A stretch of 64,000 nucleotides of DNA from Buxus sempervirens (Eukaryota > Streptophyta > Magnoliopsida > Buxales > Buxaceae). Shown piece after piece: positions 1 to 64,000 of the stretch (position 1 is the first letter of the stretch; each line of letters begins with the position of its first letter). The notes under the pieces were generated by a model that was given only the letters and a program-made list of their open reading frames with translations, was not told the origin of the DNA and made no database searches. The translations under genes were made by a program, and so were the position numbers. The stretch lies in contig OX387186.1 of NCBI GenBank assembly GCA_947561395.2, positions 45,589,220 to 45,653,219 on the forward strand, read 5' to 3'.

Positions 1-904
1 GGAGCCTGAAATTCAGGGCCACTTACCAATTGAATCAAATATAAAGTCTGTGATGCAGGTCTTCATCAAATGCTCTGCAGGAATTATTTTGGACTCTTGG
101 AGCGAGATTAACAGGTCTCTCTTATATGCTTGTATAATGGTCATAATACCACATATCTTGTTAAAAATATGTTTTCCCAGTGTGGTTTCTGTTGGTATCT
201 AGGCCAAATTCCAAAAAAAGACTTCTAAATTGATGCTGGTAGAATCTCAGGGACTAAAGAAAAATGACAATAGCATTGCTGCTAACTCCTATCTGGGGAT
301 CAACCTGTGGTTCTTATGTTTGCTTTTTGCTGACTGTCGAGTTCAGTTATGTCTTTTGATCATTAATTCTACAAACTGATTAGAAGTTCCTCGTATCTTT
401 CGCAGGTCTCATCTAATAGCGAAGTTGATCTTCCTCGACCAGCTCTGTGAGATCTCCCCGTACCTCCCAAGAAGTACATTGGAAGCCCATATTCCATATG
501 CTGTGCTTCGTTCAATATATAGCCAGTACTACGGAAATTCTCCATCAATGCCACTGGCATTACTAAGCTCCTCACCTCGACAATCACCTGCTATATCTTT
601 AACACATGCATCTCCTGCATTCCGTCAGAATCGTGGCGATTCCACACCCCAGAATAGTGTTACCAGTTCAGGCTATTTCAAGGCTGCCTCAACCCATGGC
701 CATGAGCAGCACCATGACACCGATACTCGAGGCTTTGGAAGCAGTGACAACAACAAACACCGCAATATCCGTCGCTCCGGACCCCTGGATTACAGTTCAA
801 GCCGGAAAGTGAAGACTGTTGAAGGTTCAACTTCCGGGAGTACCGGCCCCAGCCCATTGCCAAGGTTTGCGGTCTCAAGGTCTGGTCCTCTATCATACAA
901 GTAG
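1..904 (+). CDS. NAP1: NAP1/GNARLED, SCAR/WAVE complex subunit, C-terminal two exons (partial)
   Basis: NAP1 (Nck-associated protein 1 homologue, GNARLED in Arabidopsis) is a scaffold of the SCAR/WAVE complex that activates ARP2/3 actin nucleation and shapes trichomes and pavement cells. Only the end is present: exon 1-114 (reading from base 2) and exon 406-904, joined across a GT-AG intron at 115-405. The joint restores an Arg codon and reads INR-SHLIAKLIFLDQLCEISPYL. The Ser-rich tail ends in PLPRFAVSRSGPLSYK, the ending I recognise for plant NAP1. The stop is TAG at 902-904. The 5' part lies outside the window. The identification rests on both exons agreeing with the family; I am confident. 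Confidence 0.9.
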
Positions 905-1766
905 AACTGTTCTAGCCAGATGTACCGGAATATATTATTTGTTACTTCCTATTAATTATAAAAGAAAGAAGCCACACAAATTTTGGTCAACCTAGGACCT
1001 ATTGTTAGAAAAATTCTGTTAAATATAAATAACAATTAAACCCCATTACCAAACCCCATCTCCACCTGTGATGGAACTTTCTTATGTCAGGTTTTCTCAT
1101 CTAGAAACCTAGCTTTGCCTTGCTGAAATGAAGGTAGACGCGCTCGCGCACAAGGGGACACACTGGTTCATATTCAAACCTAGGATAAGCTAGACATTGG
1201 CCTCCCCTTTCTGAGTGAATTAAACTTAAAATGTTGCTTTATGAGAGTAAAAGATGCTCTTATATTTATGGTCATTCAACTTTCCCACTCTTTATTTGGA
1301 TTTTCATCACCTTTTCTTCTTTTAGTTATTCTTGATACATTTTTTTTCCACATAAGTCGCATATATGTGGTATGTATGGATCGATTAAACTCAGTTTGAG
1401 CCACATTGTAGAACCAGGAGAGACCATGTCAATCTGGTCAACATCATCGGAGAAAACTAAGCAGCAAAATGCTGCCTGGAATTCCTGTAATGAGAAAGTT
1501 CCATCAGAAATATTTGAACAGTCCAAGACACAAATTGATTTTCCAATCATCCTTGCTTTTAATCTCAGACTACCAAAATATAGCATAAAACCAGTACGTG
1601 GATCTCCCAACAACAATATTTTCATGCACATATATGAATCAAGAAGACAACACCAATTTGGATATAAATTCCGACGCTATGTGGTTCCTTGCATTACAAC
1701 TCAATAATCCATTTCTATTCGGTAGGCACAGCCGTACAGCTACCTATGTATACTATATATAAAAAA
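905..1766. other. NAP1 3' UTR and intergenic stretch with one unexplained open frame
   Basis: After the NAP1 stop the sequence is mostly AT-rich and non-coding. The only notable part is about 1326-1690, which is open on both strands. The minus-strand frame ends at 1326, runs open upstream beyond 1690, and ends with a CDLCGK segment. I do not recognise it; it may be an old exon of a neighbouring or pseudogenised gene. Nothing else is supported here. Confidence 0.35.
1326..1690 (-). pseudogene. Possible exon or gene relic, unknown function
   Basis: The minus strand is open for roughly 120 codons, ending at a TAA at 1326-1328. The translation has ordinary protein-like composition, for example FSLQEFQAAFCCLVFSDDVD, a PGSTMWLKLSLIDPY stretch and a Cys-x2-Cys pair (CDLC) near the end, which could be part of a metal-binding site. 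The overlapping plus strand is also open for 111 codons, so an open frame alone proves little. I found no clear splice partners. It could be the last exon of a minus-strand gene or chance. Confidence 0.25.
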
Positions 1767-1943
1767 GGGAAATTTACAGCAACACCCCTTGAGGTTTGGC
1801 TAAAGGGCACGGATACCCCCTGTGGTTTAAAATCGATCACTTATAGCCCTCAACATTTTGTAAACCGTCTTTCATTACCTCTACTGTCAGTTGAAGTTAA
1901 ACGGTGTTAATTTTATAAATTTTAAAGGCAAAAATGCCCTACC
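1767..1943 (+). repeat. Left terminal inverted repeat of MULE-A
   Basis: This matches the reverse complement of 3076-3249 with scattered substitutions. Both strands of the TIR contain open frames that look alike only because the DNA is repeated; they are not genes. Confidence 0.85.
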
Positions 1944-3075
1944 CTCTTAAACACTCATGCACCTCTCTTCTCCAACTAAAAAAACCCTTCGTTCCTAACC
2001 TATCTAAAGTAGCGATAAGCGTTGGCTGGTTTTCGGCGAGCTGAGCGTGGGGACGGCCATTGCGACCAAAATAAGCGTGTAATGATTTGGGGGTTTTAAA
2101 GATGGTTATTTAGAACTAAGATTTCAATAAAGAAGAGGTTGCAGTTTTACCATAAAGCTCTTGCAATTTCTGTCATGATGAGGTTGCATTTTCGTTTTGT
2201 AGTGCTGATTCTACGAGCTCTGGTTGTTCTGTGACTAGAATGTTCACTCCACCAATTCTCTATCTCTCTTGTAAGCACCTTCAGTCATGGATACTTGGAT
2301 TTACATACTAGCTACTCTGTCTCTGCTTCACATTAGCACAACCCTTATTGAGGGTTTCTTTAGCTGTTCTTGGCCGATTGAGTTGGCCTTTATTTGGGGA
2401 TTTGGTGTTACAACGCATGAAATCTTCTTCACCGCCACAAGGTATCAAATTGATTTTTTCCAATTGGACTTGTCTGAACTTTGTTATGCTTGCTAGTGGT
2501 TTGTGGATGTACAAATCAATGGGTCTTCAAGACTTTGGGAACGCAGAGAGTTAGACCATCAGTGGAGAAGTATCTCCAAAAATTCTACCATACAGAAATC
2601 CAAAAATTCTACCATACAGAAATGGTCCAAAAATTTCAAACCATCAATGGAGAAAATCTCCAAAACAATGGTTTGGGTTCGTTTCCCTGAGCTACCAATC
2701 GATTTTGCCAGATGATTTTAACAAACGATCTCAACAAATGATCCACTAAACGATCTTAACAAATGATCTAAACAAGTACTCGTTTGAAACTTTTCGGCAC
2801 CACCCAAGAAAAATTATTCCATGAAAGGTCAAGCACGCTTTGAACTTTCCGAGAAAATCTAAAATTTTTCTAGTGGGAAGGTTATGACCCAATTCAAGGT
2901 ACACGAGTTTTACTTAACATTGTCGCCGGAATCGCACCGATAAACCTATCGTGAGAGAGTTTGAGAATCGAGAGATCGAAGAAAATCCCAGGATTCTTCA
3001 TCCTCGAATCTCGTCCGGAGGTTGAGGACGAAGGGCTTACTTCGTTGAAGACGACTTAGAATAAGTCTTTAAGTA

Positions 3076-3249
3076 AGGGTATTATTGTCTTTAAAATTAG
3101 TAAAATTAACACCATTTAACTTCAACTGACTGTAGGGATAATGAAAGACGGTTTACAAAATGTTGAGGGCTATAAGTGATCAATTTTAAACCACAGGAGG
3201 TGTTCGTGCCCTTTAGCCAAACCTTAGGGGGTGTTGCTGTAAATTTCCC
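3076..3249 (-). repeat. Right terminal inverted repeat of MULE-A
   Basis: This is the inverted partner of 1767-1943 and is immediately followed by the second TATAAAAAA target copy. Confidence 0.85.
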
Positions 3250-3258
3250 TATAAAAAA

Positions 3259-4225
3259 AGAAACTCCTGGAAGCGTTTCAAAAGCCATATCTTTTTTGTG
3301 AATAATATCCTTATAAATTATTGTTAAAGTTTATTAATATAATAAAATCATCTACCACATGATCCTGCGGCAGATGCTATCACATGCAGCACCTCGCAGG
3401 CCTTGTTTTTTTATTGTGAAAAGTCTTCACATTGAAAAATGTGAAAAAATTTGAATTGTAAGATGCTACACGTGATAGCATCTCACATTGGCAGCAATAT
3501 CTACCACAAGCTCATGCAACAGCAGTTTCATTTTTCAATAGAGGGGATATATCTGTTTTTTCCTTTTTCTCCAATGCATTTGACGTTTCCCTAAATCAGA
3601 AGCCACATAACACGTATTACCTGCTGGTATTAATTATTGTAAGCGAAGCAATGCATGTGGCATGTGATACGAATCAACGCCAATATGATTGAAGTTGTAA
3701 TTTACAACAATAACTACATCCAAATTCATTTCTTTAACGTCCGCATAAAACTTATGCAATGGTTTTCTTCTCTCTAATAATAATAATTTTTTTTTTGTTT
3801 TTTTGGGCGTGGGATAAGTAAAAGAGGAAAAGGACGGAAAGCCGAAGGCCAAAAGCTGCCTGTAAATGCCTTGACGCGGTATACCCATTGAGAGTTGGGA
3901 AGCGAGGCCCTGACCTAAATTTTTTGGGTACCATATAATGTGGAAATACTGGTATTCCACAGTGCAAGACATTGAGAGATCTACCGCAGTGTTGATAACT
4001 TCTTATGTAAGCTCCAGCGAAAATTTTCAGCTCCACCTAAAATCTGTGTTTTGTATTTTGTTAGTTCTGCTCTTTGTTATTTTGTGATCTCGTTTGTTAT
4101 TCTGCAACATCTTAGTTACAAGCCTGTATAGATTTTGATACACATATCACCATTCAGAATTGTGCTAACCTCAACAAAAATATGTACCACTAAACACATT
4201 ATAACTCCAAAATATTAGTCACAAC
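3259..4225. other. Intergenic region downstream of SRX
   Basis: No gene is supported. A short inverted repeat (GATGCTATCAC near 3372 against GTGATAGCATC near 3470) could be a degenerate MITE. A T-run sits at about 3788-3800. Open frames at 3634-4036 on the minus strand have no recognisable content. The SRX 3' UTR should begin just below 4226. Confidence 0.5.
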
Positions 4226-7200
4226 TCAGCGAAGGTGATGCCTGCAATAGGTAAACAATACAGGTAAATGCGCATGGTAAAGCCTAAATGTCTTGCAAGT
4301 GAAGCTAAAGGCAAAGGGATTGACAATGTTGATAGAATCTACCTGAGAGTTTCTTTTGTTCCACGGCGAATTTTACAACGGATTGTTGGAAGCCCTAGGC
4401 GCTGGTGAGCCTCATATCGATGACAACCAGAGAAACCTACACATAGATCACAAGGAGGTATAGGCTTGGATCTTTAGAACATAGACCATAATTGGTTAGA
4501 AACCAAAATTTACGATTCGTCATGCCTAATTAAACACATACCATAATAGACTCCGTCAACGTCAAGCACATCAATCTGCATGATTGTAATAGGAATGAGC
4601 AAACTAAGTTCATTGGTTCAAATAAAAATACCATCACAATTTGCATTGTAAAGATACATAATGTCAGTCTCCAGACAATAGAAATAGATAAACGCGAGCT
4701 TTGTTGTCACCCATGTAACAAAGAGATTCAATTGAGATTTGGAGGAATCTATAAAGACTTTAGAGGGAAGGCTATGTTATTACAGTGGACACAGAAGCTG
4801 TGCTTTTGGGTCTCAAAGAGGCCACAGGACCTCATTTGTCAAATCTGATTGTTGAAGCTTATTCGTATTCAGTGATAAAATGTTTGAAAGGAATCGATAC
4901 TAGGTCATTGGGCGGTGATGTCTTTGGAGAAGATGCAAAAGTAGACTCATTTATGCAGAGTTCTGTAGCTTGTTTGCCACCTTCTGTTCATGCTGCTGCT
5001 TTTTGTATGTCCTAGTGTTAAGGAATAAAATTAAATATATAAAGTTCACCCCCTATTATAAGCTTAAGCTTTTGGTAAAATTGGTGTTCTATATGGTATC
5101 AGAGCCTTAGGCTAACACCAAGATCTTGGATTCAAACCTCCACTCTACCATTGAAAAAATATTCCACGTGTAGGGCCTCCCTAAAATGGGTTTGAGTCCA
5201 GCCCATACGTGAGGGGGACTGTTGGGAACATAATTAAAAATATGAAAGTTCACCCCTTATAGAGCACCAATCCTACCAAAAGATTAAGGTTATAATAGGG
5301 ATGAACTTTATATATTTAATTATATTCCCAACACTCTCTCCCACATGTGGGCCAAACTGAAACCCATTTTAGGGAGGCCCTACACGTGGAATATTTTTTT
5401 TCAACAAGTGAAGTGTAGGTTTGAACTCAGGACATCGGCATTAGCTTAAGGCTCTGATGCCATATAGAATACCAATCCTACCAAAAGCTTAAGCGTATAG
5501 GAGGGGTGAACTTTATATGTTTAATTATATTCCTCAACACACTGGTGCACTATTTTGAGGCTTTTTGCCTCCCTTGGTGTGCCATCACAGTATCTTTTTT
5601 TTTTTTGATAGGTAAAAGATATTTTATATATGATATAACTAAAAGCAAAGTTCAAAGGTACACCAAAAGTGTACCAATGGACAATAGACTGAAACCTACA
5701 GCACAGCCAGGGAGATTTACAATGCACTTCTCCTACTCACATCCCACTCCCAAACACTGGGAGCAACAGACTACCTCACATATCTGCAGTATGTTTTCAT
5801 GACTAGACTGGAAATAATTGATAGAGAACGAAGTCCTAGAACTGAACACCAATCATCGCACCATGGACTGCTAGCCAATCGTACATGAGCCTAAGAACTT
5901 TCCTTTCTAAAATTGGCAAATGTCTCTCAGTGTTTCTAAAGATTCTATTATTCCTTTCCCCCCATACTACCCAAATAATGGCTGCCGGGGCAACATTCCA
6001 CAGCAAGTTCTTCCGACCTTTCCCTTTCATTGTCCCCCAAGCCTGTAATACCTTTTTAAGGCTCTTCTCCTGGACCCACAATATTCCAAACCTTGCAATA
6101 ATTCTGCTCCATAGGTTGTAGGCTTCCTTACAGTGGATGAGTAGATGCTCTACTGTTTCTTCTTCCTGTTTGCACATTGTACATCTATTAGGCATCTGCC
6201 AGCCTCTGCTCTTTAGGTGATTCACAGTTAGGATCTTATCTAACCTTGCTGCCCATGTAAAAAAAGCTACCTTGCTTGGGATGTATTTTGTCCAAATAAG
6301 CTTATATTTTTCCCCCTTTGCTTTTGGTCTTTCCTTGAATAAAATTACAGTCTTTTCTACAATTTTTCTTTTAATGATACAACAGCTTCGGTAGAGAGGC
6401 GCTTCTGAAATGATAAGTGATCAACTTATTCCAGTCAAAGTATTAAGGAAAACATAAATTACTGTATGTCATGAGAAGATAAAAACGTCCACAAAAATTT
6501 TTTTATGATATGACAGCTTCAATAGAGAGGTGCGTCTAAAGTCTTAAGTGATCAACTCATTCCATCCCTCCCTCCCTCTCCGAAGAAAAAAAAGAGAGAG
6601 AGAGGAGGAAAAGAAAAGAAGTTCAACAAAAAAATTTTATGATATGACAGCTTTAGGAGCGAGGCGCTTCTAAAATGTGAAGTGATCAACTCATTCCATT
6701 CAAAGTATAAAGTAAAACTTTACAGAACAGCTATTAGGCCTAGTATGATCTATATGGCAGAAAATTAGGCAATAAATACATGACATTTTTCATAGGATGA
6801 ATGCCGCTAAGATGAGGTAGTTAAAATAGGAAAATAAGATTAGAAACTATAGGGTAAGAATAAATGTCAGAGAGTTATTAAGAGTATCCAAATGAGAAAT
6901 GAGATAAAGTAGGTTAAGATGGTTTAATCATATAAATAAATACCCAAAGAGGCACCTGTGAGAATATGCAGGTGGGTGCATAACAATGGTTCTAGATGGA
7001 TGACAGGAATACCAAAAAGAATTTGGATGCAGCTAGCTATAAATTGTTTATAAACAAATAATCCTACCCGATATATGGCTTCTAGACAGATAAGGATAGG
7101 CTTGAGGATTCACGTTCACAACCGAACTAGAAGCAATATAAAATACTAACATTTCAGGGTCAACAGTTAGAAAGAGCAATATAGATAATTAATTTATAGA

Positions 7201-8660
7201 TCAATTACGTAGTTATCAGAAAGAAAAATATTAATCAGTTAGTCATAGAATGATAATTTTTCAGTCAGAAAGTGCAAACTAGGCATTTTCTTTTTACTTT
7301 TCCTCTTCTTAATTTTCTCTCCTTTGGATTATTTGCACTGATGATGAGTTTGATTCTTCTTCAAATTTTTTTTTTTAAAAGTATAACAGACATGATTGGC
7401 CTCTAAAAGAAATTTACATCACTATGACCTTTATTTTCAGTCAGAAATTAAAAGAGAATTCCAAAAAAACCAGGGATGCTACTGATCTTTATTGAAAATG
7501 CCCACACCTTTGACCACACATTATGGTGGTCAAAGATTTTATTTTTCTTTATCATGATTCAAGCACCAGATCAAAGAGTAAAACCTATGGATACTAGATA
7601 CAAGCATTAGATGGATTATGACTTGGGATCTTCCTTAAGTCTTTGTTGGTAGATTCAGATCAAGAATCAGAGATTCTACTTAAGAAGGAAAGGAATCGGA
7701 GAAAATCTGAGGATAAAGACTAAAGAGGAAATCTCTATCAAGTCTAATGTTTGCCATTTGATAATATTTGGATAACTACCTACCAAAGATTTTTCAGGCA
7801 AAAATTGAGATCTTGGAGATGATTTTGTTTTACCAAAAATGGTATCCAACTGCAAGTAAAATGAATCTAGGGTTCACACTAATTTTTCAAAATTGTAAAT
7901 CCTTTTGTTAGGGTTTTGTAATTCTTCCATGCCTACACATGGTCAGATTTGAATTTAACTTTGTTATGCAGCCGTACTCTAAACCAACAAAACAAGATTC
8001 AGAGGAAAACGAGGTGAACAAGAACAAACTCAAAGAAAGCATTGATTTCCCTTACAGGTACTTGGAGCCCTATTGCTCGAATGCTATCCATGAGTTCCTT
8101 CACCTTTTCGGGATCATTAGCTCTTGTGCGCATCAAAGGTCTCCTTATCTTATCCAGTGGAAGCTCCACAATCACTGGCCCTCCAGATTGAGATGTACTG
8201 GAAGGAGCCCCTGAAACCAACACAACACACTCGAATAAACTCAACAAATTTGACTTCAGATTCTTCAACCCAATTGAATTGGTACTCTTAAATCTAGTCA
8301 AAACCCCTAATAAAAGATTGAACAAAAACCTCTGAAGCCAGAAATTCTCTTAATTACCGGCTCAAAGTTGAAGAATCAAGAAATCGAACGAAACAAAGGA
8401 GATAGAGTGAAGAAAGGATTTAGAATTAAGGGCAACCACAACTTGTGCGCTAGAACACTCCAAACCCAAAAAATTGAACATGGATTTGCCTTCGGAGAGA
8501 AAAGTGAGAACAAATGATCCAAGGAACGAAGTGAAGGAAAAATCTCTGAAAGCATAAACAGAGAAAGGAGAAGGTATTACAGTGAGTACAGCATACCGTT
8601 CGATGAAGCCGTCACAGAGAAGCTCCTGAAGTTGTTTGGGAAACGAAGCAGACTCGCCAT
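4226..8660 (-). CDS. SRX: Sulfiredoxin, plastid/mitochondrial type (five exons)
   Basis: Sulfiredoxin repairs over-oxidised 2-Cys peroxiredoxins: it reduces cysteine sulfinic acid with ATP and a thiol donor, in chloroplasts and mitochondria of plants. Coding exons on the minus strand are 8597-8660, 8056-8210, 4542-4575, 4343-4436 and 4226-4241. All have GT-AG borders and the phases join to 363 nt (120 aa plus TGA), close to the roughly 125 aa of Arabidopsis SRX. The N-terminus MASLLRFPNNFRSFSVTASS looks like a transit peptide. The core carries VELPLDKIRRPLMRTR, then the active-site motif GFSGCHRYEAH with the catalytic Cys, and ends TLRHHLR. The last exon codes only the final residues. Intron 2 (4576-8055) is swollen with transposon remains. 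The promoter has been displaced by a 20.8-kb MULE 43 bp upstream of the ATG. The reading frame is intact, so the gene is probably functional if transcribed. Confidence 0.95.
4735..5015 (+). pseudogene. LINE RNase H domain fragment
   Basis: The plus strand reads GGIYKDFRGKA and then, after a frame change near 4777, TEAVLLGLKEA and LIVEAYSYSVIKCLKG. These match the order of the RNase H domain found at the end of plant L1-type LINE polyproteins (strand with GG.xRD, helix with E-x-x-A/L, strand with hydrophobic-E-x-D/Y-S). The usual catalytic Asp after the E is replaced. It sits in SRX intron 2, next to the inverted short-LTR pair. It is a dead fragment. Confidence 0.6.
5016..5260 (+). mobile_element. 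TRIM-like short LTR element, forward copy (truncated)
   Basis: It begins TGTTAAGGAATAAAATTAAA. After about 78 bp comes TGGTATCAGAGCC (about 5095-5107), an exact match to the 3' end complement of plant initiator tRNA-Met, the primer site of many LTR elements. The purine tract GTGAGGGGGAC (about 5209-5219) is followed by a second LTR-like start, TGTTGGGAACATAATTAA. That second LTR is cut off where the inverted copy begins. There is no coding capacity, so it fits a TRIM. Confidence 0.6.
5261..5539 (-). mobile_element. TRIM-like short LTR element, inverted copy
   Basis: Read on the minus strand from 5539, the same order appears: TGTTGAGGAATATAATTAAA LTR, primer site TGGCATCAGAGCC (one change from the consensus), body, then a second LTR starting TGTTGGGAATATAATTAAA near 5327. 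It is joined tail-to-tail with the forward copy near 5260, giving an inverted pair about 525 bp long. I found no convincing target duplication around the pair. Confidence 0.6.
5590..6330 (-). pseudogene. 5'-truncated LINE (L1-type), zf-RVT end of ORF2
   Basis: The minus strand from about 6325 to 5836 codes a fragment with IPSKVAFFTWAARLDKILT, then GWQMPNRCTMCKQEEETVEHLL and IHC. This is the Cys-rich zinc-binding module (CxxC ... HxxxxC) that follows reverse transcriptase in plant L1 LINEs. The T-run at about 5595-5608 on the plus strand is the poly(A) tail of the minus-strand element. It lies in SRX intron 2 and lacks all upstream domains. Confidence 0.75.
6372..6700. repeat. Three diverged tandem copies of a ~75-bp motif, period ~130 bp
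   Basis: The motif ATGATA(C/T)(A/G)ACAGCTT...GAGAGG(C/T)GC(T/G)TCTAAA...AAGTGATCAACTCATTCCA occurs at about 6374, 6507 and 6639. Spacers between copies differ; one contains a purine-rich GA stretch (about 6575-6625). The copies may be the tail of the adjacent RTE LINE remnant or an independent minisatellite. Confidence 0.6.
6705..7070 (+). pseudogene. RTE-type LINE C-terminal remnant
   Basis: With several stops and shifts, the plus strand reads LYRTAIRPSMIYMAE, then NKCQRVIKSIQMRNEIK, VRMV, KEAPVRICRW and GIPKRIWMQLAI. This is the order of motifs at the C-terminus of plant RTE LINE reverse transcriptases. It is heavily decayed and lies in SRX intron 2. Confidence 0.6.
7071..8055. other. Remaining part of SRX intron 2
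   Basis: I see no gene or clear element here. The tail of the RTE remnant may extend to about 7330. The rest is AT-rich intron up to the donor complement at 8054-8055. Confidence 0.5.
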
Positions 8661-8703
8661 GTCCAACCAATCCCTGTGTCTATTTCGGTCGCTCTCTCTC
8701 TCC
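8661..8703 (-). promoter_or_regulatory. Remaining SRX 5' leader, cut by MULE insertion
   Basis: Only 43 bp separate the SRX ATG from the MULE terminus at 8704. The (CT)n stretch at 8692-8703 is part of the target and is repeated beyond the right end of the element. The original upstream region should resume at 29474. Confidence 0.6.
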
Positions 8704-8859
8704 GCGCGCGGATCCTGTGTGAAGCGCATCGCCTGTGAAGCAAAGGCATCCTCTGTGAAGCGCAATCCAACGGACCAGAATAAGCGAAGGTTATAATAGT
8801 AATTTTGATCCAAACGCTTAAAAAACTATTAAAACTCTCCTCGGCTCTCTCCTCGGCAA
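8704..8859 (+). repeat. Left terminal inverted repeat of MULE-B
   Basis: The 156-bp repeat contains three variants of a C(C/A)TGTGTGAAGCG/CCTCTGTGAAGCG sub-motif near its outer end, and then an AT-rich inner part. Inside the TIR similarity continues with a small indel to about 8891 (GAAAACGTGCGAAACAT against GAAAACGCGCGAAACAT). Confidence 0.9.
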
Positions 8860-8879
8860 TCTCCTCGTCTCGATGAAAA

Positions 8880-8975
8880 CGTGCGAAACATAGTATTTAA
8901 TTTTGGATCCTCTCCACGTCCGCAACGTGCGAAACATATTATTTATTTTTGGATCCTCTCCACGTCCGCGCTTTA
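8880..8975 (+). repeat. Subterminal tandem repeat of MULE-B
   Basis: Two and a half copies of a ~55-bp unit, CGTGCGAAACAT...ATTTTTGGATCCTCTCCACGTCCG, lie directly inside the left TIR. Such subterminal repeats are common transposase-binding candidates; this role is inferred. Confidence 0.6.
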
Positions 8976-9234
8976 CCCGACATTGCGCCATTTCTGGACC
9001 TTCTTCGTCTTCGTCTTCGTCATCCTCATCGCATACGAAAGGGACAGGATCATACTCCATTTGCTTCACAGAGGTTTCCCTTTCTTACAAACGCGCGCGC
9101 CCACTTGACGAAAGAAAGGGACCACCACCATCACAAGAACTTTGTAATTGAGGGACCACCACGACAGCCACCAGCCTCATTGAAAGACGACTGTAAGTCG
9201 TTATTTAATTTTATAATATAATGAGTCAATGACC

Positions 9235-10095
9235 AAATGTATCATAAGGAGCCATGGGTACCAGGCGAAATAAGCCAAAGGTACTGCTCCAAATAACGAT
9301 GGGTACCTTCCGAGTTAAGCTTTAGGTACGCCCGAAGAGCTCCCCAAAAAACATTTTCGTAGTCAACAAATAAACCTAAGGTACCCCACAAATCAGATTA
9401 AGGTACCCCACTCTTAGCCCAAGGTACCACATATAAGCCTAAGGTAGCTCCCATATAAACCTAAGGTACCCCATGGTAAGCCAAACCCACTCACGAAAAT
9501 TAGCCTAAGGTACCCCCTAAACCTACAGTACCCACAATATAAGCCCAAGGTATCCCCAATATAGGTCTAAGGTACTTCCTGAAATCGTGATTCGGCGATT
9601 TGTCCTGAGACCTAATCGCTACGAAACAGAGACAATGTTTCACTGCTTACAGTTAATCGCAAATCTGCGATTCGTCGTCTGATTAATCGCCGCACCTAAT
9701 CGCCAGGTCACGATTAATCCTGTACTTAATCGTGATGAAAATCTTGGGAAGTAAGGCTTAGATTCCTCTCCCCTCCCCAATTAATTCATAATTGGTGGGT
9801 TACTCAAGGCTTAGGGGGCTGGTACCTAAGGCTCACTTGTTTGTACCAAGGCATTTTTGGGGTGTACCTAGAACATTTTGGGTGGGGGTGGGGGGGGAGG
9901 ATATTTGGGGATACCCAAGGCTTATTTGTGGGGTACGAAAGCCTTATTTTGTTGGGGGTACCGAAGGCTTAATTGGGTTTTGGTAAGCCAATTTGTAGGT
10001 GTACGTAAACCAATTTAGGGGACCTATTTGTGGGTACCCAATTCTTATTTGTGGGGTACAAAATGCATATTTGTGGGGTACGTAAGGCGTATTTC
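9235..10095. repeat. GGTACC-rich block with GATTAATCG cluster, left side of MULE-B
   Basis: About 9240-9575 and 9815-10095 hold many copies of a loose ~20-25-bp motif, (GG)GGTACC(C)(C)..AAGCCTAA or its complement. Between them, 9580-9745 is a cluster of GATTAATCG/CGATTAATC-like words. The region is non-coding and precedes the Ulp1-like gene. Similar blocks lie near 13.75-14.35, 22.4-22.7, 24.75-25.2 and 28.4-28.9 kb, so they separate the genes of the element. Confidence 0.7.
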
Positions 10096-10183
10096 AATTT
10101 ACATTTTGATTTTATAGATGGCACATGTAAATAGTCACATTGCAAAGTTTTTTTTATCAATTTATGTATTTATTTGTAGATAA

Positions 10184-13100
10184 ATGGCACCAAGCGGGGA
10201 AGGAGTTCGCAATAGATGTAGTCCTCAACGACTTCTAAAAATTATCAAAAGGTTGAACGAGTCCCAGAAGCTAGCTGTTAGAGAAATTGGGCTGGGAAGC
10301 CTTCTGGATATGACGATTAAACACTGTTATAAGGGCAACATTGTGTCCTTATTGGCTTCATTTGATCCCGAAAAATGTTGCCTTGAAGTAAGTGGAAGGA
10401 CGTTTGAGATATCACCTCCTGATGTTCAGCGGATATTGGGGGTGACCTCTGCCGGGGAGAGTATAGAAATCGATGAGGTGGAAAATGACCTCACAGAATT
10501 AAAGAAAATGTATTGTGATGATAAAGGTAAGATACCTTTAGGAGAGCTGGAGAGAAGACTGCAAGAGAAGGAGACGGCGGATGAAGATTTTTTGAGGCTT
10601 TTTGTATTGCTTGCATTGGGCTCATTTTTATGCCCTCAAGCTAAGCCGGAGGCCAGCACAAAGTTCTTAAATCTCATAATGGATATGGAGGGACTCCGTA
10701 CCCTCAACTGGTCGAAGTTGGTTCTTGATTGGCTCATTGCTGCAATCCGCCGATACAAGGAGAAGCACCAAATATATGTCGGTGGTTGTTTGGTTTTTCT
10801 AAAGGTAAATTATTGTTATACACACATTTCATATATTTGGTATGCTTAAATTGTAATGGAAGAAATGTTTAATCAATCGCAGATGTTCTATTATGAATGC
10901 TTGCGCATGGATGGGAGCGCGATAGAGTTGGATGCAACAGCTCCTCTCATCACCGTGTGGAATGATGAGGATGTGTTGGAAAGGGAGAAAGAAGGAAAGG
11001 AAAAGGACATGAATATTCCGGAACATATTGACTATGAAAATGTTCCGGAGTCCGATAAATCAAAGGGGAGGAAGAAGGTATATTATATTGTATTGTATTT
11101 ATATTTTCGAATAGGGGGTACTCAATATGAATATTCATTATACGTACATGGACATAAATTTTACTTGATTATGTGTTTTAGGAGGATAAACTGAGGGCAG
11201 CGATAAAGAAGCTAACAAAGGTAGTTGCTGCCCTTCAGCGTGAGGTAGCCAAATCCTCGAGATTGAAGGCTTTGGAGAAGGAGGTAATGGAAATCGGTTT
11301 TTGTCATTATTCATTATAAGTTCCAGATCTTATAGAAATGCAAATGTTTGTGGCTTGATTTGTTTAGGTGGAGAGATTGAAGTTGATGATAAGCAATCTT
11401 GGAGTAGGGCAAGCTGAACTAAGAGAGATGGTTCTCGAGCTTGTTGGATATGCTCGTGACTACCGAAGCTACCCTACCCCTGAATGTCCACGTGAACCAT
11501 TTGAGGTTCCAGTGAACGTTGCTTCTGCACCGGAGGGCCCTTGCCCGGTGTCGCCGATGGAAGATATTGAACCTAGGGCGGAATGTATCCCGGATCCAAC
11601 AGCGGGAGAATATGAAGGTTCAATCGTTCCATTTCAACCCGTTGAGGCTCCGAGATTGAAACGAATGAAGATTCCCGGCAAGGCAAAAAGGAGTCCTTTT
11701 ACAACCATCACTGGGGAGAAAAAGAAGAGGGCCAGAAAGAGTAAGCAACCGCTCGATGCCGAGAGGCCAACGCAAACGGTAAGTAGTATATAATTGGATG
11801 TCTAATTGCATGTCAACCATTCATGTAAAACTTTACCATAGTAGATTGAAGAGCAATATTGTCGATGTAATGATCATTGTGTGACCTACATGAAATATAT
11901 TTCAGGTACCATCTTACGATGATGATAGTGCGGAGGCTAGGTTGTTGCCGGATCTGAACACTGCAGATCCGTCCATAGAGCCATTGGTATGTTTGTTCTC
12001 AGTTTTTCTAAAGGAATTGTTTTTGTTTTTCGGTTAGAATTAGGTTGACAGCCATATATTCATTTTTTGGAATTTTTAATAAACTTGTAGGCAAGCGAAC
12101 CAGCGGATGCATCTTCTAGTAGGACGCCTGTGGATGCTGGAAGCGCGGTCTGCAACTATGCATTCCGTGAGGACCTCGATCCAGAGTAAGTACTTTCGCA
12201 TATTTATGTTTGACGCGTTGTTGCTTTGTAAATTGTTGTGTATGGTTTGACTGTTTCTTTTGTGGGATATATATGTAGCGAGGTTTTGGTGAGATTCTTT
12301 GATGTCTTCATTGCCCGCGGTGAGTTCGAATGTTTGAAGCCTGAGAAATGGGTTACCAACTGGGTAGGAGTCTAACAACCTAAGTATCTTGTCAGATCGC
12401 ATAAATATTTGGATTCTTAGATTTTATTTTTTTCTATGTAGATCTTGGATTGCTACATGCGGATGCTGAATTTCCAGGAACAGCAGGTTGGAGGCCCATG
12501 TTACTTCTTCCTGTCAGATATTGGGGTAATTATTACGACATTCTTCAAAAGAATTTGACACTGTCTGTAATACTCCTGTTGAACCTATATTATAACTTTT
12601 CAGACTTTTTGCGCGGCAGAAGAAAACCGAGAACTTACCAGACTTAATGATCAATTTGATCCATCGTACCTACTGAATATAGTGAACTACAAAATGGTAA
12701 GCTTAACTCACCATTGTTGCTGGGATCTTTTAATAGGGTAGGGCTAATAAATATGTTTGTATGCAGTTGTTTTTCCCTATATTGGAGCAAGAACATTGGT
12801 ACATGTGTGTTGTTGACATGAATAAAAAGAAAGTCTTTTTTTTGAACTCGATGAAGGTGTGGAGAACCCGTGAAGTTCTCACTGGAGTGGTAAGTGATCA
12901 GCGTAATAATTTCTTGTGTCACTAATGTTGTTATTAAGTATCAATTTTTATATTTCAGCTAAAAGCAGTAGATATTATATGCACCTGGCAATGGGAAAAG
13001 CAAGTTTTAGTAAGCAAATTTCCAAGGACGAAAGCAGATGCTCTTAAGCTTCCTCGGCAAGGCAACCCGTACGTTTTCCACCTATTCCTTCTTTTCTATA

Positions 13101-13412
13101 CTTACTACGATATGATATTAATAGCATTAACTTGTACTCGCATCTTTTGTAGCAATGACTGTGGAATCTTCGCCATGAAGTTCGCCGCTTTCTGGAGAGG
13201 AGAACTTTCTCCTCGATTCACGCAGGTACGCTACAACTCCTAACCTATCCAGTTGTGTTTTCAAAAGCTCCAAATGATCACATTATTAATATAGTTTTGT
13301 TAATTTTGAATAGAATGATATTCCGGGTTTCAGAAGAAGCATTGTGAGTGAGATGATCCTCCACGAAGAAAACACGGTGAAGGATGATATTGTGAAGAAG
13401 AGTTCTACCTAG
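10184..13412 (+). CDS. Ulp1/C48-type SUMO-protease-like protein of MULE-B (13 exons)
   Basis: Ulp1-family peptidases cleave SUMO from targets; versions carried by plant transposons have unknown substrates. Exons: 10184-10804, 10883-11077, 11182-11283, 11368-11778, 11906-11986, 12091-12185, 12279-12363, 12442-12525, 12604-12696, 12767-12889, 12959-13068, 13153-13225, 13314-13412. Every intron is GT-AG and the frame stays open for 723 aa. Residues 1-207 resemble the N-terminal domain of plant transposon-borne Ulp1 proteins (LEVSGRTFEISPPDVQRILG). Residues ~270-370 are charged, and ~400-450 Lys-rich. The peptidase domain has EHWYMCVVD (His599), Gln664 and NDCGIF (Cys670), six residues after the Gln as in Ulp1. 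The position of the usual catalytic Asp reads FFLNSM, with Asn616. The gene looks intact. Exon joins are inferred, not checked against transcripts. Confidence 0.85.
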
Positions 13413-14703
13413 GGGGAGAGTTCGATGTATTAACATTTTTATATTATACATGCGTCACACTACAAACTAAAATTTTAATTTTTGGGGAATCTGTATGTAT
13501 TTATTTGAGGACAAGGATGTTCCTGTAATGAATGCTGTAGCTGAATCAAGCATTCACTTGGATTTTACTTTTATGGCATGTTTAGTTTTTTATGATGTTT
13601 CACGATCATATTTTTGTAAAGTATTGTGTACATAGGACATTGTATCCATTGAATAAAAGCTTGGTTATTTTGATTGCTTAAGTTCTGCCACAGATTCGTC
13701 AAACTCGTTGATCGTAAATTATGCCAAATTTTAAAACAAGTTACTATACATTAGGTACTCCCCCCCAAAACAAAATGAAGGTACGGTTCGTGTGAAGTTT
13801 AAGGTAACCCCGTAACCGGCACAATGTACCACCCCCACCCCATATAAGCTTAGGTGTCACCTAGTAAGAGTTGCGTACACGCCGAAATAAGGCCAAGGCG
13901 CCCACGAAATAAGCCTAAGTTACATCAGCAAATAAGCCAAAGTACCCCTAAGTAATACCCAGGTACCCCCAAAATTAATATTAAGGTAACCCATAAGTAA
14001 GCCGGAGGTACCCCCAAGTAGGAACTGATAATGAACAAAACGCGCGGACGTTAATCATTAACGCGCGGACGTTAATCATTAACGCCCGCACGTTGCAGCT
14101 TTAAAGTGCACAGTACGCGCGAGCGTTACCAGGAAAGATTCGCGCGTTGATTATGCTCCCACTATTTTGTACGTGTGGGTACCTTCGGGTTTCTAGTGGG
14201 GTACCTCAAATTTACCCTTGGGGTACCTAAGTGTTACTTGGAGGTACTCTCCCCTTAATTTGGAGTATTTTTTGTGGATAAATTAAGGCTCGTGTGGGGG
14301 GTACCCTGGGCTGATTTGGGGGATACGTAGGCACGTTTGGAAGGGTATCTCAAGATTAAGATTAATATAAGCTGACTTTTTTTGCATTCCCCGTCTTCCC
14401 ACGGCCTTCGTTGCAGATTTTAATCATTTCGTATAATACCTTAGTCTTGTAGGTGGAAGTTCATTACCATAGGCTAATATAACCAGCAACTTCGACTGGT
14501 TGTTTTGCATGTACACGCATTACGACGTGCTAGACCCAATGTGTGTGTATTGGGGAGATAGAGGAATATGACAAATGAAAGCTAAGACCAAACAATATTT
14601 GCTTTGCATGCACTTATCGCAACGTTTTACAGGCACATAAGTAAAAAAAGATGGTCAAATAAGATGCATTCGATACTCAGATGACATGAAAAGAGGTTCA
14701 AGA
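13413..14703. other. Spacer between Ulp1-like and 614-aa genes, with repeat blocks
   Basis: 13413-13740 is probably the 3' UTR of the Ulp1-like gene. 13745-14015 and 14160-14350 are GGTACC-type blocks. 14035-14155 holds two tandem AACGCGCGGACGTT-type copies followed by variants. 14350-14700 shows no gene. Confidence 0.6.
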
Positions 14704-16548
14704 CTATGGGGCAGGCCCTGCTGGATCAGGAACTTTGTGTGCAGGCTCAAGGGGTTCAAGCAAGAAATGTTCATCTCGAATGTACTCCGCATCACTTGGA
14801 GGAATATGCTCTCCAACGACACCTTGAGAAGCTGCATCGACAACTGTCCTCCGTTCTCCCTTGTCCCTATTCAGCCTGTGAAGCTCCTGATTTTCCAATT
14901 CAAAGTGCTTCATGGCCCGGCTGTAGTCTTGTTGCATCTCCAAATATATCTCGTTCAGCCTGATCTGCTTCTGATGCACTGCTTTTAGTGTGTCATCAGA
15001 ATTCCATACTGTTGACCTCACCCAACTCAACTTGCTGTCAATTTGTGCAAACTTCGGCTTAATCACTTCTCGTACATCCTTTCTCACAGAGTAGGTGTCA
15101 CTTTCTACGTTCTGAAGAAGATGTTCCATCTTAGCAACGTGGCGATCAGTTTCATGCTTGTATGCAAGCTGACCATCGTACAATTGTTTTATCTGCTGCT
15201 TCATCGTCTCCTGGTTCTCAAGAAGTAGCTTGGTTTGATTCATCAACTCACATTGCATGCCCATAACCTGTGAAAGGATTGATGCGAGTCCACGAGGAAA
15301 TTGGGAAGAAGTTGTTTGGTCTATAGGAGCAGCAGCAGGAGCAGGCGTCGATGAGGATGGAATATCATGTTCCACAGGTTGATCATGTGTAGCAGACTCC
15401 AGGAGAGGAAGATCATGCTCATGTCCTATAGAAACATTGGGGGGAGGAGATGGAGGAGCAGGAGCATCTTCACCAGCAGTGGGAGGAGATGGAGGAGCAG
15501 GAGCATCTTCACCAGCAGGGGGAGGAGATGGAGGAGCAGCAGCATCCTCACCAGCAGGGGGAGGAGATGGAGGAGAAGGCGCATGGACCCCTGAAACAGG
15601 GGGAGGGGGTGGAGGAGCAGGAGCATCTTCACCAGCAGGGGGAGGAGATGGAGGAGAAGGCGCATGGACCCCTGGAACAGGGGGAGGGGGTGGAGGAGGA
15701 GGATGAGACTTGTTGTATTGCCCCTTGGACTTATTGTATGTTGCAGTATTGATAGGAGGAAGGGGAGCAAGTAACTCATACTCGGGGAAGTCAATTTGAT
15801 GCATCTTGACTATCTTTGCAATGGCACACCCGAGAGGAAGTCCACACCTACGTTTGGTATCGAACAAACAGTCAAGCATAGTCGAAATCATGATGGTGGG
15901 AACATCAATTGAATGCCTGTTGACCAATGCATAAAGCAAGAGTGCCCTCATAGGAGGCACAGTTGATCTGTGACTCACCGGCGCAACGTTAGAGCATTGG
16001 ATTTTGTATATGAATGAGGTGTCAAATGTAAACTTGGAGGAATCCAGAGCTTTGCCCTCATAGTCCCCCTCCCTCTCAGTGGTCAGTAAAAAAGCAGCCA
16101 CTTCATTGAGCAATTGTGGTAAGGGAGCATCAACATACGGGAAGTCAGGATTCTCAACTCTCGGAATACCTAGGGCCCCAGCGATGGTATCAGAATCTAC
16201 ATGGATGGGCTGCCTTCTGAGAGAGGTATCGAAGGATGGACCGTCTGCGATGTTGTGGATGTTTGAATAGAATTCATATACTAGGTGTTGGGATGGGAGC
16301 AGGAAGTTGGTGAAGAGGTTATCCCATCCCCTCCCGGTAAATGCTGAACTAATAGACTCGGGGAAGTCTTCTAGAATAACCCCTCTTTCAAGCAAGATTT
16401 GTCTGTGGCTGACATCATTCTCGTACAGCTTCTTGGCCTGCCGATCGATGAAGATTGAATTATCAAATGAATCAATCCTGCGTTTCTTATTGGCTGTCCT
16501 GGAGGATTTCTTAGGTTTAGAAGATGAGGCTCTGGTCTTAGGGGCCAT
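14704..16548 (-). CDS. Putative plant transposon protein family member, Pro-rich, 614 aa (MULE-B)
   Basis: A single open frame starts at ATG 16548. The N-terminus is basic (MAPKTRASSSKPKKSSRTAN, then KKRR), suggesting nuclear targeting. Residues ~40-270 resemble the conserved domain annotated as putative plant transposon protein in many plant repeats, with RGWDNLF, VYEFYSNI, ALGIPRVENPDFPY and a PPMRALLLYALVNRHSID segment. Residues ~285-375 are a tandem Pro-rich region built of PPSPPPAGEDAPAP-like units. The C-terminal third (about 430-590) has long charged helices that look like coiled coil. Function is unknown; a gag-like, DNA-binding or assembly role is speculation. Convergent with the Ulp1-like gene. 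Confidence 0.75.
   Translation of the reverse strand: MAPKTRASSSKPKKSSRTANKKRRIDSFDNSIFIDRQAKKLYENDVSHRQILLERGVILEDFPESISSAFTGRGWDNLFTNFLLPSQHLVYEFYSNIHNIADGPSFDTSLRRQPIHVDSDTIAGALGIPRVENPDFPYVDAPLPQLLNEVAAFLLTTEREGDYEGKALDSSKFTFDTSFIYKIQCSNVAPVSHRSTVPPMRALLLYALVNRHSIDVPTIMISTMLDCLFDTKRRCGLPLGCAIAKIVKMHQIDFPEYELLAPLPPINTATYNKSKGQYNKSHPPPPPPPPVPGVHAPSPPSPPPAGEDAPAPPPPPPVSGVHAPSPPSPPPAGEDAAAPPSPPPAGEDAPAPPSPPTAGEDAPAPPSPPPNVSIGHEHDLPLLESATHDQPVEHDIPSSSTPAPAAAPIDQTTSSQFPRGLASILSQVMGMQCELMNQTKLLLENQETMKQQIKQLYDGQLAYKHETDRHVAKMEHLLQNVESDTYSVRKDVREVIKPKFAQIDSKLSWVRSTVWNSDDTLKAVHQKQIRLNEIYLEMQQDYSRAMKHFELENQELHRLNRDKGERRTVVDAASQGVVGEHIPPSDAEYIRDEHFLLEPLEPAHKVPDPAGPAP
15430..15710 (-). repeat. Coding minisatellite for Pro-rich repeats
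   Basis: Seven or so imperfect 39-45-bp units (GGAGGAGATGGAGGAGCAGGAGCATCTTCACCAGCAGGG on the plus strand) encode the PPSPPPAGEDAPAP array. Similar long open frames on the other frames of this interval are artefacts of the repeat. Confidence 0.75.
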
Positions 16549-16559
16549 CTAAGATTTCA

Positions 16560-17220
16560 GAAGAAGAGAGGAAGAAAAATAAATATGCACAAAACAACAC
16601 ATAGCAAACGATAATGTTAGACACAGAAAAGATGAGTGCTACCGAATGCAAATAATATAGAATGTGAATAATATGAATAATTGTGTGGAAAAAACCCACT
16701 CCCTATATACATAAAAAAAAAACCCCAACACTTGAGGAAAAAGTGCAGGCGTTATTCACGCGTCAGGGAGATAACAATAGGGATGTGTACTTGTCAAAGG
16801 CTTATAGGAAAAGTGAATAGTAACTTGATTGCAACCGATAATATAAACCATTCCGACGAAGATAAACCAAAATGTACCTCTTGAAGACATTAGAATAAAC
16901 ACATAGATCGGAAACCCTAAATGAACAAATTAATACCCTAATCGTAACATATAAAATCAAAGCAGTAAAGTTCGTAAAGCATCTCGTAAGTCCTACGAAC
17001 CAGAAATATAGGCTTTGGAACTCTTCCAGAAGAGAAGTGGTACCCACCCTGAGAAGACTTTATCGCAATGAAGATGAAGCGCTTCGGATGGCTTTGATTC
17101 GCATGGACGAAATAACGCGCCAGACCTGTTTCTTTGTAAATATAGGCAAACGCCCGAACGCACGCGCCCAGCACGTGCGCGCGTTGATATTAAATATGTA
17201 CCAAAACATAAGGAATTCTT
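16560..17220. other. 5' flank of the 614-aa gene, no gene seen
   Basis: This stretch probably holds the promoter and leader of the minus-strand gene. I see no coding evidence. GCGCGCGTTGATATTAA-type motifs begin at about 17150. Confidence 0.5.
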
Positions 17221-20200
17221 CAAAGGGTACCTTCGGTTTATGATTGGGGTACCCCAGGCAAAATGTGGGGATACCTCATGCAAAAACACGGCGGTACCCA
17301 AACCCGAAGCGAACGTCCGAGCGTTCACGAGAACGTGCGCGCGTTGATATTAAATATGTGTCGTCCCCAGAGCCTCTTAACTTTTTTAAAGTGTCCCAAC
17401 GGGTTTTGTTCACGAGAACGTCCGAGCGTTCATGTATGTACATTTGTATATGTGTGTACACATGATTGTACACATGTGTGTACATGTGCACACATGTACA
17501 TGTATATATGTGTACACATGTACCCAGGTCTGTACATGTGTACACATGTACATGATATATGTGTACACAAGTACATGTTCTTTAACGTGTACATGTACGG
17601 ACATGTGTGCACATGCACACACATGTCTACATCTGTTCAAATGCATGTAAATGTACATGTATGTGTACAAATGTACACACATGTACATGTGTGCTCATAT
17701 TGACATGTGTAAGCGTGTACACATGCACACACATGGGCACATGTGTGTACACACACGCACATGTGTACACATATACATATGTGTAAATGTGTACACAGAT
17801 GACAATGTCCATGTGTACATTTGTAAGGTACATCAGCAAACAAGCCAGAGGTGCCCCCAAATGATAACTTACGGTAGGGACAATTACGAAAACAAGTACG
17901 TCATAGGTACCCCACATAAAACGTGGGTACCCCAACAATAACATGACGGTACCCCACACGTAAGGCGAAGGTACCATATATAAGGAATTACAAGGAAACA
18001 TTAACGCGCGGACGTTAAGGTCCAACACGCGCGCGTTAAAGCTATTAATGCGCGTCCGACAGCTGTCTAATTCGGCAGGAACGTTCGCGCGTCCATGACC
18101 AACGTCCGCGCGTTGACGTCTCTTCCACTTTCCTTCTACAGGGTACCTTCGCTTTTAAAACAGGGGTACCTTTGTATTATATCCTTGGGTACCCCCCTAA
18201 TATTTGGGGTACCTGTGTCCTACCATAATTTACGCTCCTGTGCTTGTACATACATGTGTACAAATACATGAAAGCAGCCGATACACATCAAAAAATGTAA
18301 TAACACGTGTGCACAGATGACAATGTCATAGGAACCCCAACTAAAACGTGGGTACCCAAGGATAAGGAATGAAGCTACCCCATACGTAAGGCGAAGGTAC
18401 CCAATATGAGGAATTATTAGGAAACGTTAACGCGCGGACGTTAATGTCGAACGCGCGAGCGTTAAAGTTATTAATGCGCGTGCGACAGCTCACTTCTTCG
18501 ACCGGAACGTTCGCGCGTTAGAGACCAACATCCGCGGGTTAACGTCTGTTGCCCTTTCCTTCTACTGGGGTACCTTCGCCTTAACACCTGGGTACCTTCA
18601 TATTATATTTTGTGGTACCTTAGGTTTAAGTGGGGTACCTGTGGCCTACCCTAATATACGCTTCGGTACATGTGTCTACTTGTGTACACATACATACAAG
18701 CAAGCCTATACACATCAAAGAATGTACTTACATGTGTGTACACAATTACACACATGTGTGTGCGTGGGTATACGTACATGTACACAAGTACATGTTTACA
18801 GGTACAGAAATTTGTAGACATGTACAGACATGTGTGTACATGTACACATGTGTACATGTGTTAACATGTATGTACATGTACATGTGTACACACATGTACC
18901 TGTACCTGTGTACACACATGTACATGTGTAAACATGTATGTACATGTACATGTGTACACACATGTACCTGTACCTGTGTACACACATGTACATGTTTACA
19001 AATGTACACACATGGACACATGTTTACACACATCTACATGTGTGCACATTGGTACATGTCTACTCATATATAAATGTACATGTTTAAACATATATGAGTA
19101 CACATGTACACACATGTCTACATCTGTTCAAATGCATATAAATGTACATGTATGTGTACAAATGTATGGTTAGGCACAGTTACGAAGAAAAGTACGTCAT
19201 AGGAACCCCAACTACTACGTTGGTACCCAAGCATAGGGAATGAAGGTACCCCATGCGTAAGGCGAAGGTACCCAATATGAGGAATTACTAAGAAAAGTTA
19301 ACGCGCGGACGTTAAAGTCAAACGCGCGAACGTTAAAGCTGATAAAGCGACAACGGTCTTCTTCGGCCGAAACGTTCGCGCGTTAGAGACCAACGTCCGC
19401 GCCTTAACGTCGGTCCCCCTTACCCTCTACTGGGTACCTTCGTTTTGAAGCCGGGATACCTTCGTATTATATATTGAGGTACCTTTGTTTTAATTGGGGT
19501 ACCTGTGGCCAACCCTAATATACGCTTCTGTGCATGTCCATACATGTGTACATGTGTAAACATGTATGTACATGTACATGTGTACACACATGTACCTTTA
19601 CCTTTGTACATACATGTACATGTTTATACCTGTACACACATGGGAACATGTTTACACACATATACATGTGTGCACAGATACACATGTGAACATGTCTACT
19701 CATATATACATCTCCATGTTTACACATATACACATGTGTACATGTGTGTGCACGCATATATACATGTACATGTGCATTTATATATGAGTAGACATGTACC
19801 AATGTTTACACATGTATATGTGTATAAACATGTGCCCATGTGTGTACATTTGTAAACATCTACATGTGTGTGCACAGGTACAGGTAAATGTGTGTACACA
19901 TGTACATGTACGTGTACCCACGCACACAGGAAAATGTGTACTTGTGTGCACAAATGTAAGAACATTCTTTGATGTGTATAGGCTTGCTTGTATGTATTTG
20001 TACACATGTACCGAAGCATATCTTAGGGTAGCCCACCGGTACCCCACTTAAACCTAAGGTAGCACAAGATATAATACGAAGGTACCCCAGGGCTAAAACG
20101 AAGGTACCCGAGTAGAAGGAAAGGGCTACAGACGTTAACGCGCGGACGTTGGTCTCTAACGCGCGAACGTTCCGGCCGAAGAAGAGAGCTGTCACACGCG

Positions 20201-22540
20201 CAATAATAACTTTCACGCTCGCGCGTTCGACATTAACGTCCGCGCGTTAACGTTTCCTAGTAATTCCTCATATTGGGTACCTTCGCCTTACGTGTGGGGT
20301 AGCTTCATTCCCTATCCTTGGGTACCCACGTGTTAGTTGGGGTTCCTATGACATTGTCATCTGTTCACACGTGTTACTACATTTTTTTGATGTGTATCGG
20401 CTGCTTTCATGTATTTGTACACATGTATGTACAAGCAAAGGAGCGTAAATTATGGTAGGACACAGGTACCCCAAATATTAGGTAGGTACCCAAGGATATA
20501 ATACAAAGGTACCCCTGTTTTAAAAGCGAAGGTACCCTGTAGAAGGAAAGTGGAAGAGACGTCAACGCGCGGACGTTGGTCATGGACGCGCGAACGTTCC
20601 TGCCGAATTAGACAGCTGTCGGACGCGCATTAATAGCTTTAACGCGCGCGCGCGTTGGACCTTAACGTCCCCGCGTTAATGTTTCCTTGTAATTCCTTAT
20701 ATATGGTACCTTCGCCTTACGTGTGGGGTAGCTTCATTCCCTATCCTTGGGTACCCACGTATTAGTTGGGGTTCCTATGACATTGTCATCTGTGCACACG
20801 TGTTATTACATTTTTTGATGTGTATCGGCTGCTTTCATGTATTTGTACACATGTATGTACAAGCACAGGAGCGTAAATTATGGTAGGATACAGGTACCCC
20901 AAATATTAGGTAGGTACCCAAGGATATAATACAAAGGTACCCCTGTTTTAAAAGCGAAGGTACCCTGTAGAAGGAAAGTGGAAGAGACGTCAACGCGCGG
21001 ACGTTGGTCATGGACGCGCGAACGTTCCTGCCGAATTAGACAGCTGTCGGACGCGCATTAATAGCTTTAACGCGCGCGCGTTGGACCTTAACGTCCGCGC
21101 GTTAATGTTTCCTAGTAATTCCTTATATATGGTACCTTCGCCTTACGTGTGGGGTACCGTCATGTTATTGTTGGGGTACCCACGTTTTATGTGGGGTACC
21201 TATGACGTACTTGTTTTCGTAATTGTCCCTACCGTAAGTTATCATTTGGGGGTACCTCTGGCTTGTTTGCTGATGTACCTTACAAATGTACACATGGACA
21301 TTGTCATCTGTGTACACATTTACACATATGTATATGTGTACACATGTGCGTGTGTGTACACACATGTGCCCATGTGTGTGCATGTGTACACGCTTACACA
21401 TGTCAATATGAGCACACATGTACATGTGTGGACATTTGTACACATACATGTACATTTACATGCATTTGAACAGATGTAGACATGTGTGTGCATGTGCACA
21501 CATGTCCGTACATGTACACGTTAAAGAACATGTACTTGTGTACACATATATCATGTACATGTGTACACATGTACAGACCTGGGTACATGTGTGTTCTTGT
21601 TTGCACACATGTAAGTACATTGTTTGGTGTGTACCGGCTTGCTTGTATGTATGTGTACACATGTATGTACATGCATAGACGCGTATATTATGGTTGGCCC
21701 CTGGTACCCCAATTAAAACTAAGGTACTGCACTATATAATACGAAGGTACCCCGGTTTCAAAACGAAGGTACCCGGTAGAGGGTGAGGGGAACAGAAGTG
21801 AACGCGCGGACGTTGGTCTTTAACGCGCGAACGTTCTGGCCGAAGAAGATCGTTGCCGCTTTATTAGCTTTAACGCTCGCGCGTTAACTTTAACGTCCGC
21901 GCGTTAACTTTTCTTAGTAATTCCTCATATTGGGTACCTTCGCCTTACGTATGGGGTACCTTGATTCCCTATGCGTTGGTATCCACGTATTAGTTGGGGT
22001 ACCTATGACGTACTTGGCATGTGTACACATGTCTGTACGTGTACCCACGCACACACATATATACCTGCGTTTATATGTGTGTGTGTTCCTGTTTGCACAC
22101 TTGTAAGTACATTTTTTGTTGTGTATCGGCTGCTTGTATGTATTTGTACACATGTATGTACAAGCACAGACGCGCATATTAGGGTAGGCCACAGGTACCC
22201 CAGTTAAAACTAAGGTAGCCATTGATATAATAAGAAGGTACCCCTGTGTTACAGGTAAGGTACCCCGTAGAAGGAAAGGGGCACAGACGTCAACGCGCGG
22301 ACGTTTGTCTTTAACGCCCGCACGTTCCAGATTAAGAGGACAACTGAAGCGCGCGCTTTCTGAAGGACCTTTCGCGCGCTATTGTATGGGGTACCTTCAT
22401 ATGTTTTTTTGGGTACCTGCGTTTTATGTGGGGTACCCATACAGTACCTGGCTTCTTAATTGTGGCAACCGTAAGGCATTATTGGGGGGCACCTTTGGCT
22501 TTTTTCCTGATGTACCTTAGAATTTTTTGAGGGGTGCCGT
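17220..22540. repeat. Central nested inverted-repeat array of MULE-B
   Basis: Three kinds of DNA alternate: long runs of GTACATGTGTACACATG-like alternating purine-pyrimidine sequence (about 17420-17840, 18660-19170, 19525-20010, 21280-21670, and shorter), GGTACC blocks, and CpG-rich pairs of AACGCGCGGACGTT and AACGCGCGAACGTT. Large parts are inverted copies: 17627-18028 is nearly the reverse complement of 21081-21479, and about 18240-18330 of about 20790-20880. About 20270-20700 is repeated directly at about 20700-21130. Frames in it translate to Cys/His/Thr/Val/Tyr-rich nonsense and are not genes. Confidence 0.85.
20270..21130 (+). repeat. Direct duplication of a ~430-bp unit in the right arm of the array
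   Basis: Two consecutive units share the order ATTCCTCATAT/TTATATATGG, GGTACCTTCGCCTTACGTGTGG, GACATTGTCATCTGT, CACGTGTTA(T/C)TACATTTTTT, and the CpG-rich motif pair. They are nearly identical, which suggests a recent duplication. Confidence 0.7.
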
Positions 22541-23251
22541 GGTCGTATTTCTTGGGTTACCTCGCTACAACTCTGTGCTATTGGTTCTCTCTTCATGGGG
22601 TCACGTTTTGGAAAACTTTGCACAGTACCTTGGGCTTAAGTCTGGGGTAGCATGGCCTTCTTTAGGGGGTACTCAGATTTGTATGTATTGAAGGTTCAAA
22701 AATACGTGCACATATCTTACATGAGTCACATTCATAACGTGACATGAATGTTATAAACTCTCACATCATTCAATACCTTTCCCATGATTTCTAGACACAT
22801 TATTATATCATAAAAATATAATATTTTCATACAGCAAGTCGCTGTTTCATCAGGGTTAGGTCCCATGCGTAATCGGAACATGGCGATTAAGCATGCGATT
22901 AATCTATTGATTTGTACGACTAATCGTGCGGCCGTATGTATTATTTGTATGCGCACAAGCGAGGGTTTATGTTTGGGTGTATAAATAGAGGGTTTCGCTC
23001 CACTTCGTACTCACGAGTAATCTAGGGTTTCCTACGCATGGGTCCCCTTATTCCACTGTTCTCCTGCTGCCTCTCGCCTCCAAATCACGATTAATCTACG
23101 GTATACGCACTTCCTGTTTCTTCCAGGGTTCTCCAAGCCTGTATACTCTCCAACTCAAGGCCAAATATACGGGGTTTACGGTTTGGCTCCACCAAGTTTC
23201 CACTGTGAGTTGTGTCGAACATTGTTTTGTTCTCTGTCATTTTCTCAAATC
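22541..23251. other. Upstream region of the second transposon-protein gene
   Basis: It holds the last GGTACC-like words (to about 22690), a small GATTAATCG cluster (about 22855-22940), and presumably the promoter of the gene starting at 23252; TATAAATAGAGG at about 22980 is a plausible TATA box. Confidence 0.45.
22979..22990 (+). promoter_or_regulatory. Candidate TATA box
   Basis: GTATAAATAGAGG lies about 270 bp upstream of the likely ATG at 23252 and matches the plant TATA consensus. Assignment is by motif and position only. Confidence 0.4.
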
Positions 23252-24547
23252 ATGCCTCGAACAAAGAATTCTAGCATGCGCCATAAGAGGAGAAGGGATA
23301 GGACTCCTGCACCTGCAAGTCCCTCATTATCTTCCGGCTCTCATTACAGCCCTTCTGAGACAGAGGAACCCAATCCCTCTCAGTCTACCATCCACAGGGA
23401 GCCTTATTCTCCTGATAATTCATCGTCTGCACCTTCTGAAGCCGAGCAGATTCGGCAGCGACCCTTGATTGTTGAGAAACCGGTTCTTAGATCATGTTTA
23501 GAACCATATGGTATTGTACAGATTCTGGAAGCTGTTGGTTGGTCCGGCATTCTAGATTGGGGGGATGCTGCCAACTCCTCGACTGTTGCTCAACTTTATG
23601 CCGGATCCCGTAACTTGTCCACCCCTCCTTTTTGTGAGCCTGCATTTGAGATCAAAGTGGCAGACTCTACATATACTGTCACACCTGACTTGATAAGTGA
23701 TCTAATGGGTATACCTAGATCAGAGATCCGTTTCCTGAACCCACCAACGCAAGAGGAACTTGCTGAGGCCACTCAATGTCTGTGTGGGATTGATGCACCA
23801 TGGAAAAAGACTGTGCTTCAAGCTAATCAGCTCTTCCCTGCGTATAGAATACTCCATCTCATCTTCACATTCAATGTCTATCCTAGGTGCGGTAATAAGT
23901 TCGAGCTGACCAAGCCCATGGTCTTCCTTCTCTACCGTCTCATTACTCGGACGCGCCTTTGTCTGCCCACATTCATTTGCAGACATATATGTCAAGTTGT
24001 CCATTCATCTCGTCCCAGAGCCCTTCCGTTTGCCTATCTTATGACCAGGATTGGGATGAGGTTTGGTTTACGTGGACCTCCTGATTCCATGGTTATTTCA
24101 AGGCAATTTTCACAGATGAATCTAAATCAAATGCAACTTGCACCTTTGCACCACCACTGTCACGCGGCTCAGAGATCCGAAGAATCAATGGCGCACCAAC
24201 AGCAGCCACAACAAAGAGAGGAAGCAGAGCCAGCACAACCTTCGTCATCACATCCTCGTCCACCCACTTCTCAACCCAGCTCTTTCAAGACATATTCACG
24301 ACGTGGACCGTCGTCAGAAGCCTTTCGTAGGCTTAGCCAAGATGTTGGAGAGATTCGAGAGGATTTTGGCAGTCTACGACGTGATTTTGGAATGTTTCAG
24401 GAATCTATCACTCATGAAGTTGGTGGACTAAAGAAGCTGGTCAAGAAAGCCGTGAAGATAGTGACTCATCTCTTCACTTGCTCCACTCAGCAGACTCCAT
24501 CCCTCCCACCACTTCCCGGGTCTGATGACGATGACATTGCACCATAG
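23252..24547 (+). CDS. Second putative plant transposon protein family member, 431 aa (MULE-B)
   Basis: I chose the ATG at 23252 (MPRTKNSSMRHKRRRDRTPA), giving a basic, possibly nuclear-targeted start; an in-frame ATG at 23183 would add 23 residues. Residues ~20-65 are Ser/Pro-rich. Residues ~75-290 resemble the same domain as the 614-aa protein: VGWSGILDW, AFEIKVADSTYTVTPDLISD followed by LMGIPRSEIRF, KTVLQANQLFPAYRILH and MVFLLYRLI. After a Gln/Pro-rich linker, residues ~355-410 form a short charged helical stretch (EAFRRLSQDVGEIREDFGSL). It is only distantly similar to the 614-aa protein, so the element carries two diverged members. Function is unknown. Confidence 0.7.
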   Translation: MPRTKNSSMRHKRRRDRTPAPASPSLSSGSHYSPSETEEPNPSQSTIHREPYSPDNSSSAPSEAEQIRQRPLIVEKPVLRSCLEPYGIVQILEAVGWSGILDWGDAANSSTVAQLYAGSRNLSTPPFCEPAFEIKVADSTYTVTPDLISDLMGIPRSEIRFLNPPTQEELAEATQCLCGIDAPWKKTVLQANQLFPAYRILHLIFTFNVYPRCGNKFELTKPMVFLLYRLITRTRLCLPTFICRHICQVVHSSRPRALPFAYLMTRIGMRFGLRGPPDSMVISRQFSQMNLNQMQLAPLHHHCHAAQRSEESMAHQQQPQQREEAEPAQPSSSHPRPPTSQPSSFKTYSRRGPSSEAFRRLSQDVGEIREDFGSLRRDFGMFQESITHEVGGLKKLVKKAVKIVTHLFTCSTQQTPSLPPLPGSDDDDIAP

Positions 24548-25668
24548 TGTCCTGATTTTAGACGTACTTCTATGTTTTGGATATAAATGTCTTTATCTCA
24601 ACGCAACTCAGATGTGTAGAATGTACTCATTTCCCATAGTAAAAGTATTCGTAATTACAGCATCATAATCCTCTGTTGTTTCCATTTGATATAACTTTGT
24701 CCATCAATCTACTCCGAATCAGTTCCTTCTTTGAAAAGATGATTGGCGGTGCACCGTAGGCCTCATTTGGGGGCTACCTAAGGCATCATTGGGGGGATTC
24801 CTTGAGGACAAGGGCATAATTACAGGGAACAAAGTGGTACGTTAGGAAGTAGGAAGAATTTCCTTATAACGCGCGGACGTTACGAACCAACGTTCGCGCG
24901 TTGAAATCTCAATCACCAATTCGTACTGCAACGTTCGGGCGTTGATATCCCAGGTACGCGCGTCATGCTATTTGTGCAGAGGGTACCTTGCGCTTATTTG
25001 TGGGGTACCTAAAGCATGATTCTGGGTACCTAACGCGTAATCTACGGTACCTAAGGTCCAGATGGGTGGGTTCTTATTGTTGTTTCAGGGGATACCTTAA
25101 CTCTTCAGTTGGGGTGTACAAAATTTATATATTGGGGGGTTTTGGGAGCCATTATGGGTGGCGCCTAAGGGTTGATGTTGGATGTACCTGTGTTATTAAT
25201 GGGGGAACGTTATTTTTATTTGGGATGTACTTGCAAGAGGAACAGAAAGAAGCTCTGAAAATATTAACCAATTAACAGAACTAAATAATTAACTCAAAAT
25301 TGCGATTCTCATTCCACTGGAAGTATACATTTGGTACATACACATCCTTGTACAATTAGAAAAAATGAACACTTACATTGCACTACAAGAACAATATAAT
25401 TACAGGACTAACACTGTCAACACATTCAATACACACAATTCACTCCCCCTTTCTTGTCGTACCAATATACAAAAGAATCACAAATCTCCAGGGAAATGAT
25501 CTAAATCTCCTTCTTGACGATATACGCTCCCATCTCGACTATAAACTCCTGGAGATCTCCCTACAGTAGAGCTTGAACAGGAGCCAAATTGATTCTGGCC
25601 AACAGTATTGCTTGAGTTGGATTCTTGGAATATGTTTGGACTCATTGATTCCTGTCATTAATGGAATG
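24548..25668. other. Spacer with GGTACC block and CpG motifs between the two genes
   Basis: 24865-24905 has an inverted AACGCGCGGACGTT / AACGTTCGCGCGTT pair. 24750-25210 is a GGTACC-type block. 25210-25668 is likely 3' flank of both convergent genes. No gene is seen. Confidence 0.6.
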
Positions 25669-28213
25669 TCATTGCAAAGCATTGAAAGTCTTCAAAAAGT
25701 ATTGAAGAGTAGGATCTTCTAGAAAATATACCCGCAGTAGCTGTGTGTAAGTACCAGGTTGTTGGAATGGAGACAAAATTGCATATTCAGCCATAGGATA
25801 TGTTCTCGATTGCATTCCCGTCACCACTCCATCTGTTCGAAACTGATGAGAGGCCTATGGAATACATAAAATTCATAAAAAATAAGAAATCCCCCATAAA
25901 ACCATAATCATGATATGATAAAACAAATACATTAGTATGAGGTAAGTATTATACCATTGTCTCACTCCATCCAGAGCTTTGACTTGCATATTGTGTTTGT
26001 GGTGGAGTTTGAGTCTGAATTGTATTTGCCGTTTGAGCTGGTCTGTCATGGTTCCTCTTGCTCTTTGGAGCCCTTTCTGAAAAATGTTTTGGTCGACGTC
26101 CACTACGACCTCGACCCGGCTTCCTCTTTAGTCCAGCAACGGTGATTTGGATATTTTCAGATAAATTCTCTCCTTCATTCACATCCACTGTGCTCGGAGG
26201 CTTGTTCTTCAGCACATTTCCAACTTCAGTCATTAAAATGGCCAGCCCATTCGCAGCACATTCATATGCCTCGAAAGTTTCGGCAGCAATTGCTGATAAT
26301 TTAACGGCATTATGGCAAAGTTCTCTGTACCGTTTAACCAAGGACAGCTTTGCCACTTCCTCATCTGACATACGACTATAACTTGGGCTGCAACCCTTTG
26401 CATCCTTTGTCCACCGCTTTAATATGTATTGACTTGGGATCCTCTTAATATTTCGCATGTCAAGTACTTTGAGTGCATGGCTACACAAAATCCCAACAAA
26501 TTCAAACTTACGGCAACTGCATTTCAACATATCATCCTCAGTGTTAACTGTAACAACATGCCCTCGAGGATTATCAAATAAGCTAACTTTATAGATTTTG
26601 GATGTCTCAGTATGTGAAGTCTCATTAACAACAAGATTCTGAGCTTTTGCATATTCCGATTGAAAAATCTCAAACAGCTTCGGTGTGTATACCTCCCTTC
26701 CATGCTTTAATATGATGATTTCCGCCATCATTCTTGGAATACGCTGGCTCATATTATAATTGTCTTCCTGTTCCTTGTAACGGATATCATCCAAAAGCCT
26801 TGCAAAATGCTGGAAAAAACACGAGACGTCCATGTTGTACTTCGTGTATTTCTTTAACCGGCTGTTGAAGCTTTCACTCAGTTGGGTGCTCTTCATGTCA
26901 GCACAAAATGTAGTTCTTCCATATACAAGGGCCCATTTCTCCTTTATCTTAAATATGCCCTTCAGCCACTCATTGTCTTGGAGATCGTATTTTTGAATCA
27001 TTGCATCCCACGCTTCCAAGAACTCAGCCTCTTCCTCGTAATCATATATACACCGATTGAAATCAGATGAAAAGGAGGTTCTCGTTTGGAATATGTGACC
27101 GAGATGCTTCAATGAATTTTGGTGCAAATGCCATACACATAACCGATGATACGTGTTCGGCAAAACAAAAGCAATTGCAGCTGACATAGCTGCATCTTGG
27201 TCTGTCAAGATGGTAACTGGCCCTTTCCCATTCATTGCCTTTATAAATGTTTCAAACAACCAAACAAAGGATGCCTTCGTCTCATCATAAAGCATTGCAG
27301 CTCCGAACACTACCATTCGTCTGTGATGGTTGACTCCAACCAATGGTGCAAATGGCCTTTGAGCTTCGTTTGTCCTATAAGTTGTATCAAAACAAACAAC
27401 ATCTCCAAAATTATTGTAGTCTTCTTGCATCTTCCGATCAGCCCAGAAAAAGTTTGTTATTTCATTGTTCTCATCAACTTGTACAGCATAAAAGAAAGAC
27501 GGATCGTCAATCTGTTGTCCTTCAAAATAAATTAATAACCTTGATCCGTCTCCTACTTTCATTGCTCTCCGTCTGTCACGAATCTGGTTCTTATGGTCAA
27601 TAGGTAGGAAGCCCAAATTCTCTCTTCCGCCGGCTTCTCTACCCATGAACTCAAAAGCATGCTTTGGTCGTATGCCACTGCTTTCTGCTAATACAATTTC
27701 TGCTAATTGCGCCTCTGTAACTTTCCTCTGTGAAGGTAGCATGTGGACCTTACTTGGGGTAACAACCTCATGATTATGCTCGTCCTCAAAGCTCGCTACA
27801 AAATACATGCCATTGTCTTGAGCTTTCACACTCATGTGTGCCAAACAACCCGTACGTGTTTCCTTTCTAGGGTTCTTCACATCTTTATCCCGTTTGTCTA
27901 TTCCCTTCTTCCCTTCTTTATAGCAACAAAACTTCCTACACAACTCCTTACCATCTTTCCGACTTTTCCAGCTCGTACTCTTTCGAATACTGAAGCCCTT
28001 CTGTGCTGCATAAGCATTGTAAAATCTATACGCTTCATCGGTAGATGGGAACTCCATTCCCACGGATGGCCTAAAATTTTGAGTATGCCCTTCGCCGTCA
28101 TCGAACCTTAGTGCTCTTACAACTCTAGGCACTGTATTTATATCCGCTATATCATCACTAACCTCATCTCCACTTAATTGCTCACTTCCACTTGTACAAA
28201 TGACTTGCTCCAT
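25669..28213 (-). CDS. FAR1-type Mutator-like transposase of MULE-B (two exons, 814 aa)
   Basis: MULE transposases cut and paste elements at TIRs; the FAR1/FHY3 light-signalling factors descend from this family. Exon 1 is 25955-28213 (753 codons) and exon 2 is 25669-25854 (61 codons plus TGA), with a GT-AG intron that restores an open frame. Order: acidic start; FAR1 Cys/His DNA-binding domain about residues 50-150 (ELCRKFCCY, RTGCLAHM, DEHNHEV); MULE DDE domain with CFDTTYRTN (Asp near 275), ILTDQDAAM (Asp near 334), the C-x2-H of HRLCVWHLHQN, and a candidate Glu in AEFLEAWDAM near 395; SWIM zinc finger CSCRKFEFVGILCSHAL near 565; basic tail KRKPGRGRSGRRP. All key residues are present. It could be mistaken for a host FAR1-related gene, but it lies inside perfect MULE ends. 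Confidence 0.9.
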
Positions 28214-29287
28214 TTGTCCCTACAACATAAAACAGATATTCCACTTAGAATATCATACTAATAACAATATATAGTACCCATGAACATCACAGGGTAACCA
28301 TTCTCTTCAACCATGTGCCAAGTTGGTGTATTTTGACGGCTTATTACAAAACTTGAGTACGTCGGAATAATTTCTTAGTACCTACACACATGGTACCTAC
28401 GAATTATTTTTACGGTACGCCAAGGGTACGAAGGTGGTACATAAGTTTTGGACCTTCTTCATTCCCATAGGTTTGGTTAAAATAAGATAGAATATACTGG
28501 CAACAAATAAAGTCAAAAAAAAGACAAAACATGTCCGCGCGATTAGCCCAGAGATTAATCGTGAGATCCGCGATTAGCATCCACGACTAATCGCCCAGTC
28601 AAGATTAGGTCTCGCGATTAATCTCAAGATTAATCGCGACTGTCCCGATTAACTCTCCAGAGAACATGAAGTCTCTGTTTCATCACGATTAAATCCCAGG
28701 ATTAATCGGTGCCAGACGATTTGGGATACCTACGACAATTTCTTGGGTACCTATGCCTTATTTTGGCTTAATTGGGGGTACCTAGGGCATTATTGGCGGT
28801 TTTTTGGTGGGTACCTACAGGTTCTTATGGTGTGTACCTAGGCTTAATTGTGGTGAACCTCACATTTTTTCGGTGGGTACCTAAGGCTTGTTCGGGGGTG
28901 GTAATGGCTTATTTGACAGCTGTTTATTTCTGGGCGTACCCTGTCGATGTGTGGCGGCGCGGCATTGTTCGCCCGACCATCATTTCAATTTATTTAAGGT
29001 TCCACCATCTTCGGGGGTTGACATTAATGGAAAAGGCCAAAAATCTGTTTATGTACCTGGTTTACATTGGTTGTTGGAGTCTTAAATAGAAACCCATAAT
29101 GGTGGAGTGAGTGGTGGTCCCTTCTTCTTTAACACTTGGAAGTGGAACTGTGGTAGCTGCCTTCCTTTTCTTCGAAGTGAGAGTAAAGACAGCACCTTTC
29201 CCGCCAATGTCGGAGTAAACACAGAAATGTCTGAGTAAGAACAGAGAAAGTTCGGACGTGGACAAGATTATAAGTTAAATAATATAA
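28214..29287. other. Right subterminal region of MULE-B with repeat blocks
   Basis: 28535-28720 is a dense GATTAATCG / CGATTA cluster mirroring the one at 9580-9745. 28380-28440 and 28735-28900 are GGTACC-type blocks. The short open frames at 28772-29362 have no recognisable content. This stretch probably includes the transposase promoter. Confidence 0.6.
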
Positions 29288-29307
29288 ATGTTTCGCGCGT
29301 TTTCGTC

Positions 29308-29463
29308 TTGCCGAGGAGAGAGCCGAGGAGAGTTTTAATAGTTTTTTAAGCGTTTGGATCAAAATTACTATTATAACCTTCGCTTATTCTGGTCCGTTGG
29401 ATTGCGCTTCACAGAGGATGCCTTTGCTTCACAGGCGATGCGCTTCACAGAGGATCCGCGCGC
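29308..29463 (-). repeat. Right terminal inverted repeat of MULE-B
   Basis: This is the reverse complement of 8704-8859 apart from one base (CCTCTGTG here against CCTGTGTG at the left end). Looser similarity extends inward to about 29288. Confidence 0.9.
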
Positions 29464-29473
29464 CTCTCTCTCC

Positions 29474-29734
29474 CTAGCAGGAGATAAAAAGAGCTCTCCA
29501 AACGTACTATGAACATGTTTTACACGTGCCTTATTGTTAGGAGGGGACCTTTGAAACTACGTGCCACAAATATAATAACGGGTTTTCATAAAAATATTCC
29601 TGGAGGATAATTTAATATTTTTTTATTTTGTGCAGAGAGTCCTGAACTTTTTTTTAAGAATAATAAAAATAAAACTATCTTAAATTATCACAATTTTTTT
29701 TATAAAATAATTTATAATGCCATGTTATTATAAA
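29474..29734. other. Displaced upstream region of SRX
   Basis: If the MULE were absent, this DNA would lie next to the SRX leader, so it is the likely original SRX promoter (minus orientation). It is AT-rich after 29570; no clear promoter motif can be assigned. Confidence 0.45.
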
Positions 29735-30290
29735 TTGTCGACCCGTGGAAGAAGTTGGTGTTTCTGTCTACTTCCTTTAACCATTGAATCCGGGACTCCT
29801 GAAACCAGAGAAGCTCTTGTTGCCGTTGTTGCATATTGGTTTTGAAGCTTTTGTTCTTCCGCGAGAACTTCCTTTGTAGGCCTTGAATCTGCCAGGCATT
29901 GAATTTTCTTTATTCGGTAAGGTAACTGTGCCACTTTTTTGTGGATACAGCCCACACAACCTCACGGTTCCAAGACCGGAGATCCTGAGCGAGCGTCCTA
30001 AATTTTTCCAGAAGAGAGTTGTCTGTGGTGTTACTTCGAAAACTGTTCCAGGAATTCTCGATCGCATCATGGCATGTCTCTTCTTTAATCCACATTGCTT
30101 CAAATCGAAAAGGTCTGGAAAGGCGTCTGCCTTCTTGGAGGTACGTAGTCCAGGATCAGAGGATTGTGGTCAGACGCAATTCTCGGCTGCACAAAAATAA
30201 TCGGATTAGGAAACTTGCCATAGATTTCAAAGGAAACAAAGGCACAGTCTATTTTTTCAGAGATACGCCTTGTGGCAAGAAAGAAATGAA
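29735..30290 (-). pseudogene. LINE endonuclease/RT-linker segment (inverted 5' part)
   Basis: On the minus strand from about 30290 the translation, with stops and shifts, gives a LINE endonuclease end (CAFVSFEIYGKFPNP, then IASDHNPLILDYV), followed by FEAMWIKEETCHDAIENSWN and, nearer 29735, a GSRQK segment that corresponds to the pre-RT linker. The SDHNPL motif is the conserved end of AP-type endonucleases. It lies head-to-head with the plus-strand RNase H part that follows. Confidence 0.7.
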
Positions 30291-30319
30291 GTCATTTTCC
30301 AAGGGGCGAGCCCATCTGT

Positions 30320-30955
30320 AGAATGAGCAAGCTGTACATTTGAAGTGCTCCAACGGAATTCATACTTGATGGAAGCAAATCACCCAAAGGAAAAGTTAGT
30401 TGTCCGAACGTACGAAGTTGTGTGGTGTCGCCCTTCTCACCCACTAATCAAAATCAATTTCGATGGGGCCTTCAGAAAATCTTCTTCAAAGGCATCAGTT
30501 GGTGGAATTGCCAGGGATCATTTGGGTCGTCACCTGGCTTCTTTTGCGTCTGTCTCAAATGCCTGTTCTAGCTTGTATGCTGAAGCTGAGGCGGCCTTGG
30601 AGGCCGTTAGACTTGCTATAGCGTGTGGTTTTTCCAATATTATTTTTGAAGGAGACTCACTTATCATCATCAATCTCCTATCAAATCCTTCTCCGGTCTT
30701 CCCTTGGGAAATCAGGCCGATGCTGTCATCCCTTAAGGAGCTGTGTTGTAGACTTTCTTCGGTCTCCTTCTCTCACACGGTTCGGGAGAGCAACAAAGCT
30801 GCAGACACCTTGGAAAACTTTGCTTTAGATTTATTTTCCTGTTTCTGGTGTAAACACCCTCCCCCTTGTCTTTCTTCTATCTTGTTTGACGAAGCGAGGG
30901 ATGTAATCTATTCTCGGGCAATCTAATAGATCCCCTTTTGATTACCAAAAAAAAA
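30320..30955 (+). pseudogene. LINE RNase H domain and poly(A) tail (3' part)
   Basis: The frame 30345-30926 encodes a plant LINE-type RNase H: INFDGAFRKSSSKASVGGIA with the first catalytic Asp, AEAEAALEAVRLAIACG with the Glu, FEGDSLIIINLL with the second Asp, and RESNKAADTLENFAL near the end, where the usual Asp of the A-D-xLA motif is kept. The stop is followed at once by TTTTGATTACCAAAAAAAAAA, a typical 3' end of plant L1 LINEs. The RT domain is missing. Confidence 0.8.
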
Positions 30956-32673
30956 AGAAGATAAGTTTTCTTTTTATTTTTTATGTTAACTATAACTTTT
31001 GACGCAGAATAATAGATAAAAATATGAAATATAATATTGTTATGGTTAAAAGAATTATTAATGGAATAATATTGCTTAAGTTAGTCATAGGTCAAGAAGT
31101 TGTAAACATTACTTGCGCTTATGCACCTCAGGTAGGTTTGGATGAAAGCAATAAAAACTTTTTTAAAAAGAAATGGATGAGTCGATACAAGGTATAAGGT
31201 TTATCTACAAGTGTAAGGATATTTATGAGAGGAAATTTAAATGGTCATGTAGGATATGAGAGTAATAGTTATAATAGAATTCATAGAACAAGAGGCGTCG
31301 GTCAAATGAATGGGATTAGAAAATCAATCCTTGATGATGATGCATATTTGTCTTACAAAGTATAAGAAAAACAAATACACTAAAACAAATTAAAAAATAA
31401 AATGGTTGAAGTTGAAAGGAGAGTCTTTAGTAATTTCTAGGAATATGTTAATGAAACAAGCCAATTGGGCCCTTATAGGTGATCCGACTATGATGTGGAA
31501 TGAAATGGCTAATTATATCACTAGACTTGGAAAAAATGTTTTAAAAGAATTGTGAAGTAGTGTTCCAGCTTATAAGTAAACTTGGTGGTGGAATTGATGT
31601 AGTTCAAGAAACTATTAAAGAAAAAAGGCTTTATTTTAAAATTTAGCAAAAGAGTAAAACCAAGAAAATTTTAAAAGATATAAAAATGTTAAAAGAAAAC
31701 AAAATATAAAATTAGCGAGATTAGAAAACATGCCTATGACAACTTCTATGATAAGTTAGGTACTAAAGAAGGTGAAAACTATATTAGTAAATTAGCAAGA
31801 TTTAAAAAGAGTAAAACGAAAGACTTATATCAGGTTAAACATATTAAAAATGAAGACTCGATAATTTTAGTAAAAGACAAGGAGATTAAAGAAAAATTGA
31901 GAGAATATTTTATAAAACTATTAAATGGGAACAATACACAAAGATTTAGATTCTACGTGGTGGATAACATTAATGGAACTAGAAAACAAATCTAAATTCG
32001 TAGGTTTGAGTTGTAGAAGTTGAAGATACTCTAGTCAAAATGAGAATTGGAAAAGCCTTTGGCCCATATGGCATCCATGTAGAGTTATTAAAGTGCATGG
32101 GAAATATTGATGCATCTTGGTTGACTAAATTATTTAATGAAATTTTAAAGATTGGGAAACTGCCAAAGGCTTGGAGACTAGTACAGTAATACCAATATAT
32201 AAGAAAAATAGATGTGTAACATTGTGATATTAAACTTATGGAACATGAAATTATGGGAAAGACTGATTGAGCATAAATTAAGGATAATAACTAGAGTGAC
32301 GAAAACCAATTAGATTTATGCTTGGAAGGTCTACTACCAAAGCTATATTTTAAAAGCATATGATAAGATTCCAAGAAGATTAATCTTGTGGTCCTCGTAT
32401 AAAAAAGGTGTACCAATGAAATATACTAATACAAATAAGGATATATATGAGGGAGTCTTCAATACAATGAAAACTATTAGTAGTGAGACTATTGAGTTTT
32501 TGGTTAAGATAGGTTTGCATCAAGAATTACTTATTAGCCTTTATTTATTTGCTTTAGTTATGGATGAATTAAGAATTTATATTCAAGATGAGGTGTCTTG
32601 ATGTATTTTATTTGCAAATTATGTAGTCTTGGTAGGTCACACCAAAGAAAAAGAAAATATTAAATTAGAATTA

Positions 32674-32958
32674 CCATGGAAGTGTTGGCCCAATGGTCTA
32701 GCGGCTTACTCCCATGTGATTTGGAAGGCTGGAGGCTTATGATCAAATCCCCCTACATGCAGGGTTAGTCCCAAGGACTGGAACCCTCTACCTACAAGGT
32801 TTCATTGCACTTTCATGGTTGTGGTGGATGAATAGTAATTGTACTCAATCCAAAACATTCCACAACGGGGAGGAAGTCACTATGGTCATGCCTAGGAAGG
32901 TTGGCCATGCTGGTAGCCCTTCCTCCCTTTTCCCCTACCTAAAAAAAATAATAATAAG
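32674..32958 (+). mobile_element. tRNA-derived SINE
   Basis: The head has an A-box-like TGGTCTAGCGG and a B-box-like GATCAAATCCC with suitable spacing, which suits a tRNA-derived SINE promoter. The body ends in CCTACCTAAAAAAAATAATAATAAG. The 9-bp sequence TTAGAATTA occurs just before it (32665-32673) and just after (32959-32967). It sits inside the RTE relic. Confidence 0.7.
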
Positions 32959-32967
32959 TTAGAATTA

Positions 32968-33183
32968 AATCCCCCTACATGCAGGGTTAGTCCCAAGGAC
33001 TGGAACCCTCTAACTACAAGGTTTCATTGTACTTTCATGTGCTGTGGTGGATGAATGGTAACTATACTCAATCCAAACATTCCACAACGGGGAGGAAGTC
33101 ACTATGGTCATGCCTAGGAGGGTCGGCCATGCTGGTAGGCCCTTTCTCCCTTTCCCCTACCTAAAAAAATTAATAATAATAAG
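32968..33183 (+). mobile_element. Second, 5'-truncated copy of the same SINE
   Basis: It starts at AATCCCCCTACATGCAGG, i.e. just after the B box, and runs to a similar A-rich tail. A third copy of TTAGAATTA follows at 33184-33192. The pair is therefore a direct repeat separated by the target-site sequence. Confidence 0.7.
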
Positions 33184-34019
33184 TTAGAATTATAAAGAAA
33201 CACCTTAGAATCTAAGGGTTTTAAAATCAGTCATATAAATTAAGACTGAATATATAAAATATCCTTTTAATATAAATAACAATATAACTAATAAAAATAT
33301 TATAATTAACAATCACAATATCCTTTAAGCAATAAATTTAATTATTTAATGTAATTGGTTAAAAAAAAAGAAAACTTGAGGGAGTTGTCTGCATTTTTAA
33401 GGAACTAGTTGTTTTACCCGTGCTAAGCACCGAAACAAACATATTTAAATACATTATTTTTAAATAATTTAAAATAACCACTACAATAAGTAAATATAAT
33501 AGTTGGACGTTTTGTTACCATATGTAAGCATGCCAGTAATTTCTTATAGTCTAATATTTTAATGGCAACAATTCCTTATGTCATTAAATCTTTTATTTGA
33601 TTATTAATTTATTTAAAGATAGTTATAAGTTTCTAGGACTTTGAAAAGATAAGGATTAATCATATAATTTTAAATTAGTTAAAGATAACATTGGAGAAAG
33701 GGCAATGTCCACGTGGAGGTAAGATATATATTTTTTAATAAATTATTGATTTCAAATAAATTATTTTAACGTGGGGCTCAAAAGGGCCATTGGAGAAAAA
33801 AGGAGATGTCCATGTGGAGGAGAGAGAATGTGGTGTTTCACGAGTATATATATGATTTTAAGAAATTATTTATATATTTTAAATAAAGATCCACGTGACT
33901 AAATATTTATATATTTTAAGAAATTATTTTACTTTAGATAAATTATCTTAATGTGGGGCCCAAAAGAATTTTATTATTATTTTGATAATTTTGAAAATAG
34001 AGAAGTTATGAACTTTTAA

Positions 34020-35018
34020 GGCTCCGTTTGCTAACGCTTTTGCTTTTTTCCTTTCAAAAGCAAAAAAGTAATTTTTTGCTTTTCAGAAGATCTTTGTTAA
34101 AGCAAAGCTGTTTGGTAAACTTTTGCTTTGCTACAAAGAAGCAAAAAAAACATGTTTGGTAACTACAGTAGCATATAAATTGCTTTTATGCTATTATATA
34201 AAATTACCGTAAACAGTTGATGCATTCTACTTCAAAATATACTTAACATATATTGTAACAAGTTGAGCAATAATCGGGTCGGTTCAAGTTGAATCTGTTT
34301 ATTGGTGAGTTGAGAAAACCCAAAACCAAACCCAACTCGCCAATAATCAGGTTCAACCCACCAACCCGATTAAAATTTTTTATTTTTTAATTATAAAAAA
34401 TACACCAATAGAAATAACATGAATAAGTGATACAATTTAGGGTTAAACCGGTCATTATCGAGTTAAATGGGCCATTATCGAGTTAAACGGGTCATTATCG
34501 GGTTAAGCGGGTCATTATTGGGTTAAACAAGTCATTATCAGGTTAAACGGGCCATTATTGTGTTAAACGGGTCATTATTGGGTTAAGCGGGTCATTATCG
34601 GGTTAAACATGTCATTATTGTATTAAACTGATCATTAGCGAGTTAAATGGATCATTATCGGGATAGATTCGAGTTGACCCGAATACGAATGGGTTACTAA
34701 ATCCCCAACCCGAAGCCGACCCAACTATTACATGGGTCAACCCGAACCCATTTTATTCGGGTTGGATTGGACATGATTGGTCAATTTTTTTCCTGGTCTC
34801 GTTTTGTGTCGAAAGTTTTAGAAGCAAGAAAGTAAATTTATGGTTAAAGTGAGAAGTAACATTTCTATGCTTTTTTTGAAAAGCAGTGAAATTGTTTTTT
34901 TGCTTCTTATAAATTGTTTAATGTGTGCATAACCAAACAACACTTTTATTTTCGAAAGCAATTTTTTATTTTTAAAAGCAAAAAAACACTTTTGAAAAGC
35001 GTTACCAAACAGTACTTA
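34020..35018. mobile_element. Nested TIR element (hAT-like MITE) inside the Helitron
   Basis: The left end GGCTCCGTTTGCTAACGCTTTTG and the complement of the right end (about AAGTACTGTTTGGTAACGCTTTTC) form imperfect inverted repeats. The GTTTGGTAACGC type end is common in plant hAT-like MITEs. A clear 8-bp target duplication was not found (TTAAG occurs at both edges). Confidence 0.5.
34439..34665 (+). repeat. Minisatellite, ~20-21-bp unit
   Basis: About eleven imperfect copies of GGGTTAAACGGGTCATTATC lie in tandem. It is within the nested TIR element. The unit has no coding meaning. Confidence 0.85.
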
Positions 35019-35379
35019 AGACTCTAAAAAAGATATCATGTCCACGTGGAGGTAAGATGTATGTATATTAAGAAATTATTTATTTTAAATAAATTATTTT
35101 AATGTGGGACCCAAAAGAACCATTGGATAAAGAAGGGGATGTTCATATGAAGCAGAAAAACGGTGGTGTTTTTGAACTCCGCTTTTCTATATAGAGATAT
35201 ATGACTCAGCTTGGCTGTATAGAGATATATGATGTGTAAGTTACTGGGAAAAAACATAAGGTAAAAGAAAAAGTAAGGTTAATTCAGTCATTTTACGTTC
35301 CATTTCTAGTTCCAGTGTCTCCGTCTGTAACCTGTAACTGAGCTGAGAACGGTTAGGGTGTGGATTAGGGCTTTCTGAA

Positions 35380-39320
<3,941 letters not shown>

Positions 39321-40910
39321 AGACATGAAACATTTTCAGGGAATTTTCCTCTCCTATTATTTCTCCAAGTCTGTATGGTCTTTTGATCACGGATTTATAT
39401 TTGCAAGATCATAACACCATCCGAGCCTGAAATATAAATGGGCCCCTCCTCGAGGATTTTAGGCATAAAAAAAAATCCCTTGTTGCATGAAAGATTATCT
39501 AATGTGATCCGCTTAATAATATTTAGTTTTAACACAATGAAATTTCAAGAGGACTCCATTGGCATGAAATCAAGATTTTGATTCTAATTATATCCAGCAA
39601 GTTTTCCTAGTTGATTGAAGAAGCTGAACATGTTTACATGTACTGCAAACACGAATTAAAGAAACCCCATAAAAGCACCAGGACCAACAATGTGACCAGA
39701 AAGCATAACAATCCTTACAAAGAAAAGTCTTCTTCTCATCTCTTCCTGCTGCATTGATCTTTGCAATTGTTTGCAATTGTGATTGATTGAAGATGAGAAT
39801 GAAAGTCATCCTTAAAACTGATAATTCTTGTACTTATCCATCCTTTGCAATGCCTCTAAATTGAAGATAGTTTAATGAGCAGCAATGGCAGTGCTGGCTG
39901 AAGTAGTGAGGCCTTCCTTTACATTCACATGACCCAGAATTGGTATGATAGGATCCTTTCTGAAACTCCAGCCTTGATATTTTGCTTTCCTTGCTTGTGT
40001 GATATTCCAAAATTAGTGCCTGTAAATTGCCCATATGGATGCTTCCAAGGTTGGCCTATAAGATGAATGCATAGGCCCCTGTTTCTAATGGTGTGTGAAC
40101 ACATCAAATCTTAATGAGAGAGTTGGAAAGGCTTCATCTCCTCGGCGAGGGTAAGAAATGACGTTATGCAGTAGTAGACTTGAAACCTGATTAAACCAAC
40201 ACAATGGGTAACAGAAGCTAATAAATTGAACAAATGTGTAAAACCTAAACAATTTACATTAATATAAACATCTATTAAGAACAAATAAAAACACCAGTAT
40301 GGGCAAAGAGCTGAAAAGGAAATAGGGTTGACGGTAAAAACTAATCAAAATGGGTGGCATGTTGTGGCACATTCTGCTTACGCAGCACAGTTGTTACCCA
40401 AAACTGATGGTTCAATGAAGATAGTGGTTTCATACCATTTTCTACCTGAACAAGCGAAATTTTGATAGCGTGGGTGAAATTTTCGTCAAAATTGCAGTCG
40501 TTGAATCACAACATTAATTAGATAAGAATGTGGATTATATTGTGGTTCCTTTTTTCTTTTGATCCATTAGTGAAAAAAAAAGGGATAAAGAATTTATAAT
40601 AAAATAATGTAAAATAAAATAATTTATATAGAATCCTAAAAAAGTATTAAATATTATTATATATAGAAACATATAAGGAAACATATAAGAAAAGGACACT
40701 AATATCGTTTTTTTCCCTCTTTCACCCCTAAACGGATAAAGATTTTTTAATGAAATTATTAAGTTTTAATGATACTTTATCAAACAAATTAAAATTAAGT
40801 GAAGGGTTTTAGAATAAGTAACATTATTTATGCTTTTGAAAATATATAAAAAAAAAAGTAAAGTATTATGTTTACCAAATTGTCCTTTAGAAATCCCTTT
40901 CCTAAGGCCT
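39321..40910. other. HINT 3' flank and intergenic DNA
   Basis: No gene is recognised. 39590-40220 matches the diverged second copy at about 49.7 and 53.4-55.0 kb, so it belongs to the duplicated block. 40550-40880 is very AT-rich. Confidence 0.5.
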
Positions 40911-41450
40911 TGTTTGCTATAAATTTTCAAAGTTAATTTTTAAATTTTCAAAGTAGAAAATTTGTAAAAAGTCAGTTTAGTAAAGAAAATTTAAAAATAA
41001 ATTTTCAAAAATTAAAATGTTATTTTCTACATTTTTTGAAAAATTAAAAAAATAAATTTTCATAAGTTAAAAAGCAGCTTATCGTTCTTATTTCTCTCTC
41101 CAATAACCTCCACCACTAACTCCACCATGTCCACCACCACGACTACGACATCCACCTCTACTACTAACACCACCACCACCACCCGCCACCCACCTCCACC
41201 ACCACCACCTCCAAGTCCACTACTTATGTCACCACCTCCACCACTAGACTTAATATCAATATCATCATCACTAGTACCATTAATATCAACTTTTTAACTT
41301 TTACAAGAAATAAGAAGATTCTAACTTTTTTGCTACTAGACAACTTTTCTGGTTGAAAAAGTAAAAAAGTTATTTTCAAAAGTTACTTTCTAAAACCTAC
41401 TTTTTCACTTACGAAAAGCTATTTTCGAAAAGTTAAACCAAACAAGGCCT
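40911..41450. mobile_element. MITE-like element with GGCCTTGTTTG ends
   Basis: The left end reads AAGGCCTTGTTTGCTATAAATTTTC, and the right end is the approximate complement, GAAAAGTTAAACCAAACAAGGCCT. The interior has a (CCA/CCT)n-rich tract at about 41100-41270. The palindromic edges make the target duplication ambiguous. A hAT-like MITE is the best guess. Confidence 0.55.
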
Positions 41451-41506
41451 AAGTTGGTGTAAGCAAACGAATGCTAGATGCTTTGTATTTGTAGATAAAT
41501 GCTAGT

Positions 41507-42020
41507 TGGGCATAGGGCTAGCAATGGGTCGGATATATATCCGAATCCGATCCGAATCCGATCCGAAATTACCAAATTCGGATATAGGATTTAGATCCAC
41601 GGTTCGGATACGGATCTCAAATTTCGGATTCGAATTTTTTCAGATTCGGATTCAGATATACACGTATTCGATCCGAAAAAGATCCGAACCGAAAACATAC
41701 TTATAATATATATAAACTTAGCCCAGACCATGGTTCAACTATAAGTTAAAAGGGTTAAATCATCATTTGATCATTAGACACTTGGATTTGTGTTAAAATT
41801 TATATTTAAATTTACTTTAATTGTTAAAATTGTTTTTTAAAGTTTTAGGTTCAAACAGGCTCGAATTCGGATTTCGGATATTCATTGAATTTCGAATTTG
41901 GATTTAAGTATTAAAGATCCATCGAATATCAGATCGAATTCGGATATCGGTAAATTTTTTTCGGATCGGATTCAAAAATCTTAGCAGATCCGTAACATAT
42001 TCGACTGATTGCCACCCCTA
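41507..42020. mobile_element. MITE-like element rich in GGATCCGAAT motifs
   Basis: The left end GGGCTAGCAATGGGTCGGATA and the complement of the right end (CTAGGGGTGGCAATCAGTCGAATA) are imperfect inverted repeats of the widespread plant GGGGTGGCAAT type. The interior repeats (A/C)CGGATTCGGAT-like words. No coding. Confidence 0.5.
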
Positions 42021-42898
42021 GTTGGGTTTGGGCATTCTTAATGTTTCAAAAGAAATCGTAAAAATTGGGCTTGCTTATGGTTTCACAATTAGCTGTATTA
42101 AGCTGTTTTTTTCACTTGATTTTTATGGATAGGTAACGGCTCAACAAGAAAAGCCCTTAATTGAAAGTATTCAGAGGCTTGGTAAATGCTGAAGATCTCT
42201 CTAGGGTCCAATTGGTTCAATGAATTAAAATTGGAGTTAAGAATTCTAAATCACTTTTATTATATATATATCTTATAATATAAAAATTTCTAAGATTCCA
42301 CTTTTAACTAATTGACCAATTTTCTTAGTCATCGTCTTTTTCATCATTCTTTAATAAATTAATAAATATCTTCATAGTAAAAATAAATATATTATTTAAC
42401 AATATAAAGTTTCTAACTTTTCCACTCATAAATTAGTCACCGTCATTTTTATATTTCTTTATGTTCCTTAAAAGTTTTAATTTGTTTCGATTTATTCAAA
42501 TTAACCAAATCTTGATCCAATCTAACGGTCAATTACCCCCTATATCTGGTTAATCAAAAAGCAGATTTAGAAAGACAGAAGAGAGAGAGAGAGAGTTAAA
42601 AAAAAATTTTAAAAGGCAAAGCAAAAACTAGCCGTTGCACTCAATGTTTGCAACGGTCATATTCGCACTCTTCAGATCTCGAATATGACCGTTACACCCA
42701 ATTCTCTTCTCTATTTCTTCTCCATCTTCCTTCCCATTCCCTTAAACGCTTCTCTGCTTTTCTCGAAGACTTGACGGAACTTCACCGGAAAATCTCTCGA
42801 ACCCACTTTCTTTCTTTGCCAAATCCCACATACTCAATTGTTATCAGACGCTCAAATCGCAGAAAATAATCATATCAGCCTTCCAATTGCTGCAGAAA
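42021..42898. other. Intergenic and likely promoter/leader of the membrane-protein gene
   Basis: AT-rich to about 42560, then a (GA)n run (about 42576-42594) and a pyrimidine-rich leader. No gene is supported; the transcript start probably lies in 42580-42700. Confidence 0.4.
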
Positions 42899-43453
42899 AT
42901 GGGGATCTCTATGAACCCATCAAGCTCAGTGACCCAATCGCATTATCACACTCACAAGGTCTTCCTTTTGTGCAATTACATCCTATTGGGTGCAGCATCG
43001 AGTTGCGTTTTCCTGACTCTCTCCCTGCGTCTGGTTCCATCTGTTTGTGGATTCTTCCTCATTCTCCTCCACATCTTCACTATTGTCGGAGCCATCTCTG
43101 GCTGCACTGCAGCCTCAGCCGGGAGTAGCCGTTGGTATGCTGTCCACATGGTGGCTACAGTCTTAACTGCCATATTTCAAGGCTCTGTGTCAGTACTCAT
43201 CTTTACAAGAACTGGAGACTTTTTGGAGAACTTGAAGACTTATGTTAGGGAAGAAAATGCGGCTGTGATCTTGAAATTGGCTGGAGGACTCTGTATTTTG
43301 ATGTTCTGCTTGGAATGGGTGGTCTTAACACTCGCGTTTGTGTTGAAGTACTACGCCTATGAGGAACGAGATGGTGGGAGTAGTGCAATGAAGAGGAGTG
43401 CCAAGGTCCAAGAGGAGGAGATACATGACTGGCCATGGCCTTTTCAAGTATAG
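42899..43453 (+). CDS. Four-pass plant membrane protein, function unknown (single exon, 184 aa)
   Basis: The likely start is MGISMNPSSSVTQSHY at 42899. Four hydrophobic segments can be seen: about residues 21-45 (FLLCNYILLGAASSCVFLTL), 49-72 (CGFFLILLHIFTIVG), 80-103 (AVHMVATVLTAIFQGSVSVL) and 122-148 (LAGGLCILMFCLEWVVLTLA). The charged cytosolic-type tail ends in HDWPWPFQV. I recognise this layout as a conserved plant-only family annotated simply as transmembrane protein, close in size to its relatives. No catalytic motif is present. The frame is intact and uninterrupted. Confidence 0.85.
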   Translation: MGISMNPSSSVTQSHYHTHKVFLLCNYILLGAASSCVFLTLSLRLVPSVCGFFLILLHIFTIVGAISGCTAASAGSSRWYAVHMVATVLTAIFQGSVSVLIFTRTGDFLENLKTYVREENAAVILKLAGGLCILMFCLEWVVLTLAFVLKYYAYEERDGGSSAMKRSAKVQEEEIHDWPWPFQV

Positions 43454-43969
43454 CTTGCCAAGGCTGAGGCTGGCTTGGTTGCGTGCTTTTCAATTCGTTT
43501 CCTCTATAATTCCTTTATGGGACCTCTCAATCTCTCAGAATTATTTTGGGTGGTTTAGATTTAGGCATAAAAAATTAAATTATGCTCATTTTGTTCATGT
43601 TTCTTGGTGATATTGATTATTTGATTGTATATGGTAATGGGTTTGAATTGATTTAGCTCCAGAAGAGTTGTTCCTTCTGGAGTTCATTTACATTTATTTA
43701 TATAAATTAATAGAATTCTTCTGTTCTTTATTTTTGGGTATCAAGTGTTTTCGCACTTCAATTGTTCCTCAATATAGGATCCCATCTAAAAACTATTCTG
43801 GACACCCATTTGATCACCTGTGAGTGCAAGGGCTTTTTCCACTTGCAGCAATAGAGAAGGTCTGGAGTTTTCATGTGATTGATCTAAGCTATTTTGTTTA
43901 AAATGACTCTTTTGCGCTAATTGGCAGGTGTATATGGGGTTTTAAATTTCGAAGTAGTAGAAACCCAAG

Positions 43970-46434
43970 GTGGCTTCTCCGATCGCAGTGTTGATTGCGG
44001 TTTTTCCCAGAAAATCTTTTTGCTGAGGCAATGTCACGCCCTGAACTTTGGTCATATAAAATAGTGTGATCGCAAAGCACTGGAACGTGACTCAGAGATG
44101 CCAATAACACTAATTTATAAAAATAACACAATCCCCAAGAGTACAGTAATAATACCTAATAGAATCCAAGAAAATATCTTCAAGAACCCATCAAAACATA
44201 AAATCTCAATTATACAAACCCAATTGAAATAGATGAATCCTTAATAGTACGACATCTAAATCCGAAGATACTAATAATATTAAACTATTAGCCAAAAAAC
44301 TTCAAGAACTTTCACTTTGGCTTCTTCCAACTCCGGTCCTGCAACTGACCTGAAATTGTTTATTTCCACAAAAGGGTGAGCTCACAGCCCAGTAAGAAGA
44401 TTTACTTTAATTTATATGTGCTAATAATGTAAAATCTCTAGTCAACTAAGTTTAACCTAACAAATTTCATTCTATGCATAAAACTGATATAATTAGATTT
44501 TGCACAATACTTCATGATGTTCCACATTATATTCGTTCAACCTAAACATCACAATAATTCATTTACATGCACAAGCATCAGTGTCAATTAATTAATTATT
44601 ATTATGAAATACAAATTATGGGGGTCTTTATTCTAATGATTCTCATGTCAAACCTAACCAGAATTTTGATCAAGTTCTTGGATCCCACTTTAATACAGCA
44701 GGGATTAGACTCTCATAAACTCCACGTGTACATCGTGGTTTTAGGGGCTTCCAACCCATGGGACACAAGCGCCCAACCTTATTTCCTTAAAATTTAGGGA
44801 CTCACACCCCCAAGAACACCAACTTATCACTAAGATGGTCATCCTTCATGAGTAATCACTAGAATAAAGATATACGGTTACGTTATTTATCAATATGTCA
44901 ATTCCTTATATACGATTGACTACACAGTATCATGATTAGAAATTTTGTCACAATGCTTATGATCTACTATAATCACCCAAGCTTATAGAATACCTTTCTT
45001 GAACCAAATAAGTTGTAACCAAAGATAACAAATAACTATTAGCTCTTATAAATGATAACACAACAATTATAGTATAAGCAATTATAGTATAATCTTTACA
45101 AGGACAAAATAACTACACTTATAATATGGCCATGATATGTAAAATAGTATTGCACTACATAGTCTAATTGACATTAGCATGATTTGGTGAAAAGCAACCA
45201 CAACCATCCGATTCTCAAGACAACCCTACAACACTTTTTCACCCTTTTTGTTTTAATATATATAAAAGGTGTCATTTGCCATTAAAGCCATATGGCAGCA
45301 CAAGAAATCTGCACAAGCAAACCAATCACCTAAACAGTAAAAGGTGAACAGTACTCAAAAAGGTGATTCGTCCATTGTCCTCTAAAAGCAATAGAAAGTG
45401 ATTCGTCCATTGTCCTCTAAAAGCAATAAAAGTGATTCATCCACTCTTATTCAACGATTTTGTAAAAGAAAAAAAAGTGGTTCATGACCATTGTCATTCA
45501 ACGAACACGTGAAAATGATAAAATATTGTGGCATGACCTTCTCATTCAACAAGTTCAACGAGTATAGCCATATATATATATACTTCATGAATTAACAATT
45601 ATAAACACCACAAGATCAAATTTGACTAGGCTTTAATATTTAACTAAACATCACAAACAAAAGATTAAATCCCACAATGATTTAACAATGTGAAGAAATT
45701 ATCTAAAATTCAGATTAAACCCCACAACAAAATTAACAAGCATGCAGAAATTAATTAAATTTCCTAGTAGTTATTTTATCAAGGTCTTACATTATTCACC
45801 ATCTAAATGAAAGTAAAAACCCTTACCTTAAACCAGCCCCAAATCTCTTAGGGTTTCTCTTAATCCCTCTTTTCTTCTTCTAATCCTCCTACAATAAGCA
45901 TTGAAGAAATAGATAAATAAAATAAGAATAAGAAATTTGGGAAGGAGGTGTAGAGGACTTGAGGAAAGGGACAAGACTTACCACCTACGGATTGTGTGTT
46001 CCTTGAGGAAGAGTAAAAGAAGAAAAAGGAAAAGGTAAGAAGAAGGTACGGTTTAGCTCTTTAGGGCAAAGAAACAAAAGGGGTTTTGGACTTGTACGAT
46101 TTTTGCTTCTCCCCTTTTTGGTTTCCTCTTTTTTTTTTTTAAAGTAAGGCTTGCTAATGTGCATGTGCCACTAGGGAGGGTCCTACACCAACACCATTTA
46201 AAATCCCCAAATCAAATGACCCTTGACCAGTCCAAATTTGACTAAGGTCAAAGTCATGTTTATTTTTGCTTCTTTTGACCAAGTTGTTACAGGCAACCTC
46301 GAAGTATTTCAGCTCTTAATACCAATACATCTCGTGCAACTGGGAAACTTTTGTTATCTGTTGTATGCAAAGCAGTTTCCGTAAAACCCCAGACTGAGAT
46401 TGAAGGTCTCAACATCCCCCAAGATGTTGCCCAG
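43970..46434 (+). pseudogene. Orphan N-terminal exon of plastid cysteine synthase (OAS-TL), split by a solo LTR
   Basis: After the solo LTR the frame 46293-46434 reads QPRSISALNTNTSRATGKLL, then VCKAVSVKPQTEIEGLNIPQ and DVAQ, ending at a GTGAGG donor. The VCKAVSVKPxTEIEGLNI stretch is the transit-peptide junction of plastid O-acetylserine (thiol)lyase, which makes cysteine from O-acetylserine and sulfide. If the LTR and one target copy are removed, the host DNA at about 43970-44031 continues into it. None of the later exons of OAS-TL follow; instead the sequence runs into a copy of the HINT intron. The piece is a dead fragment. Confidence 0.7.
44032..46291. mobile_element. Solo LTR of a Ty3/gypsy-type retrotransposon (LTR-1), 2.26 kb
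   Basis: It starts TGTCACGCCCTG and ends TTGTTACA, the TG...CA rule. The 5-bp sequence GGCAA flanks both sides (44027-44031 and 46292-46296). The interior has no gag-pol coding and includes GGGTGAGCTCACAGCCCAGTAAG, a motif I associate with large gypsy LTRs. Superfamily is inferred. Confidence 0.85.
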
Positions 46435-47040
46435 GTGAGGAAAACTGTTCCTTTTTATCTGGGTTCGTTTGTTGTATTTGCTAATTGGGATTTGTTTTCG
46501 CTTGGAAATTTTATTAAGATTTTGATCAGATTTTAAATTATATGTTGTAGAAGATCAAATTTTGTTTTTTATTTAATTTTTGTTTCTATTACAACTCCAA
46601 CTACTGGCTAATTCTGCTCTTTCTGGGTGATGAATTGGTGTTCTTACTTGTTCATTATGCGAATTGTGTGATCGCGATGGTGGCATATGCAGTTGCATAA
46701 GCTATTAGGGACCTGGTTGCATGGCTGCACATACATGATTTGAGAGCACTGTGAATGGTCTTAATAGGTGCAACATGGTGATACTTAAAAGATCCAAAAC
46801 CTCTATTGGAAGACCAAGGAAAAGAAGGACCCGGATAGTTAAAAAGTCTGTTTTTGGAAGCCATATGAATGAAAAACAGCCTCTTGTTTCCCCCTGTTGA
46901 CCTTCAACTTCAGTGGCCCAAACTTTGCTTTCTTGGAGCATATTTTAAATTTCATCTACCGTCCAAATTCATAAAAGACCACTTCTTACTATGAGCTTCT
47001 GTTCTTGACTCTCTAACTGTTGGATTTTATCAATTTCAGA

Positions 47041-49470
47041 TCTCTTTGCCATGTCAATGTTGCAAATTGGTGAAGAGGCTTCTGCTAAAGGAGCTCCTTA
47101 TCTCTCCTATAAATGCTCGTTTGGTCCCAAATATTAGTTGTATGATATGACCCACTCCTGGAAGGTTGCAACTCAAATTTTTGACATGATATATCTCTTC
47201 AATAATATGAAAGTATTTCCAAGGTCTTTAAGACTTCACAAGATAATAAAAAAGGATGACAGAACATCAATCCACAAGCTCCTGTTCATATTGAGGTTAT
47301 ACAAAAGTAGAGATATGGATTGTCAAAAAAATGCTTTTAATAATACTACTTCTGATTTTTCTTTTTAACTGTGAAATAAATGACAGTTCTTTCTATTACA
47401 ATGTTAAGCTTTTATTTTCATGCCAGGTGATTTAGCATTATGCTATCTGACAAGGCCAGACTCAATGACAAGAAACTGACATTTTGATCTCTCTGTTTCA
47501 TTTGATTATCAGCTAATGTGGGGTAATCCAGCAAAAATATTACAACCCTGTTATTTTTACGCTTTAAGCTTCCTTAGCTGCATTTTGTGAATCCACAGAG
47601 TATTTTTGCTGATCGTATGACGTGCTGAAAATTTTGTCGAGTATATTAACATAGAGCTAATCACATGATAGCCTCAAATGAATAAGGAAGAAAGAGCATG
47701 AACTTGAGAAGATTTCAATGCAGAATTCAAAGAAACCAGAATGAGAATAGTAACAACAGGATCAGCTTGGAGAACAGAGACAGAAGATGACGCAGAACTA
47801 TTGAACATCTTCTCAGACCTGTTTTTTTTGGCATACATAACTCCAGTATAACTGTGCCCATACCCTGTATAAGTGTTGGTTCTTCACCTAAGATGCAGAG
47901 TTTTTTATACATAACAAGGCCGTATTTCCAGAATAACCCAAGCACGCAGAATTCTTATTCTACCATTTCACCATGTGAAGCCAAGCTTTAGATCTACGAA
48001 CCTAATCCGATCTTACCAAATGGTCTTTTCTTTAGGCTTCCACTTCTACAAAGAAATACCCATGTATCATATCAGTTGCCAATGCACCTTGGCATTTTGA
48101 GTATTTGAAGAGAGAAAAGTAATTCAAAATCTTCCTTATCTTCTTTTTTTTTTTTTTTTTGATGAATAATGAAGGATATATTAAAAACTGAGGAAGAGAA
48201 AATACAAGAACCCATGAGATAAGGGGATACAGACAGAGAAAGGAAACTATAAACTACATAAACCAGCTAACAAGACATACAACATAAAGAGATATCTCAG
48301 CAATATAACACTGAATCTGGAATAAACTAATCCAATAGGGTTACAGCAACCCAATCTCGTAAGATGTCACTGTTAGGAACTGATCTGAACTCCTCCCTAA
48401 TCCTGACCCAATCTGCTACCAGGACGAAAATATCCTCCAAAATCTTCCTTTACTTCAGGTATGGTGATTGTGCTGCATCATCTCCTCCCAGCTGAAACAA
48501 ACTTGGTTCCATCTAGTTTAGGCCTGTAAATTGATTGAGGCTTTTTCAAGATGTAGGTCTTTGACAGATTCAGGAACTCTAAGAATCATTTTTTTTTCGA
48601 TCTCTGCTTATGTATAAATTTGGTATGACATCCTGTATCTTGAACATCAAGTGTATCTTCACCATCTGCATGTAGGCTTGATGGAATTTCTACCACAGTT
48701 TTTTCTCCTTTTTTCTTGATTCTAAACTTCTCTTTTCTCATCTGATATGTTAGAAATCAGGTTTATGTTAATCTAGTAGGTAAAGACATCAGTTTACATT
48801 TGGTACCGACAGAGGGTGACTTAATTACTATCCTTTCATCTTTTGGATTTTAGAAGCCTCACTCTTGGAGAATTAACCACCTAGTCAGTGCAGTCATTCC
48901 TTGGCTTCTTCCTATGAGACTCTTGTTCACTAGGATGTCAAATGCAGCTAACAACTTGGCAAGAGTAGGATGAGGATAGAGAACTTACTTTAGGGGGGTC
49001 CTTGCAGGGCATGTTTCTTCTTGATTATTTTGTCTTTGTATTTGTTTCTCTTATCAGCTCTGTAATGCATGTAATTACATAACTAATTAAACTATTAGAA
49101 TTGACAATTAGGATATCCCTTTAAGCAACAATTCAGATATCTTCGATCGGTTTTACAAAAAGATGGAGAATTTGATTGTATTTTCTTGCTGCAGGCTGAT
49201 CCAAGACGAAGGGAAACTTGGGGTCATCTTCTTTATGCCTGCTAATATAGTGGCAGAAAAATAAAGTACTGTTGATGGGTTTCGGGTTGCCATTAATGGT
49301 GGTCCTAGTGCCTGTAAGTCATCATCTCATTCAATAATATTTTGTTCGAGTTTTTTTTTTCTTGTGTCCACACATATTCATGCTGGTGGAAATTGTGGAT
49401 TCCAGGTCAATCCATTTATCACCTTCACTTGCAGGTTCTTGGTGGAAGGCAGATGCTGGTTGGAGTCAGG
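47041..49470 (+). pseudogene. HINT pseudogene (second copy)
   Basis: Remnants of exon 3 (47041-about 47100, shortened), exon 4 (about 47222-47310, with an internal loss of the [13 protein letters not shown] part), exon 5 (49195-49313) and exon 6 (49406-49470) lie in the same order as in the intact gene. Exon 5 has an in-frame stop after VAEK and frame changes. Exon 6 has lost the ending MKWPPG and the triad is damaged (FITFTC in one frame). Exons 1 and 2 are absent; instead the OAS-TL exon lies upstream. Confidence 0.85.
48142..48435 (-). mobile_element. Short 5'-truncated retroposon (LINE-like tail)
   Basis: A T-run at about 48145-48162 marks a minus-strand poly(A) tail, followed by GATGAATAATGAAGGATAT. 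The sequence CAAAATCTTCCTT occurs on both sides (about 48126-48138 and 48437-48449), a target duplication. There is no coding; it resembles the extreme 3' end of the L1 LINEs in this window. Confidence 0.65.
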
Positions 49471-49761
49471 AAGCTTTTTCAGGAAATTCTCCTCTCCTAT
49501 TTCTCCATGTCTGTATGGGAATGGATTTATATTTCAAGATCATAACAGCATCTGAGCCTGAAATATAAGTAGGCCCTCCCAGGAAGTAAGTAATCAAGAA
49601 CAATAAACATTTATTATGAACTCAATATTGTATTTCCTTCTTCCATGTAGCTGAGTTCATCAACAAGGAATGTGATTCAAGCTCCAATTAGCTAAATCAC
49701 ACACCATGGGAATAAAAAATATTTCTTATTACAAGCTTAATAATATGCTGCACCTGATCTG
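49471..49761. other. HINT pseudogene 3' flank
   Basis: It aligns loosely with the DNA following the intact HINT gene. Nothing else is seen. Confidence 0.5.
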
Positions 49762-52700
49762 TAACATCCTAGAAAATTAATAGGGATATTTTAGTCTTGT
49801 CCTAAAAAAAACAATAATTAATTAATTAAAATTTTAATAAGCTGAAAATTTAATTAGAATTAATTTAGGTTTAATTTGAATCTAAATAAGTAGTTTTATC
49901 ATATTTAAGTGAGAAAAGGGTTTTTTATAATAATATACTTTAGGGAATCCTAATTTAGTAAATAATTTAAGTAAAAGTGAAACTAGCTATTATTTAAATT
50001 ATTACATAGAATAAAAATTGTATTTTAAATAGCCACTTGGAATTGTACTAGAATTAGGATAGTTTAATGAGTCCTAATTCAATTAGGAAACTAACACCCT
50101 ATTATAAATACCAAGTTAGGATTTATTATTAGAACTTTTTATCAAAATTGGAAGAAGGCTTAGGCGTGAGAAACCCTAGAAGAGAGCTTGGGCGTCGGAG
50201 AAAATTGTAGAAGAAGAAGAAATCTTGCAATCAAGGATTTTAGCGAAAAAGGTAGGTCGATCATGAACTTATTTCTTTTTAGAGATTTTAGCTGGTAGAA
50301 TAGGTTATTAGAATTTATATATTTGTAATTAATTTATTGTTTATGGTACGGAGTCATGAACTCAAAAATCTGTTTGCTTTGTTCTAGACCATATTGTTAT
50401 TATAGAGGAATTAGGGAATTGATTTGTGTATATGCATTACAAAGACATATTAATAAAATAAGTTATTTATCTTATTCAGGGGAGATGAATAAAATAATGA
50501 TAATAGATCAAATATATTTTAGATGTCAAATAATTTTAGGAACGAGTCTCTAATAAAATAAATTATTTACCTGTAAGACATATAAAATAATATTAATTAT
50601 AATAATTGCAAATGTATTTTTAGATACTGTTTGATGATTTTAGTGAAACCATAATTGTCTATATTGCTAAATAATTATTATTGATGTGACGTGAATGACT
50701 TGGTTGTAACCTAAAATTTATCTGAATTTATATTAAATTAAGGATGATGCTACATAGCTGTCAAATTATGCAATGCATATTGTTTTGTTATTTTTTATAA
50801 TATTTATTTAATTGAATGATTATAAATACATGTGCATAAATTTTGTTTATGACCTTCTATGCTATTTTTACTTGATGAATTTAACTGTAACATGTTAAAA
50901 TTAATTGTTTATGGCTATTGATGAAAGCCATGTATGACTTAAGGTTAGATTTGCATATTTGAATATCTTGAAAAATAATTATGGCATTGATCTTGAAAAT
51001 AGAATTAATAAATTTGACACAATATTGCATGAGAAAAATATATGGAAAAGATATATACATTCTGTAAAAGAGTGAGATGTGAGGATCGAAGCCTAACAGT
51101 CACCAATAACTCTATGGTTCGGGTGAGGTGTGAGGGTTGGAGCCCAACAGTCACTAACAACCTTGAAATATGTGTATATTATCTGTGAACCATGACTTAA
51201 TAATAGTCTGGTATGATACCTTAGATGAGACCGTGTTTTGAAATTTGGGGATCCGATATTGCAAAAATGTTGTGGGCATCTTGGGAGTAATCCTTTTTCC
51301 AAAAACATTGGCTCGGTATTGTGATCCGATCGGTTGAAAACCCGTAGAACTGCAATGTACACGTAAAACATTATAGATGACCATAAAGAGGTTGGTGCCT
51401 CAGGACTCTATGATCAAAATGTGTGATATCTAATATACTCCAAAGGTCATATCACATACACTTGGCAAGTTGTACGAAAGGTGGGGGAATAGTCTTACAA
51501 TTCTGCAACTTGATATTCATAATGGGTAGAATATCTATGGTGGATGCACACACTATTCACTGCATGCATTCCATATTTGTTTGCGTGTATATTTATGGAT
51601 TTTTGGCATGTTTATTTCATATAAATATTGTATTTAAGATATACATGCATCCTAGGATTATAATAATTGAATGAAGGAAATTAAAATAAAATTATTGAAA
51701 GAATTAATTAAAATATTTAAATAATTAATTATTGGCTTATTCTGCTAACTTAGGATTTCCAATTGATATTGAGTTTGTGAGATGAAACCTACTAGGCATA
51801 TTTGCTCACTCCTAATATTTTATAAGTATTTATGATGCAGCATATGAAGAGCAGGATGATGCCTAGGAAGTGAATTTGATATGGCATGACTGACGTCGAC
51901 AGGGTCTACGTAGAATAGTATTTTTTTAGGGGTTTATTTTGATGTCTTATTAGTAGAGTAGGTTATTTCCATAATTTCATATTAGTGATAGGTTTATTTA
52001 TTGATTTAATGTTTTATGTGAACTCTGATATTATTTTAATTAATAGATGTGGATTTTAGTTATCTTACTATTGCTCCAAAAAGGGGCCGGTGTGGACACG
52101 TGTCTGTGTTGATGATGTGTCTCTACGCGGGCGTGCCAGTATCGTTTGATACAATGATTTTCGAGTCGATTCCTGACCCCGGGCACCTGTTCCGAATCTA
52201 AACCGGGATCGGTTCAGTCGTACTGCAAGCCACCTGTAATAAAATCGGTCAGGCGATGGTATGAAGACTAGGGGTTCGGTCTTCGTTTTGGGTTCTTGTA
52301 AGTGTTTGAAAGCGAAAGCAACTAACGGCACACAAATCCTTTATTATTAAATCGGCCGAATAGCCGAAAGCGACAACAGATAATCCTCAAAATGGAAACA
52401 AAAAGTACAAAAGAAAACCGACAGGGCTCGCAGGACTGGCCTGTCCTGGTCTTATAGCCGTAATCGGGTATAAGCGCAGGAGGAAGGGGGCGGCTGCTAG
52501 CAAAGCCAGTTCAGGGGGTTCACCCTGGATTGCTGCTTACTCGAAAATACACGAGTCACCTGGCGTGAACAGAGCGAGTCTCGGGATCGACTGCTCGGGA
52601 TTCTGTAAGGACAGAACTGCGAGTCAGGGGCGGCCTCAACTTACTCTCCGGTGGCAGGATTCTGGTGTTAATCGGAATAAAGAGGGGTCGAAGATGTCAC

Positions 52701-53397
52701 TGCGACTGGAAGCAGTGAGAGAAGTCCTAGTTTATCCGTCTGTATTAGAGGGGATAAAGGATCACGGATGATCAAAATAATATAATAACCGGTTGCGGTT
52801 GTGTGGATTGTGTCCTTGAGCTCTTCGAATTTGTGCCTTTTATAGCCGCTCCTTGACGGTTGCTCAACGTCCTACTCTTGCACGATCTTCATGGCAGTTG
52901 GTCATCTTCAGTTCTCTGTTTCAAAATGATAACCGCCCGGCCATGATCTAAAAATAGTTTTATTCTTGAACGGCCGATGGCACGATCTTCTAATATTTGT
53001 GGTTTTGTCGTATTGGCTTGCGTGGCTCGAACCGCATTCTTCTATATGCGTGCTGACGTGGCCTGCTCAACCATTCAAAGCCTACGGGCCTTGATGTCGT
53101 GGCCTAACCAAGCCACCTAGGCACCACGTGTCCTTCTCTTATTCGTCGGTTATATAGGGTGTAAACACTTACATGTGCAAGATCTTGGCATTTAATTTAT
53201 TGTTTTATTGGAATCTATTTATATGATGTTTTATACATTAATGCACTTGTGAGTTGGGTTATCTGCTTGGGTTTTCACATTAGGGTATGTGGAAACTGCA
53301 GCCATGTCCTAAAATCCTTATTACCCCATTGTTCTTATTATTTATTAATTATTATTATTATAAAGATATTACATGTATAAATTTCGGGGCGTGACAT
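49762..53397. mobile_element. Solo LTR (LTR-2), same family as LTR-1, with a nested insertion
   Basis: It starts TGTAACATCC and ends GGGGCGTGACA, with the 5-bp flank TGATC on both sides (49757-49761 and 53398-53402). Its reverse complement begins TGTCACGCCCCGAA and ends GGATGTTACA, like LTR-1, so the two are opposite in direction and related. It carries no gag-pol coding. Removing the insertion at 52069-53167 leaves about 2.5 kb. Confidence 0.82.
52069..53167. mobile_element. Nested element inside LTR-2 (probable solo LTR), 1.1 kb
   Basis: This interval is clearly richer in GC than the surrounding LTR. The 5-bp word CTTAC flanks it (52064-52068 and 53168-53172). The right end GGGTGTAAACA suits an LTR; the left end TATTGCTCC would need a TG to TA change. 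It contains TTATATAGGG near 53150 and no coding. A different class of element is possible. Confidence 0.5.
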
Positions 53398-53449
53398 GAT
53401 CCTTGCAAACAATTCAAACTGTGACTAGTTCAAGATGACGAAGAAAACC

Positions 53450-54555
53450 ATCTTTTTTTTTTTGATCGGTAATGAAAAAGGATTATATTAAGGCTTAAAA
53501 AAGTGAGGAGTACAGAAACTGAACAGTACACGATCAGTGTACATACTACAAATCACAAATGTTCCTACACTCAAAAAACTCATGACAAATCATCCCTTTA
53601 CAAGATTCATAACTCGATGCCCAATACAGTAGGAAGTTGAGAGATGATTCTAATAAACCCCAAAATGGACTAGATGAATCTTCGAAAATTCTATTGTTCC
53701 TCTCTTTCCATAGTGCCCAAAGGATAGCCGCCAGTGCCAAATTCCACAATACATCGTACCTCAGAACACTTTTGCTATAACCCCATGACTGCAGCACTTG
53801 AATTAAATCTCTAGGCTACACCCATAATTTGCCAAAACTTTGTAGGATAACAGACCACAAATCATGTGCAACCTTACAGTGAACAAACAAATGGTTTACA
53901 TACTCCAAATCAAATTTGCACAATACACATCTGTTTGGGATATGCCACCCTCTTTTCATGAGGTTATCTAATGTCAATACTTTCCCCAATGCTGTTGTCC
54001 ATATAAGGAACCCAATTTTGGATGGAAGATTAGGCTGCCATAGCATATCTGAGAGCATAAATCCGAAGTCCTTCTTGGCTAGATGATTGTAGAACCCTTT
54101 TACAGTAAACTCACCTGATCTGTTCCCCACCCATTTCATCCCATCTTGATTTGAGTTCGGCTGATGGCCATGAATGCTCGCTAACAGTTGAGCAAGAGAG
54201 TCAATTTTCCAATCAAATAGGTTCCTTCTGAAATTAAGATTCCAATTCCATCCACTCCCATCATAGGAACATAGCTCAGCAGTATACATCTGCAAAGAAG
54301 TAGTAATGCTGAAAAGATCGAGAAATCTGGCTTTTAGTGGCTCTTCCCCACACCATATATTTTCCCAAAATCTTATCCTATCTCCTTTCCCTAACTCATA
54401 CCTCAAAGTAGAGGTAAGGTGTGAGGAAAATTTACTAATATGCCTCCAAAGGCTCACCCAATACAACCATTTACACGACTTGGCATCCAATCATTGGGGT
54501 TATAATTGTACTTGATTGTAATTAGCTTCCTCCACAGACTTGTAGGATCTTTCCG
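53450..54555 (-). pseudogene. 5'-truncated L1-type LINE, end of ORF2
   Basis: On the minus strand, 54490-53816 encodes the region after RT: YELGKGDRIRFWENIWCGEE, WKIDSLAQLL, GEFTVKGFYNHL, LPSKIGFLIWTTALGKVLT and the zf-RVT zinc module GWHIPNRCVLCKFDLEYVNH plus LFVHCK. A frame break at about 53800 separates the end ILWALWKERNNRIFED (53797-53546). The plus-strand T-run at about 53452-53463 is the poly(A) tail. AACCATCTTT occurs at both borders (about 53443 and 54558). It is inserted into segment B. Confidence 0.85.
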
Positions 54556-54998
54556 GAACCATCTTTAAAACTCATCTTTCTTATGCTTGTTCATCCTCTG
54601 CAATGCCTATGAATGCAAGTGATAATGAGCAGCTACTGGCTCAAGTTACAGACAGTAAATCTTTTCATTTATGCATAACCTAGAATTGGCATTATGGGGT
54701 CCTTTCCTGGTGGAAAATCCAGCCTGAATATTTTGCTTTCATTTCTTGTATGAGAAATTCTAAGTAACCTGATTTGCATATTTCAAAATAAATGCCTGTA
54801 TATTGCTTATATGAATGCTTGCAACATCTGTAAAACCCCTTTGGACAAAGATGAACACATACTCCCGTCTCATTGTGGGTGAATACAGGACGAAATTTTC
54901 ATGACAATTGAAAGGTTTCATCTCCATGGCTGGAGTAGGAAATGATGGTATGTAGAACTTTGAAACGTGATTCAAACCAACACAATGTGACGCAAGCT

Positions 54999-55464
54999 AA
55001 TCTTAAGAATATAATGACACAATATTTTTATAGGTAATAAATAGAAGAAGTATAATCAGGAGAACTGAACATCTTATTCTATGACTTTATAACTATATAA
55101 GGTACTTATAAATTTTAAGATAATTCAAAAATAAAATATATATTAGTATCATTATAATACTAATTTTAAAAACTTACACAAATCTAGCATATAAACAACC
55201 CAGTTTTGATGACACAATAATGGGGATTTTTAATATTTCTTAAGACAAATCCATATAACAATTCTAACATCTGGCTACATTTGGATATAGAGAAAAATGT
55301 CATGATAAACGTGCATTTCTCAGACCTTTTTTTTTCTTTTTCTTGACTAAACTTGCACAACTTGTTTTAGGCTCTAAAATTTTCTCATGAGGCACAAAAT
55401 AAAATAAAGAATCCACGGGATGGCCCATGTGAAAGCATCCCACTCTAATAGCAAGGTGCAAAAC
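54999..55464. other. Intergenic DNA before MULE-C
   Basis: AT-rich DNA without recognisable features, ending in the target copy GTGCAAAAC at 55456-55464. Confidence 0.5.
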
Positions 55465-55609
55465 GAGAGTATTTCTTCTGCTCCCTTAGTTTTTGCTCCC
55501 TGTTTGCTCCCCCAATCACCTTTCGCCACACGTCCCTAAGGGCCCCACCATAATTGGACTGTTAACTTGCTTGGGTTAACGCTTGCATTGCAAGCTTGCG
55601 TCCCAAGGG
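55465..55609 (+). repeat. Left TIR of MULE-C
   Basis: It matches the complement of 59886-60030 with a few substitutions. A (CT)n run of about 50 bp follows at 55713-55762. Confidence 0.85.
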
Positions 55610-55712
55610 AAGGGCCCGACCATAACAGCTCTTTCTATCTCTCTCACGGTTCTATCTCTCTCTCGCCTCTCTGCTCTTCTTCACTACTTTTTCTTCCTTC
55701 ATCATCTCTTGG

Positions 55713-55713
55713 C

Positions 55714-55762
<49 letters not shown>
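55713..55762 (+). repeat. (CT)n microsatellite
   Basis: An uninterrupted run of about 24 CT units lies in MULE-C next to the captured YUCCA piece. Confidence 0.9.
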
Positions 55763-55766
<4 letters not shown>

Positions 55767-55803
55767 CGTTGGTCATTCATTAATAAGACAGCAAAATATA
55801 AAT

Positions 55804-56300
55804 CTATGAAAATGGTACACAGGGATTGAATGGCTCAAAATATAGGTTCAAAGTATGAATTAGTTGTCCGCGGAAATCAGAGATGCAGAGATTTCTGGAA
55901 GGACTGGTTCTGCATTCTCCCCTGTTGCCACAATGAGCCTGGCATACATACTCAGCCTTATTGGTTTTCACCTGCCAGAACCCCATTGTTGGATCATACC
56001 CAGCCCGCTGAAACTCTTCTCCAAACATAGGCTCGATTGAATAGCATTTAGAATAGGCTTCCAGGTAGCTTATGAATTGCTGCTTTGTGGGATACTCTTC
56101 AAACTCTGGAGGGAACACCATATAAGGAAGCTCACAGAACTTCTTAGGGAGGTGAAGTCTTAGGCGATTATAAGTTCTCAGTTTCCACGGGGAAGCTATA
56201 CAGTGCTCTTTCTCAAGGATCAAGAAGGGAACTCCCTTTTCTTTAAGGCAAGCAGCTATGGCCAGTCCTGAAGGTCCAGCACCTCATATTGGAACAGGAG
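55804..56300 (-). pseudogene. Captured YUCCA-type flavin monooxygenase fragment
   Basis: YUCCA enzymes convert indole-3-pyruvate to auxin. The minus strand from about 56290 reads GAGPSGLAIAACLKEKGVPF (the GxGxxG FAD-binding motif), then ILEKEHCIASPWKLRTYNRL, LHLPKKFCELP and YPTKQQFISYLEAYSKCYSI, all typical of YUCCA N-termini. After EYVC a frame shift turns the conserved VATGENAE region into QAHCGNRGE. The fragment has a stop just before GAGPSG and covers about a third of an enzyme. It is not functional. Confidence 0.82.
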
Positions 56301-56689
56301 GAAATAAAAAAAATCCATGCCATACAAGAAGCACATCTGCAGTGGGTTACAACTAGCCAAAGAAGGACGTGAAAACACACCCAGAGATTTAACTAAAATG
56401 CCGCCCATAAATGGCAACAAACAGCTGAGCCAGTCATTTTGAACATTCGTCCTCTATGTTTTCCTAATTGCCTAATGAATCGAAAAAGTGAGCTCAAGCA
56501 AGTTAACTAAAAAGTCTCATTGATGTGATCCACAGAACTGTGATCTAACCACGATGCATATAGAACAGGGCACAAGAATCAACCGCTCTTTTCCAAGCAT
56601 TCTGATTTTCTAGTTCCTTACAGTGTACAAAAAAACAAATAAATAAAAACTTAAAACACAAATGTAAGAAGACAAGTCAGTGCACCTCT

Positions 56690-56887
56690 TCCAGTCAGCA
56701 GTATACTGTTCTGGGATGATCTCAATCTTCTGACTACCATCATTTACAACAGCATCAAGAGCTTCTTTTGCCATAATATTGCACTTAACATACCACTGTG
56801 GCTTTATCATTGGTTCCACCACATCATTAGTTCTTGAACAAAGGCCAAGGCGCATCTCATTATTTTGAGAATCTCTATTGAGTCCCT
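56690..56887 (-). pseudogene. Captured exon of valyl-tRNA synthetase
   Basis: The minus strand reads RDSQNNEMRLGLCSRTNDVV, then EPMIKPQWYVKCNIMAKEAL and IIPEQYTADWKR, the part of plant class I valyl-tRNA synthetase that lies at the end of the editing domain and before the KMSKS-side catalytic half. The exon keeps an acceptor-like CATTTAG on its 5' side and a GTGCAC donor-like end after KR. Keeping exon borders with intron DNA points to capture at the DNA level. Confidence 0.8.
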
Positions 56888-57271
56888 AAATGAGAGAAAT
56901 ATCATCAAAATTTCGTAAATTTCAATAACCAGAGCATCTTATTGGTTGAACTAGTCAATTTCAAAGAGGCTGTACCTGTGGATCAATAAGTTGGTGTTCT
57001 AAAGCACCATCTTATTTACAAGTGGTTCTGTACTTGCTTTGATCCACAAATACAATACTTGTGGATCAAAGAGGCTGCCACATTGTAAGTTAACAATCCT
57101 AAAGGAAATTTGAATAGAAGAAACCATTTCAAAACACTTACATGATCCATCAGAGATCAATATTATCATTGTGGTTTTGCTCCATAAGGACGCAAGAAAG
57201 GCTGCCACATTGTAAGTTTGTTTAGTATAACGAGTATAGAATTATGAGCTCAACAACTTCTAAATACTTAC

Positions 57272-59600
57272 CTGCAACATTTGAGTGAATTGATGGTTAC
57301 TTTGGTTTGTGAATTGGCTATCTTGATTGAGTAGCATGTGACTATCCTGAGTTAAGTTGATGGTGCTTTGACTGAACCCACTACAATCTTCATGGAGATT
57401 GATTTGAAAATCATGCCTAACCCCCATCAGCTCCTGTATATGCCACAAAGTAATAATTATATGTATTAATCCTCCATTCCCTTCCATATTAAAGAGAGAA
57501 GTTTAAAAACTACCGGAGTAGAGTTGGATGGAGTGCTACGACTCAATGCAAGAGGAGTGCTGGTATGAACTAGCATCGGAGATGCCTTTTCCTTTCTCTG
57601 CCTTTTGGTATTGAGGTTGCTTGTATTATGGCCCTCCTCTTCTACAGATTGGTCCAATTTTTTAGTCCTCCTCTTCCTTATAGCTTTGTTCAAAGCACCT
57701 TCAATTCGACGGATGCTAGAACCAGCCCGACCACCCTTCCCCTTCATCTTGATACCTTTCACTGTAGGAATTACCACTGTGGTTGCTGCTCCATTATTGT
57801 TAGTATGATTATCACGTATGCTATCAATGTCAACACTTTGAACACCAATGGGCATATTGTTTGCCCCAGAACTGTCACCCAGATGTTGCTCCAGCTTGTC
57901 ATTGCATACAATTCTACAAACCCCATCTTTCAATTTATTTCCCAAATCAATTGCAAATTCATAAGCCTGGGGGTGCTCTGAAGCTTGTTTCAATGTTTGC
58001 ATGTACATAAGACACAAATTTTTGTGTCTCCTTGCACATTCAAGTATAGGATCGTCTTGCACCACAAAACCATCTATGCTTGTTGATAAATCCCAACTTT
58101 TTGCATTTCTTGTCAACCTCTTTAAAATATACTGCCCAGGCACCTTTGTTATTCCATTCACTAGCAGTACAATCAATGCATGACAACAAAGTATACCTGC
58201 AAATTCAAATTTTTTGCAACTGCAACTAATAGTGGTAGTGAACCCTTCAAATATAACAATATGCTCTCTCTTCTTTTGTGCAAGATTATTTACAACCTTA
58301 TACTCAGACAACGTCCCAATATCACCACATTTATGGGGAGCACAACTATAAACATTGTATGCTTTTACCTTAACTCGTTCAAAAATTTCCTCTGTATATA
58401 TCAACTTCACATCTTCTAACAGAGTACTTGGTGTCTCAATCATTGGAATAGAGTTTCTCATTTTGCAATCAAGCTTCAACTCATCATATCGTCTGTAAGC
58501 CAACAGCCTATCAAAATGCCATAAGAAGCGTATAAAATCTTTTTGACTTTGTAAATACCGCTTCAAAATTGCATTCATACTCTTAGAGCGTTGTGTGGTG
58601 CTCATTTCCGCACAAAATGTATTTCTTCCATATGCTAGCGACCATTTTTCCCTCTCATCAAACCTTGCTTTTAACCATGAATTGGACGATAGATTATATC
58701 TTGCAATCATTTCATTCCAAGCTTTCAGAAACTCATCTTCATTTTCATACTCGTAAACACATCGGCTAAAATCACTTGCAAAAGATTTTTCATGATTAAA
58801 CACATCACTAAGATGTTTTGCTGCATTCTGGAACATATGCCAAACACAAAAACGATGGTAAGTTCTTGGTAATACCGAAGCTATTGCACTTGTCATAGCT
58901 TGGTCATGATCAGTTAGGATCGTTTTTGGCTCATTTCCAGACATAGCACTCAAAAATGTTCTAAATAACCAACAAAAAGTTAATATCGTTTCATCATAAA
59001 GTAAGGCAGCTCCAAAAATGATGCTCTGTCTATGATGGTTCACTCTAACAAACAAACCAAATATTCGACCCTCCTTATTTGTTTTATATGTTGTATCAAA
59101 ACATACAACATCACCGAAAGTTTTGTAATCACTAATCATTCCAACGTCTGCCCAAAAAAACTTGTGATCATATCATCGTTGTCTAGGTCCATTGAATAAA
59201 AAAATGAGTGATCCGATGCTTGTCTCCTTGCAAAATACTCAACCAAAGCCCCCACTTGTTCACTTTCCTTGCCGTACTTGCGTTTAGTACGTAAATAATT
59301 ATGACAATCCATTCGCATGAATCCAAGATTGTCAATCCCACCAACTTCTTTGCTCATCAACTCTACAGTTTTTTTTGGGGATATCCCAGTCATATTTGCC
59401 AGATCAATTTCTGCAGCCTGGATACTAGTCAAGCACTGATGAAACCTTAACATGTGCACCATAGTAGGCAAAACCAATTCATGATTATGATTTGGTTCAA
59501 ATTGTGATACCTTATATTTGCCGCCTGCAATCAACACAATCCGTAATCTTGCCGGACAACCAATTTTAGTCACAGCACGATGTTTTTGAACTTCATTGTC
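57272..59600 (-). pseudogene. FAR1-type MULE transposase gene of MULE-C, frameshifted
   Basis: The minus strand reads from about 59600 (HRAVTKIGCPARL, end of a FAR1 domain, EPNHNHELVLP) to SFFGQTLE, where a one-base loss in a T-run near 59151 breaks the frame. It resumes as 59139-57514: CFDTTYKTN (Asp), ILTDHDQAM (Asp), HRFCVWHMFQN, DEFLKAWNEM (candidate Glu) and a SWIM finger CSCKKFEFAGILCCHAL, whose usual H has become C-H shifted by one. A second exon, 57272-57433, continues in frame (ELMGVRHDFQ). The FAR1 start is missing. It is related to, but clearly diverged from, the MULE-B transposase. Confidence 0.8.
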
Positions 59601-59885
59601 TCATTTATCATTTAGGCGTTGACCTTCTCTAGAGCAAGTGGGAATGCTCGAGCTCCTATTTCAATGAGGTCTCCCTTCAGATTCCGGCAGAAACAAGGTT
59701 GGCTCTCTCCTTGCAGATCCTGGCAAAGGCAAAAAAGGAAGAAAGATGCAAAAGCCGAATGGAAGAGAGAGACAAGAGTGATTGAGGGGAGGGAGAAACC
59801 AGAAATACGAAAGGGCGGGATTGAATTGCTCTTATGGGAGATACGAAAGGGCGGGATTGAACTTGCTCTTATGGGAGTGATGGGG

Positions 59886-60030
59886 CCCTTGGGACGCAAG
59901 CTTGCCATGCAAGCGTTAACCCAAGCAAGTTAACAGTCCAGTTATGGTGGGGCCCTTAGGGACGTGTGGCGAAAGGTGATTGGGGGAGCAAACAGGGAGC
60001 AAAAACGAAGGGAGAAGAAGAAATGCTCTC
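59886..60030 (-). repeat. Right TIR of MULE-C
   Basis: Inverted partner of the left TIR. Just inside lies a 40-bp direct repeat (GAGATACGAAAGGGCGGGATTGAA...CTCTTATGGGAG at about 59798 and 59840). Confidence 0.85.
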
Positions 60031-60442
60031 ATGCAAAACAGTGAAAAAATTACAGACGATATCATCCCTCCATTTTCCGAACGCAGGCTAAGTAGTGAGC
60101 ATTTCTTCTAAAGCCAAAATCCGGTAATTCAGTAAAACCACTGGCTGGGATGCATTGTGGGGTGTGGGCCCCACTATTGAAAAGGGCCGTCCATCCGCAC
60201 GTTTCACGCTGGAACCACTGAGTGGATCCAGATGAAACGGTCTCAGCTAAGTAAAATTGAAGACAAGGTTTAGACCCACCCAGACCGGGTTTTAAACCGA
60301 TCTGGAAATGTTAAAATGTCAACCACGACACTGACGTGGCTTATGCGGTCACCATTAATATTTGAAATTTCTAAGAGATAATATAACTTATCAAAACAGA
60401 AAATAGAGAGAGAACAGAGAGGAGAAGAAGATTTCAAGGGAA
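60031..60442. promoter_or_regulatory. Likely promoter and leader of the small membrane protein
   Basis: This 400-bp stretch separates MULE-C from the next gene, with a GA-rich leader just before the ATG (GAGAGAGAACAGAGAGGAGAAG). No clear TATA box can be set. Confidence 0.35.
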
Positions 60443-60799
60443 ATGGACGCATCGCAAGTGGCACTTCCCATACTTGGAATTGTTGCGGCTGCAGCTGTTA
60501 CATTTTATGCTGTAAGCTTTGCAGAGATTAGAGAGGTACCGTTTTTTTTTCTCCCCTCTAACCTTTTGCTCTCCAATGGAGATTTCTTCCCTTCCATCTA
60601 TTTCTTCTTCTTCTTCTTTTCTCTCATGATCATCCCCACTTTCTATATTTATGACTTCTTCTTTGATACACTTTTTTTTTGGCAGAAATCCTTAAGAGAT
60701 TTGGACGAGTCAGAGTCTGAAAATGGTGGGTTCAGGTCGTCTCTTAGCTCCAGAGAACGACGAGCTCGACGCAAAGCAGAAAAACAAGCCAAGGATTGA
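60443..60799 (+). CDS. Small single-pass membrane protein, function unknown (two exons, 68 aa)
   Basis: Exons 60443-60535 and 60686-60799 flank a 150-bp intron (GTACCG...TTTGGCAG). The spliced protein starts MDASQVALPILGIVAAAAVT with one hydrophobic segment at about residues 7-26, then a charged tail (SLRDLDESESENGGF) and a basic end (RERRARRKAEKQAKD). The unspliced frame also stays open but would insert a Phe-rich stretch from the T-rich intron, so I prefer the spliced form. It looks like a conserved small plant protein; no domain or role can be given. Confidence 0.8.
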   Translation: MDASQVALPILGIVAAAAVTFYAVSFAEIREVPFFFLPSNLLLSNGDFFPSIYFFFFFFSLMIIPTFYIYDFFFDTLFFWQKSLRDLDESESENGGFRSSLSSRERRARRKAEKQAKD

Positions 60800-61530
60800 A
60801 TGACAAATCTTTTTATTTTAGGGCCTTCTGTTGCTCCATGCTTCTAATGTACAAATCATGGCCTTCTTCACAGTTTTTTGAATTAGTTTTTAAGTGAAAA
60901 GTTTTCTTTTCTTAATCACCATTGCTATCCTATTCAATCCAAATCCTTGACACATTGGCAATTAATTGGTGTAGGGTCTGCCATAACAAAAAACTGGGCC
61001 TTGGATGATCAAAACACATATACCATTGGGTGCACAGAAATATCAAAGTAGAATAGTGGAGAAATCTGAATCAAGGCCACGGCCTAACAGTGTCACATTC
61101 ATGAAATTAACATATCAGTTATGAAAATGAATTTGAAAAGAATTGCTCATCCTTTCTATTTCTATCATTTACAAACTCATTACATTTACAAGAAATATTT
61201 GGGTTTTCAGCTGTTGATTGAGATTACCATCTAAAAGGAATCAGAAGGAAGATCAAAGTGAATGCCAGCCAAAAAATATACCTACTATAGAAACTAAGAA
61301 ACTAATTTCATGGTAATGACTTCCCAAGAAAAATTCCAGGTACCCCAATTGAAGTAACTAGATGGGGCAAACGAGGGGCACCGCCTTCTTCTGGTTTGGG
61401 ATAATTGGCAGAGGTTATACAAATTATGGTTCAAAACCATGTTCTCCTGAAAAATGATGGATCGATTGGGTTGGAGACATTTTCTGCATATGGAATTGTG
61501 TTTGAGCTTCAAAACAGTAACAAATATGGC
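60800..61530. other. Intergenic region after the small membrane protein
   Basis: No gene is recognised. Part of it may be 3' UTR of the two flanking genes (small protein on +, possible exon on -). Confidence 0.4.
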
Positions 61531-61531
61531 A

Positions 61532-61722
61532 TCACGATGTTCTGAAGGTTCCAGTTTTGTTCGAACAGATACAAGAGCAGTCTGGCTCAGTCAAGTCCCT
61601 TTGCACAAGACGTTTGTCACGATTTCTCATTAGTTTTATAAGAGGAAGCTTCAATGAGACTTGGCGCCAAATTTCATTCACCGTTCCATTTGGATCATCA
61701 TACTCAAAATACCTCTTCACCT
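61532..61722 (-). CDS. Possible last exon of an unidentified minus-strand gene
   Basis: After an acceptor-like TTTGATTCAG the minus strand reads [20 protein letters not shown], then [20 protein letters not shown] and ends at TGA (61532-61534). The composition looks like real protein. I could not find upstream exons with confidence; a short frame at 61976-62164 could belong to it. The product is unknown, and a relic is equally possible. Confidence 0.35.
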
Positions 61723-64000
61723 GAATCAAACATGATTAAAATCAGAAAATTTCAGAAGTCCTCTCTCTAGTGTACAGTAAAAAAACAAAAAAAAAACTAG
61801 GTGCTAACATCCTGAAAAATCTTTCTGAAGTTATTTCCCATTTCATGCCTACTTGTGCCCTACTCTAGTATTTTTGCAAAGTGTATAAAAAAGAGACCCA
61901 GAAATAACATTCTGGTTGCAGGGCCAGAAGGTCCATGCCTTTTTGCATCCAACCTTCTTTAAATACATCAAGTTTTTACACCAACTCTCTGGCCCCAAAA
62001 ATGGAAAAATGGGCATGTATATCATCCTCCAACTTTTGGCATATTCCTAAAAGAAACTTGTTAAGAGCTAGAACTTGATTCATTCGAGGAAAGATATGTG
62101 GTGAAGCAGGTTGATCCTTTGCCCCCAGGCAGCACTGGGATGAGTGAAGAATTGCTGTCCCCAATAGATTAACTATAGGGATATGTTGGAAAACATATAC
62201 AATATAAATAGAAACATTTTCTCACGTGATATGACAAACTATCAGGAGTTCTAACAGTAATACAGCATAGACAAGTTGCAATCAGAATATCCTTCAAACA
62301 GATTTCACAATAGGAATAGTATAAAAACCTAAGTACTAATCAGATGCCTTCACAAATAACTGTGGGTGAGTAAACTATTTATATGTAATAAATATCTCAT
62401 CATATTTCATCTTTTTCTTTGATTTGATATTCTCCTTCCTTTCTTGACTAAATAATAATGAAAGAAGTTCAAAAAGACGAGTGATTTGAGCATCAGCTAA
62501 CCTCGTCTGGGTTGAAAGGAAAATGACAGCAAGGAAGGCATGAAACAAGTTAGAAAGGGCACTCAGAATAATAGTAAATTTCCATGTTGGATAAGGAAAA
62601 TTTTTTTATCTCCAGTATTAAGTTTGTATGATTTTCTTCCTTACTATTCAGTTTGTTCAACTATACTAATGAACAGGTATATAATAGTCAATTCTTCTTC
62701 AATAGTGAGATACGTACACCGTTTTTGTTCTTCAGAAGCCTTTAGTCTTCTTGATGAGGACATAAACATCATCAATCAGTGCCTCAGTCAAACTATTTGG
62801 GTTTTGTAACACAAGCTTGCACATTTTGACAAGCTGAGAACAGTATCTTCAATTACATATTTGTCTAAAAATCTCTCACAAACCATATCATACTCATTCT
62901 TCTTCAATAGAGTTAGAGACAAGCACAGTTTTTGCTCTTCAGAAGCCTTTAGGGTTTAGACTCATGATGAAGACATAAACATCATCAATCAGTGCCTTAG
63001 TTGAACTACTTGGTTTGCTACCCAAGTTATTCCATGCCGAACAACTGTGAAAAATGTCTTCAATTACATAGTTTGTCCAAAGATTTTCCCATGAACCATA
63101 TCCACATCCTTTTCAGCATTCCCCTCATCTTCATACAGCTGCATTCAATTTGCACCAACTCACTCCCTACTGGTGCTGCTATAATTTTGTTCGACTCAAC
63201 CGGACCGAATCATATATTCACAAAAATTGTTCACGTCAAGGTAGTGAAAGAAGGTCCTATGACATGCTCCAAAAGGAGAGAGATGGGGAGGGTTGATATT
63301 GCTGAAGAATGGAACTTTTTAAATTTTTTTGGTAAGAGAAGAGAAAAATCACTTATAGTCCCTAAAATATAATATGGAAACAAATCAAACAAGCACTCAA
63401 GCAGATATAGAAGGCAGCACGAATCCTGTTCTGAAATTCAAGCCCCCTAAATGTCACCAAACTTGTCTAAGTCTCAGCCAAAAACAATGCAATACCTATT
63501 GGTTAAGTATTTCCAACAATGCAATCCCTATTGGTTAAGTGTTAGCCAACACTTTATAAACTCAATTTATCTTTCGGTGTTTGGGGTTGATATCTGACAT
63601 GTGTCAGCTGATAATTACCCATACCTATCAGTAGTTTTGAGAGGGTCTAAAGCCTGATCTGGATGAGTGAGTAGGTAGAATAAATGACATCAAATTCATC
63701 GAAAAAAGTACCAATGAAAAATCTTTGAAGTGCCAAAGCATCTGTATACTTTCTTTCCTCTAACAATTCTTCCTAAAAATGTTCCTCCAGATCACAAAGG
63801 GGACAAAGTTTCTACAAAGTTCTTCCCTTGCTCTGCCAGGCTTTCACAACCTTTAAACAACACAAAGAAGCAAAATGATACTGGGGAACCAAATGATGGC
63901 ATACTCCTCATTCCCTTTGAACAGCATCCAACAGTTAGGTCTTCTCTACTTCCTAATTATATGATGGTCAAACACGAGAAATTTTACCCAAGTGAGAGTC
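61723..64000. other. Terminal region with a local duplication, no gene assigned
   Basis: About 62690-62800 and 62907-63015 are diverged direct copies (see the repeat entry). The minus strand of the first copy can be read as LTEALIDDVYVLIKKTKGF followed by a stop, possibly a decayed exon. Open frames at 63001-63372 have no recognisable content. The rest is AT-rich non-coding DNA. Confidence 0.4.
62690..63090. repeat. Tandem duplication, period ~215 bp
   Basis: TTCTTCAATAG..., CTTCAGAAGCCTTTAG and GACATAAACATCATCAATCAGTGCC(T)(C/T)AGT occur twice in the same order, followed in both by TTTGTCC/TTTGTCTAAA after ATGTCTTCAATTACAT. The copies have diverged by substitutions and indels. Confidence 0.7.

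Follow-up and report, generated by a model that had tools for sequence, protein, structure and literature searches.

The locus in Buxus sempervirens poses two questions: is the 20.8 kb of DNA between two terminal inverted repeats (TIRs) a single mobile unit, and what may its additional genes and repeat-rich noncoding DNA do for it? We analysed it in the window, by which we mean the whole 64,000-nucleotide stretch.

A four-gene Mutator element in a fixed layout

Positions 8704-29463 hold a Mutator-like element (MULE) of 20,760 bp with two TIRs and a flanking target duplication. Its ends and genes are as follows.

8694..8703, no strand: left target-site duplication CTCTCTCTCC, directly outside the element
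8704..8859, plus strand: left TIR, 156 bp, with tip GCGCGCGGATCC
10184..13415, plus strand: ULP gene, 13 exons, 723 aa (hand-built gene model)
14704..16548, minus strand: T32A, a PF20167 protein of 614 aa with Pro-rich tandem peptide repeats
23252..24547, plus strand: T32B, a PF20167 protein of 431 aa
25949..28213, minus strand: transposase, 754 aa, with FAR1, MULE and SWIM domains (profile matches)
29308..29463, minus strand: right TIR, 156 bp
29464..29473, no strand: right target-site duplication CTCTCTCTCC, directly outside the element

The two TIRs, 156 bp each, differ by a single mismatch at position 8717. The window copy has the same 10 bp, CTCTCTCTCC, on both sides; being of low complexity, this duplication is the weakest of those checked. 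Exact duplications of 9-10 bp were found in 10 of 11 insertions, namely the window copy, seven other long copies taken whole, a 5.97-kb copy and two examined by their ends only; the insertion at C8:16853449 has none. A MULE transposase domain, 9-10 bp duplications and long TIRs make the element a TIR-MULE. The earlier note's description, a 20.8-kb MULE whose 156-bp TIRs differ at one base and whose flanks carry a 10-bp duplication, holds at 8704-29463.

The element is not alone in the genome. A copy at C9:5342458 is 99.8% identical to it across 20.76 kb, and the left-end stretch 8714-8869 recurs at 97-100% identity in at least 40 genomic places among the matches listed. All four frames are open in four of the eight long copies, the window copy counted, so that TIRs of this kind enclose the gene set in other copies too. 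The order ULP (plus), T32A (minus), T32B (plus), transposase (minus) was found at 40 of the 109 ULP loci examined, and T32A lies on the expected side of the transposase at 43 of 59 transposase loci. Because gene set, order and orientation recur in this way, separate nested elements are ruled out and the earlier view of a single unit stands. The gene order is retained across families, with many accessory frames open, and the transposase is full-length and uninterrupted in 32 of 59 cases among the matches listed genome-wide. Ratios akin to dN/dS range from 0.41 to 1.55 among young copies, where changes are few, and are uninformative.

Altogether, the element is of the FAR1/Jittery-like Mutator kind and autonomous in type; it has multiplied recently, and the layout of its four genes is fixed. 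The "live" system of the earlier note is sustained only as recent mobility; in that sense, the data support its membership of a recently active plant family. One copy of 5.97 kb consists of the transposase and both ends only, without the accessory genes or the centre. As it has a target duplication, the accessory genes may be dispensable in cis.

The four proteins and related elements

The FAR1-type transposase, the Ulp1-like gene and the two plant-transposon-protein-like genes, all read as uninterrupted by the earlier note, are corroborated by domain matches and open frames. The MULE domain of the transposase matches PF10551 with an E-value of 5.7e-27, and the combination of FAR1, MULE and SWIM makes it a Jittery/FAR1-type MULE by domain content. 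CFD, TDQD and SES, the usual DDE motifs of such enzymes, are at their places in it when judged by eye.

The ULP model, built by hand from sequence only, has GT-AG boundaries at every intron and no stop. Its product begins with a weak DUF1985/plant-mobile-domain-like N-terminus, followed by a basic stretch and a C-terminal Ulp1 (C48) protease domain (Peptidase_C48, E 1e-14). The DUF1985 match, at 24.4 bits for a Pfam cut-off of 35.1, is under threshold, as is the plant-mobile-domain (PMD) match; DUF287 was not found by Pfam profile search. Ulp1 (C48) proteases use His, Asp, Gln and Cys as catalytic residues. Aligned with SENP2, ULP keeps the His, Gln and Cys and has Asn in place of Asp. Profile comparison of PF20167 with the ULP N-terminus gave no significant match (E 0.2), although one and the same short stretch lined up.

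Both remaining proteins match PF20167 (Transposase_32) above the Pfam cut-off of 45: T32A with 77.9 bits (E 1e-21) and T32B with 50.7 bits (E 2.5e-13). Outside its own genome T32A has one protein match, with 24% identity over 45% (E 1.1e-11). A predicted structure of T32B, with a mean pLDDT of 42 from a 3-row alignment, was set aside. Partial similarity to PF20167 is described for the additional ORF of Athila-type retrotransposons (PMC11728184); likeness to this domain in mobile DNA is common to both, Athila being a retrotransposon and not a MULE.

Among the closest described elements are Jitvine-1 and Jitvine-2 of grape, MULEs of 11.9 and 14.4 kb with a Jittery-like transposase (PMC2528002). 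Some Jittery-like grape families contain ULP coding sequence; the published passages on Jitvine-1 and Jitvine-2 mention neither PF20167 genes nor motif arrays and state TIR and TSD lengths for neither element (PMC2528002). Also from grape, Mutavine-18 (16.2 kb, with a ULP region and TIRs of 230-263 bp) and Mutavine-1 (17.7 kb) are MuDR-like, whereas the present element is Jittery-like (PMC2528002). The earlier note had counted the very large size towards a combination that is not a standard description: the size is upheld and its novelty reduced, since grape MULEs of 14.4-17.7 kb are published (PMC2528002). In KAONASHI (KI) MULEs, which are non-TIR and mudrA-type (PMC2528002), an Ulp1 gene accompanies the MULE transposase as it does here; unlike them, our element has TIRs and a FAR1-type transposase.

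Short motifs between the genes

The intergenic DNA is filled with short motifs, the majority of them phased, distributed over the following features.

9257..10038, no strand: left subterminal array upstream of ULP, 10 GGTACC, with 5/5 gaps of at most 70 bp phased
13962..14305, no strand: 6 GGTACC and 4 CGCGCG between the convergent 3' ends of ULP and T32A
16549..23251, no strand: centre between the divergent T32A and T32B, with 56 GGTACC, 36 CGCGCG, 79 TGTACA and 89 ACATGT
17514..18742, plus strand: left arm of an inverted repeat, 93% identity
20362..21592, minus strand: right arm of the inverted repeat, 93% identity
24870..25051, no strand: 4 GGTACC (spacing 22, 21, 21 bp) and 3 CGCGCG between the convergent 3' ends of T32B and the transposase
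28392..28881, no strand: 5 GGTACC in the right subterminal region, outside the 22-bp phase

GGTACC occurs 82 times in the element. Its 81 intergenic sites, spread over all five intergenic blocks, compare with a mean of 4.3 in 100 shuffles (maximum 10); coding exons wholly contain none, and one site spans the start of ULP exon 5. Four of the five blocks have their sites phased at intervals of 20-23 or 42-45 bp. When gaps of at most 70 bp are pooled from all five blocks of the window and from two diverged relatives, 70 of 74 deviate by no more than 2 bp from two, four or six helical turns; this count overstates the evidence, because the gaps of one tandem array depend on each other. Only one of three gaps in the right subterminal region is phased, which counts against the explanation we favour below. 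The two diverged relatives, whose T32A is 59-82% identical, carry like arrays and share with the window element part of the 22-bp array unit beyond the GGTACC core. Genome-wide, triple arrays of GGTACC number 3,785, against 6 for the reversed pattern. The phased arrays were absent from the earlier reading.

Between copies, 5 of 486 GGTACC columns vary, whereas the adjoining 8 bp to the left and right vary at 99 of 1277 columns (Fisher 1.4e-9); the low variation may partly reflect exchange between array units, because all of them share GGTACC, and by variation the motif ranks only 11th among 68 common hexamers.

The repeat-rich centre reported earlier is confirmed: from about 17.43 to 22.52 kb it consists of ~425-bp units in both orientations, and it contains a 1.23-kb inverted pair with arms 93% identical. 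In both relatives, the stretch 5' of T32A has few of the TGTACA and ACATGT that prevail here (0 and 9, 2 and 8).

The FAR1 domain reads CACGCGC (PMC13306707). Its core ACGCGC, on either strand, occurs 50 times in the element and once in the window flanks; the exact site occurs only four times in the element and not in the flanks. CGCGCG is present at both extreme tips. Copies do not conserve it (variation at 15 of 272 columns), and the two diverged relatives have almost none, which speaks against the explanation we favour below. With CGCG runs removed, four intergenic blocks have a CpG observed-to-expected ratio of 0.75-0.80 and the fifth one of 0.53, against 0.50 in the flanks, which hints weakly at low methylation or youth. 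CpG transitions at CGCGCG (8/1701) are not clearly rarer than in other noncoding DNA (39/5748), and hypomethylation sought through CpG decay at this motif gave no clear signal.

Possible role of the arrays

VANC is a DUF1985/DUF287 protein that binds short-motif arrays in noncoding DNA (PMC5735166); some VANC genes carry Ulp1 (PMC13317346), and some Brassicaceae elements related to VANDALs have TIRs (PMC6446971). Like VANDAL/VANC of Arabidopsis, our element is a MULE with accessory genes whose noncoding DNA, unlike its coding DNA, is densely set with short motifs, and one of its proteins has tandem peptide repeats. Its ULP joins a DUF1985-like N-terminus, below cut-off, to Ulp1, as KIU-type VANC genes do. 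Unlike VANDALs, whose TIRs are degenerate or absent, it has near-perfect 156-bp TIRs; it further differs by its FAR1-type transposase, two PF20167 genes, length of 20.8 kb and GGTACC phased at two helical turns, by DUF287 not being found, and in being known from sequence.

Evenly spaced short motifs filling the element suggest that it may carry its own system against shutdown by the plant. We hold it an even chance that this FAR1-type TIR-MULE carries a module like VANDAL/VANC, through which an accessory protein would bind the phased arrays and oppose silencing. The transposase would act on the TIRs, cutting and joining there, and probably recognise the tip CGCGCG and internal ACGCGC-type sites through its FAR1 domain. 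The palindromic GGTACC would be bound by dimers of one or more accessory proteins (the DUF1985-like/Ulp1 or a PF20167 protein); a spacing of two helical turns would set the dimers on the same side of the double helix, where they could coat the element's promoters and terminators cooperatively and keep it unsilenced, in the manner of VANC on VANDALs. SUMO-like marks on silencing factors would be removed by the Ulp1 domain. The sub-threshold DUF1985 and PMD matches, the Asn in place of the catalytic Asp, the rarity of the exact CACGCGC and the transposase-only copy weigh against this explanation. More tentatively, with the chances somewhat against it, this may be a second, TIR-bearing form of sequence-specific anti-silencing, in which a PF20167 and/or DUF1985-like/Ulp1 protein recognises GGTACC phased at two helical turns as dimers, coats noncoding DNA and has enabled the spread of this and related families through the genome, with its 3,785 triple arrays.

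It is rather unlikely that the arrays are instead transposition sites, through which the transposase or an accessory protein draws together the termini of so long an element, without any anti-silencing. TNPA binds subterminal repeats of En/Spm, bringing the ends together, and here both tips carry CGCGCG, which the FAR1 domain fits, and both subterminal regions hold GGTACC. However, 56 of the 81 intergenic GGTACC lie in the centre and 10 more between convergent genes, and the 5.97-kb copy has its duplication without accessory genes or a centre, though the deletion may postdate insertion.

We find it improbable that TIRs and transposase alone matter, with the arrays as neutral minisatellites and the three extra genes as passengers. 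Tandem unit duplication alone can produce phasing, ~425-bp units make up the centre like a patchwork, a transposase-only copy exists and the dN/dS-like ratios say little among young copies; yet a like phase recurs in separate blocks and in the relatives with T32A 59-82% identical, no GGTACC lies wholly within a coding exon, and gene order with many open accessory frames persists across families. Very improbable is a central hairpin, or a replication or chromatin structure, regulating via small RNA independently of a motif-binding protein: about 5 kb of units in both orientations do lie between two divergent promoters, but four other blocks also hold GGTACC, and TGTACA and ACATGT, the prevailing motifs of the centre, are sparse upstream of T32A in two relatives.

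To our knowledge, the molecular detail of how transposons escape silencing without harm to the host comes mainly from Arabidopsis VANDALs. The Buxus family is young and high-copy, with a clear candidate motif and a fixed set of three candidate proteins, and it offers a natural deletion copy without accessory genes along with diverged relatives that keep the motif. These traits make the generality of sequence-specific anti-silencing in MULEs directly testable, and they give PF20167 proteins a testable role. If the anti-silencing reading is true, PF20167, also found in retrotransposons, would gain a role as a transposon chromatin factor.

Structure and gene content of the element

The element is a recently multiplied, FAR1-type TIR Mutator-like element (MULE) whose four-gene layout is stable and whose intergenic blocks all contain motif arrays. 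Its features in the window are:

8704-29463: the element, 20,760 bp
8694-8703 and 29464-29473: target duplication CTCTCTCTCC, directly outside the element
8704-8859 and 29308-29463: TIRs, 156 bp, single mismatch between them
10184-13415 (+): ULP, first gene, 13 exons, every intron GT-AG, 723 aa, stop-free
16548-14704 (-): T32A, second gene, 614 aa, PF20167
16549-23251: repeat-rich centre
23252-24547 (+): T32B, third gene, 431 aa, PF20167
28213-25949 (-): transposase, fourth gene, 754 aa, FAR1, MULE and SWIM domains
28392-28881: right subterminal block, intergenic

The 156-bp TIRs with one mismatch and the 10-bp flanking repeat of the earlier note are both borne out. Because CTCTCTCTCC is of low complexity, other copies were inspected as well: exact target duplications of 9-10 bp occur at 10 of 11 insertions, the window copy counted. 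The one exception lacks a duplication; this long copy with four open frames (contig:position C8:16853449-16873973) is possibly a recombinant of two copies.

The FAR1/MULE/SWIM, C48 (E 1e-14) and PF20167 domains identify the genes as the predicted FAR1-type transposase, Ulp1-like protease and two plant-transposon-protein-like genes, the last two being 19% identical over 207 aligned columns. T32A and T32B diverge from the centre; ULP/T32A and T32B/transposase are convergent pairs. The N-terminus of ULP gives weak DUF1985/PMD-like matches, each under its Pfam cut-off. In its Ulp1 domain, the His, Gln and Cys of human SENP2 are aligned, but Asn stands in the Asp column (residues about 604-620, FFLNSM versus YLDSM of SENP2). 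We take this column to be the catalytic Asp, and its replacement means that protease activity of ULP is not to be assumed.

That Ulp1-bearing MULEs are known holds, Jittery-like MULEs with ULP included, and the very large size is less of a novelty than the earlier note supposed: MULEs of 14-18 kb have been described (PMC2528002). A search of open-licence literature, covering listings and selected passages, gave no description of PF20167 genes inside a MULE.

Elsewhere in the window, an ORF at 57466-59172 (-) encodes 568 aa with MULE and SWIM domains. Over 420 aa it shares 45% identity with the transposase of the element; it has Lys in the SES motif where the latter has Glu, and may be a FAR1-related gene that was domesticated or has decayed. 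The ORFs at 30327-30926 (+) and 53816-54490 (-), which carry RVT_3 and zf-RVT domains, are remnants of retroelements or related genes, and 34440-34662 holds a tandem repeat of eleven 20-bp units (consensus GGGTTAAACGGGTCATTATC).

Copies across the genome

Searching the 676.5-Mb genome with the TIR, as had been proposed, reveals numerous copies. The best 40 of 396 left-TIR candidates and the best 40 of 402 right-end candidates were scored, with 40 matches listed for each; paired by eye, these listed matches give at least 23 left/right pairs 16-22 kb apart (window counted), one 5.9-kb pair and longer pairs. Among the 59 listed transposase matches (best 59 of 1,255 candidates), 32 cover the full length and are stop-free, 26 have stops and one spans residues 1-717 only. 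Two long copies match the window copy over about 20.76 kb (C9:5342458, 99.8% identity; C8:4436562, 99.7%).

All four frames are open in four of the eight long copies examined, namely the window copy, C9:5342458, C8:16853449 and C9:37395801, the last with a T32B frame 13 aa longer. C11:3240557 has a frameshift in the transposase, C8:4436562 has stops within T32A and close to the transposase end, C8:48545438 is without T32A, and in C15:6446023 both T32A and ULP are cut. A 5,965-bp copy retains the transposase and both ends, with ULP, T32A and T32B all absent.

The four genes do travel as one set: they keep the same order and orientation at 40 of 109 ULP loci (the 108 best of 151 matches and one hand-picked locus, itself not among the 40), the figure for the best 60 loci being 36, allowing distances from ULP of 2-25 kb for T32A, 4-45 kb for T32B and 5-60 kb for the transposase. 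Since each search scored its best candidates only, unscored partners are counted among the misses. Among listed places, 43 of 72 T32A loci have a transposase on the predicted side and in the predicted orientation, 11-12 kb away in 25 of the 43. ULP-T32A-T32B is also kept in diverged families (e.g. C3:18672624, C10:1945419, C15:7143208).

Open relatives of the first ULP exon (217-235 aa, 37-39% identity) occur at C9:20610482, C15:33210093, C10:28380542, C14:4176618 and C8:12388926, perhaps an older separate family.

Motif arrays of the intergenic blocks

Of the 82 GGTACC sites in the element, 81 lie within the five intergenic blocks and one straddles the start of ULP exon 5; no site is wholly contained in a coding exon. 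The 49 CGCGCG sites are all noncoding, and this motif is present at each extreme tip. Shuffled intergenic DNA yields 4.3 GGTACC (maximum 10) and 1.0 CGCGCG (maximum 5), and the window flanks (about 43 kb) contain 5 and 0. TGTACA (79 of 86) and ACATGT (89 of 92) concentrate in the centre. The exact heptamer CACGCGC is found only 4 times versus 0 in the flanks, its core ACGCGC 50 times versus 1.

GGTACC sites are spaced chiefly by 20-23 or 42-45 bp. Pooling the five window blocks and two relatives, 70 of 74 gaps of at most 70 bp deviate from two, four or six helical turns by no more than 2 bp, compared with about 24% expected for evenly distributed gap lengths; gaps inside one array are mutually dependent. 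Among the blocks, the right subterminal one stands apart, out of phase with 1 of 3 gaps fitting. The two relatives (T32A 59-82% identical; C9:36598298 with in-frame stops, the other open) carry same-phase arrays of 14 and 20 sites upstream of T32A, with few CGCGCG (0 and 2) and TGTACA (0 and 9) there. The 22-bp unit beyond GGTACC is also partly common to them.

Between copies, 5 of 486 GGTACC columns vary, versus 99 of 1277 in its 8-bp flanks and 404 of 10,472 other noncoding columns; in a ranking of 68 common hexamers by variation, GGTACC comes 11th. Exchange between array units could partly explain this low variation, since the units share the core and differ only around it. CGCGCG is not conserved between copies (15 of 272 columns variable).

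Genome-wide, triple GGTACC at 20-23 bp spacing occurs 3,785 times, versus 6 for the backwards-read pattern. With 13-18 triple arrays per long copy (eight copies), the 59 listed transposase loci explain roughly a quarter; the remaining arrays have to belong to copies that were not listed or to other families. Triple arrays are seen away from the listed four-gene loci, e.g. at C1:155265, C1:1699447 and C1:5379792.

Comparison with known systems

VANDAL as a class of element was set aside: the long TIRs and FAR1-type transposase speak against it, and the DUF1985 match is under cut-off. The closest working model is VANC. This protein is VANDAL-encoded, binds arrays of short motifs in its own family's noncoding DNA and lifts silencing (PMC5735166, PMC10398659); according to a review, an Ulp1 domain is present in some of the VANC genes (PMC13317346). 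ULP resembles them in joining a DUF1985-like part (below cut-off) and Ulp1 in one protein, and T32A has tandem peptide repeats, comparable to VANC variable regions.

The FAR1 domain of FHY3/FAR1 recognises CACGCGC (PMC13306707). We infer that the CGCGCG-type sites would serve the transposase, and GGTACC an accessory protein.
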